Below, piece after piece: positions 1 to 64,000 of a DNA stretch of 64,000 nt (positions within the stretch are counted from its first letter, which is position 1; each line of letters opens with the position of its first letter). The DNA comes from Closterium sp. NIES-65. Taxonomy: Eukaryota; Streptophyta; Zygnematophyceae; Desmidiales; Closteriaceae. Position numbers and translations under genes: made by a program. The DNA lies in assembly GCA_948144175.1 (NCBI GenBank), contig CANXME010001990.1:1302001-1366000 (forward strand), given 5' to 3'. The notes below the pieces were generated by a model. It saw nothing but the letters and a program-made list of their open reading frames with translations, had not been told where the DNA came from and made no database searches.

Positions 1-104
1 TGTAGGCTATAGTGGGGTAGCACATTTGGGGTACAGCTCTCTAGGGTTTGTATTTGTACCCAACATTCACTTAGTCATTTCATTCCTGTTCTAGTATTCT
101 CACA
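1..104 (+). repeat. 3' part of a short copia-type LTR, cut by the window edge
   Basis: This stretch shares ordered blocks (TGTAGGCT, AGTGGGGTA, GGTACA, TAGGGTTT, CATTCCTGTTC) with the minus-strand reading of the 136-bp LTRs at 36665-36800 and 43744-43879, and it ends TTCTCACA where they end TTTCACA. About 30 bp of the 5' end should lie outside the window. No TGGTAT primer site follows, so it is a 3' LTR or a solo LTR rather than a 5' LTR. Confidence 0.55.
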
Positions 105-1239
105 GCAATTTCACATTGCACAACATCCTCCCGTCTGTTTGTACGAGTACGCTCGTGCGAATGCATTTGTGTGTGAATGGAATGTTCGTATGTTTCTTTG
201 CTTTCGCAATTCTCGCTTGATGCATTTGCAGGTACTCGCGCATTCTGCACTTCGGCACAACATTGTACGCGTTATGAACAGTACAAGCAGAAAGGACGAG
301 CTCGCAAAGGAACCCAAGATGGAAGCTTTGTGGTTCGGCTTACTTGATTGCGCAGATTCAGTTCTATCCAACTCGAAATTGTACTGTTTTGTTTGGTTGA
401 CTATAGTGTAGTAGGGCAGGCACTATAGAGGTACAATTTAGGTGAAGGTTGGATGTAGTTTGTCTGTATCTGCAGACTACAGGGCCAGGGGAAACCAGCG
501 GAACCAGCATTTGGCTGGTTGGGCAAAGACAAAGCAGGTTCGGTTTTTAGGACCTGAACCTGGTTGTTGTTTTCTGAGGTTGGAAAAACAGAACCAGAGA
601 TTGTTTACCAACTTACCACATGCTGTTTTGTCCAGCCAGGTTGGTTCTGTTGCTTGGATTTATTTGGGATCATCCCTGTTTGTTTCTTGGTTGATTCCCA
701 AGGTCCTTGCTAGCTAGAACTATTTATTCCTTCTCTGTTTGTACCTGGATATAGTGAAATTGATTCAAGCGAATTCCTTCCTTGCTAGAATTTTGTTTCT
801 ACGCGGTGTGACGGCGGAATGCTACCTGAGTCAACACTAGTATGCTAGCACCCCAGTGCTAGGCAAACACTGTACGAGTGATAACTCTGTAATCGCAGAA
901 CTTTTCTTGAGGCAACTTGGCTCATTTTAGAGCTCTTGGAGCGAGCTTCGATATAGGAAATTCTCAGCTTAATCCGATCGATGGTCTGCAAGATATGCTG
1001 CGCGACGTTCAAGGTGCTCTTGCTAATTTGGCTTAGTCATTCTTGATCCCTCTTTCTACAAACTCGGACCTGAGGATAGGGGCTGGTCTTGTACCAGGCA
1101 CCCAAGGACCCTTGGAGGTGACCCCGAGGAGAGGTTTTAAGTTTGATTAAGTCTTAGTAGCTTGAGTTTATTAGGCCCTTACACCAACAGCCTTCCGATT
1201 GCTGCTGCGTGGAGTCTCCTTATCCCAGGTCCCTAGTGA
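105..1239. other. No intact gene; probably decayed LINE ORF2 linker plus unassigned sequence
   Basis: No convincing reading frame is seen. The part next to 1240 continues the minus-strand endonuclease relic, with many stops in all frames. Small open frames between 111 and 717 lack any recognisable motif. Reverse-transcriptase motifs were looked for on the minus strand and not found. Confidence 0.4.
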
Positions 1240-1905
1240 AGTTGACTTGATCGTGAAAGCAATTTTAATGGCGAAAGCATGGTCTAAGATGAATTCCTCT
1301 GGCATCGTGTGAGCTGCGACCTCCTGGTGAGGGAGCAAGGAGCAAGAGACTAGGGCTCAATCAGTTCTAGAGCTTGTTTGTTTAGAGGCGGCATAGAAAT
1401 TGTACTCGAGTTTCTTTGGATGAAGCGTGCGGAAGGCGTCTGAAAGTTGGAAATGGCTGCAGCGCGAGATGAATCTGGCATTTTTTAACGGTGTCCGGGA
1501 CTGTGATATTTTGTCAAGGGTGGGGTCTTCTACTATGTTCAGGTCTCCTATGCGTGCGAGGTGGGATGGATTAAGTCTATGGCTGGGCCTTTTACGGATG
1601 ACTAGAAAGAGCTTCTAGAGGTTGCGTCAGTAGGGAAATACGTGGCTAACAGGGTAAAGGTAAGTCCAGGATAGCTAACTTCACCAACTATCACGCGGCC
1701 TGATGGGTGGATGGAGATAGGCTTGAGGGAGATGTTTGGGTTCCGAGTGAGTTATGCTACTCCTCCAGCTCTGTCTGTGGTGGTGTGGTTAAGACCGAGG
1801 AAAAAACCACTAAACCTCCAGTAAGGGTAGTCATCTGTTAGTCTAATGTCAAAGAGGATGAGAATGTCGTTGTGCGTATCCAAGTGGTAAGTCTGGATTG
1901 CTTGG
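1240..1905 (-). pseudogene. LINE ORF2 APE-type endonuclease relic, copy 1
   Basis: The minus strand translates, with stops and at least one frameshift near 1565, to an apurinic-endonuclease-like domain of non-LTR retrotransposons. Landmarks in order are an AGGVA block near 1768, a GDLN catalytic-loop motif near 1545, the SDAFRTLHP motif near 1440, and an LDHAFAI motif in the place of the usual SDH near 1290. This enzyme nicks target DNA to start target-primed reverse transcription. It follows the ORF1 relic at 2358-3462 on the same strand, the normal LINE order. No reverse transcriptase follows it. Identification rests on motif order and on the matching relic at 3960-4530. Confidence 0.6.
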
Positions 1906-2357
1906 TTCTGTAACCTAGGCCATAAACATTCAGGCCTGCTAAGGAGAGGAAATTTTTGTTATTCATTTGATTACTGGCTTGCAGCCCTTATTCATCCACA
2001 GGCTGAAGAAGGTTACAATGCTAACAACTAAACACCATCTGGCTATTGCGAGGAATACGCGACGCTCACTCTGCAGTCCCAGATCCCAAAGTCCTTCTTC
2101 AGATTGCTCAGGATGGTCTTGTCCATGGAGGCTTCGGTGGCAGAGCGTAGCTTCCCTAGGTTCAGCAGGTGAGTCGTAGAGGTAATGCGGTCTGAGGAAA
2201 ATCCTTCCTTTCGCTTTCCGGCAAGACACTTGCGTGCAAATCCATTCCTCTCGGTTGCTGCCGGTCGATATCAGCGCGATCGCATGGTCTTTCAGAATGG
2301 GGGTGACTAGAGTAGAGGTGCAGAGGGAGGCACTTGCGAGAGGTGCAACATGGATTG

Positions 2358-3462
2358 TTAGTAAGTATAAAAAAAGGGTAAGTGAGACTGTACGAAGCAG
2401 TTACCGTTGATGCAATGGACCTTCCCCAGGGTCAGAGACCACTTCCCTTCATTGTTCTGCCTCTTGGTGATGAACAGATAATGATGGATGTCATAATGTC
2501 CACCGCAAAGATGGCAGGTTAGTGCAAGGAAGTGAACCAGCAGCTTTGCTCCAACTTTCATCAAGCTGTCAACAATGTGACACCAACAGTAGCAATCTCC
2601 AGGGTGCTGGACCACCAAACCCTTAATCACGTCAGTGTCGGCTCCGGTGAGCGGGTGAGCAACACGATGAAAAACAAACCCTTCCTTGAAGGCAGTCTGC
2701 TTCTGCATCTTCAGCTTGAACCGCACCAGCAGATCCTTCAGCACATCCGGTACAATGTTAGCAGGTACGCGTTTGAAGAGCACCTCAATATCCATCGGAT
2801 TAGACGCTTTCTCCCTTAGGTAGGTGGAATCTCCTGTGTGCTGCCAGATGCATTTGTTCGCCGGTCCATTCGTCTTCTGGTACTTGAACAGGTAAAACTT
2901 GATGTCATGTGCGTCGCGCTCGACCAGGAAGGAGATCTGCAGCCGGCAGAAACGCATCTTGGCCACATCACCAGGCACCATCTCTTGGATGTTAGCAGTG
3001 ATGTCGGCGTTCTCCGTCAGCGATGAGCTCTAGACCTTCTTCATCAGAAGACGGATGGCACATGATTGCAGCGATCTCCTGAAACAACACCATCAAAATG
3101 AGTAAGATCGATGTAAAACGCATGTGAAAATCATCTTCCTTAGAAATGTCGATATCGCGTTCCTTCCCTGAATCGTCTTCCAGAAACTCCTCCACTTCCG
3201 CTGCTCGAGCCTAATGTCTCTGAATTTTCTCCTCCACTGACAGGCCACTACTGCTGGCGACATCAGTTTTCCCCGTTGCATCGACGTTTGCCGTCACCGT
3301 TGCCGTTGTTGCCATTATAGGCGACGCATTATCCGTATGCGCCGATGTCTGCTCCCCAGATTCCCCTCCAGCAGGAATCGGCACGGTGTCTTGATCCATC
3401 CAGCTGTCAATAGGAGGAACAACATCCACGTTGGTCTTTGTCACGCGGCCCTTAAGAGGCAT
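2358..3462 (-). pseudogene. LINE ORF1-like protein relic, copy 1
   Basis: The likely start is the ATG at 3462 (MPLKGRV...), matching the start of copy 2 at 5975 (MPSKGYRK...). The frame is broken around 3000-3210. The best preserved part (2981-2358, about 200 residues) has an RRM-like stretch followed by a zinc-knuckle-like cluster, CHLC then HH. LINE ORF1 proteins bind the element RNA and act as chaperones in the ribonucleoprotein. The LINE assignment comes from the endonuclease relic directly downstream and from the tandem homologue. The protein itself was not recognised as a named family. Confidence 0.5.
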
Positions 3463-3959
3463 GGTGCGATGATGATACAAGAGGAGCAGCAGCACGGATG
3501 TTGATGAACCTTGAAGAAACTGAAAAGCTTGTGAGGCTTCCATTGCTTGTGGACTGAGCACCACCTCCTTAAGAACTTTTTCTCTCTCTTTCAATTTGCA
3601 TTTTTGGTCAAAATGTTGGATTCCTGAGGTCGATGCCTTGGGATCATGACCAGGTTGTTGGGCTTTCTAGATATTGTTCCAGCTGAGAATGTTGTAATCC
3701 CAGGATAAACACGTTGGAGATGACAGACCAGACTCGCTTCAGATGTCATTCAGAAGTCTTGGTAGTTGCTTAGCTTGATAAGTGTTTGAAACAGTGAGCG
3801 GGACCCTACTAGCAGAGGATAAAATATCAGTGTAGTAGACATAAAATTTATATCCCTTGCTTCTTCACAAACTCAGGATTATAGTTCCTTTCTCATAGTT
3901 ACCAACTGATAAGTAACCTTCACGTAACAAGCTCTCGAAGTTACGCGGGGGAATCGATG

Positions 3960-4530
3960 GCGGCCTTGTCATTGTCATTTTTTGCCCCAAAAGTGGTCTA
4001 AATCCTCTCTTCCAAGGGTGCAGGGACCTGAAGGCGTCTGAGATCTGGAAGGCACTGCAATGGCAGAAAAGCCGATCGTTTTCATACGAGGATCCGTGCT
4101 TAGACTATCTGTCATTGAGAGAATTCTCAACTAGATTCAGGTCGCTAGTTATAAGAAGGTGAGACAAAGGCAGAATCTGGTCCATGATTGAACCTAATGT
4201 GTGAGATACGAAGGTGTGTCTAGATGATGGGTTGGCTGGGAATTAGATTGCTAATAACGTATTTTTGAAACCGTGTCCACGAGCACAGGTTTGCACGATT
4301 TTTCCAGATAAATGCGCGACCACGTCTCGAAAGCTAAAGTGCGGGTTCTTACCGAGGATCGCGATACCACCGGCCCTACTTAGTGTAGAGGCTGCGAAGG
4401 TGAAGGAGATCCAGTGAGAATGGTTAGTAATTAATAAAGTGTCTGTCAGTACAATGAAATTGGCCGTTTTCCTAGCCTAGTCGGACACTGGAACTTGCTT
4501 AATTCTGTCGCCCAAGACGTTCAAGTTCAA
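3960..4530 (-). pseudogene. LINE ORF2 APE-type endonuclease relic, copy 2
   Basis: One minus-strand frame reads through this interval with only three stops. It shows an N-terminal LNLNVLG block, AGGIAIL near 4365, SDLNLVEN near 4140 (the DxN catalytic pair), and SDAFRSLHP near 4030. This is the same domain and motif order as at 1240-1905, and the two align along their length, so they are two copies of one element. It follows the ORF1 relic at 4787-5975. About 370 bp further along, the ORF1 of copy 1 begins, so the reverse-transcriptase part of this copy is absent. Confidence 0.65.
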
Positions 4531-4786
4531 GTAAGGGTGTTTTTATGATTCATTGGGCAATAGACTTGTGACCCCTATGCTTCGACAGGGCGAGTGAGGC
4601 AACTACTCCGACAACTGAGAACACTATAGCTGTTGCTGCTGAGAATAGGCTGAGCGAATGAAGTGCTAGATCTTGTACTCTTTCTTGACTGGGCTGAGGC
4701 TTGCCTTCTTGAGGGTAATCTTGGTGGCGTTGCCTAGCTTCTTGAGGTGAATCAGGTGGTCCGCCGACCTGATGTGATCGATAGCT

Positions 4787-5975
4787 TCAATGAAGGATGA
4801 TCCATGCGCCTTCTTGCAGCCCATTTGAGTACATAACCACTCCTCTCTCTAGCTGCCGGTGGAGGTAAGCACAATTGCAGGGTCTTGCAGGATCGGCAGC
4901 ACCAGTATATTGACACGCAAGGAGGCTGCTGCGAAGAGCCATCAGCTGGTTATCGATGAGACCAATAGGTGAATGGGATAAGGTAACAAGATGCGATACA
5001 ATGTAGTTACTGTTAATCCTCCAAACCCTTCCCAAGGTCAGGTTCCATTTCCGGATGTTGTGTTGCCGGTCCGTGACATGTGCGTTGTGGTGCTTATCCT
5101 CGTGCTGACCATTACAGAGTTTGCAGGACAGCAACGGGTAGTGGATCAGGATGTGCTTCTCCGGTTCATATGGGTCGTTGATCGTGTGACACCAGCGTAG
5201 CTTACCACCCCGGTTAGGAACCACCAGCATTTTAACGACATCTTTGTCAGCACGAGTGATCGGGTGCATAACTATTTGAAAGCAGATACCTGCCTTGTAG
5301 ATTGGTTGTTGGCTGATCTTCAGTTTGTAGTGAGCCAGTAGACACTGCAGAGCTTCGAGAGCAACGGAGGATGAAAAATTAGTGAAGATGACCTCCATGG
5401 CGAGCGGGTTGGAGGGCCTCTCCCTGATGAAGGCCGGGTCATCGATGTGGTACCAATAGAGTCCGGTGACGTTGCCGTTCACCCTCTAATAATCCACCTC
5501 GTGTTGCCATTTGCTTAGTGCATCCCCTTCCAACAAGAAAGAGGCCTGGAGTCAGCAAAAGCGGATGTTTGCAATGTACGCCAGTTGCAAAATCCGGAAC
5601 TCTGATGTGTTAGCGACATCATCAGACAGTGGACACAACAGAGTCAAGTTGGGCCAGGATGAAAGGGACGAGCAGGATGGCTATGTGTCTCAGCTTGCAG
5701 ATCTCGTCGGCCTAGAAACCAATATCGAGCTTGTCGTTTGAGTCATCCATGACCTCTTCTTCTAGGTCATCAGATGCCATCTTGAGCCTGCTTTCCACTC
5801 AAAGGCCAAAGGAATCCACTTCATTGTTATTGATGGCATGATCGGGTTTAATTGCCTCGTATTCCTTCTTCCCCTCTTCTGTCTTGTCACCAGAGTCCAA
5901 CACCTTGTCAACCAGTGTGTTTGAGTCAGGCACCATAGGCTCCGTGGTAACCTTGCGATATCCCTTCGACGGCAT
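4787..5975 (-). pseudogene. LINE ORF1-like protein relic, copy 2
   Basis: The presumed start is the ATG at 5975 (MPSKGYRK...). The frame meets stops near 5799 and is open again as a 231-residue stretch from 5482 to 4787. It is clearly homologous to copy 1: both share an HPxTxADxDVxK core, a W-C-H block and a zinc-knuckle-like cluster (here CKLC, then H and H). The role would be RNA binding in a LINE ribonucleoprotein. Broken frames make it non-functional. A run of 14 T (6074-6087), poly-A on the element strand, lies just upstream. Confidence 0.5.
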
Positions 5976-6073
5976 CTTATACTGATGATAGTTGGAATAA
6001 GCTGACCTTGGTGAAGGGACTAAGTCGACAAGTGATGTTGAAGCACAAGGTATTGCCATCTTAAGCGGACGAG

Positions 6074-6087
6074 TTTTTTTTTTTTTT
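6074..6087 (-). repeat. Poly-A run (T14 on + strand) between LINE relic and element I
   Basis: Fourteen T on the + strand. On the minus strand it is an A-run about 100 bp upstream of the ORF1 start of LINE copy 2. It could be the tail of an older retroposed insertion or the target of the LINE. The sequence does not decide. Confidence 0.5.
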
Positions 6088-6159
6088 CCTTAGTTTACGA
6101 GGTGGAGATCTTGGCAGAAGATAATATGGGACGAGACCATCTTGATAGAGTGTAGACCA

Positions 6160-6197
6160 CATCACAAAAATCCTGCATCCGGAAAACCGATGAAAAA
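6160..6197 (+). repeat. Left terminal inverted repeat of element I
   Basis: Starts CATCACAAAAATCCTGCATC. Aligns over about 37 bp, with roughly three quarters identity and one or two gaps, to the inward reading of the right end (29902 back to 29866) and to the left end of element II (48531-48569). Homology starts abruptly at CATCAC; the preceding bases differ at all three ends. Confidence 0.65.
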
Positions 6198-7174
6198 AGT
6201 TGCTTTGGAGTTTTGTCGAATGATTCATGAACGACGTTTTTCGAACGCTTTTATGAGAAAGTATAGGTTGCTTTCCAAATGCTTTCTTGAACGCTTTTCA
6301 AATGCTTCTCCAATGCTTTTCAGTTCAAACCTGCCAGGTGAACACCTTCGAAAGAAGTTTGGTACAAGTTTCCGCAGAGCAATTTCGAAGATCGGATCTC
6401 ATTGCAATGTACTCTTTATGGGATTTCGGGTTCATTAAAATAAGTTTATGTAGGAGACTTGCACGACCTTATATGTAATTTAAAACTATGTTAAGTTGCC
6501 TCAATCTTGCATTACAAATGAACAATACAGAAGCTTTGGTAAAAGCTGATAATTCCACCCTAAAAACGCACATAAAACAGCATCCTAAACCCTCTGTGCC
6601 TAGTCAGTTAGGTTGAGCTGCATCATCCTACGACCTGCTTAGCATGCTCCAGTACACTATGTCTTCCACCGAACCCCATCTTTGGTGCTCTAGGTTGACC
6701 TTGCCCCTGCGTCCACTGCTTCATTGCATGCTCTGCCCTCTCATGCGTCTGCTGCTCCGCCCCTGGCGCTCCCCAGTCATGCCTTTACTGCTGCTTGCTC
6801 CAGTCATGCCTAACCTGCTGCCCCCCTTGTGCACTCCCCTCTATCTGCTTGTGCCTTTTCTGCTGCCCCCCCAACTCTCTCAACTCATGCCTTTTCTGCT
6901 GCACCCTCTTGCACTATCTGGTTGCCTTGCTGGTTGCCCACCCTTGGACACTCCTCACATTGTCTCTACTGCTGCCCCCCTTGCTGACTCCACGCTTTTG
7001 CCGCCCGTGCTACTCCCCATGCTGACTCTACTTTCTTGCCTGGCGTGCTGCCCCCCTAGCTGTCTCCACCAATGCCTCTACCTCCGTTTTGATGTCTCCT
7101 CGCAAGTGTGTGATGCCTATCCTGCTGCCCCCCCTTGTAAACTCCACTCATGCCTCATCTGCTGCCCCCCTTGT
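6198..7174. other. Subterminal region of element I and ORF2 3' flank
   Basis: 6198-6330 contains repeated short motifs such as CGAACGCTTTT, TGAACGCTTTT and CCAAATGCTTT, reminiscent of the subterminal repeats of CACTA-type elements. From about 6640 to 7174 the + strand is pyrimidine-rich with repeated CTGCTGCCCCCC. The long + strand open frame across it is antisense low-complexity reading and not a gene. Confidence 0.45.
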
Positions 7175-7624
7175 TTAGTCGCCCCATCGCTTGACCCTCT
7201 TGCCTCCCCGGCGTTTGCCACTCTTGTGTCTTTTGCCCCTCCTTCGCTCCTGGCCCCCCCCCTTCTCATCCTCATCCTCATCCTCTTCCTCCTCTTCCAC
7301 TTCTTCCTCCTCTACCTCTTCCCTCCTGCTTCCCTTGCCTCCGCCTCTTTTGGGCTTTCTGCCCTTCCTCCTCTCCTGCCCCCTATGATTTTCATCCGCC
7401 TGCTCCCCCTCCTCCTCCTCCTCATCCTCTTCCTCTTCCCCCTTGCTTCCTTTGATTTTCCCTCTCTTCTGCCTTCTGCCCTTCCTAAGCTCCCGCCCCC
7501 CCCGTTCCACATCCTCCTCCTCCTCTTCCTCATCCTCATCCTCTTGCTCATCCCTCTTGCCTCCCCTGCTTTTGCATCTCTTGTGCCTTTTGCTCTTCCT
7601 CCGCTCCTGCCCCCACTGTTCCTC

Positions 7625-7714
7625 CTCCTCCTCATCCTCCTCCTCCTTCTCCTCCTCCTCCTCCTCCTCCTCCTCCTCCTCCTCCTCCTCCTCCTCCTCC
7701 TCCTCCTCCTCCTC
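7625..7714. repeat. (TCC)n microsatellite coding poly-Glu
   Basis: Near-perfect TCC/CTC triplet run on +. On the minus strand it reads as GAG codons inside the last ORF2 exon and encodes a run of about 30 Glu in the acidic tail. Confidence 0.9.
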
Positions 7715-8459
7715 CTGATCCTCGTCATCCTCCTCGTCATCCGTCTTCAAGTCCTCCGCGTCGTACACCTCCTGCTCTTCCTCCTTCAAGTCCTTCTTCT
7801 CCTCGTCAGGCACGGCCTTCCCCTTGAACGCCTCAAATCCTGACTCGTGAACATACAGGCCACGGTCGCCCCACTTGAAGCCCTGCACGACTGTGTTGTA
7901 CACGGGGGTGTGGCGTGTGAAGTGGTCCTTGATAATCCACTGCACATTTCGGTGCAAACCCGTCATCCACTCGGTGTTCTTGCGGTGGGAGTTCGAGACG
8001 TTCCAGTCGGTCTTCTTAACCTTTGCCAAGCCCTGGTCAATCTGAAAAAGCGTAGCAAAGTATGGGAAAGAGGGGAAATAGAGACATATGTGGACACTGA
8101 CGGAGTAGAGTTCACGGGCTGCGCAAATAGCCCCACATTCCAGTCTGGCGGGCAAGAATTGCAAGCAAAGCTAGAGCGAACTGACGGGAGAGCAATAATG
8201 CCTTACCACCATGATTGACCAGGCAATGTGGTAGGCTTTGACGCACACCCGGCGCCCGACACAGAGATTCTGAAATGCTTCCCGGACCGCATCTACAAAC
8301 CGGCCGTTGGCAAACGGGAGCCCGTCTCTGCTGTTTCCCCACGAGCCGACCCGCTGATTCCCTCCTGCGCGCACGCAGGACAAGGCGGGGACGAAGATCA
8401 TGCACGACATGGTTAGGGGTTGTCCAAAGGGTATGGACGAAGTGGAGGGCGGTATAGAA

Positions 8460-8660
8460 TGAATGGAGGGTTGGCTGGAGGGCAGTAGAGCAGGGAAGGG
8501 CGGGAGAGAAGGGGAGGGCAGGGGAGAGGGGGAGGGCAGGAGAGACATGGAGGGCGGGAGAGAAGGGGAGGGCTGAAGAGAAATGGAGGGAGGGAGAGAA
8601 CGGGATGGCGGGAGGGAAGGGGAGAGCTGTAGATTAAAGGGGGGGCGGGAGAAGGGGAGA
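8460..8660. repeat. Purine-rich minisatellite in ORF2 intron 3
   Basis: Degenerate units of about 17-20 bp built on GGGAGAGAAGGGGAGGGC fill part of the intron between exons 9184-8854 and 8364-8207. On the sense (minus) strand it is pyrimidine-rich. Confidence 0.7.
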
Positions 8661-9259
8661 GTGGGAGAAGAACCAACGTTAAGCTGTCATGCGGATGTGA
8701 CTGCACATGCGCTACAAGCCTGGGCAAGGAGAGCAGGTATGTAGTTGCGTGCCACAGTGGGGATGCATTAGGGTAAGTTGTTCATCATCGTCACGAGGGG
8801 TGCACGAGCAGATGAAATGAATGGTGAAGTAAAACAGAAACGCGCGTTCTCACTCGGTTGGTATTTTCTCCACATCTTCTTCTTCTTGGTGCCCATCCAG
8901 AGATCGGCTGCACGCAAGCCTTGCACATTCTTGCCGAAAGTTACAAGCACACTGCGCTTGAGGTGGAAGCCACGATCGTTCTTCCATGACGTCCAAGCGC
9001 GTTTGAAGCCGTTGACGATGTTTTTGTCTTCCATAGCCTCTCGCAGCTGCATCAGCTTAATTATGTGCGTCTCACTGATAACCTGATACAAAACCTGAAG
9101 GCGCTGTTCGAGCGTTGGGTAGAAGTCTATGGCATCATCTGGCCATTCTAGGCACATCCGGTCCCGCCCCACAGCGAAATGAACCTATGACGGACGGGTG
9201 GATTGGAAACGTAAAATTGAGTGATGCCTCCGAATGAAGGGCGAAATTCAGAGGTTGAG

Positions 9260-12200
9260 AGAGAGGGCTGTTGCCATCACTGCGCTGCATGGCTCCCATA
9301 CCAACAACAGCACCATGAACATGGGCTCTGGAAGAGGTGGGGGAGGGATGGGAGAGAGGGTGCAGGGAGAGGAAGGATAGCTGCTATGGTGAGCTATCAC
9401 TCCGCCGCATGACACCCACCCCACCACCAGCACCATGAACAGGAGCTCTGGTTGAGGTAGGGGAGCGATGGTCGAGTGAGAGGGGAGAGAGAGGGGATAA
9501 AATAGTCAGAGCGAAAGACGGGATAGTAGGCAGAGTGAGAGGGCACCGTACGCCCAGCGCGAGGGTCCATCTTCTCCTCGTACGAGGAGTCTCAACTTCC
9601 ACTGCAGCCACCCCCCTGCACGCTACGCCGCATGCCACTCGCGTGACCAGCAGCACCTTTTACAGTGGCTCTGGACGAGGAGGGAGAGGGACGGGATAGA
9701 GAGGGGAGGGAGGAGCGGCGGACAGAAAGGGGGCCGCGTGGGATTGACGGATACGGCTTCCTCTATTCCCTCCGCCGCATGACACCCACACCACCCCCAG
9801 CACCATGAACAGGGGCTCTCGCAGAGGGCGGGGAGGGATGGGAGAGAGAGGGGAGTGAGATGAAGGATGACTTCTATGCTTAGCTATCCTCCGCCACACG
9901 ACATGTATTCCACACCACACCCAGCACCATGAACATGGGCTCTCGCAGAGGGAGGGGAGGGATGGGAGAGAGCGGGGAGTGAGATAAAGGATGACTGCTA
10001 TGCTTAGCTATCCCTCCGCCGCATGACACCCACACCACCCCCAACACCATGAACATGGGCTCTCGCAGAGGGAGGGGAGGGATGGGAAGGATAACTGCTG
10101 CGATTTACGATCACTCCGCCACATGACACCCACCCCACCACCAGCACCATGCACAGGAGCTCTGGTTGAGGTAGGGGAGCGATGCACGAGTGAGAGGGGA
10201 GAGAGGGGGGATAAAATAGTCAGAGCGAAAGACGGGAGAGTAGGCACATTGAGAGGGCACCGTTCGCCCAGCGCGAGGGTCCATGTTCTCCTCGTACGAG
10301 GAGTCTCAACTTCCACTGCAGCCACCCCCCTGCACGCTACGCCGCATGCCACACGCGTGACCAGCAGCACCTTTTACAGTGGCTCTGGACGACGAGGGAG
10401 AGGGGCGGGATAGAGAGGGGAGGGAGGAGCGGCGGACAGAAAGGGGGCTGCGTGGGATTGACGGATACGGCTTCCTCTATTCCCTCCGCCGCATGACACC
10501 CACACCACCCCCAGCACCATGAACAGGGGCTCTCGCAGAGGGCAGGGAGGGATGGGAGAGAGAGGGGAGTGAGATGAAGGATGACTGCTATGCTTAGCTA
10601 TCCTCCGCCACACGACATGTATTCCACACCACACCCAGCACCATGAACATGGGCTCTCGCAGAGGGAGGGGAGGGATGGGAGAGAGCGGGGAGTGAGATA
10701 AAGGATGACTGCTATGCTTAGCTATCCCTCCGCCGCATGACACCCACACCACCCCCAGCACCATGAACATGGGCTCTCGTAGAGGGAGGGGAGGGATGGG
10801 AGAGAGGGGGGAGGGATGGGAAGGATAACTGCTGCGCTTTACGATCACTCCGCCACATGACACCCACCCCACCACCAGCACCATGAACAGGAGCTCTGGT
10901 TGAGGTAGGGGAGCGATGCACGAGTGAGAGGGGAGAGAGGGGGGATACAATAGTCAGAGCGAAAGACGGGAGAGTAGGCACATTGAGAGGGCACCGTACG
11001 CCCAGCGCGAGGGTCCATCTTCTCCTCGTACGAGGAGTCTCAACTTCCACTGCAGCCACCCCCCTGCACGCTACGCCGCATGCCACACGCTTGACCAGCA
11101 GCACCTTTTACAGTGGCTCTGGACGAGGAGGGAGAGGGACGGGATAGAGAGGGGAGGGAGGAGCGGCGGACAGAAAGGGGGCCGCGTGGGATTGACGGAT
11201 ACGGCTTCCTCTATTCCCTCCGCCGCATGACACCCACACCACCCCCAGCACCATGAACAGGGGCTCTCGTAGAGGGCGGGGAGGGATGGGAGAGAGAGGG
11301 GAGTGAGATGAAAGATGACTGCTATGCTTAGCTATCCTCCGCCACACGACATGTATTCCACACCACACCCAGCACCATGAACATGGGCTCTCGCAGAGGG
11401 AGGGGAGGGATGGGAGAGAGCGGGGAGTGAGATAAAGGATGACTGCTATGCTTAGCTATCCCTCCGCCGCATGACACCCACACCACCCCCAGCACCATGA
11501 ACATGGGCTCTCGCAGAGGGAGGGGAGGGATGGGAGAGAGGGGGGAGGGATGGGAAGGATAACTGCTGCGCTTTACGATCACTCCGCCACATGACACCCA
11601 CCCCACCACCAGCACCATGAACAGGAGCTCTGGTTGAGGTAGGGGAGCGATGCACGAGTGAGAGGGGAGAGAGGGGGGATAAAATAGTCAGAGCGAAAGA
11701 CGGTAGAGTAAGCACATTGAGAGGGCACCGTACGCCCAGCACGAGGGTCCATGTTCTCCTCGTACGAGGAGTCTCAACTTCCACTGCAGCCACCCCCCTG
11801 CACGCTACGTTGCATGCCACACGCGTGACCAGCAGCACCTTTTACAGTGGCTCTGGACGAGGAGGGAGAGGGACGGGATAGAGAGGGGAGGGAGGAGCGG
11901 CGGACAGAAAGGGGGCCGCGTGGGATTGACGGATACGGCTTCCTCTATTCCCTCCGCCGCATGACACCCACACCACCCCCAGCACCATGAACAGGGGCTC
12001 TCGCAGAGGGCGGGGAGGGATGGGAGAGAGAGGGGAGTGAGATGAAGGATGACTGCTATGCTTAGCTATCCTCCGCCACACGACATGTATTCCACACCAC
12101 ACCCAGCACCATGAACATGGGCTCTCGCAGAGGGAGGGGAGGGATGGGAGAGAGCGGGGAGTGAGATAAAGGATGACTGCTATGCTTAGCTATCCCTCCG

Positions 12201-12400
12201 CCGCATGACACCCACACCACCACCAGCACCAGGAACAGGGGCTCTAGAAGAGCTAGGCGAGGGATGGGAGAGAGGGTGGAGGGATAGGAAGGATTACTGA
12301 CACAATGAGCTATCCTTGCGCCGCGTGCCACCCACACCAGCACCAGCACCATGAACAGGGGCTCTGGTTTAGGGTGGGAAGGGATGGGAGAGAGGGGCCA
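9260..12400. repeat. Higher-order satellite (about 734-bp unit) inside ORF2 intron 2
   Basis: Monomers of about 100-140 bp, each with a CCGCCGCATGACACCCAC-like box, an AGCACCATGAACA box and a GAGGGATGGGAGAGAG box, are arranged into a larger unit. The same open stretch recurs at 9656, 10370, 11104 and 11838 on the minus strand, spacings of 714, 734 and 734 bp. The array occupies most of the 3.46-kb intron 12644-9185, whose donor (AAG then GTGAGA) and acceptor (CATAG) join exons in phase. The many open frames across it are repeat artefacts. Confidence 0.85.
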
Positions 12401-13829
12401 ATGGAGGATGGATAACTGCTATGGTGAGCTCTGGGTCGGGGGCAGAATGTGAGAGCATCGTATGCTCAGCGCCACGTCCCTGAAGCGAGGCGTACTGGGA
12501 ATGCCTATCCCACTGCAGACATGCCACTATCACTGCGCATAATGCCACAAACACGCTTACCAGCAGCAAGAGGGGTTGAGAGAGAGAGCTGCAGCTATCA
12601 CTGAGCCCCATGCCACACATTGTTTAACACTAAAACAATCTCACCTTCAGCAGCTTGGGTGTGGGCATCCCACGCGTTCGACGGACCGCTACGTCTACCG
12701 TCGCTGGGCTTTTTGGCGCCAGGTCTGGATCGAGGCCCCCTATAGATGGGCCGCTGGACAGAGATGCTAGAGGAGGAGGCCTAGATGGAGGGGTGCAGGG
12801 CTTGACAGCTCCTTTTGATCGTGGCCTTGCCTTGAGTGCAGCGATTTCGCGATCCCGCTGGGCAAGCTCTCGCATGAGCTGCTCCACAGTCCTGCCGCCA
12901 GCCACATCCGGCCGACTGGATGCGCCAGGTGTGCCCATGCTCTCTCCCCTCCCCTCCTTAGTCGCTGGATCCATTTTCTCGTCCCCCCCTTCTCCCCTGC
13001 TCTCCCGTATATCCCACATGGAGCCTTCCACACTGCCGCCACATTCACCCAAGGCATTCGCCCACACACCTCCCAGACCGTCATTCGCTGCTGCAGCTAC
13101 CGAGGGTTCGTGCCACTTCGTTGCCCCCTTGTTCTTCACATGAACCGCGCGACCCCCCATATGGTTGGGGGGCGGGTCCGTCGTTTCTTTGCCAAACCGC
13201 GCTGACCCCCAAGCCATCTGATCTCCCTTCCCAGCCGAACCCCTCGGATCGCGTAACGCAGCGTACGGGTCCGCGGCTTGCCGTTCATGAGAGCTTGATG
13301 GACATCGTCTCCCCATTGATTCGTAAAAATTCAACTCCCGCTTCGCCTTGCTACGCACACCCACTATTTTAGCTTCGAATCAAGGTCTCTGGCGCTTGCC
13401 TTGTGGTTTGGCACGACGCACACTCTGTTTACAGATCTTTACCCGTCCCCTCTCCGACTTTTGCTTAGCATTGCCCTTTTTGAGCTTCCTCACACTCCTC
13501 CTCTGCAAAGGCCGAGCCTCCTCCCCATCCTCGCTCTCCGGCTCCAACTCCTCATCATCCTCGTCCTCCTCCTCCTCAACCTCGTCCTCGTATACCTCCT
13601 CACTCCCGGATGAGCTGCCCGACTCACTGTCGCTCGAATCTTCCTCGGAACCAGACGAGCTCAAAACGTGCACATTGGGGCCGCGCCGAGCTTGTCTCGC
13701 CTTATGGTCGCAACTGCCCAGATCCACAGCCTTGCGCCGTTGGTAGGGAATCACAGCTTCACGTCCACCTTTCCCATCAGTCACAGCTGCTGGCTCGTCC
13801 TCATCATGATCGTTAACGCCACGGCATGC

Positions 13830-14419
13830 AGGCACGGCATGATCCTTCTCGTCGCCACCATCCGCATCCTGCGTCTGCCTGCCCGAGGGACCGCCCTTAG
13901 CCGCGGCAGCCCTGCCGCCGTTGCGCATGCTGCCACCACGAGCTTCCGGCTCGGCATGATCCTTATCGTCGCCACCATCCGCATCCTGTGAGCCCGAGGG
14001 ACCGGCCTTGGCCGCGGCAGCCCTACCGCCGTTGCGCATGCCGCCACCACGAGCTTCCTGCTTGGCATGATCCCCCTCGTCGCCACCATCTGCATCCTTC
14101 GACTGCCTGCCCGTGGGACCGCCCTTAGCCGCGGCAGCCCTGCCGCCGTTGCGTATGCCGCCACCAGTAGCTTCCGGCTCGGCATGATCCTTCTCGTCGC
14201 CACCATCCGCATCCTGCGAGTCCGAGGGACCGCCCTTGGTCGCGGCAGCCCTGCCGCCGGTGCGCTTTCCGCCACCACGAGCTTCCGGCTCGGCATGATC
14301 CCCCTCGTCGCCTCCATCCGCATCCTGCGACTGCCTGCCCGAGGGACCGCCCTTGGCCGCGGCAGCCCTGCCGCCGTTGCGCTTTCCGCCACCACGAGCG
14401 CGTTGGCCTGCCGTCCCAT
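13830..14419 (-). repeat. Five coding repeats in ORF2 exon 2
   Basis: Units of 110-118 bp recur at 13837, 13953, 14063, 14181 and 14292, anchored on GGCATGATCC of the + strand. On the coding strand each encodes a GGRAAAAKGGPSG-type basic patch followed by a DADGGDE acidic patch. The unit lengths differ but the frame stays open, so the repeat is under coding constraint or recently amplified. Confidence 0.8.
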
Positions 14420-15098
14420 CTGCGAAGGCGGACATGACAGGTACATAAGATATAAACAATATAGAGGGAGTTGCAGCATGACATGCGGCGTCATTGTTAT
14501 GAGTAACGTGCAAAATATAAAGCGTCGATATCACACCCACAGCGTACCTAAGCTGTCAGGTCCCCCGTCTTTGCCCTCCTCGTCGCCTTCACACGCAGGC
14601 GTTTCCTCACGATGTGAACGAGTGCCTCTTTTTCTTGGACGGTGCTTACAGCCCCCCCGGTTGTCTCGCTTGTCCGCTATCGCTGATGCGGAAACACAAT
14701 TGGAGAGACGATAACCTCCAACAGGTCAGACACGACTACAAGCATCAATTCATGCATACAAGTAGAATATTCCGCATCTGCGACCATAAACACATACCTT
14801 TCTGGCCGCCTTTGGGAACGAGATCATCTAAGCGCTTCACGCGCTTATCCCTTGGTTTCGAAGGGGATGATATGCCCTTGTTTGCGTATGGCTCCACCTC
14901 GCAGTCGCTATTCGATTCGTCACCGGATGACGAGACACGTCTGGCCCCAACAACATCTCGCGACGTCGACGCATTATTTTTGCGATACTCGATTACGAGC
15001 TCGGCCGTCTTATCTGCTGTTACTAACTCGCCAAAGTTTGTTTCGTCGGGGGTTTTAGTCGATTCAGCCAGTACGATCGCCCCCTCGGGCCCCTTCAT

Positions 15099-16061
15099 TG
15101 TCTGATTTCCTTGTTACCATGTCTAGCTTTCCATTCACGCAGTACTATGAGGTTGCGGGTTGTGCTAACGCCTAGAACCTGACAGCAGTCTACAAGCATA
15201 AGAAATTGGTTGAGGAGGGTGAGGGACGAGGCAAAGTCTGGGGCCTAGAGCAGGCGATCGTCACATCTGGAGGCATGCAAGGGGAGCACGGAGGTGATGA
15301 GGGTTTGAGTGTTTCCTGCTATGGTGCACGTTGCGACTGCCAGGTCCCCCATTTCCGCCCTCAACCAATCGCCTGAGGGTTGAGGGGTATAAAGGAAAAA
15401 AATGCAGCACTGCCGTGTTAAGATTTCGTGGGACCTAACGTGCTTAATTGAGTATCAGTCCACAAGCGGCAGGGTGGGCTTTTTTTTGTTAAACCCGACA
15501 GTCAAATGCGCTACTGTATCTGGGTTCGCGAGGGTCATAATTATTCTGCCCGGGTTGTCGTACTGTTTACAAATAAGTGCCTCGCGTGCCACACAAACCT
15601 ACACAAGCTGGCACGTCAAGGGTCACATAGGGTCTGCGGAGAAACGGCGACGCTCGATCGCAGCAAGTCGTACAGCGATGCGACAGGTCGACACGAAGCC
15701 GTTGCGGCACGTCTGCGATAAAAACGCAGACTCAAAAGTTCCTTGTGTGTGGTTGCGACTGGTTCGCAAATCAGGGAGGTTCGCGTACGTGGCATAGCGT
15801 GGAGTCAAGTGGAATGGCGCAGGGCGGGGCACGTAATGGCACATTAGTTTGCAAAGCCTCAATAGTGTGGTGTACCTACATGTTAAGAGTGGAATTAGGG
15901 GGTTATGCAGTTGTAAGCAAAATCTCGTTTTCCTTACTTCGCATCCCTGCTAAACGCGTCCATCACTGTAGCACCTCAGTCAGCACCGTTACCACTCGCA
16001 TCGACAATCCGCCCGCCACTTTCGCACGTCGCACCCCGACCTCACGGCGAGGGCTGACGAT
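15099..16061. other. Intergenic part of element I upstream of ORF2
   Basis: No gene is recognised. It is the 5' flank of ORF2 (start at 15098) and should hold its promoter. Open frames here are short and without motifs. Confidence 0.4.
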
Positions 16062-16081
16062 ATCAGGGTAATTACCCTGAT
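16062..16081. repeat. 20-bp perfect palindrome, possible hAT-type end
   Basis: ATCAGGGTAATTACCCTGAT is its own reverse complement, and a second copy of its half, TTTCAGGGTGATTACTGG, follows directly. CAGGG starts are common in hAT terminal repeats, and a hAT-like gene begins 580 bp downstream. A matching right end was not found, so the link is only suggestive. Confidence 0.4.
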
Positions 16082-16660
16082 TTCAGGGTGATTACTGGCT
16101 TACGACTTGGTGGTCCGTCCAAACACAGGTTGTGTATTTTGTGAACTCTGGTGCTATCAGAGTAGATACTTAACGGACTCTGAATTCTTGTAACTAGGCT
16201 CAGGGTAGTGTACATGCCGACTCTGTCCATGCAGAGTATGCGTAATAATGACAAAGGACACCACTTACGTGCTGTACATCACAGCTGGCAACCACGCCAA
16301 CGCAGCCAACTCAATGAGACGGTGCAGCCACGCGCACCGCACAGTGCACAGCATGTATCTGCCATTGGCTAGAATGGCCTGTAGACAGCATGCGGTGGCA
16401 GCCAAGGAGTCCTTGAATGAATTCGGCCTTGAATGCAAGGACGAATTCATCTAGGAATGTTGCCATCAAGTTCGTGGAATCGCGGCGCGGTGGTTTCGTG
16501 CTCCCGCCATCTCCAACCTCCCCTTCCCTCCCCATACCAGCAGCCAACGTTCCTTTGTTCACTAGTGTGTTATTTCCATTACGTGCCTTCATTGTCCCAT
16601 TTTTCTCTCGTTCAAAGGGTTTACTAACAAACCATAATATTTGTTCTCTGCTTTACACAG

Positions 16661-18252
16661 TGAGGCGTTGGCTGTGAAGGACGCCGCTGAGTCAAACCCG
16701 GATCTCGACATGGTCGACAAGGTGGTGCGCACTGTGGCAACTCTGCTCGGAAACTCCAGCGTGTGGAGTCAGCGGTTCAAGTACCTGCAGCGTGTGATTT
16801 ACAAGACCAACCTGGAAGTCCAAGGCATACACACGGTGCGGTGGCTGTCTCGAGGAGATGCGGTGGCCAGGCTGTGCAAGGTCCTCGGCGCTTGCATCGT
16901 TCTGCTCTGGGAGCACAATCACAAGGCGTACGAGACTGTTACCTGCTACAAGTTTCAGTTCTGCTTGTTTTTCTTGGCCGACATCTTGGCGGACATGAAC
17001 GACCTCAACCGCTGCTTCCAGAGACGAGAGGTGAGGTCGCATGTTTGTATGATGTTGCTACGTGAGGTTCGTAACTGCACTGTTGCTCATCCTTCTCCCT
17101 TTTGTCTACCCCTGCTCTGCCACAGCTGGACGTGACAGAGATTGCGAAGATGATCGAGTCCACAACGAGTGACCTGGTGGAGCGCTACTTGACGCCAGAG
17201 AAAGCTTACGAGCTCGGAGGGAAGAGCTGGCTGGTGAACTTCCACAAAGTCCACAAGGAGGGTGGAGGCAAGCAGGTCCGGGTGCGCGGCGTGGACGGTG
17301 CTGGGCGCCCTATCAACCACCTGTACACCATGCATGAGCGGAAGCTGAAGGGGCACAAACACGGAAGCACCTACGTAGACTGCGTGAAGCTAAGCTACAT
17401 ATTCGCCCGTGACTGCGTGGACAACCTCACCAACCGACTGGATGAACTTGGGAAGCTGGGGCCGACGAAGCTGTTCCGGGCGGGCAAGTGGCCGAAGATC
17501 AAGGCCCAGCAAGAGAAGAAGTGTAAGGAGTGGCTGAACGGGTGCAGCAAGTTGTTCCGCAACAAGCTGCCGGGATTCGACATCAAAGTAGCAGAGAGGG
17601 AGCTTCCAACCTTCAGCGCGATCATGGAGGCACACCATGAGATGGAGAGCTTCACCCAGGGCCTGTCCAACTTCCTTGGGAGCGCAGAATCCAAGAGGTA
17701 GCCTTTACTCTGCGTCCATGGGTTTTACAATCTTGTAGATTGCTAACTAATTCCGTTGTGTCGCATGTGCCTGGCAGGAGATGGCCCAACCTCATCATGC
17801 TGTGGCAGGCGCTGGCTGTGCTCCCTCTCTCCACCGTGGAGTGCGAGAGGGGGTTCTCCAGGCAAAACGTCATCAAGTCCTGGGCGCGAGGAGCGCTGTG
17901 CAACGCGCCTCTGGGGGAGCTGATGCAGATATCGCTCCTCAAGTATGAGATCGACTGGCCGGAGGCACTGGAGGTGTGGAGGTCCCTGCGTACTAGGCGC
18001 CCTGCGAAGAGCTTGAAGCTGGCTGTAGCAGAGAGGGAGAGGAAAGGGAAGCAGAAGGAGGGTGAAGATGTGGCTGCTCAAAATGCCTGGGAGAATGAGG
18101 ATGAGGAGGAGGAGGAGGAGGACGATGAAGTGGAACAGGCCTTTGACGACGATCAAGAGATTGTGGGGGAGGAGGAAGTGGAGGACAGTCCATTCCTGTC
18201 GGACGATGAGGATGTGGAGGAGGTGTACTACATAGACAAGCCCGTGCACTAG
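16661..18252 (+). pseudogene. hAT-superfamily transposase, N-terminally truncated
   Basis: Three exons, 16661-17030, 17126-17697 and 17778-18252, have GT/AG borders and agreeing phases. The last exon contains the hAT dimerisation signature (WPNL, then LPLSTVECERGFSRQN, then LMQI) and ends in an Asp/Glu-rich tail of about 60 residues. In hAT transposases this C-terminal region mediates oligomerisation needed for cut-and-paste transposition. The first visible exon begins inside the protein. No zinc-finger N-terminus and no first catalytic Asp were found upstream, so the gene is 5'-truncated or its early exons are too diverged. The visible exons have no stop. It lies between the protease and ORF2 of element I, on the opposite strand, so it probably inserted there. 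A domesticated or decaying copy are both possible. Confidence 0.7.
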
Positions 18253-19030
18253 ACTAGATAGAGTAGGAAACTGCATGCACTTGTCTTATTTAGGAAAATA
18301 GTGCATTGTTAATAGCAATCCTTCGCTAAGTTGTACCTTTTTCTCGATAGTGCAATCCTCGTTCGCTCACTCAATTGCACTCGTAATAGGTGTCCCCCTA
18401 ACCCATTAGCATAGTGTCAAGTATGCAACATAACAGTGTAAAACCAAACACCACCTTCACAGAACATGCACATAACGATCTGCGGTGGAGCAGTCATTCT
18501 GATACATCGAATGATTAGTAAGTACGCATTATTTGATTGCTGCCTGGTCGTTATGCAACGCGTATGGGCATGTCTCCTCTCATGCCAATTGAGGTGCAAT
18601 AATACGGTAATAGAGCCAGACACAAACTCCCTGTATGGGGCATGGCTGCTATCATGCCATACAGGGCAACCTTTATGCAGGGACCCAAGACCATGCTGTG
18701 TTGTATGTTCTAGGTTCATGCTGGAACGGAGTTGAGAAACCCCTGCTGTTCTACCCACTAGAGTTGTGGCGACATGCAGGTATGTTTTGCAGCATCACAC
18801 AGACCCATTGTGTATTGTTTGTATACATGTCAAGCAGGAACGCCAGTGACAAACAATTCCCTACGGGTAGTGTTCTCTAGACATGGAGGACTGGTTGTGG
18901 CCAACACTCTCATTTGGCCACACTTGTTGTCAAGTCATGCAGGACTGATTCAAGGCCTCTCCATTGCGCTTTGTGTCATGTTTGTTGGCATATCAAGCTG
19001 GCAGGACGGATGAACAAACAATTCCGTATT
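18253..19030. other. No gene seen; 3' flank of hAT-like gene
   Basis: AT-richer sequence. Two diverged copies of a block containing ACAAACAATTCC lie at about 18830-18870 and 18990-19030. No coding signal was recognised and no hAT right terminus was found. Confidence 0.4.
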
Positions 19031-19044
19031 GATCTTGTCCACAT

Positions 19045-20880
19045 TCCCCCATGATACCCGCTTCCATGTTCTTCACTCACACACTTATTCCTCCCACGTA
19101 CCCGCCTCACCCCCTCCTGCTTCCCGCCTCATTACCTCTGCTTCCTGCCACATGTCCCCTCGCTTCCGGCCTCATCCCCCCTTGCTACCCACCCCATTCC
19201 CCCTTGCTTCCCACCCCATTCTTCACTGCTACCCTCCTCATTCTCCCTTGATACCCTCCCCATTTCCCCTTGCTTCAGGCCTCATTCCCCCTTGCTTCGG
19301 GCCTCATACTCACTTGCTACCTCCCTCATTCCCCCTTGCTTCACAGCCGCGTCCCCCTTGCTTCCTGCCTCATTCTCCCTTGCTACCCCCCGCATTCCTT
19401 GTGCTTCCCGCCTCTAGTCCCCTCGCTTTCGGCCTCATTCCCCCCTGCTACCCACCCCATTCCCCCTTGCTTCCCACCCCATTCTTCACTGCTACCCTCC
19501 TCATTCTCCCTTGATACCCTCCCCATTCCCCCTTGCTTCAGGCCTCATTCTCCCTTGCTTCAGGCCTCCTTCCCCCTTGCTTCGGGCCTCATACTCTCTT
19601 GGTACCTCCCTCATTCCCCCTTGCTTCACAGCCACGTCCCCCTTGCTTCCTGCCTCATTCTCCCTTGCTACCCCCCGCATTCCCTGTGCTTCCCGCCTCT
19701 AGTCCCCTCGCTTTCGGCCTCATTCCCCCCTGCTACCCACCCCATTCCCCCTTGCTTCCCACCCCATTCTTCACTGCTACCCTCCTCATTCTCCCTTGAT
19801 ACCCTCCCCATTCCCCCTTGCTTCAGGCCTCATTCTCCCTTGCTTCAGGCCTCCTTCCCCCTTGCTTTGGGCCTCATACTCCCTTGCTACCTCCCTCATT
19901 CCCCCTTGCTTCACAGCCGCGTCCCCCTTGCTTCCTGCCTCATTCTCCCTTGCTACCCCCTGCATTCCCTGTGCTTCCCGCCTCTAGTCCCCTCGCTTTC
20001 GGCCTCATTCCCCCCTGCTACCCACCCCATTCCCCCTTGCTTCCCAACCCATTCTTCACTGCTACCCTCCTCATTCTCCCTTGATACCCTCCCCATTCCC
20101 CCTTGCTTCAGGCCTCATTCTCCCTTGCTTCAGGCCTCCTTCCCCCTTGCTTCGGGCCTCATACTCCCTTGCTACCTCCCTCATTCCCCCTTGCTTCACA
20201 GCCGCGTCCCCCTTGCTTCCTGCCTCATTCTCCCTTGCTACCCCCCGCATTCCCTGTGCTTCCCGCCTCTAGTCCCCTCGCTTTCGGCCTCATTCCCCCC
20301 TGCTACCCACCCCATTCCCCCTTGCTTCCCACACCATTCCTCACTGCTACCCTCCTCATTCTCCCTTGATACCCTCCCCATTCCCCCTTGCTTCAGGCCT
20401 CATTCTCCCTTGCTTCAGGCCTCCTTCCCCCTTGCTTCGGGCCTCATACTCCCTTGCTACCTCCCTCATTCCCCCTTGCTTCAGGCCCCAATCCCCCTTT
20501 GCTTCCCGCCTCATTCTCCCTTGCTACCCCCCCTCATTCCCCTTTGCTTCCCGCCTCATGTCCCCTCGCTTCCGGCCTCATCCCCCCTTGCTAGCCACCC
20601 CACTCCCCCTTGCTTCCCACCCCATTCTTCACTTCTACCCTCCTCATTCTCCCTTGCTACCCCCCTCATTCCCTCTGCTTCCCGCCTCTAGTCCCCTCGC
20701 TTCTGGCCTCATTCCCCCCCTGCTACCCACCCCATTCCCCCTTGCTTCCCACCCCATTCTTCACTGCTACCCTCCTCATTCTCCCTTGCTTCAGGCCCCA
20801 TTCCCCCTTGCTTCGGGCCTCATTCCCCCATGCTTCCCGCCTCATTCTCACTTGATACCCGCCCCTTTACCAGCTTTTCA
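19045..20880. repeat. Satellite with 285-bp higher-order unit
   Basis: Built from 20-24 bp pyrimidine-rich subunits (CATTCCCCCTTGCTTC, CATTCTCCCTTGCTAC and variants). The order of subunits repeats every 285 bp; identical open-frame starts fall at 19533, 19818, 20103 and 20388. It begins about 60 bp beyond the C-terminal exon of the Ulp1-like gene and separates it from the hAT-like gene. Long open + frames across it are artefacts of a stop-free repeat. Confidence 0.9.
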
Positions 20881-22109
20881 CCGCCGCCTGCCCCACTTCC
20901 AACCTCCAACATTGTTTTTGCCCGAAAATACACAGACCACTTCCTCAAATCGTGACGGTACTGACGGCGCCAATGGAGTGGCGTCCCTACAAGCTCACAT
21001 GCCGGTAGTTTATGGAAACCATCCTCGACCAACGTGTGCATCACACGCATCGTGAACACACCACAGTCGTTCTCATTTGCCTGCACGGGTATCTGGACAA
21101 TAACAGGGTGCGTGAGCGCGTGGTGAGGGCCGGGACGGGAGTGGGGTTTCGGTGTGGAAATTGCGTGCAGGGAAAGGGAGATGCGATTGTTTCAAAGCTC
21201 GTGCACACAAGGCAACAGCACTCACCGTGACCTGCCTTAGTGGGATGCTTGCCGCCCATGCATCTGCGTCCGACTCACTGATCCATGCACAGTATCTTAA
21301 CACCTCGTTTTGCAAGTACCTACACACCGGGAGACATAGATTCAATGCTATCGTAACCCCGAACTTCTGTACGTGACAATAGCAGACTGCCATTAAAAAG
21401 AGAGTACCTTCGCAACGGGGCATCGACACCGGCATGCGTGCCGTACGAGTCAGCGTGCCAGAGCACACAGTTCATGGGTATCGGGTCGTCGGGCCTCGGG
21501 ATGCGCTCGATCACGATCAGGCTCCAGTGACTCCTAAGGCACACATGAGGTCTAACATCAGTAACGCCAATGACTACAGAAATAAAAGATAACCCGGCTA
21601 CGGCTAGACGCGACGACTACTCACTCGGTATTTATCGGAACGAGTACATATGTGAAATCGAAAATACCCAGGCCGAAAGTATAGGCGTTTTCACGCCGCG
21701 AAATGTCCTTCTTAGCATATTCCTAGAAATATGATCCACTGTAAAGCCATTTCTTGCTGTCGCGACCGTGTTCGTACTGCAGCATCCTGCGCACGCGCGT
21801 ATTTGCGACAAAGGAAACGCATGAGATAACCGTGACGAATCTGGCCTTTTGATTTCCTAACCGTGATACTCACACACCGAGCCAATCAATTACGATCCCG
21901 CTGACCCATTCACCGGGTCGTAGCCTGTCGGCGTGTTCCACGTTTATGTCGAGCCAGCCTCCGCCGTAGGGAAAGGGCATAGAAATCGGCTGAAAGGACA
22001 GCTTACCATCTAAACACGGTAGAGCCATGGCTAGAACTTTGACGACCTCAAGATGCGTGTGGCAATAGGGATAATTTGGAGGACGAGCACCGAACTGGAA
22101 TTTGGGCTT
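20820..22109 (-). pseudogene. Ulp1/C48-type cysteine protease of element I
   Basis: Exons 22109-21874, 21786-21625, 21533-21408, 21319-21226 and 21092-20820 splice in phase to about 297 codons; further 5' exons were not identified. Domain landmarks follow Ulp1 peptidases: EWVSGIVIDWL (substrate-side motif), YVLVPINTE, then HWSLIVIE with the catalytic His, WHADSYG with the catalytic Asp, and ENDCGVF with the catalytic Cys. Ulp1 enzymes cleave SUMO-like tags; in transposons the target is unknown. A TAG at 21723-21725 replaces a Trp codon (TGG) kept in the element II copy, so this copy is broken by one stop. Three internal exons have exactly the same lengths (162, 126, 94) as in element II. Transcribed away from the transposase across 22110-23033. 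Confidence 0.8.
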
Positions 22110-23033
22110 CTGCAGTCACGACACTATGAGTCAAGAGCAGCCGCGAAGGTTGTTACACTAGTCGTCAAATTTCACTAAAGGGTTTTGAGCCAGCCTGGTC
22201 CAAACTAGTTTCGCAATCGCATGAGCGATCGAGATTCGCCAAAGCGCCCCCACTTGTCGGGGCCATAGCAATGGTCAGTGTGTTTTAACCTGCTGACTAG
22301 GCAGATACAGCCCCCTTTAACGGCCTTTCGGCCAATCTAACACCTCGCAGACGAGGTGGAACTGTGCTGTTCGCGGCTAGCAACTCCACGCGTCAGGCTA
22401 TGATTTATTTGCACTTCTACACGCACTGGTAAAGGGGCACGTTTACTTCGGTTATGGCTGGCATAGGTCCTCTCCTCAGTGTTCACACGTTCACGCTCCC
22501 ATGTTCTGGGCGTTCCCGTGGTTGACCGGTATAATGTGATGAACAGTGCTGAAAATCTACGGTCAGTTAGCCAAGGCATAACGATCTTCGCTGCTTGGTT
22601 AGGGTTCCGCGCCACACGAATGCCACGAAGGTGGCGCGACGCAGCGTGATTGGTCGAAACACAGAGCGCTGTCAGAACCGATTTGTCGGTTGAGTTGGCG
22701 GAAGTTTGGCAAACCATTCATCGGGCGCCAACACTTGCAAACAAAAGATATTCTTGAGATTCTAGGTGTGAAGAATGGTCTGCTAGCAATATAAGAGCGA
22801 ATATATCGGTAACTAGTTCAGGCGTTCTATTCCGCCACTTTTAGGTCACTGGTGATGAGACGCCTTTATGCACTCCTAGACAAGCTGAGTTGTGCGTGAC
22901 ATTGAAACGCCTTTCCCGCCAAGCCATCAGATCCCGAACTCAACGATGGGCAATCTTAGAGCTCCAAGATGCCATGGGTTATACTTCAGGGGTGGCTTTG
23001 CTGCCCAGTGTTATGTGCTACTGAGTAGTAACA
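22110..23033. promoter_or_regulatory. Divergent intergenic region between protease and transposase
   Basis: The protease runs leftward from here and the transposase starts at 23034 to the right, so promoters for both should lie in this 0.9 kb. Unidentified 5' exons of the protease may also be present. No clear TATA box or conserved repeat shared with the equivalent 0.5-kb region of element II (55491-56002) was recognised by eye. Confidence 0.35.
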
Positions 23034-26000
23034 ATGAAAGGCCAGAAGTGTGGCTGTGGATACGTTGCCTTCTGCTATCAGACCCTTAGGAGCCACCAAG
23101 TAAATGGCGGGGAAGTCTGCAAGCTCAAGCAGAAACGTAAGCTGGTTTTCAAGCAGCCGATTCCGAAACACTGGAGGCTGGGCGGGGCTTCAAATCCTGG
23201 CGCCATTTTAAACCTAGCACCACTTCCTCGTCCGTATCCGCAGCTCCCACTGATAGGAAACGCGTACCCAAATGTCACGCCATCAGAACCGAGCGAACAA
23301 GTGAGGCAGATCGCGGAGGCGACTTGCGAAGGCACGGTTGTCATGGAACCTGATGGTGAAGACGATCCGATAGACTTGAAGGCCGAAATTTGCATTTTAT
23401 CACGGAAGCACGGCCTTACGAACGGGGCTATAACGGACCTTATAGACCTGTTCCAAATTCCAGACCTTGATATCAAACAGCTACAAGGCTGGACGACCTA
23501 CAGAGACCTTGAAAAGTACGAGAGCAACTTCGAGTTGGGACCGGAGCAGTCGTGGCGAGTTTTGGAGATTAAAGTGGATCATGAAGTGGGATTCCTCACC
23601 TTCAGATGTCGCGATATTATCGTGGTGCGTCCGTCGCAACATAATGTGCACCTTGTATGTGTTACTACCTTTGTAACACGGCCCAAGCTGTTTCTGCTGC
23701 GCCCCTTACCAGTCTCAAGTCGTAGTCGACAACTCATATCTTCACTGCTTCCACTAGTACGCACCGATAAACCCAATTCCCATCCCTCTCTGCAGTTGGC
23801 GCAGGCAATGTTCAAGAAGATGTCCGCAGTACGCGGATTCATCATCGAGCCGAAGGAGTGGAAGGTGGAGGGGGAAAGGCGCTACAGCACTCCCGGCAAC
23901 ACGGACTGGATGCTAAAGGCTTGGGTTAGTTGGCATCCAAAGCGCGATGTCCTTTGTCATGGAATCTCTGTCGCACTAGCTCGTTGTTCGTCACCCACCA
24001 CGGTATTTTCCTCTCTTGAAAGGGGAGATGACCCGCATTTGTTATCTGAATCCGACCTTTTGCTCGCTGATGTCCCGCTGTTTGCTCGCTGATTTTGTCA
24101 TTTTGCTCCCTAATCTCTGCCCTGTGCTGGCTGATCTTGTCTCTTTTCTTTATAATCCCCGCCCTCTGCTCGCTGATCTCCTGACGTTTGGTGGCTGATT
24201 AAGACCCTTGTGCTTGCCAATCTCCCGCCCTTTGCTCACTGACTACGACCATATGCTCCACGAGCTCCATTATTTGCTATCAAATCTCCGCCCGTTTCTG
24301 TCCGATCTTCCGCCCTTTGCTCTCTCACTCCCTTCCTTTAACTCCTCGATCACCCACACTTTGCTCATTTGCTCTCCCGCCCTTTGCTATCTGCTCTCCC
24401 CTCTCTGGTGCTCTCTGATCACCCGCTCTTCACTCTCTGATCTCCCGCTCTTTCATCTCTCTTCTTAGCGTGAAGCTCCCTAATCTTCGCGTCTTGCAAT
24501 CTAGAGCCCATGACTGTTGCAATATGTCACTAATCTCGTGATTTCTGGCCATCGCTTTCGCTCCCCAACCTTTTGATCATTTTGTAACTCCACACATTCA
24601 CTTTGATTCCTGCCCCGTGATCTCTTTCTTGTCCCCGTGCTCTATCCCCTTACTCATTTGTTCACCTAACCATACTCTATGCTCTCACACATGACAGGAC
24701 CGCGTTCGTGCCGTCGGTGCGATCGTGTTGGCGATCATTCTCTATTCGGATCAAACTAACTTGTCTCACAATGGCAGACAATTAGCACACCCGTTCGTCC
24801 TGTCATTCGGTAACACACCGGAATGGGCGCGTTGGTTGGAGGGCGGCACAGAGCTGGTGGGCCTCTTCCCTAACATTCCCTCCGACCTGAAGCCAGAGGA
24901 GAAGATTAGGGTGTTCCAGCTAGCGGCTGAATACATGCTACAGCCGCTGAAACACCTCTCCAAGCTCCGCGGGTACGCTGCCCTTAATCTCATATGCTAC
25001 AATCCTGCGCCCATGTCATAGTTTTGTGCATCATACGTGTGTGAAACCACCATGCCATGTATTGCGTGTGCGGATAAATTGGAGTGCATATTTGAATTGC
25101 TGCCCCTATCGGTTCGGTAACGAACAACCCCTTTGCACATTGCTGCCATGCTGTCAGTCTGGTTTCCTCACCCTAAAACCACCATATTGGCATGGTTCCA
25201 TGTTTGGTTGTGCAGCGGGGGTTTGAAGGTCGAGGACAGCAACGGGGTTGAGTACTTGGCCATCCCGCTGCTGTACTCAGTCGTGAACGACCATCCCGAG
25301 TCTAGCAAGGTCTCATGCACCATGTCATGTAGCTCCTACCGACCTTGCTCCATCTGCATGGTTACGCGAGAAAATCTTCGAGACGTGGATGACAAGATCG
25401 TTCCTCGAACCGTGAAAGATCAGAAAGCCGTGTACAAGCTAATGGAGGAAGCGGACACCAAGAAGGAATTGACCCGTCTGAAGAAGAAGTATTCTATCCA
25501 CTTCGTGAAGGTATCACTTCTTGTCCGTTTTTGTTGGTTTGACGCCGTGGTCCCGTAGTCCCACCCCTATATCCTCCCACCGCACTTGGGTCTAAAATGA
25601 ACTATCCCGCCCCCACTGCCCATTTGTCAACCCCACGCTCAAAACGCCCATGCCTCCACATCAACTCACGTCGCCACCTCCTCGTCGTGTTGGAGGTGGA
25701 CACCTCGCCATGTTCCACCCTTGGACAGGCACGCACCCAAACCTCACATGATCCCGCCCTCGTTCAGCAAATCCCTAAACCCCCACCCTATCCTTGCTGT
25801 CCGTACAGTCCACACACATACCCTCCCCCTACCCCGCCCATCCTAGTTCTTGGCACACAATCCCACCCTGGTCGTTTTTTTCCCTATTCTTCATTCAAAT
25901 CCCCAAAGGGGCCAATTTTCCCATTCCGCGTGCCTCCCCTTGCGGCCAGTCATTGCTGTGGGATTGGGAGTTCTCCAAAACCAAGTGGGGCAACACGTAC

Positions 26001-29000
26001 CTCGCCCAGACACCTGACATCATGCACATCATCGAGGCAGGGCTTTGGCTTCATGCAATGAGGTGCCTCGTGAAGAAGTTGAAACCGTCAGAGCGAAAAA
26101 TACTTCTCGAGTAAGTTTCCCTTTTCCCCCGGTGGGGCGAGAGTCATACGTGCAAGAGAAAGAGGCATCGAGGGGGAACCAGAGGGATTGAGAGGGGAAG
26201 AGGGGCAGCGAGGGGGAAGGTTGCACTTAGAGAGACGGAGAGTGGGGCAGAGTGTTGCAAGAAGTTGGACAGAGAGGGGGAATTCGGGGCAGAGAGATGG
26301 AAGGAGGGGCAGCCGGAGGGAGGGTAGGGCGGTGGTGTGGAAGGAGGGGCAGGGATGAGTGAATGCAGGGCACAGAGAAGGAGGAAGAGTGAGGGAATTT
26401 GTAGCAGCGTTGGAGGGATGCGGGGTGGAGAGAGGGGGAAGTGGTGCAGAAAGAGGGAATTTGGGACAGAGACGCTGAGGGAGGGGCACCATGGGGGAAG
26501 GAGGCGCTGCGAGCAGGAAGGTGGGGCTGCTAGCGGGAAGGAGGGGCATAGAAGGGGGAGGGGGGGGGGGGGGGGGGGGGTTGGTCGTGTGAGGTGAACG
26601 CGGGATTCAGAATAGTGTCTCGGGGCATAGGGACCGCATGGGGGTAATGTAGGAGTAAAATTGGGCAGAGAGTAAGGGAGATTGCGGCTGGGAGAGGGCA
26701 AGTGGGGCAGAGTGAGGAAAATGGGGGCCTGGAGAAAGAAATTGGGACCGAGCAAGGGGAAATTGGGGCAAGGGGAGAGAACGAGGGGCGGAGAGAGGTG
26801 ACCATGGGGCAAAGCGAGGGAACAAGGGGCAGAGAGAGGAATGATGAGGCATAGAGGCTGGGGGAGTGGGGCAGAGGACGGAAAGGGATTCACTGAGAGG
26901 GAGGCAGCGGGGAGATGATGTGCGATTTGATGCACCTAACTACTAGACCATCCCGCCAGCCCCACCCCTCTCCCGCCCCCCTCCCTAACCCACCCCACCG
27001 GCCCCACACAAACCCTAAACCGATACCCTTACTGCATCCCGTACGTGCAGACGCTACAAGATTCTCAAGGCAGTGACTCCTGCGTCTTTGCTGAGACTCC
27101 CATCCGCATGGGCGTACTTCACCACGACGGCCTGCTTCTCAGCGTCGGAGCATCGTGCCATGATGCAAGTGCTGCCCCTCATCATCGACCTCCCCAAGCG
27201 CGCCGATATTCGACATGCCATCACGCTCATGTCGGACTGGTACAAGGAGTTTATCCGGGCTGAGTATCACACCGATGCCACGCTTGAGCGCATGGAGGAG
27301 GTCTCCTGCGAGTAAGTATAGCGTGAATGGGTGTGGGTGCCATGCGCATAGGGAACGAGGGACAGTGAGATGGCTGAAGGGGTCGAGGGAGGGATTAAGA
27401 GGCAGTGTGTGGGAAATAGGGTGCAGAGAACGGGGGAAAAAGGGAAAAGATAAGGAAAGGGGGTAAAAGCGAGGGAAAGAGGGGACGAGGGAGGGAAAGA
27501 GGGGACGAGGGGGGGGAAGAGGGGACGAGGGAGGGAAAGAGGGGACGAAGGAGGGAAAGAGGGGAGGGGGGGGAGGGAACGATGGGCTGTGGACTGTTCC
27601 GCATGCGCTAAAAAAGGGAAGGAGGGGCATAATGACAACAGGAGGGGCTTAGAGTGGGGGAATGGAGTGGCAGAAACATGGAAGCTGAGTTGTGAGTGGG
27701 TGGGGGGGGGGGGGGGGGAGATGAGAGGAGGGGGGAGGGTCTGAGAGAGGGTAGTAGTACATGAACCCGGGTATGGGGCATTGTATGTTGTTTGTGGCTG
27801 AATTGTTGTTTATATGCTTACGCACGCTAAACCGATCCCCAACACCCAATGCCCCAATTCCGAACCTTTCAATCCACCCAAACACGTCCTATCCAGGATG
27901 GTCGATGCGCTTGTTCTAGCATTCGACAACCAGAAGTCGAAGTGGCTTATTATCAAGGTGCATCTTGTATCGCACCTCCCGCCGACGATCCGTGCACGGG
28001 GATTGCCACACGAGTACTCGTCGAACCGGTACGAGCAGTCCCACAAGACAACAGTGAAGCGCCCTTCTCGCGGCACCAACTGGAAGGGTGTGGAGGATCG
28101 CATTGTGAAGAAGCATATCGAGCAAGCCGTTGTTCGACAGCTGTCTCGAGCCTCCGGCGGGGACAAAACATACGAGACAGCCATGAAGGAGGTGAGCATA
28201 AGTAACGACCTAATGCCAATCTTGCCCACCAATGTTCCCCGCCTGCTCCTGCCGCATGAAACCCTCATCACCTCTTCCCTTCCTCCCGCTGCCCCCCTAG
28301 ACATCCCTTCTAGCATCCACGTGCTCACCATCATGTCCACCCATGAAATGCCTCTACCGCTGCCCCCCTTGACATCCCGTTTTGCATCTACATGCTCGCA
28401 TTCTTGTCCACCCATCGCTCCTTCCACTAGCTGCCACCCTTAACATTCCGTCTTGCCCCACATGCTTTCCCACTTAACCACCCATGCCCCTCCCCCGGCC
28501 CCCGTGGGACTATCCGTCGTTCAGCCCCCAATGCTTCCCTACTAATCCACCATATACCTTCGTGCTGCTAAACACGTCGCCCCCTCGGTTCCCCCCCCCC
28601 CCCCATCCTCCTCCATGTCCATCCCCGGCACTTCCCATTCCCTCCTGCCGTTTGTCTTTCCTTTGCTCTCCCTTGATCTACACTTGTCCACCTATGCTCC
28701 CTCCTCTTGCTGCACCCTTTGACCTCTGGAACTGCCCCGCTATACTAACCGACTAGTCCCTAATCTTTGCTCCCTCTCACTGCTGCCCCTGTTGTACTCA
28801 AGTGCTGCCCCTCTCCTGCTGCCCCCCATGTACACCATGCACCCATCACCCTCCTACCCAGGCTTGCACGCTTGGGCGTCGGGTGCTGACTAAGACACAC
28901 AAGAAGATGACCGTGGGGCAGATCACGGATGATGTGTTCAGGAGCTATGTCCTTGTTCACGAAGATGAAGCGATGGGCTACTTGAAGAAGCGGCTGGCCA

Positions 29001-29622
29001 GGGAGGGAATTCACGACCAAGTGCTCAATGTGAGAATCAATATGGTGCTCAATGCGGGAGAATCAATGTGAGAATCAACTGCCACTGCCACGTAGACCTG
29101 TTAAACGCGGACCATCAACCTCCTTAATGGGCCGAACCCAGGCATGGCACCCTGTTGTATCCACGCACCCGTCAGCACCCCATTGTCTCAACCCTAACAC
29201 AAACTTCTATTGTTGTGCTGCAACCCCTGCTTGCCTATTCGCAGGTGCACACTGCCATGGCAATCCCACCGCACAACAGGATGGAGTGGACCGAGAAGGG
29301 CCAGTTTGTCAAAGCAAGCCCTTCCGACAGGCACTTTTCAGATGTAGCCATAAATCCAGCTGGCAAAGGGGCCAACTGGTACGGCCGCTGCTTGATGCTG
29401 TTCCATTACGTGAAAGATGGCGTGGCAAAAAAAGCCGCCTACATCGAGTACTACACGGAGGATCGGCGAGTCTGCCGGTACACTGGCTGCAAACGACTGT
29501 TGCCCACGAAGGGCACCTTCAACTATGCAGTTGTAGATGCAGATTGCATTCTTAGCATCGTGCATGTTGTCCCGTGCTGCAAAGACCCTGCTGTGAAGCT
29601 GCTCAATAGGTTCATCTGGTGA
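23034..29622 (+). CDS. Plavaka-like (CMC/CACTA-type) transposase, intact when spliced
   Basis: Nine exons, 23034-23624, 23796-23924, 24698-24972, 25216-25510, 25950-26110, 27051-27311, 27897-28191, 28862-29029 and 29245-29622, have GT/AG borders and consistent phases, and total 851 codons including the stop, with no internal stop. The protein opens with a zinc-finger-like C..C..H..C cluster. Exon 3 has SDQTNLS and the GNTPEWARW block, typical of Plavaka-type transposases; exon 5 has TPDIMH; exon 6 has SEHRAMMQVLPLI. The Asp of SDQ, the Asp of PDIMH and the Glu of SEHR are my candidates for the DDE triad. It would excise and insert element I at its CATCAC ends. The element II copy (49029-55490) shares all splice sites. 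Oddity: the first Cys pair is CGC here but CEFC in the other copy. Start chosen at the first ATG in frame, aligned with the other copy. Confidence 0.85.
24010..24470. repeat. Pyrimidine-rich degenerate array in transposase intron 2
   Basis: Units of about 20-24 bp such as TTTGCTCGCTGATCTCCCGCCC vary strongly along the intron between exons ending 23924 and starting 24698. Confidence 0.7.
26130..26900. repeat. Purine-rich degenerate array with G21 run in transposase intron 5
   Basis: Loose units of 30-45 bp with GGGGCAGAGAGAGG-like and AGGGGGAA boxes fill intron 26111-27050. An uninterrupted run of 21 G lies at 26560-26580. Here the sense strand is purine-rich, opposite to intron 2. Confidence 0.7.
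27430..27595. repeat. 20-bp minisatellite in transposase intron 6
   Basis: Units of GAGGGAAAGAGGGGACGAGG with small changes repeat about five times. A further 17-G run lies at 27702-27718 in the same intron (27312-27896). Confidence 0.8.
28192..28861. other. Transposase intron 7, pyrimidine-rich, no array
   Basis: Spans donor GTGAGC to acceptor CTACCCAG. It is C/T-rich with scattered CTGCCCCC and CATGCT boxes but no clear period. The homologous intron of element II (50792-52193) is filled by a 62-bp repeat instead. Confidence 0.6.
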
Positions 29623-29626
29623 TGCA

Positions 29627-29632
29627 AATAAA
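29627..29632 (+). promoter_or_regulatory. AATAAA poly(A) signal candidate of the transposase
   Basis: AATAAA lies 5 bp after the TGA stop (29620-29622). It is unusually close to the stop, so a downstream signal could be used instead. Confidence 0.4.
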
Positions 29633-29865
29633 GTAGCAACTATGTCAATTTACCATAACCTTCTTTGATTGTGAAACAAGCTTTTAAGCCACCTTATTAT
29701 TGTCTCAACAATTAACATCTAACAAGCATTCCATTGTAACACCGCGAAACCATTACTAAAACATCACCAAAACGTTTGGTCTGACAAGAATGCTATACAA
29801 ACGATTCGTAAATGATTCCTGGATGATTGTCAAACGATTTTCAGAAGCTTGCTTAAAAAAAAAAT
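29633..29865. other. Subterminal region of element I, right side
   Basis: AT-rich, non-coding. It carries repeated short motifs around ACGATTCGTAAATGATTCC, TGATTGTCAAACGATTTTC and CAAAACGTTTGG, similar to the CGTTTGACAA repeats inside the left end of element II (48585-48640). Confidence 0.5.
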
Positions 29866-29902
29866 GGTCAGATGATTTCCAGACGCACACATGTTTGTGA
29901 TG
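29866..29902 (-). repeat. Right terminal inverted repeat of element I
   Basis: Reading inward on the minus strand from 29902 it begins CATCACAAACATGTGTGCGT and continues with TCTGGAAATCATCTGAC. It matches the transposase-side end of element II at 48531 closely (TCTGAAAATCATCTGAC shared with one change) and the opposite end at 6160 more loosely. Confidence 0.7.
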
Positions 29903-30224
29903 CAGTAGCCGATAGAAGAGATATTACAAAACTTGGAACACGGAAACTGCTTCAAAATTTGCAGAGCCTCGGGAATAGCAACATGGTTATAGTACAAGCC
30001 ATTAAGCGAGATGGGTAGGGTGCCTCATACGATTTTTTTTCCATTTAATATGATTTTGCAGAAATGGATTCCAATTCCATATATTTGATCAGAAAGAATC
30101 TTTGGGTTTCATTTGATTGATCAGAAATGTATTCCTTTTTCATATGAAATCGAAATCTCCTAGTCCATGAGGATTTTTGGCAGAATCTGCCCTTACCTAG
30201 CGAATTTGAATATGCTGATAAATC
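29903..30224. other. Unique AT-rich flank between element I and copia element
   Basis: No gene seen. It contains several GATCAGAAA and TTCATTTGATTGATCAG-type words and ends in AAATC, which may be the target duplication of the copia element. Confidence 0.5.
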
Positions 30225-30354
30225 TGTCAGAATCCACAAGGGTGATTGAGCTAGGTAAGAGTTGGGTACAAGTAGGAAACCCTAAACTTACTGTACCCCA
30301 TAGTAACTACCCCACTACAGCCTAAACAAACTGTAGCAGATATGACATTTGACA
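30225..30354 (-). repeat. 3' LTR of copia element 1 (130 bp)
   Basis: Begins TGTCAAATG and ends GATTCTGACA on the minus strand; almost identical to 36132-36261. Contains the ACCCTAA and GGGGTAGTT blocks shared with the other short LTRs in this window. Confidence 0.9.
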
Positions 30355-30582
30355 CACCCCCATAGGCAAAGTGGGGGGGAGCAAGGGGTCACAAGACCAG
30401 TCAAGAAAGGCAAAGCAAGCTCAAGGTGGATCACAACGTCACCACACTCTCTGAGCACAAGCAAAGGGCCACAAGGCCAGTTCACATGCAAAGGCATATA
30501 TGTAATTCAAACATCACAATGATCTCCACCTAGCAAAGCAAGCATGCAAATATATATATAGAGATCACAGTACAACTAAAGC

Positions 30583-33500
30583 CTACAGCAAGTGAGGAAA
30601 AGTGGGCACAAGCCCTAGCACAGTGCAGAAACGCTGATGATCACCAGACTGAAGTGCCTTGGTGAATATATCAGCAGTGTTGGCCCGAGTGGCCACATAA
30701 CGCAGACAAAGCTGACCAAGCTGCTGCAACTCTCGAGCCAGGAAGTAGCGCAGAGCGATGTGCTTCATTCTCTGCTCCAGTCTGTGCTCCTCACACAAGG
30801 GAATGGCAGCCTTGTTGTCGACGTACAGCACTGGAGGAGAACGAGGCCGCTCTCTCAAGCCGGTCAGTAGGTACGTGAGCCAGTGTAACTCCTGTGTAGC
30901 CATGGGTGTGGCGTAGATCTCAGCCTCACAACTAGAGCTGAGAACTGAAGACGAGCGTATAGAATGCCAAGAGACAAAGCCAGAGCCAAGACTGGAGGTG
31001 TAACCCTGAGACGACCGCTGAGTAGCCTGGTCGTCAACCAAAGAAGCGTCTGAGTGCCCAGTGAGGACAACTGAGCTCCTCCCTCCAAGCACGAGCCCCA
31101 TGCCTAATGTACTGCACAAGTAGCGGAGTACCCTCTTAGCAGCATCCCAGTGCACCTTTCGGTGCCGACCAGGAGCCACGTAGCGAGCCAAAAGGCCAAG
31201 AGGGTACGCGAGGTCAGGACGAGTGCAAGTCATCAGGTACATGAAGCAGCCAACTAGCGTTGGATAAGGACCACTCGGCTCTACGGACTCGTCCAAAGGT
31301 GGAGCTGAGAGCTAGTGACCTCTAGCCAAAGGAGTGGCCTGTGCCGAGGACCTGGTGAAGCCGAAGCGCTGAAGGACCTGCTGCATCATGTGTGACTGAG
31401 TGAATGTGATGGTTTGGCGTGGTTTGTCCTGGGTGATCTTCAAGCCAAGGTAGCTGCGCAGCTCACCCAGGTCTGTGCACGTGTGTCTCTTCCGCAACTT
31501 TCACTTCACAAGGGCGAGAGCCTCAGTGTCAGCAGTGGCAAAGACCAAGTCGTCAACGTACACAAGGATGTAGAACGGCGGTAGCGAAGTGTCGGTGCGC
31601 AGAAACAGCGACGGGTCAGCGGTAGAGGGTGCGAACCTAAGAGCCGCAAGTGTAGTCCTCAATGTGCCGTGCCACTAACGTGGCGCCTGGCGAAGACCGT
31701 AGACCGGCCGCCAGAGGCTCCACTGGGTACCAGGAGGAAACAACCCGGTGAAGCCAGGAGGGCGACGCAGCTAGATCTCCTCGTGCAGGCTGCCCTGCAA
31801 GAAAGCTGTGCTGAAGTCAAGAGAGTGAAGCCCGTAGTCACGCTGGGCGGCAACGTGTAGTAGCACCCGAAGAGTGGTCATCTTCAAGGTGGGAGAGAAG
31901 GTCTGGAAGAAGTCTACTCCCTCTCGCTGACTGAAGCCTTGAGCAACGTAACGAGCCTTGAAGACAGGCGGAGAACCTTGCGGCCGCTTCACCCTGAAAA
32001 TCCACATGCCACTGACGATGTTCGCCCAAGGAGGGGGAACCTCGTCGGCGTAAGTGCCAGTAGACTTCCAGGAAGCCATCTCTACGTCCATGGCTGATTG
32101 CCACGGAGAGGAGTACTCACCCAGGATCGCCTCAGCGTAATAGCGCGGGGTCGGGATGTCTGGTGCATCCGGGTCTCCCTCAAGTGCAATTAGCATGGAC
32201 GCGAGATGAGGTACAGCAGTGGCAACGCACTGCCTGTCCTCAAGAACGTCCGTGCCTAGAGCACACTCACCCCCGACGGACGGAGGACAGACAGACTCAG
32301 ACTCATCAACAAGACTCGCAGCGTAGTCTAGACGCCAGTGAGCAGCGAAGTCGACAAGCTCAGCAACTAAGGCAGACGCAACAGCAGACTCAGAGGAAGG
32401 GTCAGTGACAGCCGTGGCTAGGAGACGCGTGACAGTATTACTAGCAGCACGAAGAGAGTCAGACTCTGGGTCAGCAAGGGCAGGAAGGGAGGACGCAGGA
32501 TGAGAAGGCAGAGGGACACGCTGTGGAGCACTGGAAGGACGAAGCATCATTTGGTGAGTGCCCGGGACAGTAGGAGGACGCTGATGCGGGACACGATGAC
32601 CAGTGCGAGCAGCACGAACAGGCAACGTAGAACGAGAATCAAGCGACACAAGACAAGGCGCAGGCTCAGGACGCTCCGTAAGACCTCCTGTCGGACCAGT
32701 GCAGGGATAAGAACCAGGGAGTGGCGAGGCACGCTTTAACTGTGACTACGACTGGACAGGCGGAGGACACTCTAAGGAGGGAGTAGGACAAGGAGGAGGC
32801 GGCTGACTAAGAACCTGCTGAAGGAGCGGAAAAAAATACGGCCGCGGCCGTGAAGTGCCCCGAGAACCAACAAAGACAGCACCAGAATCTTCAGCAGCAG
32901 CTCCAGGTCTGGTAGCTCAACCAGCAACTCCAGTAGTGCCAACTCCAGTACCCCCAGCAGCACCAGCTCCAGCGGCACCGTCGGCTCCAACACCTGCAGG
33001 AGGACGAGCGTCAGCACCTCCAGCTCCAGCCCCTGCAACACCAACACCAGGGTCAGCAGCTACACCAACTCTAGTAGGCCTAGCGGCCTCAGATCCATTG
33101 GTAGCTCCACCAGCTCCAGCACCTCCACCTCCAACTCTAGCACCAGCAGCACCTCCACCAGCTCCAGCACTAGCAGCACATCCAGCAGCTCCAGGACCGG
33201 CACCACCTCCAGTAGCACCAGCTCTAGCAGCTCCAGCTCTTGCTCCAGCAGAACCCCAAGTCCCAGCAGCTACAGGACTACCTGGACAAGCACCTCCAGG
33301 CTCCAGTACCTCCAGCAGCCCCAGGGCCTCCAGCAGGCGGCACCCCAGCGCTAGGAGCGCCGCTCCGGAGGCTGCAGCGGCGAGCGTACCACTCACGCAG
33401 CCTCTGTGGGGAGGGAGGCTCCGGCCGCGACACAGCACCCGTAGCACCACCAGCTCCAACTCCAGCAGAACCCCCAGCTCCAGCAGCCCCACGCTGGAGG

Positions 33501-34950
33501 CTGCAACGCTGAGAGTATCACTCACGCAGCAACTATGAAGTGGGAGCGCCACTAGGCGCAGCACGGTCAGTCTCAGCTCCCCCAGGCTCAGCACCGCCAG
33601 TCTCAGCACCCCCAGGCTCAGCACTCCCAGTCTCAGCACCCCCAAGCTCAGCAGCCCCAGTCTCAGCACCCCCAGATGTAGTACGTCACGCAGGACCAGG
33701 GTCGACAGCTACCTCGACATGCTAGACCGTGTCTACCTTGGAAATATTTGAGGGAGTAGGACCCTGGGGAGGGAGGGGGTCTATAGAAGCAGAACCTGGC
33801 GCATGGATCATGGAGGTATGAGCGACCTCCGTGACTAAGCCAATGCGGCGCTCAGCAACCCCATTTTGCTGTGGAGAGGCCGGAAGGGTGAACGTTTGAC
33901 GGATGCCGTGCTCCGCGCAGTAGGCTGCCAAGAGGTCGGATGAAAACTCACCACCCCTATCAGAGTGCAGACGCAGGATGGGAAAGTCCGAATGGAACTA
34001 CTCGCGGAGCTGGAGACGAGCAGCGCGGATCCAGGGGATCAAAACATCAGGGACCTCACCCTTGGTGCGCAAGCGAAAGACCGTAGTGTAGCGCGTGTAG
34101 TCGTCGACGACCAGCAGGAAGTACCGCTCGTGGCCCTGTCCACGGACGCAGGCTGGGCCCCACACGTCCAGGTGGAGAGTCTGCAGGGGAGCCTCTGTGG
34201 GAGGGAACGAGGAGGAGTGAGGCATGGCGCGCTGCCGCCCCTCGACACAGGGAAGACAGGGAGGAGCAGGCGAGGGTGGGAGTGGAGGGAGAACCCTGGG
34301 TAGACCAGAGACAAGGTACTGTGAGTGCATGCCACAAAAGCAGTGCACTGAGGGGTGACCAAGGCGGTGGTGCTAGAGGACGGTCTGGTGCGTCAGGGTG
34401 CGACACGAGCAAGAGGCGGACAAGAAGCAGTAGACTCACGAGCGCCTAGAGCAGCTGCCTGGATACCGGGGTCAGGCGGCACACACAAGTGATAGACTCC
34501 CTCGGCACTAGTAGACAATGCATACATTGAAGTGAGAATAGCATCATACTCAAGAGCAAAGATATCTACCCTCTGCCTAAGTAGCTCCACTCAGTCGGGG
34601 AGCTCAGCGTCGTCGCCAAACTCTGTACGCCAAGCCTCGCTCACCCTAGCGAAGCAGCGAGACTCTGTGTGACCTGGCGTCTCGCAAGGCTGACCAGTCC
34701 GGACACCCGTGCTAAAAACGTACGGGCAGCGAGCAGTACTCGGCGACCCTCTACTCTGAGCTTACCACTCACAAAGGTGCTGGGGCAAACGAGTCTCGCG
34801 CAGACGACGATGCTGCTGCACTGGGCCACTACAAGAAACTCCTGAACTACCCACTACAAGATGACTCCCACTACTGCCACCCCGACAACCTCAACTGACT
34901 TACCACTCACGAAGCTGCTGGGGCGTGAGGGACACACGCGAACGGCCCTG
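30583..34950 (-). pseudogene. Copia gag-pol remnant, element 1
   Basis: Order on the minus strand: gag C-terminus with a C-x13-C-x4-H-x4-C knuckle (about 34830-34600), a pre-integrase and integrase part with LDVWGP and HSDRGGEF (34362-33722), a Pro/Ala-rich linker, reverse transcriptase (about 32200-31312) and RNase H (31296-30583) with GHSDAS, CEAEIYA and YVDNKAA. Frames change several times. Protease and the end of the integrase are deleted relative to element 2, so the copy cannot move by itself. The stretch from 34860 to 34990 only partly matches gag. Confidence 0.85.
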
Positions 34951-34990
34951 GAGCTGCATCTGGCCACACCAGGAGCAGCAATAGAAGCAG

Positions 34991-35533
34991 TAGCATCACG
35001 GGCAGGGCAGTGCTCACCAGTGGTGGGAAGGTTAGGCGCACGACGGAGGGGAATGCGGGGCCGCTACAGCGGCAGGGCAGGGCCGCGATCGCGCCAGGGA
35101 GCTCCGCGGTAGTTGCTGCAGGGTGGGACCGGGCCGCGACGGAAGCTGCTGCAGGGGCGGCTGCTCTAGAGGCCAGGGGCGGCTGGTGCAGTGGTGGCTG
35201 CTCCAGGGGTGGCTGCTCCAGAGGCGGCTACTCTAGAGGCCAGGGGCGGCTTGTGCAGTGGTGGCTGCTGCAGTGGCCAGGGGCGGCTGCTGCAGGGGCG
35301 GCCGCTCCAGGGGCCAAGGGCGGCTGTAGGGGCAGCTGCTCCAAGGGCCAGGGGCGGCTGGTGCAGTGGCGGCTTCTCCAGGGGCGGCTGCTCTAGGGGC
35401 CAGGCGCAGGGTAGGGCAGGGCGACGCCGCGTGCAGGGGCCGACGCGGCGGGCAGGGCGACGCGGCGGGCAGAGAGACGCGGCGGGCAGGGCAACGCGGC
35501 GGGCAGGGGGCGACAACGCGTCAGCAGCGAGGC

Positions 35534-35568
<35 letters not shown>

Positions 35569-36131
35569 TCAGTAGCAGGGCACGGCCGCGTCAAGAGCAG
35601 GGCGGAGCCGCGTCCGCGTTGGCGGCAGGGCGGGGCCACGACCGTTGCAGGGTGAGGCCGCATCAGCGACAAGGCGAGGCCGCGACTATGGCCTGACGAG
35701 GCCGTGACAGCGACCTGATGGGGTCGCGCGCTGGCCTGACAGGCCTGCAGAGGCTGCGTGCGCGCGGGGAGGGCCTGCAGGGGCGGCGCGCGGTTGGGCA
35801 GAGGCTGTGCGCGGGCGGCGAGGGCCTGCAGGGGCGGCTCGGGGGCCTGACGGGCCTGCAAGGGCGGCTAGAGGGCCTTACTAGCCTGCAGAGGCTGCGC
35901 ACTGGCCTAGGGCAGCGGGAGGCAGCGCGAGGGCTGCAAGACGGCGCACGGGCAGAACGAAGGGCGAGGCACGCGTGGGCGCACTAGCAGAAAAAAGGCG
36001 CACGAGGGCGTACGAGCAGAGAAAGGCGCACGAGGGCGCACGTAAGGTAGGGCGCACGAGGGCGCTTCTAGCGGAATAGTGGGCCCGTAGTAGTAAGCGG
36101 TCCTAGGTGGCAACCTAGGCTCATGATACCA
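34991..36131 (-). other. GC-rich 5' leader of copia element 1 with T33 run
   Basis: Between the primer site and the gag remnant. It holds repeated GGCAGGGCGACGCGGCGG, CCAGGGGCGGCTG and TGCAGGGGCGGC units, and 33 T at 35535-35567. No protein is expected; the many small frames are Gly/Ala/Arg repeat artefacts. Confidence 0.75.
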
Positions 36132-36261
36132 TGTCAGAATCCACAAGGGTGATTGAACTAGGAAAGAGTTGGGTACAAGTAGGAAACCCTAAACTTACTG
36201 TACCCCATTGTAACTACCCCACTACAGCCTAAACAAATTGTAGCAGATATGACACTTGATA
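36132..36261 (-). repeat. 5' LTR of copia element 1 (130 bp)
   Basis: Same length as the 3' LTR with a handful of differences; its first bases on minus read TATCAAGTG where the other copy has TGTCAAATG, so the canonical TG end is mutated. Confidence 0.9.
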
Positions 36262-36664
36262 AGATCGAAGGTCGAATCTTTTTTGGTGTCACAAGGGTGA
36301 TTGTGATGCCCGCCGCGTGTCCCACAGTCTTGATTCTGCCAGAGTAGGCGGTGCGCTCGGTAAAGCCCACTGGACTCTATGTCCAGACAGTTCACCATTA
36401 ATTGGTCAGATAAGGTTTCAGAAAAAAAACTGATCGATTAGACACATAAAAAATAAATTTCTAGTGCATCAGATGGGCACTTTGGGCCTGCATCAGGTGC
36501 CTTCAAATCCTAGAGAGCGCCTTGCCTGTTGGGTATGCACAAACTTTATTCCGATGAACGCACATTGAAGAGCTGCTTCCGAAACTATCGTTTTTTCAAC
36601 GGAACGCTAATAGGTCTCTTAGAGCGAATGAGGTAAGCGATCCAATAAAATCCATAGCAGCCTC
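36262..36664. other. Unique spacer between the two copia elements
   Basis: No gene recognised. Its last five bases, GCCTC (36660-36664), are the target duplication of copia element 2. Confidence 0.6.
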
Positions 36665-36800
36665 TGTGAAACAAGTGAACAGGAATGTCTGAACTATGAA
36701 TGAAGGCAGTACAAATATGAAACCCTAACAGGGTTGTACCCCCTATGGGATACCCCACTACAGCCTACACAATAGTATAAGCTATAGATATGTTCTGACA
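36665..36800 (-). repeat. 3' LTR of copia element 2 (136 bp)
   Basis: TGTCAGAACATATC...TTGTTTCACA on the minus strand. Very short for a copia LTR. It differs from the 5' LTR at about one base. Confidence 0.95.
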
Positions 36801-37015
36801 CACCCCCATAGGCAAAGTGGGGGAGAACAAGGGGTGACAAGACCAGTCAAGCAAAGCAAAGCAAAGCAAGCTCGGGGTGGATCACAAAGTCACCACACAG
36901 TCCGAGCACAAGAGCAGGGCCAGAGGCCAGTTCACATGCAGGAGTACAGACATATATATATATAAAACTAGACAAGCAAGAGCAGGTATATATATATGTC
37001 ACAGTACAAGTAAAG

Positions 37016-40000
37016 TCAAGAAGAGAGCAAGTGAGGCAAGACAGGCACAAGACCCAGCTGGGTGCAGAGGCGCTGATGGTCACAAGGCGCGAGTGCCTTG
37101 GTGAACACATCAGCAGTGTTGGCCTCAGAGGCCACGTACGCAAGCCGCAACTGTCCACGCTGCTGCAGCTCACGAGCAAGGAAGTAGCGAAGAGCAATGT
37201 GCTTCGTTCTGTGCTCCAGACGCTGCTCTCGACACAAGGCCAGCATGGCCTTGTTGTCTACGTACAGCACTGGAGGAGAACGAGGCGGCTCTCCAAGGTC
37301 AGTCAGCAGGTAGGTGAGCCAGCGAAGCTCCTGTGCAGCCATGGCCCCAGCGTAGATCTCAGCCTCACAACAGGAGCTGAGAACTGAAGACGAGCGAGTA
37401 GCCCGCCACGAAACAGAGCCGGAACCAAGACTGAAGGTGTAACCCTGTGACGACCGCTGCGTAGCCTGGTCGTCAGCCCAAGAAGCGTCCGCGTGCCCTG
37501 TAAGTACCACTAGACTGCGCCCTCCAAGCACTAGCCCCATGCCCGACGTACTGCACAGGTAGCGCAACACCCTCTTCGCTGCAGCCATGTGCTCTGGTCG
37601 GTGTCTCCCAGGAGCAACATAGCGTGCAAGAATGCTCAGAGGGTATGCAAGGTCAGGTCGTGTGCAGGTCATCAGGTACATGAGGCAGCCAACAAGCTCT
37701 GGGTACGGGCCACTCGACTCTACGGACTCATCCGAAGGCAGAGCTGAGAGCGAGTGGCGAGTAGACAGAGGAGTGGCCTGAGACGAGGAGTACGTGAAGC
37801 CGAAGCGCTGAAGGACCTGCTGCACCATGTGTGACTGCGTCAAGGTAATGGTGCGGCGTGCTCTGTCCCGACTGATCTGCAAGCCAAGGTAGCTGCGCAG
37901 TTCACCCAGGTCTGTGCACGTGTGTCTCTTCTGCAGCTCGGACTTCACGTAGGCGAGTCCAGCAGTGTCCGCTGTGGCAAAGACCAAGTCGTCGACGTAC
38001 ACGAGGATGTAGAACGGCGGCAGAGAAGTGTCGATGCGCAGAAACAGCGACGGGTCAGCAGTAGAAGGAGCAAACCCAAGAGCCGCAAGCGTAGTCCTCA
38101 GTGTGTCGTGCCACTCACGCGGTGCCTGGCGGAGACCGTAGACTGGCCGACGGAGGCTTCACTGGGTGCCAGGAGGGAAAGTCCCAGTGAAGCCAGGTGG
38201 ACGGCGCAGCCAGATCTCCTCGTGCAGGCTACCCTGCAGGAACGCAGTGCTGAAGTCGAGAGAGTGAAGCTCGTAGTCGCGCTGAGCGGCTATGTGCAGC
38301 AGCACCCGAAGAGTGGTCATCTTCGGGGTGGGAGAGAAGGTCTGAAAGTAGTCAACTCCCTGCCGCTGACTGAAGCCACGAGCAACGTACCGCGCCTTGA
38401 AGACAGGTGGAGAGCCCGGCGGCCGCTTCACCCTGAAGATCCACATGCCACTGACGATGTTCGCCCCAGGAGGGGGAACTGCGTCAACGTAGGTGCCTGT
38501 GGACTTCCAGGAAGCCATCTCTGCATCCATAGCTGCCTGCCACTGAGACGAGTAGGGACCCTCTACGGCCTCCGCGTAAGAGCGCGGAGTCGGGATGTCT
38601 AGTGCATCCGGGTCTCCCTCAGGAGCAAGCAGTACAGACGCGAGATGAGGTGAAGCAGCCGCCAGACACTGTAACTCCTCCTGCCTGTCCTCTAGGACGT
38701 CCGTGCCAAGAGCACAGTCACCCCCGACAGACAGAGGACAGTCAGACGGTGACTCAGCAACAAGACTAGCAGCGTAGTCCAGACGACAGCGAGCAGCAAA
38801 GTCGACGAGCTCAGCGACAAGGGCAGACGCAGCAGTGGACTCAAACGAGGGGTCAATGACGACAGTAGCAAGGAGACGCGTGACAGTAGGACTAGCAGCA
38901 CGAAGAGAGTCCGACTCAGGGTCGGGAAGCGCATGAAGAGAGGACTCAGGAGGAGAAGGCAAAGGGGCACGCAGAGGAGCAGTGGACGGACGCAGAGACA
39001 TCCGGTGCGTGCCAGGGCTAGGAGGAGGACGCTGACGCGAACCGCGACCACTAGTGCGAGCAGCACGAACAGGCGACGCAGGGCGAGACGCAGGCTCACG
39101 ACGCTCAGCAAGACCTCCAGTAGGACCAGTGTAAGGAGAGGGAGCAGGCAGTGGAGAGGAAGGCTCCAACAGGGACTGCGACTGGACAGCACCAGCAACA
39201 GCACCAGCGCCATCAACACCTCCAGCGGCACCAGTAGTAGAACCACCGCCGGGACAAGCAGCAGTAGTCTCAGCACCAACACCCTCAGGAGCTCCTGCTC
39301 CAGGAGTACCCGCAGACCCAGCAGCTCCGGGACCGGCAGCACCAGCACCCTCGACGGTCGAAGAAGCTCCAGCTCCAGCAGCACGCCTCCAGCGGCGAGC
39401 AGACCACTCGCGCAGCTCCTGTGGAGAGAGGGGCTCCCGGCGAGACGCAACAGCAGGAGAAACCCTAGGCTCAACAGCTCCAGACGTAGCACCCCCAGGC
39501 TCAGCAGCTCCAGACTCAGTACCCCCAGACCCAGCACCTCCAGGCACCGTACCCCCCAGCTCAGCACCCCCAGGCTCAGCACCCTCCGCAGTAGCACTCC
39601 CAGGCCCAGCACCCCCAGGCTCAGCACCCCCAGTAGCAGCACCTCCAGGCTCGGCACCCCCGCGCACAGCACCCCCAGAGTCAGCACCCCCAGGCTCAGC
39701 ACCCGCAGCAGCACCAGAGTCACCAGTAACCTCGACCGGGTCAACAGGGTCTATCTGGGACACACCTGAGGGGGCAGGAACCTGAGGGGGGAGGGGGTCT
39801 ACCGGGGGGGGAACTGGCACAACGAAGTCCGGCGGAGGGGGGAGGGAAGGAGTGCGGTAGAGGAAGAGGCGGTAGAAGGGGACTGACTCGTCGAACGTGA
39901 CGTCCTGGGAGGACAGAACACTACGAGAGGAGGGGTGGTAAAACTGCCACCCGGGAGCGTCTGTGGGGAAGCCAAGGAAGACACAGGGAGCAGCACGAGG

Positions 40001-42810
40001 GGACAGCTTGTCCGCAGACAAGTCGCGGACAAACGCCCGAGATCCCCAGACACGGAACGCTGACGCATTGCCAACCTTCCCCGTCCACAGCAAAGCTGGG
40101 GAGGTCTCCGGTCGGGAGACTCTGGGCTGAAGGTTGATCTGATGCGCGGCGTACCGAACCGCAAACGGCCACAGAAAATGGGGGGCAGCCGCATGCACCA
40201 TGGACGTATGGGCGACGTCCATGACAATGCCGATGCGGCGCTCAGGAATCCCATTCTGCTGTGGAGAGTCCGGAAGCGTGAAGGTCTGGCGGATGCCTCG
40301 TGCCCGACAGTAGGCTCGCAGAAGGCCGGAGGAGAACTCTCCGCCTCTGTCCGAATGCAGACGCAGAACAGGAAAGTCCGAGCCGAAGCTCCGCCTGAGC
40401 TGGAGACGAGCTGCGCGGATCCAGTCGATCAACACCTCAGTGACCTCACCCTTGCTGCACAAGGGGAAGACTGTGGTGTAACGCGAGTAGTCGTCAACCA
40501 CCAGCAGGAAGTAGCGCTCGTGACCCTGTCCACGGACGCGGGCTGGGCCCCACACGTCCATGTGAAGCGTCTGCATCGGGGCCTCCGTCGGAGGGAACGG
40601 GGAGGAGTGAGGGGTAGCCCGCAGGCGACCCTCGACACAGGGGACACAGGGAGGGCCAGGCCCCGGAGGAAGGGAAGGGAGGGACCGGGGAAGGCCAGAG
40701 ACAAGAAGGCGAGAGGCCATGCCCCGGAGACGAGGCAGGGAGGGGTGACCCATCCTGTGGTGCCACAGGAGGGTCTCGTGGGACAGGAGGCGACACGAGC
40801 AGGGGGCAGACTCAGGACCAGACCTGGACGCTGCAGCAAACACCTGACCCGACGCAGCTACCTGACCAGACGCAGGAGAAGGAGACGGAACAGTGAGTGT
40901 GTACAGGCTCGACCCTGGACCACGTGTGAATGTGGTCAGGTGTCGACCCGTGTCCGCGTCTGTGCAGTGGGTGACTCGTCGGGGCGCAGGGGTGTACTGG
41001 TCAACCCCTGCATCCTGTAGGTCAGCACCCGCCACCAAGTTCGTAGAGAATGAGGGGAGGTAGAGACCGGACAGGGCGCCAGACAGGACCGCAGGGCACG
41101 GCAGGACAGTGGAGTAGCGAGCCAGAACAGGACCCCCGGAGGGGTCTGCCAAGGAGACCGCCACTGGCCGACTAAGCGGCGTGAGTGTGGTGCGGTCTCA
41201 AAAGAAGGAGTGAGACGCCCCGGAGTCAAGAGTGAAAGTGAGAGAGGGTGAAGTCGACATAGTACCTGAGAGGGCAGACTCACCAGCACCTGAGGACTCA
41301 GACTCACTGGCACCTAGAGCAACAGCCTCACCAGCACCTGGAGCAGCAGCCTCAACAGCACCTAGAGCCGCAGTACCAATGCCCGGGTCGGGCGGGAAAC
41401 ACCGGTAACAGTCACTCTCCTCACTAATAGTCACAGCATACATAGCAGCAAGAATAGCATCAAAGTCAAGATCAAAGATAGCTACTCCAGCCCTAGACAG
41501 CTGGTCCCAGCGAGGGATCTCAGAGGCGTCAGGAAACTGGCGGCGCCAAGCGTCAGTCAGGCGGCCGAAGCAACGCTGGGCGGAGTGTGGACCACCACAC
41601 TGCTCACCCGCACGCTCGCCAGTGCGCAGGACGTAAGTGCACGGACCAGTACCCCCACCCCGCTGACGCGCAGAGTACCACTCACGGAGCTGCTGCGGGG
41701 AGAGGGTCTCCTGACCACGCTGCTGCTGCTGGCGCTGACCACCACCGGAGCCACTCCTCCTCGGCGCGCCACGACCTCCGCCGCCTCCTCCGCCGCCTCC
41801 TCCGCCGCCGCCGCCACCACCTCCACCGCCACCGCCACTCCCACCGTCGCCGCCGCCACCGCCGCCTCCGCCTCCACCCCCACTACCACCGCCGCTGCCG
41901 CCCCCGCCTCCACTGCCTCCGCCGACACCTCCACTCCCGCCACTACTCCCGCTACCACCCTCACCTCCGCCGCTGCCTCTACCTCCGCCTCCACCGCCCC
42001 CGCCGCCTCCACCACCGCCCCTGCCCCCCTTGCTCTTGCCAGAGCGACGTCTCCCGCTGGGGGCAGACGCCGCTCCGACCGACTCAAAACCAACCAGGTC
42101 GGCCGTAGCAGCAGAGGCGTCAGAGGGCAGGAGGGGGGAGGGGGAACACCCCTCAAAGATGGGGGTGCGCGGGTCACCACGAGAGGCCCCTACAGCGAGA
42201 ATGCTCTTCTCGGCTGCGAGGAGGGACTTCTCGAGGATCTCGACAGTGAGAGTGGTGGGGCAGACTGCGAGTAGGTCGTCCCTGACTTCGCGAAGGGAGT
42301 CAGGGAGGCGGGTGACAATGAAGTAGAGAGTGAAGTACTGGGGGGGGGGTTCTTGGCGCAGAACTCAGCAGGAAGTGCAGCGCGAAAGCGAGCGTCACTA
42401 GTGCGCAGGTGGGTAATGAGGTCGGCGACTGTGGCAAAAGCAGCAAGGTCGGGAAAGAGGTACGGTAGCATGAGGCGGCTTAGTGCAGCAGTGGCAGGGG
42501 TGGAGTAGCGTGCGATAACGGCGTCGTACAAGGTCTTAGCACTCTTGTACGACCCAAAGTGCGCACGCTCAGCGGGAGGGAGGTGGCGACGCACAGCAAG
42601 ACGTGCAGCAGCATCGCGTGTGGCCCACACTGAGCGAACAGTGGCATCCTCAGTAGCAGCAGGGGCGGGAGAGGCACCAGAAGTGAGATCAAAGAGAGAG
42701 AGTCCGTCAGCTCTGTCGCACTGTAGGAAAAGCAGTAGGTCGTCTACCCACACGTCAAAGTCAATGGCTCTGCCCTCAGCGTCAAAGGCGAGGACACTGG
42801 GGGTAGCCAT
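37016..42810 (-). pseudogene. Copia gag-pol, element 2, nearly intact
   Basis: Gag starts at ATG 42810 (MATPSVLAF). It has a Gly-rich stretch and a knuckle C-x13-C-x3-H-x4-C near 41640-41580. Protease DSGASHSFF is at about 41220. The pre-integrase zinc motif (HH..C..C) and integrase with MDVWGP, HSDRGGEF and NGIPERR follow, then a Pro/Gly/Ala-rich linker, reverse transcriptase with LVYVDDLVF near 38000, and RNase H with GHADAS, CEAEIYA and YVDNKAM. Lesions: a frameshift at the G10 run 42340-42349, TGA at 41198-41200 after SFF where the family would have Arg, and TGA at 38159-38161 where element 1 has TGG (Trp). Otherwise open for about 1300 codons. The G-run frameshift could be a sequencing error. 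Confidence 0.9.
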
Positions 42811-42879
42811 GAAAGCAGTAGAGAGAGGGCAGTGCGCAGAGTAAAGCTCAGTGCTCACCAGACAGGGCAGTGCAGGGAG

Positions 42880-43660
42880 GGCTCGGGCGGCTCGGGCGGC
42901 TCGACTGCTGGGCGGCTCGGGCGACTCGGCGGCTCGGGCGGCTCGGGCGGCACTGCAGCTGGGGCGGCTCGGCTGCTGGGGCGGCTCGGCTGCTGGGGCG
43001 GCTCGGCTGCTGGGGCGGTTCGGCTGCTGGGGCGGCTCGGCGGCTGGGGCGGCTCGGCTGCTGGGGCGGCTCTGCTGCTGGGGCGGCTCGGCCGGGAGAT
43101 GCAGGGGCGGGGCCGTCAGGTGCAGCGGCGGGCCGGCAGGTGCAGCGGCGGGTCGACCGGTGCAGGGGCGAGTCGGCAGGTGCAGCGGCGGGGCCGTAGG
43201 GTGCAGCGGCGGGCAGGTAGGTGCAGCGGCGGGGCCGTCAGGTGAAGCGGCGGGCCGCTGGGTGCAGCGGCGGGCCGTAGGGTGCAGTGGCGGGCCGGCA
43301 GGCGCAGCGGCGGGGCCGTCAGGTGAGGCGGCGGGCCGTAGGGTGCAGCGGCGGGCCGTAGGGTGCAGCGGCGGGCCGTCAGGTGCAGCGGCGGGCGGGC
43401 AGGGCCGCGTCAGAGCCGGCGGCGGGGCCGCGTCAGTGGAGGCAGCGGGGCCGCGTCAAGCAGGCGGCGGGGCCGCGACGAAGCGGGCGGCAGGGCCGCG
43501 TCAGAGCCGGCGGCGGGGCCGCGTCAGTGGAGGCGGCGGGGCCGCGTCAGTGGAGGCGGCGGGGCCGCATCAGTGGAGGCGGCGGGGCCGCGTCAAGCAG
43601 GCTGCGGGGCCGCGATCAGGAGGGGCAGCGGGGCCGCGAGGGAAATGGCGACCCGAGGGG
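42880..43660. repeat. GC-rich tandem repeats in copia 2 leader
   Basis: First part: GGCTCGGCTGCTGGGGC units of 16-21 bp. Second part: GTGCAGCGGCGGGCCG units. Third part: GCGGGGCCGCGTCAGTGGAG units. Upstream of the gag start, so untranslated in the element RNA. Confidence 0.85.
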
Positions 43661-43726
43661 TCGCTAAAAAAATGCGCGCCTCGGGGCGCGCTTCGGTGGG
43701 CCCTAAAAAAAACCGGTCCTTAGGAA

Positions 43727-43743
43727 GGACCCGCTCTATACCA
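43727..43743 (-). other. Primer-binding site of copia element 2
   Basis: TGGTATAGAGCGGGTCC directly follows the 5' LTR. It resembles the initiator-Met site TGGTATCAGAGC with one base missing. Confidence 0.6.
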
Positions 43744-43879
43744 TGTGAAACAAGTGAACAGGAATGTCTGAACTATGAATGAAGGCAGTACAAATATGAA
43801 ACCCTAACTGGGTTGTACCCCCTATGGGATACCCCACTACAGCCTACACAATAGTATAAGCTATAGATATGTTCTGACA
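43744..43879 (-). repeat. 5' LTR of copia element 2 (136 bp)
   Basis: Matches 36665-36800 end to end. Followed on the right by the GCCTC target duplication. Confidence 0.95.
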
Positions 43880-44531
43880 GCCTCGTGATTCAAGAAATGG
43901 ACCCTCCCTCGTACCTGCAATTTGGGTGCCATTTGAATAGGTCCCGCAATGGAATCACTCTACAGCTTTTGCAATTGAAGGACGAATTGACCTGGTCATA
44001 ACAAAAACAACATGGCATGTAATGTTTGCATGCATGCGAAGTCCTAGCAAATGGTCCTACGCGTCATGCACCCAGTCCCATGCCTATACCGACTTTGCTG
44101 GGTGGCTATTGTACGTGCTGGTCCATGGGCTGGTGCAAGTCGGGTCCAGGGCTGGTCTGCAGCTGGAACACGCTGTTCCCCTGCAGACCAAGCGAGAACC
44201 TACAGTAAGGGCATGTAACCATTTTGCCGGTTTCAGCTCGTTCAAAGAACCCCCGTGAGATTTTGACGCTACTACCGTCGTTAAACCTCGCAATCTTGAT
44301 CGCAAATGGCCGTATAACGTCGCACACGCAACTGAGTTGGATGGAACTTTTAGGAAACCTGGTTTGCCGCAAAACACCGGCCAAAATGTACTTGTTCATT
44401 TAATGTACATACGGAAAAAAAGAAAGCATAGCCTTTGCCAAAATCAAAATGGTTACATGCCCTAATGTACCATCCGGTAATGTGAGGTATTCATGCCTTG
44501 ACTGTGTTTGAACATATCTAGATGGAAATGT
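43880..44531. other. Unique sequence right of copia element 2
   Basis: Pre-insertion sequence continues from 36664 after the duplication. No gene recognised; small frames of 60-97 codons without motifs. Confidence 0.5.
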
Positions 44532-44663
44532 TGTCAGAATATTATCTTATTGTTCTAGCCTGTAGTGGGGTGCTCTATAGCGAGTACAACCCTTCTAGGG
44601 TTTGCTATTTGTATCCTCATTCTTGCTAGTTCAATCCTCTCTTTCTTTCTTCTAATTTTCACA
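44532..44663 (+). repeat. Solo LTR (132 bp) with perfect 5-bp target duplication
   Basis: Starts TGTCAGAATATTATC and ends TAATTTTCACA, colinear with the 136-bp LTR of copia element 2 (shared GCCTGTAGTGGGGT, GTACAACCC and TAGGGTTT). Flanked by AATGT on both sides (44527-44531 and 44664-44668). No internal sequence, so it arose by LTR-LTR recombination. Confidence 0.9.
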
Positions 44664-44668
44664 AATGT

Positions 44669-46052
44669 CACATTTTTTTGGGGTCGTAGATTTTTGCGAT
44701 TACTGTAGTATCGTTAGACACGATGTATCTTTGTAACTCGATTCACGACATTCGCAATTTGCTCGCCAACTGTTAGAGGCTTTGTACGTTGGATTTCGCG
44801 CGCCAATCTCTTGCCAGTATTGTTGGACCGTCCATTTTTTTGTTTCAGACTGTCCACGGTTCACATTTCGGACCGTTGAAGAGTGGAAAAGGTGAAAGGA
44901 CGGTCCACATTGTTGGCAACGTCGCACAAACCTTTGCTAACACCTAGACGGCATAAAACAAAACACGAATCTTTGTCAATCTGTACAATCCACAGTTCGA
45001 ACTATCGGGTGCAAAATGGTTACGCGCCCTTAGGCGAAACAATGGCGGTGTTCTGTAGGCACACGACAAGGGAGGGAGGAGGAGGGGGGGGGGGGGGGGG
45101 GGGTGGGGATGAAGCGAAATGACGATGGTTCTGACGTCATTTTCAATCTCAACATCACCCAAAGGAACAAACAACCGAGGGTGGGAATTTTTGTCTGCAC
45201 GGGCGAAAAGTGCCGACGGTAGATGAAGAAGTTATAGGTATTATTTCAAGCATAAAAAGGAGGGGTAAATCAAACTGCGCAGAATGCCGAATGAAGGTAT
45301 GCCATTACGCGCGGGGGTTCTCAACTAAAAAACCATCTGTACACCCAACTGCCAACCCACATCTCAAAAATCGTGAATCGTTTTACATACGCTACATATA
45401 GTAGCAACACACCCTACAGTATGCAAAAAGAATGGGTCATTACGGGTACCATAAAGTAGCATGCGTCGTAGGTATTTAGTATGGTCCATTTAGATACTAA
45501 ACAGTAGTGCGCAAATAGTAGCAAAATAGCAAGTAAACAGTATGCAAATAATAAACGCCAATTAGTAGCCTTTCAGTACCTTCATGGTTTCCATATGGTA
45601 TGTATCAGTGTTCTCCAAACAGTAGGCACTAGGTATGTTTTAGATTTCCTGATTGTATCTGTTTCCATTGAAGTTTAGACATGTTTTTGTTGGACACTTA
45701 GTACCATTTTCTTATATAAACAATATTTTTCTGGTTCTTGTATGTTTATCATTCCCAGCGTCTTATTCATATGCTTTCGGCAACCAGTTACAATACCAGC
45801 GACCATTGAAAGGTATTTATTCCATTTGCCAAAATCCATTATTGAACCTACAATACATTCCTACCACCTACCCTACCATACTACGCTGTGCTCAAATAAG
45901 CACATTATTGCCACATGGCAATCATCATCACCAATACACCACCACATCACCCATGCACTCAATACCCATCATCCCCTTCATCCATCCAATTGCCTACCTC
46001 GTTATCCTCGTCATCACGACCATCACCCTGCGCCTGACAACCTCTCTTGGCC
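44669..46052. other. AT-rich unassigned sequence, left flank of ORF2 fragment
   Basis: No gene recognised. A run of 20 G lies at 45084-45103. It should contain the end of the element that ORF2 fragment D belongs to; only a weak CATCACCC match at 45153 was seen. Confidence 0.4.
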
Positions 46053-46529
46053 TCATCCTTGTCGGCCTGCATCCTGCAATACTTCACCAGGATCTACGCC
46101 TCCTCCTTGTCCCTCGTCAGGATCTGCGCCGTAGGGGATGTGATTCGGAAAGCCGCTGCCCGAGATGACAACGGTGCCTGTCGGTCCGAATACCCATCCC
46201 TGGTGATCCGCATCCCAAGACGGCAGCTGGTCGTCAGGAGTGTCATCCAGATACTTCTTGATCGCCGCCTTCACCTTCCTGTGAAGCGAGAGGATCTGGT
46301 CGTGGTTGACGCAGGCATCGGTTGAAACCTTCTTGCCGTTCGTGGTGTGATGCTGAACACCGTGCTCAACCTGCCAAATAGCATATAGAAGAGGACGGGT
46401 TGGCAATAAATACAATGAATAGAGTACTGGACCGCATTTAGTCATGATTCAGCAAACAGCAGCAAAGGTGGCAACACGGGGGCAGCAGGGAGCACACAAG
46501 GGGGAATGGGATATGGGCATAGGGGAAGT

Positions 46530-47640
46530 GTGCTGGAGGGTCTTGCGACATGGCAGGAGTGACTGCCCCTGCATAAGGGGCAACAGAGGCACATAGGTGG
46601 GGTTGGGAGGAAGGGAAGAGGGTGAGGATGAGGTGAGCGGAAGGCCTGGAGTGACTGCCCCTGCACAAGGGGCAACAGAGGCACATAGGTGGGGTTGGGA
46701 GGAAGGGAAGAGGGTGAGGATGAGGTGAGCGGAAGGCCTGGAGTGACTGCCCCTGCACAAGGGGCAACAGAGGCACATAGGTGGGGTTGGGAGGAAGGGA
46801 AGAGGGTGAGGATGAGGTGAGTGGAAGGCCTGGAGTGGCTGCCCCCGCACAAGGGGCAACAGAGGCACATAGGTAGGGTTGGGAGGAAAAGTAGAGGGTG
46901 AGGATGAGGTGAGTGGAAGGCCTGGAATGACTGCCACTGCAAAAAGGGCAACAGAGGCACATTCGGTGGGGTTGGGAGGAAGGGTAGAGGGTGAGGATGA
47001 GGTGAGCGGAAGGCCTGGAGTGACTGCCCCTGCACAAGGGGCAATAGAGGCACATACGTGGGGTTGGGAGGAAGGGTAGAGGGTGAGGATGAGGTGAGCG
47101 GAAGGCCTGGAGTGACTGCCCCTGCACAAGGGGCAACAGAGGCACATAGGTAGGGTTGGGAGGAAGGGTAGAGGGCGAGGATGAGGTGAGCAGAAGGCCT
47201 GGAGTGACTGCGACTGCAAAAGGGGCAACAGAGTCACATAGGTGGGGTTGGGAGGAAGGGTAGAGGGCGAGGATGAGGTGAGCGGAAGGCCTGGAGTGAC
47301 TGCCATTGCAAAAGGGGCAACAGAGGCTCATTGGTAGGGTTGGGAGGAAGGGTAGAGGGCGAGGATGAGGTGAGCGGAAGGCCTGGAGTGACTGCCACTG
47401 CATAAGGGGCAACAGAGGCACATTCGGTGGGGTTGGGAGGAAGGGTAGAGGGTGAGGATGAGGAGAGCGGAAGGCCTGGAGTGACTACCACTGCACAAGG
47501 GGCAACAGAGGCACACAGGTGGGGTTGGGAGGAAGGGAAGAGGGTGAGGAGGAGGTGAGCGGAAGGCCTGGAGTGACTACCTCTGCACAAGGGGCAACAG
47601 AGGCACATAGGTGGGGTTGGGAGGAAGGGAAAAGGGAAGT
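46530..47640. repeat. 93-bp minisatellite in ORF2-D intron 4
   Basis: About 12 units, each with GGAAGGCCTGGAGTGACTGC, a CACAAGGGGCAACAGAGGCA box and GGTTGGGAGGAAGGG. It lies in intron 47779-46371. The same intron in element I (8206-8042) is only 165 bp and has no repeat. Confidence 0.9.
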
Positions 47641-47949
47641 TGTGGGTATAGGGAAAGGGGTACCTGAATGAGGGGAAGATGGGAACTGTGAGTACAACAA
47701 AAATCAAGACAGAGGTGAGCAAAGAGGAGAATATATAACAGCAGCGCATGAGTGCTCATGTGTGGATTTGGGGGCTTACCAAATACAGGACGTATGCAAT
47801 GTGGAAAGCCTTGATGACAGTCGCAGAACCACCAACACCCTTCTGAAACGCATTCCGAATGATGATGTCAAACAGCCCCGTTGCAAAAGGGCGGTTCAGC
47901 TTGTCATCCACATGCCATCGCAGCAGTCCGCCTTTGACTGCCAAATAAT

Positions 47950-48115
47950 GGGATGCGAGGGGGAGTGATGGGCATGGAAGGAGCAGCAGAGGAGAAGAGG
48001 AGGGACAGAGGGATTGGAGTGATGGGCAAAGGGAATGGAGAGGAGCAAAGGAGGGACAGAGGGAATGGAGTGATGGGCAAAGGGAATGGAGAGGAGCAAA
48101 TGAGGGACATAGGGG
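47950..48115. repeat. Short 51-bp repeat in ORF2-D intron 3
   Basis: GTGATGGGCAAAGGGAATGG recurs at 48019 and 48070 with AGGAGCAAA boxes between; about three units. Confidence 0.75.
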
Positions 48116-48530
48116 ATCGGTGAGTGCGATTGAGGGTTCAGGGCAAGTCGCATACATACCGAGGGGCTTCACGCCTTCCAGATCATACACGTCCTTCAAA
48201 GTCAGCTGCTCATCACTGACAAGCTCGTCGTAAGCGTATTTGAGCCGCGGATTTGCCTCGCACGCGAGGCCGAACGCATCGCAAAACACTTTCCGCGCAT
48301 GCATCGATAAGCGACCTCGCCAGTAATTCAGCTTCCGCTTTGCCACGCCTGCACGTGTCGTGCAATACGTCATCACGGAGACCACTGCATCACAAAGGTC
48401 CTCACCCCACACGAAGATCAAGCACTCTGTTATGAGCCAGTCCAAGGGATACATAGTCGTCCGGTCGTTGGGCTGGTAGAACAAAGCAATTTGCACTGCC
48501 GTTTCCATCTTCTTTTGATGAGTAAGGGGT

Positions 48531-48569
48531 CATCACAAAAATGCGTGTGTCTGAAAATCATCTGACATT
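48531..48569 (+). repeat. Left terminal inverted repeat of element II
   Basis: CATCACAAAAATGCGTGTGT followed by CTGAAAATCATCTGACATT. It is the transposase-side end and matches the transposase-side end of element I (29902 inward) better than the ORF2-side end (6160), as expected for an inverted copy. Confidence 0.7.
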
Positions 48570-49028
48570 CGCGGCAGCCTATCGTACGTTTGACAAGCGT
48601 TTGACAAACGTACAGGGAAACTCTAAAAAACGTTTGCCTTTGGCGGAATGTTTTCCAGTCACATTCTGAATGTTTGCTCCTAACTATTTCTTGTTTGTGC
48701 GCAGGATTAGGGTTCCGGGCCTAATAGATAGTCGAGCATGTCTCTTCGCGTGGGAGCAGATAGCGAGAAATTTGATTCTCTCCAAGAATTCCTCGTGTAG
48801 GCTTTTGTGTACCATTTGTTACATTCATGACATTTGCACTTATGTTTCTTTGAATATGATGATGTAATTTTCTCTATGAAAATAGTGTTTCCAAGAGTCA
48901 TGTTTAACCATTTGAAGGAAATTTTACACCTATTATATTCTTACAAGGCCTAAAAAGAACATAGTCAGAGAACAATTTCATGTTTACAAAAGTCACAATG
49001 CGTCAAAGTTCTCTACGTTCGCTAGACC
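48570..49028. other. Subterminal region of element II
   Basis: Contains CGTACGTTTGACAAGCGTTTGACAA-like repeats near 48588-48625; otherwise AT-rich and non-coding. Confidence 0.5.
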
Positions 49029-49489
49029 TCACCAAACGAATCTATTAAGAAGGCTCACTTCATCGTCCTCACATGAGGGAACAATGTGTACGAGATTGAG
49101 AATACAGTCGACATCAATCACTGCAAAATCATCCTCGCCCTCTGTGGGTAGAAGGCGCTTGCATCCCGTTGACGGGCATAGTCGCTTGTCCTCGGTGTGA
49201 TACTCCACGTATGCTCCGCGCCTCAGCTCCCCATCTTTGTTGTAGTGAAACAGGACAAGACAACGGCCGTACCAGGGGGACCCCTTCCCTGCAGGGTTGA
49301 TTGCAACAGATGAGAAGTTCTTCTCGCCCGGGCTAGCCTTGACAAACTGCCCCCTTGACGTCCATTCCATCTTGTCGTGGGGCGGAATCGCAAGTGCCGT
49401 GTGCACCTGAAACCACGAGCATGAACCAAGAAAATGTGAAACCAGCGAAAGAGGCGGTGGAGAGCATAGCGAAAGGGGGAAATTGACCA

Positions 49490-50570
49490 AGGGCTGGAGT
49501 GGGTGGAAAAGCATTTTGGAGAGGAGGAAGGGGGGCTGGAGTGGGTGGAAAGCATTTTGGAGAGGGGGAAGGGGGCTGGAGTGGGTGGAAAGCATGCAGG
49601 AGAGGGGGAAAGGGAGCTGGAGTGGGTGAAAAAGCATTTTGGAGAGGGGGAAGGGGGGCTGGAGTGGGTGGAAAGCATTTTGGAGAGGGGGAAGGGGAGC
49701 TGGAGTGGGTGGAAAGCATGCAGGAGAGGGGGAAGGGGGGCTGGAGTGGGTGGAAAGCATGCAGGAGAGGGGGAAGGGGGGCTGGAGTGGGTGGAAAGCA
49801 TGCAGGAGAGGGGGAAGGGGGGCTGGAGTGAGTGGAAAGCATGCAGGAGAGGGGGAAGGAGGGCTGGAGTGGGTGGAAAGCATGCAGGAGAGGGGGAAGG
49901 GGGGCTATAGTGGGTGGAAAGCATGCAAGAGAGGGGGAAGGGGGGCTGGAGTGGGTGGAAAGCATGCAGGAGAGGGGGAAGCGCGGCTGGAGTGAGTGGA
50001 AAGCATTTTGGAGAGGGGGAAGGGGGGCTGGAGTGGGTGGAAAGCATGCAGGAGAGGGGGAAGGGGGGCTGGAGTGAGTGGAAAGCATGCAGGAGAGGGG
50101 GAAGGGGGGCTGGAGTGGGTGGAAAGCATGCAGGAGAGGGGGAAGGGGGGCTGGAGTGGGTGGAAAGCATGCAGGAGAGTGGGAAGGGGGGCTGGAGTGA
50201 GTGGAAAGCATGCAGGAGAGTGGGAAGCGGGGCTGGAGTGAGTGGAAAGCATGCAGGAGAGGGGGAAGGGGGGCTGGAGTGAGTGGAAAGCATGCAGGAG
50301 AGGGGGAAGGGGGGCTGGAGTGAGTGGAAAGCATGCAGAAGAGGGGGAAGGGGGGCTGGAGTGGGTGGAAAGCATGCAGGAGAGGGGGAAACGGAGCTGG
50401 AGTGAGTGGAAAGCATGCAGGAGAGGGGGAAGCGGGGCTGGAGTGAGTGGAAAGCATGCAGGAGAGGGGGAAGGGGGGCTGGAGTGAGTGGAAAGCATGC
50501 AGGAGAGGGGGAAGCGGGGCTGGAGTGAGTGGAAAGCATGCAGGAGAGGGGGAAGGGGGGCTGGAGTGGG
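49490..50570. repeat. 41-bp minisatellite in transposase intron 8 of element II
   Basis: About 26 units of GGCTGGAGTGGGTGGAAAGC plus ATGCAGGAGAGGGGGAAGGGG; variants with ATTTTGG replacing ATGCAGG are interspersed near the left end. The equivalent intron of element I (29030-29244) is 215 bp and repeat-free. Long frames in both directions are artefacts: two 41-bp units plus stop-free content. Confidence 0.95.
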
Positions 50571-51049
50571 TGGATTCGGCGGCAGTGAGAAAAAATGGCA
50601 TATCCATACGACCGGTTTAGCACCTGCAAAACTTGCGTGTTGATGCCTGCCCGTCTGAGTCGCAGAACCATCGCACTCATGGCGGGTTCACCAACAGTCA
50701 AGACGTAGCTCCGAAACACTGAGTCGGTGATGTCCCCCAGGACCATCTTCTTATGGGTCTTAGTAAGCACCCTCCAGCCAGCCAGGCATGCCTGTCACCG
50801 TGGAGAGGAGAGGGTTGGTATAGGGAGGGGGAGGGTTGTATGGTGAGTCCTTTTGGAGGGAGGAGGAGGGGGGGGGATAGGGGATGGATGCGAGGTGTAG
50901 GCGAAGAAGGGAAAGGCCACGAAGGGGGAATGGGTGTGGGGGAAAGGGGGAGAGGTTGTGGGGACGAAGAAGGTTATGGGGGGGTAGGAATCGATTACTT
51001 TGGTTAGGTTGGTCCTAAATGTGATTGCCAACTCATGCAGAGAGCATGG

Positions 51050-52100
51050 AAACAGAAATGCGGGCAAAGAGACGAGCGAACAGAACGTGGCACAGAGCAG
51101 GGCAGACACAGAAGTGAACAAATCAGGGAAGCGGTGAAGGGAACAGAGCGGGGCACAGAGCAGGGCAGACACAGAAGTGACAAATCTGGGAAACAGTGAA
51201 GGGAACAGAGCGGGGCACATAGCAGGGCAGACACAGAAGTGAACAAATCAGGGAAACAGTGAAGGGAACAGAGCGGGGCACATAGCAGGGCAGACACAGA
51301 AGTGAACGAATCAGGGAAACAGTGAAGGGAACAGAGCGGGGCACAGAGCAGGGCAGACACAGAAGTGAACAAATCAGGGAAACGGTGAAGGGAACAGAGC
51401 AGGGCACAGAGCAGGGCAGACACAGAACGGAACATGGCAGGGTAACAGCGCAGGGAACAGAGCAGGGAAACAGAACAGGGCACCGAGTAGGGGAGACACA
51501 GTATGGAACATAGCAGGGTAACAGAGCGGATAACAAAGAAGGGGAAATGACGAGGGGAACAGAGCAGTGTGAGAGAGCAAGAGAGCCGAGCGGGGAAAAA
51601 GAGCAGGGGGGGAGAGCATGAGACCCAAGCAGCGAAACAGAGCAGGAAAGAGCATGAGAACCGAGCAGGGAAACAGGGCAGGGGAGAGAGAAACAGGGCA
51701 GGGGAGAGAGCATGAGAACCGAGCAAAGAAACAGGGCAGGGGAGAGAGCATGAGAACTGAGCTCGGGCAAACTGAACATGGCACAGAGCAGGGCAGACAC
51801 AGAAGGGAGCATAGCAGGGAAACTGAAGGGAATACAGCAGGGCACAAAGCAGGGCAGACACAGAACGGAACATGGCAGAGGATAACAGTGCAGGGAACAA
51901 AGCGGGGAAGACACAGTAGGGAACACAGCTGGGAAACAGAGCAGATAACAAAGAAGGGGAAATGACTAGAGGAACAGAGCAGGGGGAGAGAGAAGGAGAA
52001 CCAAGCAGGGAAACAGAGCAGGGGGAGAGAGCAAGAGAGCCGAGCAGGGAAACAGAGCAGCGGAACAGAGGAGGGGAACCGAGCAAGAGAACAGAGCATG
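51050..52100. repeat. 62-bp minisatellite in transposase intron 7 of element II
   Basis: About five regular units with GTGAAGGGAACAGAGCGGGG and GGGCAGACACAGAAGTGAAC at 51050-51420. Beyond that it decays into longer, irregular combinations of the same boxes. Confidence 0.85.
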
Positions 52101-52980
52101 GCATCACTTCAGGAGATCACAGCATGGGATTAAAATAGGGAAACTTAGCAGACGACGGGGTGCAGGGGAACAGAGCAGGTTCGTAAAACTCACCTCTTTC
52201 ATTGAGGTCTTGTACGTGCTGTCCCCTCCGGCCTCCCGCACGAGTTGCCTAACTACCGCATGCTCCAGGTGTTTCCGGACGATTCGATCTTCAACATTCT
52301 TCCAGTTCGTGCCACGTGCAGGACGCTTCACAGTGGTCTTGTGGGAGTGCTCGTTGCAGTTCGACGAGTACTCGGCAGGGATCCCCCTCATACGGATGGT
52401 TGATGGGAGGTGAACGAGAAGATGAATCTTAACAATTTTCCACTTTGACTTCTGCTTAGGGAAAGCGACACAAAGAGCCTTCACCAACCTGAAGAAAATT
52501 TAGACACAAGGCATGCAGTTAAGAGGGGGAATGCAGGCCGGGAAGGGAGAAACGGGATGCGGGAGGGGGAGTGAGGAAGCAGACAGCGAAAACAGAAACA
52601 CGGAAGGAGGGAGCAGGGAGGTGGGTTATGGAGGGACAACGATGCAGTGCAGAGGGAGAAGATGGGCCTGGGAAACCACATCACAGACGGACTAATTACT
52701 TGATGGTGGCGTCTTTCATCCATTCCAGAGATTCGTCGGTGTGGTACTCAGCGCGGATGAACTCCTTGTACCACTCGACCATCTTGACAATGGCCGTGCG
52801 AATATCTTCTCGTCCTGGGAGGTTGATGATGAGGGGCAGGACCTGCATCATCGCCCGATGCTCTGCAGCTGAAAAGCAGGCAGTGGATGTTAAGTAGGCC
52901 TATGGCGAAGGAAGACGTAGCATGTGGCCTCCTTCAAAATTTTGTATCACCTAGGTGTGAATAACAGTTAGTCAGAGCAC

Positions 52981-53101
52981 GGAAAGCAAGCACGGAGGGG
53001 AGTAGCATGAAGCAGGGCGCGGAAAGCAAGCACGGAGGGGAGTAGCATGAAGCAGGGCGCGGAAAGCAAGCACGGAGGGGAGTAGCATGAAGCAGGGCGC
53101 G
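52981..53101. repeat. Three 40-bp repeats in transposase intron 5 of element II
   Basis: GGAAAGCAAGCACGGAGGGG followed by AGTAGCATGAAGCAGGGCGC repeats three times, at 52981, 53021 and 53061, perfectly. It sits between exon 5 and exon 6. Confidence 0.95.
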
Positions 53102-55490
53102 GAACAACTCACTCCAGAAGAATCTTCCGTTCCCTCGGGGTCAGCTTCTTCACCAAGCACTTCATGGCATGCAGCCATATGCCCTGCTCCCAGATGTGCA
53201 TGATGTCCGGGGGCACAGCAAGGTACGTGTTGCCCCAGAGAGTTTTTGCGAATTCCCAGTCCCACAAAAGGCTCTGCGTCGGGGGTCAAGGACACAAACT
53301 CACTATGCCGGGTCAGGATAATAAATACGAACTGCAAGATGCAGATCGGAGTAGGTTTTCGGGCACACTAGCCACGGCAGTATATGGTGGATACGGAGGG
53401 AAACCATATGAAAACCACAAGGATGCACGCGGAGCAAGCTGGGCAAGGCGCACCTTCACAAAGTGTGTAGAGGACTTCCTCTTCACCGCCTTCAGCTCCT
53501 TTTTGGTCTTCGCGGCTTTCATCTTCTTGTGAAAATCCTTCTGACCCTTGACAGTTCTAAGGACAATGGTGTCTTCCTGCTTCTTTTTGGTTTCCGCAGA
53601 TTCCTTCTGACCCTTGACATTTCTGGGGACAATGGTCTCGTCGTGCTCATCGAGGCGCTTCTTATCAGTTGGCTGTTGAGTCAACTCAAAGTTCATCTCA
53701 TCCAGGCCCTCCTTTTCAGCCAAGCACAACGAGCACGGATGGTGTGAGTTGCATGCCATCGTACAGGTGATCTTAGAAGACTCCGGGTGATCGGCCACCC
53801 ATGAATAAAGGAGCGTGAATGCTCTATACTGCACGCCGGCACTGTCTTCCACCATCACACCGCCCGTGCACAGCCGCCAGGATTAGGGGTAAAGCAGGGG
53901 GGGGTATGGCGAGGATGGGAGACCATGTTAGATATGTCACTGATGGTGTGAGCATGGGTTGCTGTAAGCAAGCAGATGAAGGACGGTTAGGAGGAGGGGG
54001 ACAGCAAGCAGGGATGGTTTCAACGGCAGGAGACGGTGGTACAGGAGGAACCCGAATGGTATTAGGTGAAGCATGGTGGCTGGGAGCAGAGTACTTTCGA
54101 CTGAATCCGGCGTCGTGGCACGCATGCGAAAGAAGAACAGAGGAGAAAGGGGGTCAAAAAGGGAGGGGAGTGTGGATTAGACAGGCAATGAAAATAAGTA
54201 GGGTAGTGTGGTGGATTTTGGAGAGTACAAGGGATGCGCGCCTTTGGGCGAGAGTAGCGGTGTCTCACCCTGAAAGATGTGAAGCCGCCTTTAAATCTCG
54301 AATCATGATCTCTGCAGCGTCCTGGAACACTCGAACCTTCTCTTCTGGCGAGAGGTCAGCTGGGATGTTAGGCAGGAGCCCGAGAAGCTCAGTGCCTCCT
54401 TCAAGCCACCTAGCCCATTCAGGAATGTTCCCAAGGGACAACAGAAATGGGTGGGCAGATTGGCGCCCGTTGTACGATAGATTGGTCTGGTCTGAGAACA
54501 AAATGAGAGCTATAACTATGGCAAACTTCCGCACCCTTTCCTGCCACAGTGATGATAAAGGGAAGGAAAAACGTATTGGATCCTAGGTTTCAATGCTCGT
54601 GTCCAACGCGACATGAGATGGCATGGAACTTACCCAAGCCTCGAGCATCCAATCCGTGTTTGCAGGGGTACTGTAGCGGCGAACCCCATCAACCTTCCAC
54701 TCTTGAGGCATGATGCTGAATCCCTTGACAGCCGACATCTTGCTGAACATGGACAGAAGGAGCTGATGGTGATAAGGATGGCAACAATGATGGAAAACAG
54801 AAGCGTAGGATTGATGGTTCTATTTGGACTGAAGGTTTAGTCGGTCTTAGAAAACACATTCCACTGTGACAAACGTGACCCCGCACGCATGGATACATTC
54901 ACATTTATCGCGTTTCGGCGCTTGAAGGTGAGAAACTCAACCTCGTGATCCACTTCGATCTCCTCGACGATCCATTCATTCTCCGCCCCAAGGTCAAAGC
55001 TGTTCTCGTACTTCTCCAGGTCCCTGTAGCTGTTCCAATCGTCCAGCTGCTTTGGATCTAATTTTGGGTGTCTAACTAACTGTATTGTGTCGTTTATCGC
55101 CCCGTTGGTTAGACCGTGAGATCGTGCCAAAATGCATATTTCCGCCTTAACATCAAGAATTTCCTCTGTAGGAGCTTCTTCCACCACGAGTGTGGTGCTG
55201 CACGTACGAACCGCATCAGGAACTCGCTCTGCCGGCTGCGGGTGCTGCTCTACTGCGTTCGGAAGTGCCGCTATAGGAATTGAATGCGCTGGCGCGGGAA
55301 GGGTGGCTGTTGCTAACGGAACAAAGGTATACTGCTTCTCCACGCCACGGTCTAGCTTCTTACGTTTAGCATCCTCTTCAGCCTTGCGTTTTTGGGCCCG
55401 CTTACAGCCGTCATGGTTAGCTTGATGGCTACTTACGTATTGATAGCAGTACACGCGCTTATTGCAGAACTCACAAGCCTGAGCCTCCAT

Positions 55491-56002
55491 CGAGCAGATC
55501 TGTCTGTAAGACTGAAAGGGTGTTTGGCACACCAGTTTGATATGTGAATGCCAACACTGCACAAGAATGAGATAGCGCCTGTCGAATGGACGATAGTTTA
55601 CGAGGGAAGGGTTGGGCGCGAATACGAATTGGCGATCTGAGTCTGAACACCTGTTTCCATTGACCCTGATTGGCGATTGGTTATCGGGTGTCGGTAGTTG
55701 GTATGCAATTGGTTAGGGTTTGTGGCGTTCTGCTCGAATTTAGGTCACCCAGTTTGTTGGTGCGCGACCACGCGCAGTTGGGCGAGTGGGCCATGCGACT
55801 CTCATACTCCGCATATTGTAACTGTTGTCACGTACAAAAACAGCTCTCTCGCTGCAGCAACCTGACGAAGTTTTGTACCGAGCTGGGAACATTTCCACTT
55901 GCGACATGGACCTGACCTCAATTTCGCATACACAAGCCGCTCGAATGTCATTGGAGCAGAGAATCCTGTCAGACTTCTCCACATTGCTCACCATGTTGAC
56001 AG
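55491..56002. promoter_or_regulatory. Divergent intergenic region of element II
   Basis: Between the transposase start (ATG at 55490, leftward) and the first recognised protease exon (56003, rightward). It should hold both promoters and perhaps an early protease exon. Confidence 0.35.
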
Positions 56003-58299
56003 GATATCACGAGCACGCTATTCGCTGACAACGTATGGGAGCAGAGATTTTGGCACAAAGTTGACCAACGAAAAGCAAGGGCGTGTGGTTCCTACTTCAG
56101 GAACTACAGTACCTGCTTCGACTTTGCGTTGAGCTGCCTGGGCAACGGAATTTTGACCCTGTGAGTTTACTATCTCAAGGTATGGAGGAGAAGGGCATAC
56201 CCAAGTTATCGCGATGTCGTTTCCAGCACATGAGCATGCCATCCCCGTTTGGGGGGGGGTGGCTTGAAATCAAGCCCTCAGATTACTGCACGTTGAGAAA
56301 CAAGCAGTGGATCAGTGGCACGGTTATCGAGTGGCTATCATCGTGAGTAGCTTAAAACGCAAAGGTAATAGACATGGCGGCACCTTGATCAAATTTACTC
56401 ACGCGCTACCGCGAGTTTCCACATTTCCATGGCGTTCCCGCAGGATGTTACACTATGAGAACGGACTCGAAAATGCTGAGTGGCTGTGTAGATCGCCGTA
56501 TTTCTGGACACTCGTCGCGCGGCCGGGGTCTAAGAGAATCACTAGGCTGGCATATGGCCTTGACATCTTATTGTTTAAACACGTGCTTGTTCCGATTAAC
56601 AAGGAGTATGTGCTCGGGCAATTGTTTGAAGGATTCATACGTTCAAGGTTGCAGCAATCTAATGATCTTTGAATGATTCCAAAATGCAGTGCGCACTGAA
56701 GCCTTGGAGTCATCGAAATCAACCATGCTCCAGGATCTCTGATCCCAATCAAGTGTGTATTGTGGCATGCGGACTCATATGCAAGTCACATCGACATCGA
56801 TGGTCCATTAAAAAAGTGAGCTATTCGTGATGCTTATGAAACTTGTGTATTGCGGACCGATCCTAACTACATGTACGTCCCAATGCGTAGATGTTTGATG
56901 ACAAACGTCATGAAGCGCTACGCATGGGTCACGGAGACAGAGGCAAAATCGTGGGCTGACGCGATCCAGTTACACGTCATCGAGGTACGTGCACGGGATA
57001 CCCGGTTGTGCATGGACAGGCGTGGGATGCGCGAATGGGAATAGGGAGTGGGAGGGACGGTGGAGCATGGACAGGCGCGCGATGCGCGGATGGGTAAGGG
57101 AGTGGGAGGGACGGCGGTGCATGGACAGGCGTAAAATGCTCGGATGGGAAAGGGAGTGGGAGGGACGGCAGTGCATGGACAGGTGTGAAATGCGCGGATG
57201 GGTAAGGAGGTAGGAGAGTAGGCTATGCATGGACAGGCGTGGGATGCGCGGATGAGTAGGGAGTGGGAAAGACGGCTATGCATGGACAGGCGTGGGATGC
57301 GCGAATGGGAATGGGGAGTGGGAGGGACAGTGGAGCATGGACAGGCGCGCGATGCGCGCATGGGTAAGGGAGTGGGAGGGACGGCGGTGCATGGACAGGC
57401 GTGGGATGCGCGGATGGGTAAGGGGGTAGGAGAGTAGGCTATGCATGGACAGGCGTGGGATGCGCGGATGAGTAGGGAGTGGGAAAGACGGCTATGCATG
57501 GACAGGCGTGGGATGCGCGAATGGGAATGGGGAGTGGGAGGGACAGTGGAGCATGGACAGGCGCGCGATGCGCGCATGGGTAAGGGAGTGGGAGGGACGG
57601 CGGTGCATGGACAGGCGTGGGATGCGCGGATGGGTAAGGGGGTAGGAGAGTAGGCTATGCATGGACAGGCATGGGATGCGCGGATGAGTAGGGAGTGGGA
57701 AAGACGGCTATGCATGGACAGGCGTGGGATGCGCGAATGGGAATGGGGAGTGGGAGGGACAGTGGAGCATGGACAGGCGCGCGATGCGCGCATGGATAAG
57801 GGAGTGGGAGGGACGGCGGTGCATGGACAGGCGTGGGATGCGCGGATGGGTAAGGGGGTAGGAGAGTAGGCTATGCATGGACAGACGTGGGATGCGCGGA
57901 TGAGTAGGGAGTGGGAGAGACGGCTATGCATGGACAGGCGTGGGATGCGCAAATGGGAATGGGGAGTGGGAGGGACGGTGGAGCATGGACAGGCGCGCGA
58001 TGCGCGGATGGGTAAGGGAGTGGGAGGGAGGGCGGTGCATGGACAGGCGTGGGATTATGCATAATACAAGCACCATCCACTCCGAGTGCCCTATGCAGGT
58101 GCGTCAGCAAGACAACGAGAACGACTGTGGCGTTTTTGTGATGCGTGTCATTCATACGCTTGTCGAGACCAAGTTCGACAGATTGAATGCGTGTGACTTG
58201 GCCGGGACGCCAAGACAGTGGAGGCGCCAGTACCGTGACGATTTGGCTAGGTGGTCCTGTGTCTATCACAATGCATGTGGGTCGATCCAGGCTGATTGA
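56003..58299 (+). pseudogene. Ulp1/C48-type cysteine protease of element II
   Basis: Recognised exons: 56003-56160, one ending at 56342, 56444-56605, 56690-56815, 56891-56984 and 58099-58299. Motifs match the element I gene: QWISGTVIEWL, HVLVPINKE, the catalytic-His exon, WHADSYA with the Asp, and ENDCGVF with the Cys. The Trp after the catalytic His is TGA (56697-56699) where element I has TGG, so the protein would stop before the Asp and Cys. The phase between the first two recognised exons does not fit, so an exon border is misplaced or an indel is present. The exon 56003-56160 (ending GNGILT) has no clear match in element I. Confidence 0.75.
57003..58060. repeat. Higher-order minisatellite (216 bp = 4 x 54) in protease intron
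   Basis: 54-bp monomers with GCATGGACAGGCGTGGGATG and CGCGGATGGGTAAGGG boxes. Four monomer types alternate to give a 216-bp unit, seen from identical frame starts at 57225, 57441, 57657 and 57873. It fills intron 56985-58098, which is only 133 bp (21225-21093) and repeat-free in element I. Confidence 0.95.
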
Positions 58300-59995
58300 T
58301 GCCATTAAGCCTGCTTGGTGTTGGTTAGTGACATGCATTTGCACCTGACAGTCTGTTGCTTCGTACTGCTCGACGCTTGATGGAAACTGACATGACAGTA
58401 CGGTAACTGCTTTGCATGGCGTGTTAAGCTCTAAGCCGACCACTACATGGTGTCAGTCAGGACACTCAGAAACACAACATAGTGGTTGGGGTCTTGCTGA
58501 ACTTGATGAGTAGTCAGGAACAACCTCCAAGAGGGATGGCAGGCAACCATGTGAGTATTTCACTTTCACATGCACCTCAACGTGAATCGTCCTTATGCAG
58601 CGCCCTAGAAAAGGTGCTATGCATCGGCCCGTGAGCGTAGTAATGTGGACACTATGCAGCTTCTATCATCTCCAAGGCCGTAACATCTACGCGGCAAGCC
58701 AGTTGTTGATGTGATCCAAATTGTGCTTGCTCTCACGAATTGCACAATGTTTATTGATGGTTGCTAGGTGTGAACACTGGTATAGTCGTTGTAAGTCACG
58801 CCAAGTATTCACCCTAATCTGATACTGCAAATTCACAAAAGCATACCAGTGTGCGATACGGCGGCCGGACTGACACTGTTAGTTTACGCGTGCAGGATGA
58901 TTAGTTTGAAGCAACCTGTGAGCACCTTGTTTTGAAGGGAAACTTTGTTAACCTTTCAACATTTCCCAAAATCGTCATTCCCTTATCGCATCAATCATGT
59001 TACATCCCCGCTACAAATAGCCGTGCCACGAAATCAATGTTTCAACGCAACCACTCGGGGTATTCTCGAACCGCAATGTCTTGCATCCATCACGGCTCCA
59101 AACGCACAAATGTGCGCCGACAACGCGCTGCCAATTTGCTGCAGTCACATCGATTTTATTTTTTGGTGTGCGGCAAGGCTTGGTTCAGTTCCCGTGCTCA
59201 CGCATGTAATTACTTTCTACTTGACGCACTTATAATTCCGATCAGGCATTGTGGGCGCTAGGGCGTTCTAGCCCAAGTAGTCTGCTGCAATTTAGGATTC
59301 GAAACATTGGCTCATTGACAGCGCGTTTCTTGCAACCCCCAGGGCAGCTAAACTGTTGCGCTGCACCAGCCCCACCACCCAACGTGCTGCCACCTGGTAA
59401 CTCGTTACAGGAACAAGCATCTTCATGCCGATTCTCATGCCGGGAGATGAGACCACGCTATGCTCCACGTTCGAAGTACCTAGTTCGTCTTGCTGGAAGC
59501 CGTTCGGTTCTCGTCACGATACCCCCCTACGGTAGGCACGTCAAGCAACAACGGTAGTAGTACTACCTGGTAGTCAATGTCGATGTTCCCTCTGGCACTC
59601 GATGCAAAGTGAGAATATGGCAGAGGTAGCACGTAATAGCCGCCATCTCGCTGTTCTCGTAATAGGCTCATCCAGCTATGGCGCTCCGAGTGGCTCTCGT
59701 AGGAAGCACGTCCTGCTTTGGCGTTGCGATTGGCTCTCGTAGTAGGCTCGTCCTGCTCTGGGAAGGCGGTGATGTTATCTGACGGCGCGTCCAACAAGGG
59801 CGCGTTTCGCGGCCGTTGGCGAGTTTCGCGGGCACGTAGTGCGATTGCGCGCTGTTGTTCTGGCAGGCACGTCCAGCTCGCGCGCCGCTGTTCCTTGCGT
59901 CTCTAACACGTATTTATGGAAAACTTGATACTTAGGGATGCACAGCAGAATTTTGTAGCCGTTAATTGGGCTTGTTTAGCAGAATTGATAGAGAG
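58300..59995. other. Intergenic region of element II between protease and ORF2
   Basis: 1.7 kb without a recognised gene. The corresponding interval in element I is 5.7 kb because of the hAT-like gene and the satellite there. It should contain the ORF2 promoter. Confidence 0.5.
59652..59771. repeat. Three 40-bp repeats upstream of ORF2 (element II)
   Basis: TCTCGTA recurs at 59655, 59695 and 59735, each followed by a GGCTCGTCCTGCT-like box. Diverged tandem units that end about 225 bp before the ORF2 start; a promoter role is possible but unproven. Confidence 0.7.
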
Positions 59996-62027
59996 ATGGC
60001 AGACATCATTGTTTCTGAACAGGCCGATGCTAGTTTGCTCCTCGGTAGCGCTGGAGCTTTACATCCCTCGGGCGACGCGAAAACCGACGCGGAACAGCAG
60101 CTGCACGACAAGATGACGCCTCACGATACCTCCTAGCTAGTTGTGCGGTATCGTCGGAAGAACACACTTCCTGCACGCGATGCCAAGGTGGAATCGGAAG
60201 GGGCATCTTCATCGGATAGTGAGCAATCTGAAGAAGAGGCCTACGATGGCAAGGTTAGACGCGGCGGTTCACGCGGGTGGAGGAACGGTCGAAAGCTGAA
60301 GCCGTTAGACCAGTGCAAACCTGCTACGGGGAGGAAAGGTACGCAATGAGCTTTTATCCAGCTTCTTCAAGTTTGCATGTCTTAAAGTTGCTCGTTAATA
60401 ATTTGGATGTGTTCACACCCAATCCAGAGAGGTGCTGCCCTCCTATTAACTGAGCGTATCGTCCTTACTTCATGCGTGTTGTAGGTACCCTCGCTGGAGC
60501 CAATAAAAATAAGAAAAAAAGACAAGACGCGGCTGGTGCAACAGGAATCGTGCAAGATGTAGATGATAAGGAGCAACTGCCAGAGAAAGGGCATAAGCGT
60601 GGGGATGAGCGTGATGGAGAGCGTGAGGGCAGGCGTGAGGGAGGGCTTGAGGGCAGCCGTGAAGGCAGGCGTGAGGGCAGGCGGGAGGGAGAGCGTGAGG
60701 CTGAACATGAGAGAGAGCGTGAGGGAGAGCGTGAGGGAGAGCGTGATGTGAAGCGTGAGGGAGAGCGAGAGGGAGAGCGTGAGGGAGAGCGTGATGTGAA
60801 GCGTGAGGGAGACCGTGATGTGAAGCGTGTGGGGGAGCATGGGGTGAAGCGTGAGGGAGAGCGTGATATGAAGCATGATGCGTCTTCTCCCTCTACTCCA
60901 GCAGGTGTTCGTGCGGCGGATGCACACAATGTTCGAGGGCATGAGGAGGGTGGGAGGGAGAGCCGCGGCACTGAGCTAGAAGATCAGAGGGGGGTGTCAG
61001 GGAGGGTGAAGGCACGGTCCAGAAAGGCTGGAAAGAAGGCCGCTGCTGAGGTCAAATCTTCTGATGGAGAAGATAGTTCTGAGGAGGAATCAGGGAGTTC
61101 ATCCAGGAGCGAGGAGAAGTATGATGAGGAAGAGGACGAGAGTGATGACGCTGAAACTGGGTCCGGGAGTGATGACGACGGTAGGAGAGGGGGGAGGGCG
61201 CGAGGAGCGCGCAACCACCGCTATAGCGGAAAGCGTGGTCATGCAACCGGTGGTAAGGCTGGTAGTGGACGTAAACGGCAGAGACGTAGAGAGTGTGCTC
61301 AAGGAAAGCGAGCAGATACTGAGGGTTACGCCCGGCGGCGTTGTAAGGAGCGTCCTGTTGTGAGACAGGACGTTGGCTTCTACAATGAGATGAGGACCAT
61401 GGTGAACTCGGATGATGCTGGTCCGTCGAATCGTCGGGAGAACGTTCGGATGAAACGGGCAGCAACCAACGATCCGTATGCTGCCCTTGCTTCCACCTCA
61501 GTATTGGGAAAGAGAGCATCTAGATTTCAAGATTCGAGTGTGATGACAACGCTGGCCAGCAGCATGACAACACGCACAATCCAGCCGGTGGTAGTGACCA
61601 TCCGGCCTGTGGTGGGGGTCTGGGGGCGGAAGATGGTGAGGCGGGTGGTGTTGGAGATTGGTTCAATGATGGCAGGAAAGTTGGACGCTCTGACCCAGCA
61701 ACTCCACCCCCGTTCGCATCGGCAAGAGGCGATTCCCCGCTCGACGCTAGCGGAGTGCCCATCATTACCTCGAGCAATTCTCCTAATGAATCCATGCAGC
61801 AACTCTTCCGGGCATTGCAGGAAGCTAATCGGCAGATTGCCGAGCTAAAGGCCGGTCGTGGACCTTCGGTGGACCGGGGGGGAAGTGGGACGCAAATCCC
61901 GCCACTTACCTCGATATCCAGTGAACAACCTGAGCCGCCTGAAACGCCGGGCGCTGTGGCGGAGAGCGCTGTACAAGGCACTCCCATCACCAGGAGGCAT
62001 GGGATGCCAAACGCGACTAATTTGAAG
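59996..62027 (+). pseudogene. ORF2 of element II: acidic coiled-coil protein, 5' part
   Basis: Exon 1 59996-60338 and exon 2 60485-62027, ending AATTTGAAG at a GTAAGT donor, the same exon end as in element I. Shared landmarks: YRRKN (YRKN in element I), a Ser/Asp/Glu tract, a basic region, NDPYAAL, the coiled coil (MQQLFRALQEANRQIAELKA) and RRHGMPNATNLK at the donor. In place of the Gly/Arg/Ala repeats of element I it has an Arg/Glu-rich repeat. Lesions: TAG at 60134-60136 in exon 1, and a net one-base frameshift in exon 2, near 61530-61560. Later exons lie outside the window. Function unknown. Confidence 0.65.
60590..60895 (+). repeat. Coding repeat GA/GCGTGAGG in ORF2 exon 2 (element II)
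   Basis: GAGCGTGAGGGA and GATGTGAAGCGTGAGGGA units of 12 and 18 bp encode EREGEREG and DVKREGE repeats. All unit lengths are multiples of three, so expansion keeps the frame. It occupies the place of the Gly/Arg/Ala repeat of element I. Confidence 0.85.
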
Positions 62028-62129
62028 GTAAGTACCACCAATTTCTCCTACCGATTGCCACACCTGACTCGCTGGCTTGCTCATTATACGGTTTTGTTTG
62101 ACCAATGGTGCATTTTCATTCTCTTTCTC

Positions 62130-64000
62130 CAGTTGTCTAGTTTTTCCCACTCTCTGGTCACATTCCCACTCTCTGGTTTCCTTCTATGCACTGATTCATT
62201 CTCATTCCCACCCTCTGGTCCCATTCTCTGCAGTGACTCATTCACATTCCCACTCTCTGGTTTACTTATCTGCAGTGATTCATTCTCATCCCACCCTCTG
62301 GTCTCATTCTCTGCAGTGACTCCCACTCTCTGGTTTCCTTCTCTGCAGTGATTCATTCTCATCCCACCCTCCGGTCTCATTTTCTGCAGTGACTCATTCA
62401 CATTCCCACTCTCTGGTTTCCTTCTATGCACTGATTCATTCTCATTCCCACCCTCTGGTCCCATTCTCTGCAGTGACTCATTCACATTCCCACTCTCTGG
62501 TTTCCTTCTCTGCAGTGATTCATTCTCATCCCACCCTCTGGTCTCATTCTCTGCAGTGACTCCCACTCTCTGGTTTCCTTCTCTGCAGTGATTCATTCTC
62601 ATCCCACCCTCAAGGCTCATTCTCTGCAGTGACTCATTCACATTCCCACTCTCTGGTTTCCTTCTATGCACTGAGTCATTCTCATTCCCACCCTCTGGTC
62701 CCATTCTCTGCAATGACTCATTCACATTCCCACTCTCTGGGTACCTTCTCTGCAGTGATTCATTCTCATCCCACCCTCTGGTCTCATTCTCTGCAGCGAC
62801 TCATTCACATTCCCACTCTCTGGTTTCCTTCTATGCACTGATTCATTCTCATCCCACCCTCTGGTCTCATTCTCTGCTGTGACTCAGTCACATTCCCACT
62901 CTCTGGTTTCCTTCTCTGCAGTGATTCATTCTCATCCCCACCCTCTGGTCTCATTCTCTGCGGTGACTCCCACTCTCTGGTTTCCTTCTCTGGAGTGACT
63001 CATTTACATTCCTACTCTCTGGTTTTCTTCTCTGCAGAGATTCATTCTCATCCCACCCTCTGGTCTCATTCTCTGCAGTGACTCATTCACATTCACACTC
63101 TGGTTTCCTTCGCTGCAGTGATTCATTCTCATCCCACCATCTGGTCTCATTACCTGCAGTGACTCATTCACATTCCCACTCTCTGGTTTCCTTCTCTGCA
63201 GTGATTCATTCTCATCCCACCCTCAAGGCTCATTCTCTGCAGTGACTCATTCACATTCCCACTCTCTGGTTTCCTTCTATGCACTGATTCATTCTCATTC
63301 CCACCCTCTGGTCCCATTCTCTGCAGTGACTCATTCACATTCCCACTCTCTGGTTTCCTTCTCTGCAGTGATTCATTCTCATCCCACCCTCTGGTCTCAT
63401 TGTCTGCAGTGACTCCCACTCTCTGGTTTCCTTCTCTGCAGTGATTCATTCTCATCCCACCCTCTGGTCTCATTCTCTGCAGTGACTCCCACTCTCTGCT
63501 TTCCTTCTCTGCAGTGATTCATTTTCATCCCACTCTCTGGTCTCATTCTCTGCAGTGACTCCCACTCTCTGGTTTGCTTCTCTGCAGTGATTCATTCTCA
63601 TCCCACCCTCTGGTCTCATTCTCTGCAGTGACTCCCACTCTCTGGTTTCCTTCTCTGCAGTGATTCATTCTCATCCCACCCTCAAGGCTCATTCTTTGCA
63701 GTGACTCATTCACATTCCCACTCTCTGGTTTCCTTCTATGCACTGATTCATTCTCATTCCCACCCTCTGGTCCCATTCTCTGCAGTGACTCATTCACATT
63801 CCCACTCTCTGGTTTCCTTCTCTGCAGTGATTCATTCTCATCCCACCCTCTGGTCTCATTCTCTGCAGTGACTCCCACTCTCTGGTTTCCTTCTCTGCAG
63901 TGATTCATTCTCATCCCACCCTCAAGGCTCATTCTCTGCAGTGACTCATTCACATTCCCACTCTCTGGTTTCCTTCTATGCACTGATTCATTCTCATTCC
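62130..64000. repeat. Pyrimidine-rich satellite in ORF2 intron 2 of element II
   Basis: Units of about 40-60 bp: TCATTCACATTCCCACTCTC, TGGTTTCCTTCTCTGCAGTG and ATTCATTCTCATCCCACCCT. A variant block with TTCTATGCACTGA recurs about every 240 bp (62179, 62421, 62663). It runs to the window end. Most units carry TTCTCTGCAG, a strong 3' splice-site look-alike. The same intron in element I holds the unrelated 734-bp satellite. Confidence 0.95.

Follow-up and report, generated by a model that had tools for sequence, protein, structure and literature searches.

A ~24-kb transposon, very probably of PlavakaB type, with predicted transposase, Ulp1 protease and ORF2 genes in Closterium

Boundaries of the element

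Do the genes between positions 6160 and 29902 of the window, the 64,000-nucleotide stretch of Closterium DNA analysed here, belong to one mobile element and, if so, of which kind? The complete unit is a transposon of ~24 kb spanning 6160-29902; a sequence-only reading, made from the letters of the window, had put it at 23.7 kb. Its exact ends are CATCACAAA...TTTGTGATG, with inverted copies of CATCACAAA at 6160-6168 and 29894-29902 and imperfect similarity across 26-27 bp. Within the window, a shuffle test gives p = 0.018 for the similarity beyond the initial 9 bases, and 19% of the 10566 exact inverted 9-mer pairs lying 3-40 kb apart extend equally well. Because so many pairs extend equally well, genomic copies were used for the ends. 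Of six fetched regions, three extend to the left end, and in these homology to the window begins at 6160, 6160 and 6158. At all 17 plus-strand right-end loci the homology ends at 29902; the flanks of these loci differ except for three with one common flank. The inverted CATCAC..GTGATG ends of the sequence-only reading coincide with these homology edges, and its coordinates are borne out exactly.

That reading had also suggested a check for short target duplications and empty sites, and both were found. A matching 2-bp duplication is present in nine of 15 copies, about one in 15 being expected, and absent from six. A 3-bp match was seen in none of the 15. Two related empty sites, each with a single target dinucleotide, agree with a 2-bp duplication; no clean empty-site junction was found at the C1845 site. 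The features of the ends are:

6158..6159, no strand: target-site duplication, left copy (CA), identical to 29903-29904; single CA at a related empty site
6160..6185, + strand: left terminal inverted repeat (CATCACAAA...), from TIR comparison and genomic copies
6160..6409, + strand: left subterminal array, five AANCRTTYR boxes on the - strand, from a box search
29653..29902, - strand: right subterminal array, four AANCRTTYR boxes, from a box search
29876..29902, - strand: right terminal inverted repeat (...TTTGTGATG), from TIR comparison and genomic copies
29903..29904, no strand: target-site duplication, right copy (CA), matching the left copy

The three genes

The order is left end, ORF2 (-), Ulp1 (-), Plavaka transposase (+), right end, both in the window copy and in other genomic copies. 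The gene models are:

7175..15098, - strand: ORF2, 6-exon model of 1188 residues with one in-frame TGA and no Pfam domain; exons 15098-14798, 14682-14548, 14419-12645, 9184-8854, 8364-8207, 8041-7175
20820..22028, - strand: Ulp1/SENP-type cysteine protease, 5 exons, in-frame TAG in exon 2, from profile, PDB match and model; exons 22028-21874, 21786-21625, 21533-21408, 21319-21232, 21092-20820
23034..29622, + strand: Plavaka transposase, 9 exons, 849 aa, no stop, from profile match and alignment with a second copy; exons 1-5 23034-23621, 23796-23924, 24698-24972, 25216-25510, 25950-26110; exons 6-9 27051-27311, 27897-28191, 28862-29029, 29245-29622

A plus-strand transposase at the right had been read from the sequence, and the spliced 849-aa protein indeed matches the Pfam Plavaka profile (PF18759; E 6.5e-22, 78.6 bits, cut-off 26.3). 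In an alignment read by eye, D257, D356, C375-x2-C378, H592-x3-H596 and E609 or E616 are all identical in the second copy. These residues point to a DDE transposase with C(2)C and H(3-4)H between the second D and the last E, as in Plavaka/CMCT, the D/E assignment being putative. The transposase pN/pS is 0.33, with synonymous sites saturated. About 1 kb separates the starts of the transposase and Ulp1 genes, which lie on opposite strands and probably have a promoter region in common.

The product of the middle gene is a predicted Ulp1/SENP (C48) protease, in keeping with the minus-strand Ulp1-type protease recognized earlier. It matches PF02902 in Pfam (E 1.4e-9) and SENP7/SENP2 in a PDB sequence search. 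Reading the model by eye, we found the catalytic H, D, Q and C in HWSL, WHADS and QANENDCG, at what we take to be the positions of the catalytic triad. The exon-2 stop is open in a sibling copy, and pN/pS is 0.42 with synonymous sites saturated. Searching the host genome with PF02902 returned only 12 matches, a low yield probably due to the short exons.

The acidic coiled-coil gene of the sequence-only reading is real, and at 1188 residues (15098-7175) it is larger than was described there. ORF2 has basic clusters, acidic tracts and a coiled coil; Pfam and PDB sequence searches gave no significant match. Its pN/pS is 0.49 and its dN/dS 0.33, with a dN/dS of 0.64 in one of the four segments compared (52 codons).

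Both Ulp1 and ORF2 are broken in the window copy by one in-frame stop each, as might be expected if they had been captured passively from the host (transduplication) and played no part in transposition; MULE and CACTA elements of plants capture Ulp1 sequences repeatedly, according to the available portions of two reports (PMC2528002, PMC13317346). We nevertheless consider passive capture unlikely, since diverged copies retain multi-exon Ulp1 and ORF2 genes with fewer amino-acid than silent changes, and the protease keeps its catalytic residues and an open sibling copy.

An extra transposase-like block of open frames, absent from the sequence-only reading, sits between Ulp1 and ORF2 (16049..18319, + strand); it is found in some copies only and lacks Pfam support. 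The C926 copy also has it, so it is not an insertion that only the window copy carries. The frames bear a tentative resemblance, by motif, to a hAT-type transposase over its C-terminal half. A hAT model did not match the block, exon-wise or joined, and no hAT-type 8-bp target duplication with inverted repeat was found around it.

Classification

Termini, duplication length and transposase motifs all appear to agree with PlavakaB as known from fungi, for which the available text of Kojima 2025 (PMC12730594) gives CATCA..TGATG ends, 2- or 3-bp duplications and a DDE transposase with C(2)C and H(3-4)H. CATCA..TGATG termini are present here, and the 2-bp duplications of nine of the 15 copies agree with the stated lengths. 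The labels CMC/CACTA-type and Plavaka-like given from the sequence were right, and with these ends and duplications they can be narrowed to PlavakaB. Together with the mechanism proposed below, we hold it very probable that this is a cut-and-paste PlavakaB-type DNA transposon with three genes. Plavaka and EnSpm transposases have motifs in common, as parts of the same report describe (PMC12730594), but an ordinary EnSpm/CACTA element is highly improbable given CATCA rather than CACTA ends, a 2-bp rather than 3-bp duplication, and a transposase matching the Plavaka profile. Zisupton (KDZ), with its 8-bp duplication, does not fit the 2 bp seen here.

Copies in the host genome and linkage of the genes

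The host genome has at least 40 copies, the window copy included, though these counts possibly include both haplotypes of a single site. A genome search scored 40 right ends at 97-100% identity along the full 658-base query and a further, partial one at 84%, and there are 41 left-end matches. A same-strand right end lies downstream of 16 of the 40 left ends listed and upstream of none. ORF2 and then Ulp1 precede the right end in 15 of the 16 copies with both ends; the 16th is an internal deletion (8.5 kb). The ORF2 3' exons are present in all 16, and 36 of the 40 right ends have the Ulp1 gene on their inward side. The sequence-only reading would have been contradicted by CATCAC-ended copies that never contain the protease and ORF2; in the host genome, 15 of 16 contain both in the same order and strand, as expected of one mobile unit of three genes.

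Eight other loci (L001-L008) are other Plavaka families, with 30-36% identity to one exon; no Ulp1 or ORF2 piece was found in them, their flanks being too short to reach the ends. A scan of viral contigs found no relatives. The host genome itself gives 146 light-harvesting-family matches, some of them on the contig that carries the window, as befits a plant or alga.

The window also holds two diverged relatives absent from the earlier reading, one inverted from 48531 and a fragment at ~45.4-48.5 kb:

45360..48530, + strand: part of a third element, truncated by the second element at 48531; ORF2 last exons at about 48500-46056 (-); tentative left terminus CATCTCAAAAATC at 45360, where no subterminal boxes were seen
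48531..64000, - strand: second, diverged element, inverted and continuing past the window edge, from comparison with the first copy; transposase-side terminus 48531-48566, transposase 49029-55490 (-), Ulp1 56182-58300 (+), ORF2 about 60454-62030 (+)

The second copy has the same divergent layout, with transposase and Ulp1 both broken. Nested elements are abundant in the window (RVT_2 frames of Copia type between 31.8 and 41.2 kb, an ORF2 fragment that the second element adjoins at 48531, the extra block between Ulp1 and ORF2), but that the three genes are chance neighbours in a heap of unrelated transposons is scarcely credible and refuted by the 15 of 16 gene orders, the 36 of 40 inward Ulp1 genes and the same order and strand in the diverged second copy.

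Proposed mechanism and significance

In the PlavakaB-type transposon proposed here, the DDE transposase would bind the AANCRTTYR subterminal boxes, pair both CATCAC ends, and excise and reinsert the unit. ORF2 may play the part of TnpA in CACTA elements or of VANC in VANDAL elements and bind element DNA or chromatin. Ulp1, as a stand-alone enzyme, could strip SUMO from the transposase, ORF2 or host silencing proteins, which would favour expression or transposition. We infer that Ulp1 and ORF2 are accessory factors of transposition. More tentatively, and with some doubt, they might form a dedicated counter-silencing module, ORF2 being a new family of element-specific chromatin binders and Ulp1 de-SUMOylating host repressors at the element; this would keep a Plavaka of 24 kb active within a large photosynthetic genome. 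Such a module, if real, would be the Plavaka counterpart of fungal PlavakaB TET/JBP and VANDAL VANC/KIU.

The ~24-kb repeat now has boundaries and gene models; in an annotation of the host genome it could be taken for ordinary genes.

Comparison with known systems

That Ulp1 domains occur in some large DNA transposons, as the sequence-only reading noted, is already published for CACTA elements (PMC2528002, in the part available); as for the layout, no Plavaka carrying Ulp1 and ORF2 was found in the literature searched. CACTA-ULP elements include the Cactavine families in grapevine and, in rice, proteins that combine Tnp2 with ULP1. Like the present element they hold a CACTA-type transposase and an Ulp1 domain together, so the pairing has precedent; they are of the classical CACTA lineage, however, and the portion available describes no ORF2 of the present kind (PMC2528002). 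This is a further CMC-type transposon with a SUMO-protease gene, kept here alongside a large ORF2. In KI-MULE/Kaonashi and KIU-VANDAL, Ulp1 has been linked to escape from silencing and is likewise reversed relative to the transposase, but the transposase is of MULE type, the elements are non-TIR and Ulp1 lies within the VANC gene, according to parts of PMC13317346 and PMC2528002. Repeated association of Ulp1 with transposons of different lineages suggests that they share a need for it, perhaps to counter SUMO-linked silencing; a high-copy family of 97-100% identity makes this idea testable.

The giant repeats of Amoebidium are also very large units with a Plavaka transposase, but are described in the text available as intron-poor gene clusters of up to 50 kb with many tyrosine recombinases (PMC11244446). 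Fungal PlavakaB elements resemble ours in ends, duplication and DDE motifs, and some carry an extra enzyme gene. In the available part of PMC12730594 that passenger is a TET/JBP dioxygenase, whereas here it is Ulp1 with ORF2, and the diagnostic PlavakaB ends described in fungi are now seen in a photosynthetic eukaryote.

Copies of the element in the host genome

The sequence-only reading had proposed that a Plavaka-like element (6160-29902) with inverted CATCAC..GTGATG ends carries a transposase, a Ulp1-type protease and an acidic coiled-coil gene (ORF2) as one mobile unit. Its ends are as follows.

6160-6168 and 29894-29902: inverted CATCACAAA ends, with imperfect similarity over 26-27 bp

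Past the first nine bases the terminal similarity gave a shuffle p of 0.018, but equal extension is seen in 19% of the window's 10566 exact inverted 9-mer pairs. As these window-only statistics are weak, the boundary was decided by copies sought in the host genome (874 Mb, 2400 contigs). The last transposase exon with the right end (658 bases) had at least 41 matches, 40 of them full length at 97-100% and one partial at 84%, a lower bound since scoring covered 40 of the 134 initial candidates. GTGATG terminates homology at the query end in all 17 plus-strand right-end loci, a tally that leaves out 13 minus-strand loci. The flanks then diverge except in three loci (L022, L023 and L029) with one flank in common, so the loci may include haplotype or segmental duplicates. 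The left end had 41 matches and was contained in three of six regions fetched as expected carriers, where homology to the window begins at 6160, 6160 and 6158. Both ends were thus borne out.

Within its first 250 bp the left end has five copies of the motif AANCRTTYR; the right end has four, and the end of a second element in the window three. In 1249 other 250-bp intervals the motif averages 0.026 with a maximum of 4, a descriptive comparison since these same ends supplied the pattern. These boxes are candidate binding sites for the transposase or ORF2.

For linkage, we compared left ends, right ends, Ulp1 places and ORF2 places, 40 of each, having dropped one second left-end piece, the partial right end and 23 short Ulp1 pieces. 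Among the matches listed, a same-strand right end lies within 45 kb downstream of 16 of the 40 left ends and upstream of none; one left end has an opposite-strand right end. In 15 of these 16 two-ended copies ORF2 lies 1.4-1.9 kb inside the left end and is followed by Ulp1 and then the right end, upholding the proposed three-gene unit. The remaining copy, 8.5 kb long and on contig C1154, retains only the ORF2 portion. The left-end match is shortened in two copies, by 7 bases on C1965 and 199 on C1660. Nine of the 16 are 20.5-24.5 kb long, with a full range of 8.6-42 kb.

Again among the matches listed, ORF2 then Ulp1 follow in order at 27 or more of the 40 left ends. At least 36 of the 40 right ends have an inward Ulp1, oriented as expected, no more than 30 kb away, and for 24 of these the distance is 8.9-9.4 kb; Ulp1 places here were exon-5 matches listed from a protein search plus one from an earlier Ulp1 list. 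Those with no inward Ulp1 listed are on C1154, C729 (3.9 kb from the contig start), C2002 and, in one case, C1660. Seven right ends additionally have a Ulp1 outside or otherwise oriented. Outward-facing right-end pairs 25-36 kb apart (C1692:170346-202033, C1965:2619574-2655481 and C1660:451358-476720) are inverted element pairs. On C2230, at about 1.24-1.32 Mb, five left ends lie within 62 kb, four of which have Ulp1 at a distance of only ~6 kb and lack a listed ORF2; this group is a cluster of shortened derivatives.

The short target duplications and empty sites that the earlier reading called for were also found. A 2-bp duplication flanks 9 of 15 two-ended copies (about one expected by chance; C1660 left out) and a 3-bp duplication none; the six copies with no matching duplication include C1965 with its shortened left end. 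Searching the genome with joined flanks returned related element-free loci that cross the junction with a single dinucleotide, CA at the site of the window copy (74% identity) and GG at the C1807 site (79%). At the C1845 site the junction is blurred in all three related loci. Because 30 right ends average 98.2% pairwise identity (96.8-100%), the family was probably recently active.

The three genes

The transposase and protease assignments held up in profile searches. Residues 174-465 of the transposase model (nine exons, GT-AG borders, 849 residues in all, no stop in the window copy) match the Plavaka profile (E 6.5e-22). Alignment by eye with a diverged copy assigned D257, D356, C375/C378, H592/H596 and E609 or E616. 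Ulp1 is a stand-alone five-exon gene model of 267 codons, matching PF02902 at 1.4e-9 and SENP7/SENP2 in the PDB; read by eye, the model has the family His, Asp, Gln and Cys in position. In the window copy a single TAG interrupts exon 2, where a near-identical copy on C1847 reads through.

For ORF2 (six exons, 1188 residues, one in-frame TGA in the window copy) the acidic coiled-coil description held, for a larger gene than first given: stretches of acidic and of basic residues, a coiled-coil-like segment, five tandem repeats of ~37-39 residues and an E/KR-rich tail were seen by eye, and searches of Pfam and the PDB gave no identifying match. Its last three exons include, by eye, a part conserved between copies.

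Between diverged copies pN/pS is 0.33 (transposase) and 0.42 (Ulp1), with synonymous sites saturated in both; for ORF2 against the C1847 copy it is 0.49 (dN/dS 0.33; segments 0.34, 0.21, 0.64 and 0.27). These values point to constraint on the amino-acid sequence of all three genes, with ORF2 the least clear case.

Relatives and neighbours in the window

The second element, inverted and starting at 48531, matches the right end at 32 of 36 terminal bases and carries the same transposase exons (40-79% amino-acid identity) with two further genes.

56.2-58.3 kb: Ulp1, divergent
60.5-62.0 kb: ORF2

One segment of this ORF2 beats all 2000 shuffles against both the window copy and genomic locus L044; the other does so against L044 only, 147 of 2000 shuffles being as good against the window copy. 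In the second element the transposase is broken by stops and by loss of a splice acceptor, the Ulp1 by a stop. Three in-frame stops, in the window Ulp1 exon 2 (21786-21625), the second Ulp1 (~56690) and the second transposase (~52900), sit at a tryptophan of a related copy, as G-to-A decay would give.

The end at 48531 adjoins the last exons of a third ORF2 to its left (tblastn E 3.5e-5, exon pattern read; 23% identity to the window copy). The second element probably cuts this ORF2, and the junction is probably one family member nested in another. The third element has a tentative left end at 45360, where subterminal AANCRTTYR boxes were looked for and none seen. Between the first two elements lie Copia-type retrotransposon frames (31774-32745 and 37019-41197) with RVT_2, the longest also with rve and gag_pre-integrs. 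Minisatellites fill element introns and spacers at 9.2-12.4 and 19.0-20.8 kb (22-bp units in the latter) and, by eye, at about 49.2-50.8, 57.0-58.0 and 62-64 kb.

Open frames at 16049-18319 inside the element resemble what we take to be the C-terminal half of a hAT transposase; a Pfam search of this block gave no support for hAT. The block is absent from the C532 copy and present on C926. Left-end-to-Ulp1 spacing is 12.1-14.7 kb in six copies, 9.7-11.7 kb in many others, and wider or near 6 kb in a few. The wider spacing in the six suggests a block-carrying subfamily; by sequence the block itself was seen in the window and C926 only. Its presence in only some copies is what would be seen had the element taken up a piece of another transposon.

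Comparison with known elements

Elements of this kind move by excision and reinsertion by a DDE transposase, and the transposase here would act likewise. Ulp1 and ORF2 may assist expression or mobility, perhaps against silencing, by analogy with the Ulp1-bearing VANC/KIU elements (PMC13317346).

Literature searches for Plavaka with Ulp1 and for Ulp1 with Zisupton, whose coverage excluded most subscription papers, found no paper. A match for transposase, Ulp1 protease and algae reportedly concerns giant viral elements in Euglena. A database entry for this family, for example in Repbase, may exist. CACTA elements with Ulp1 domains are already published (PMC2528002). PMC12636532 mentions Plavaka-type elements in the green alga Auxenochlorella, so their occurrence beyond fungi was known before. 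In the fungal PlavakaB lineage, ends are CATCA..TGATG and duplications 2 or 3 bp (PMC12730594); the ends, 2-bp duplication, motifs and profile of our element fit that lineage as described there.
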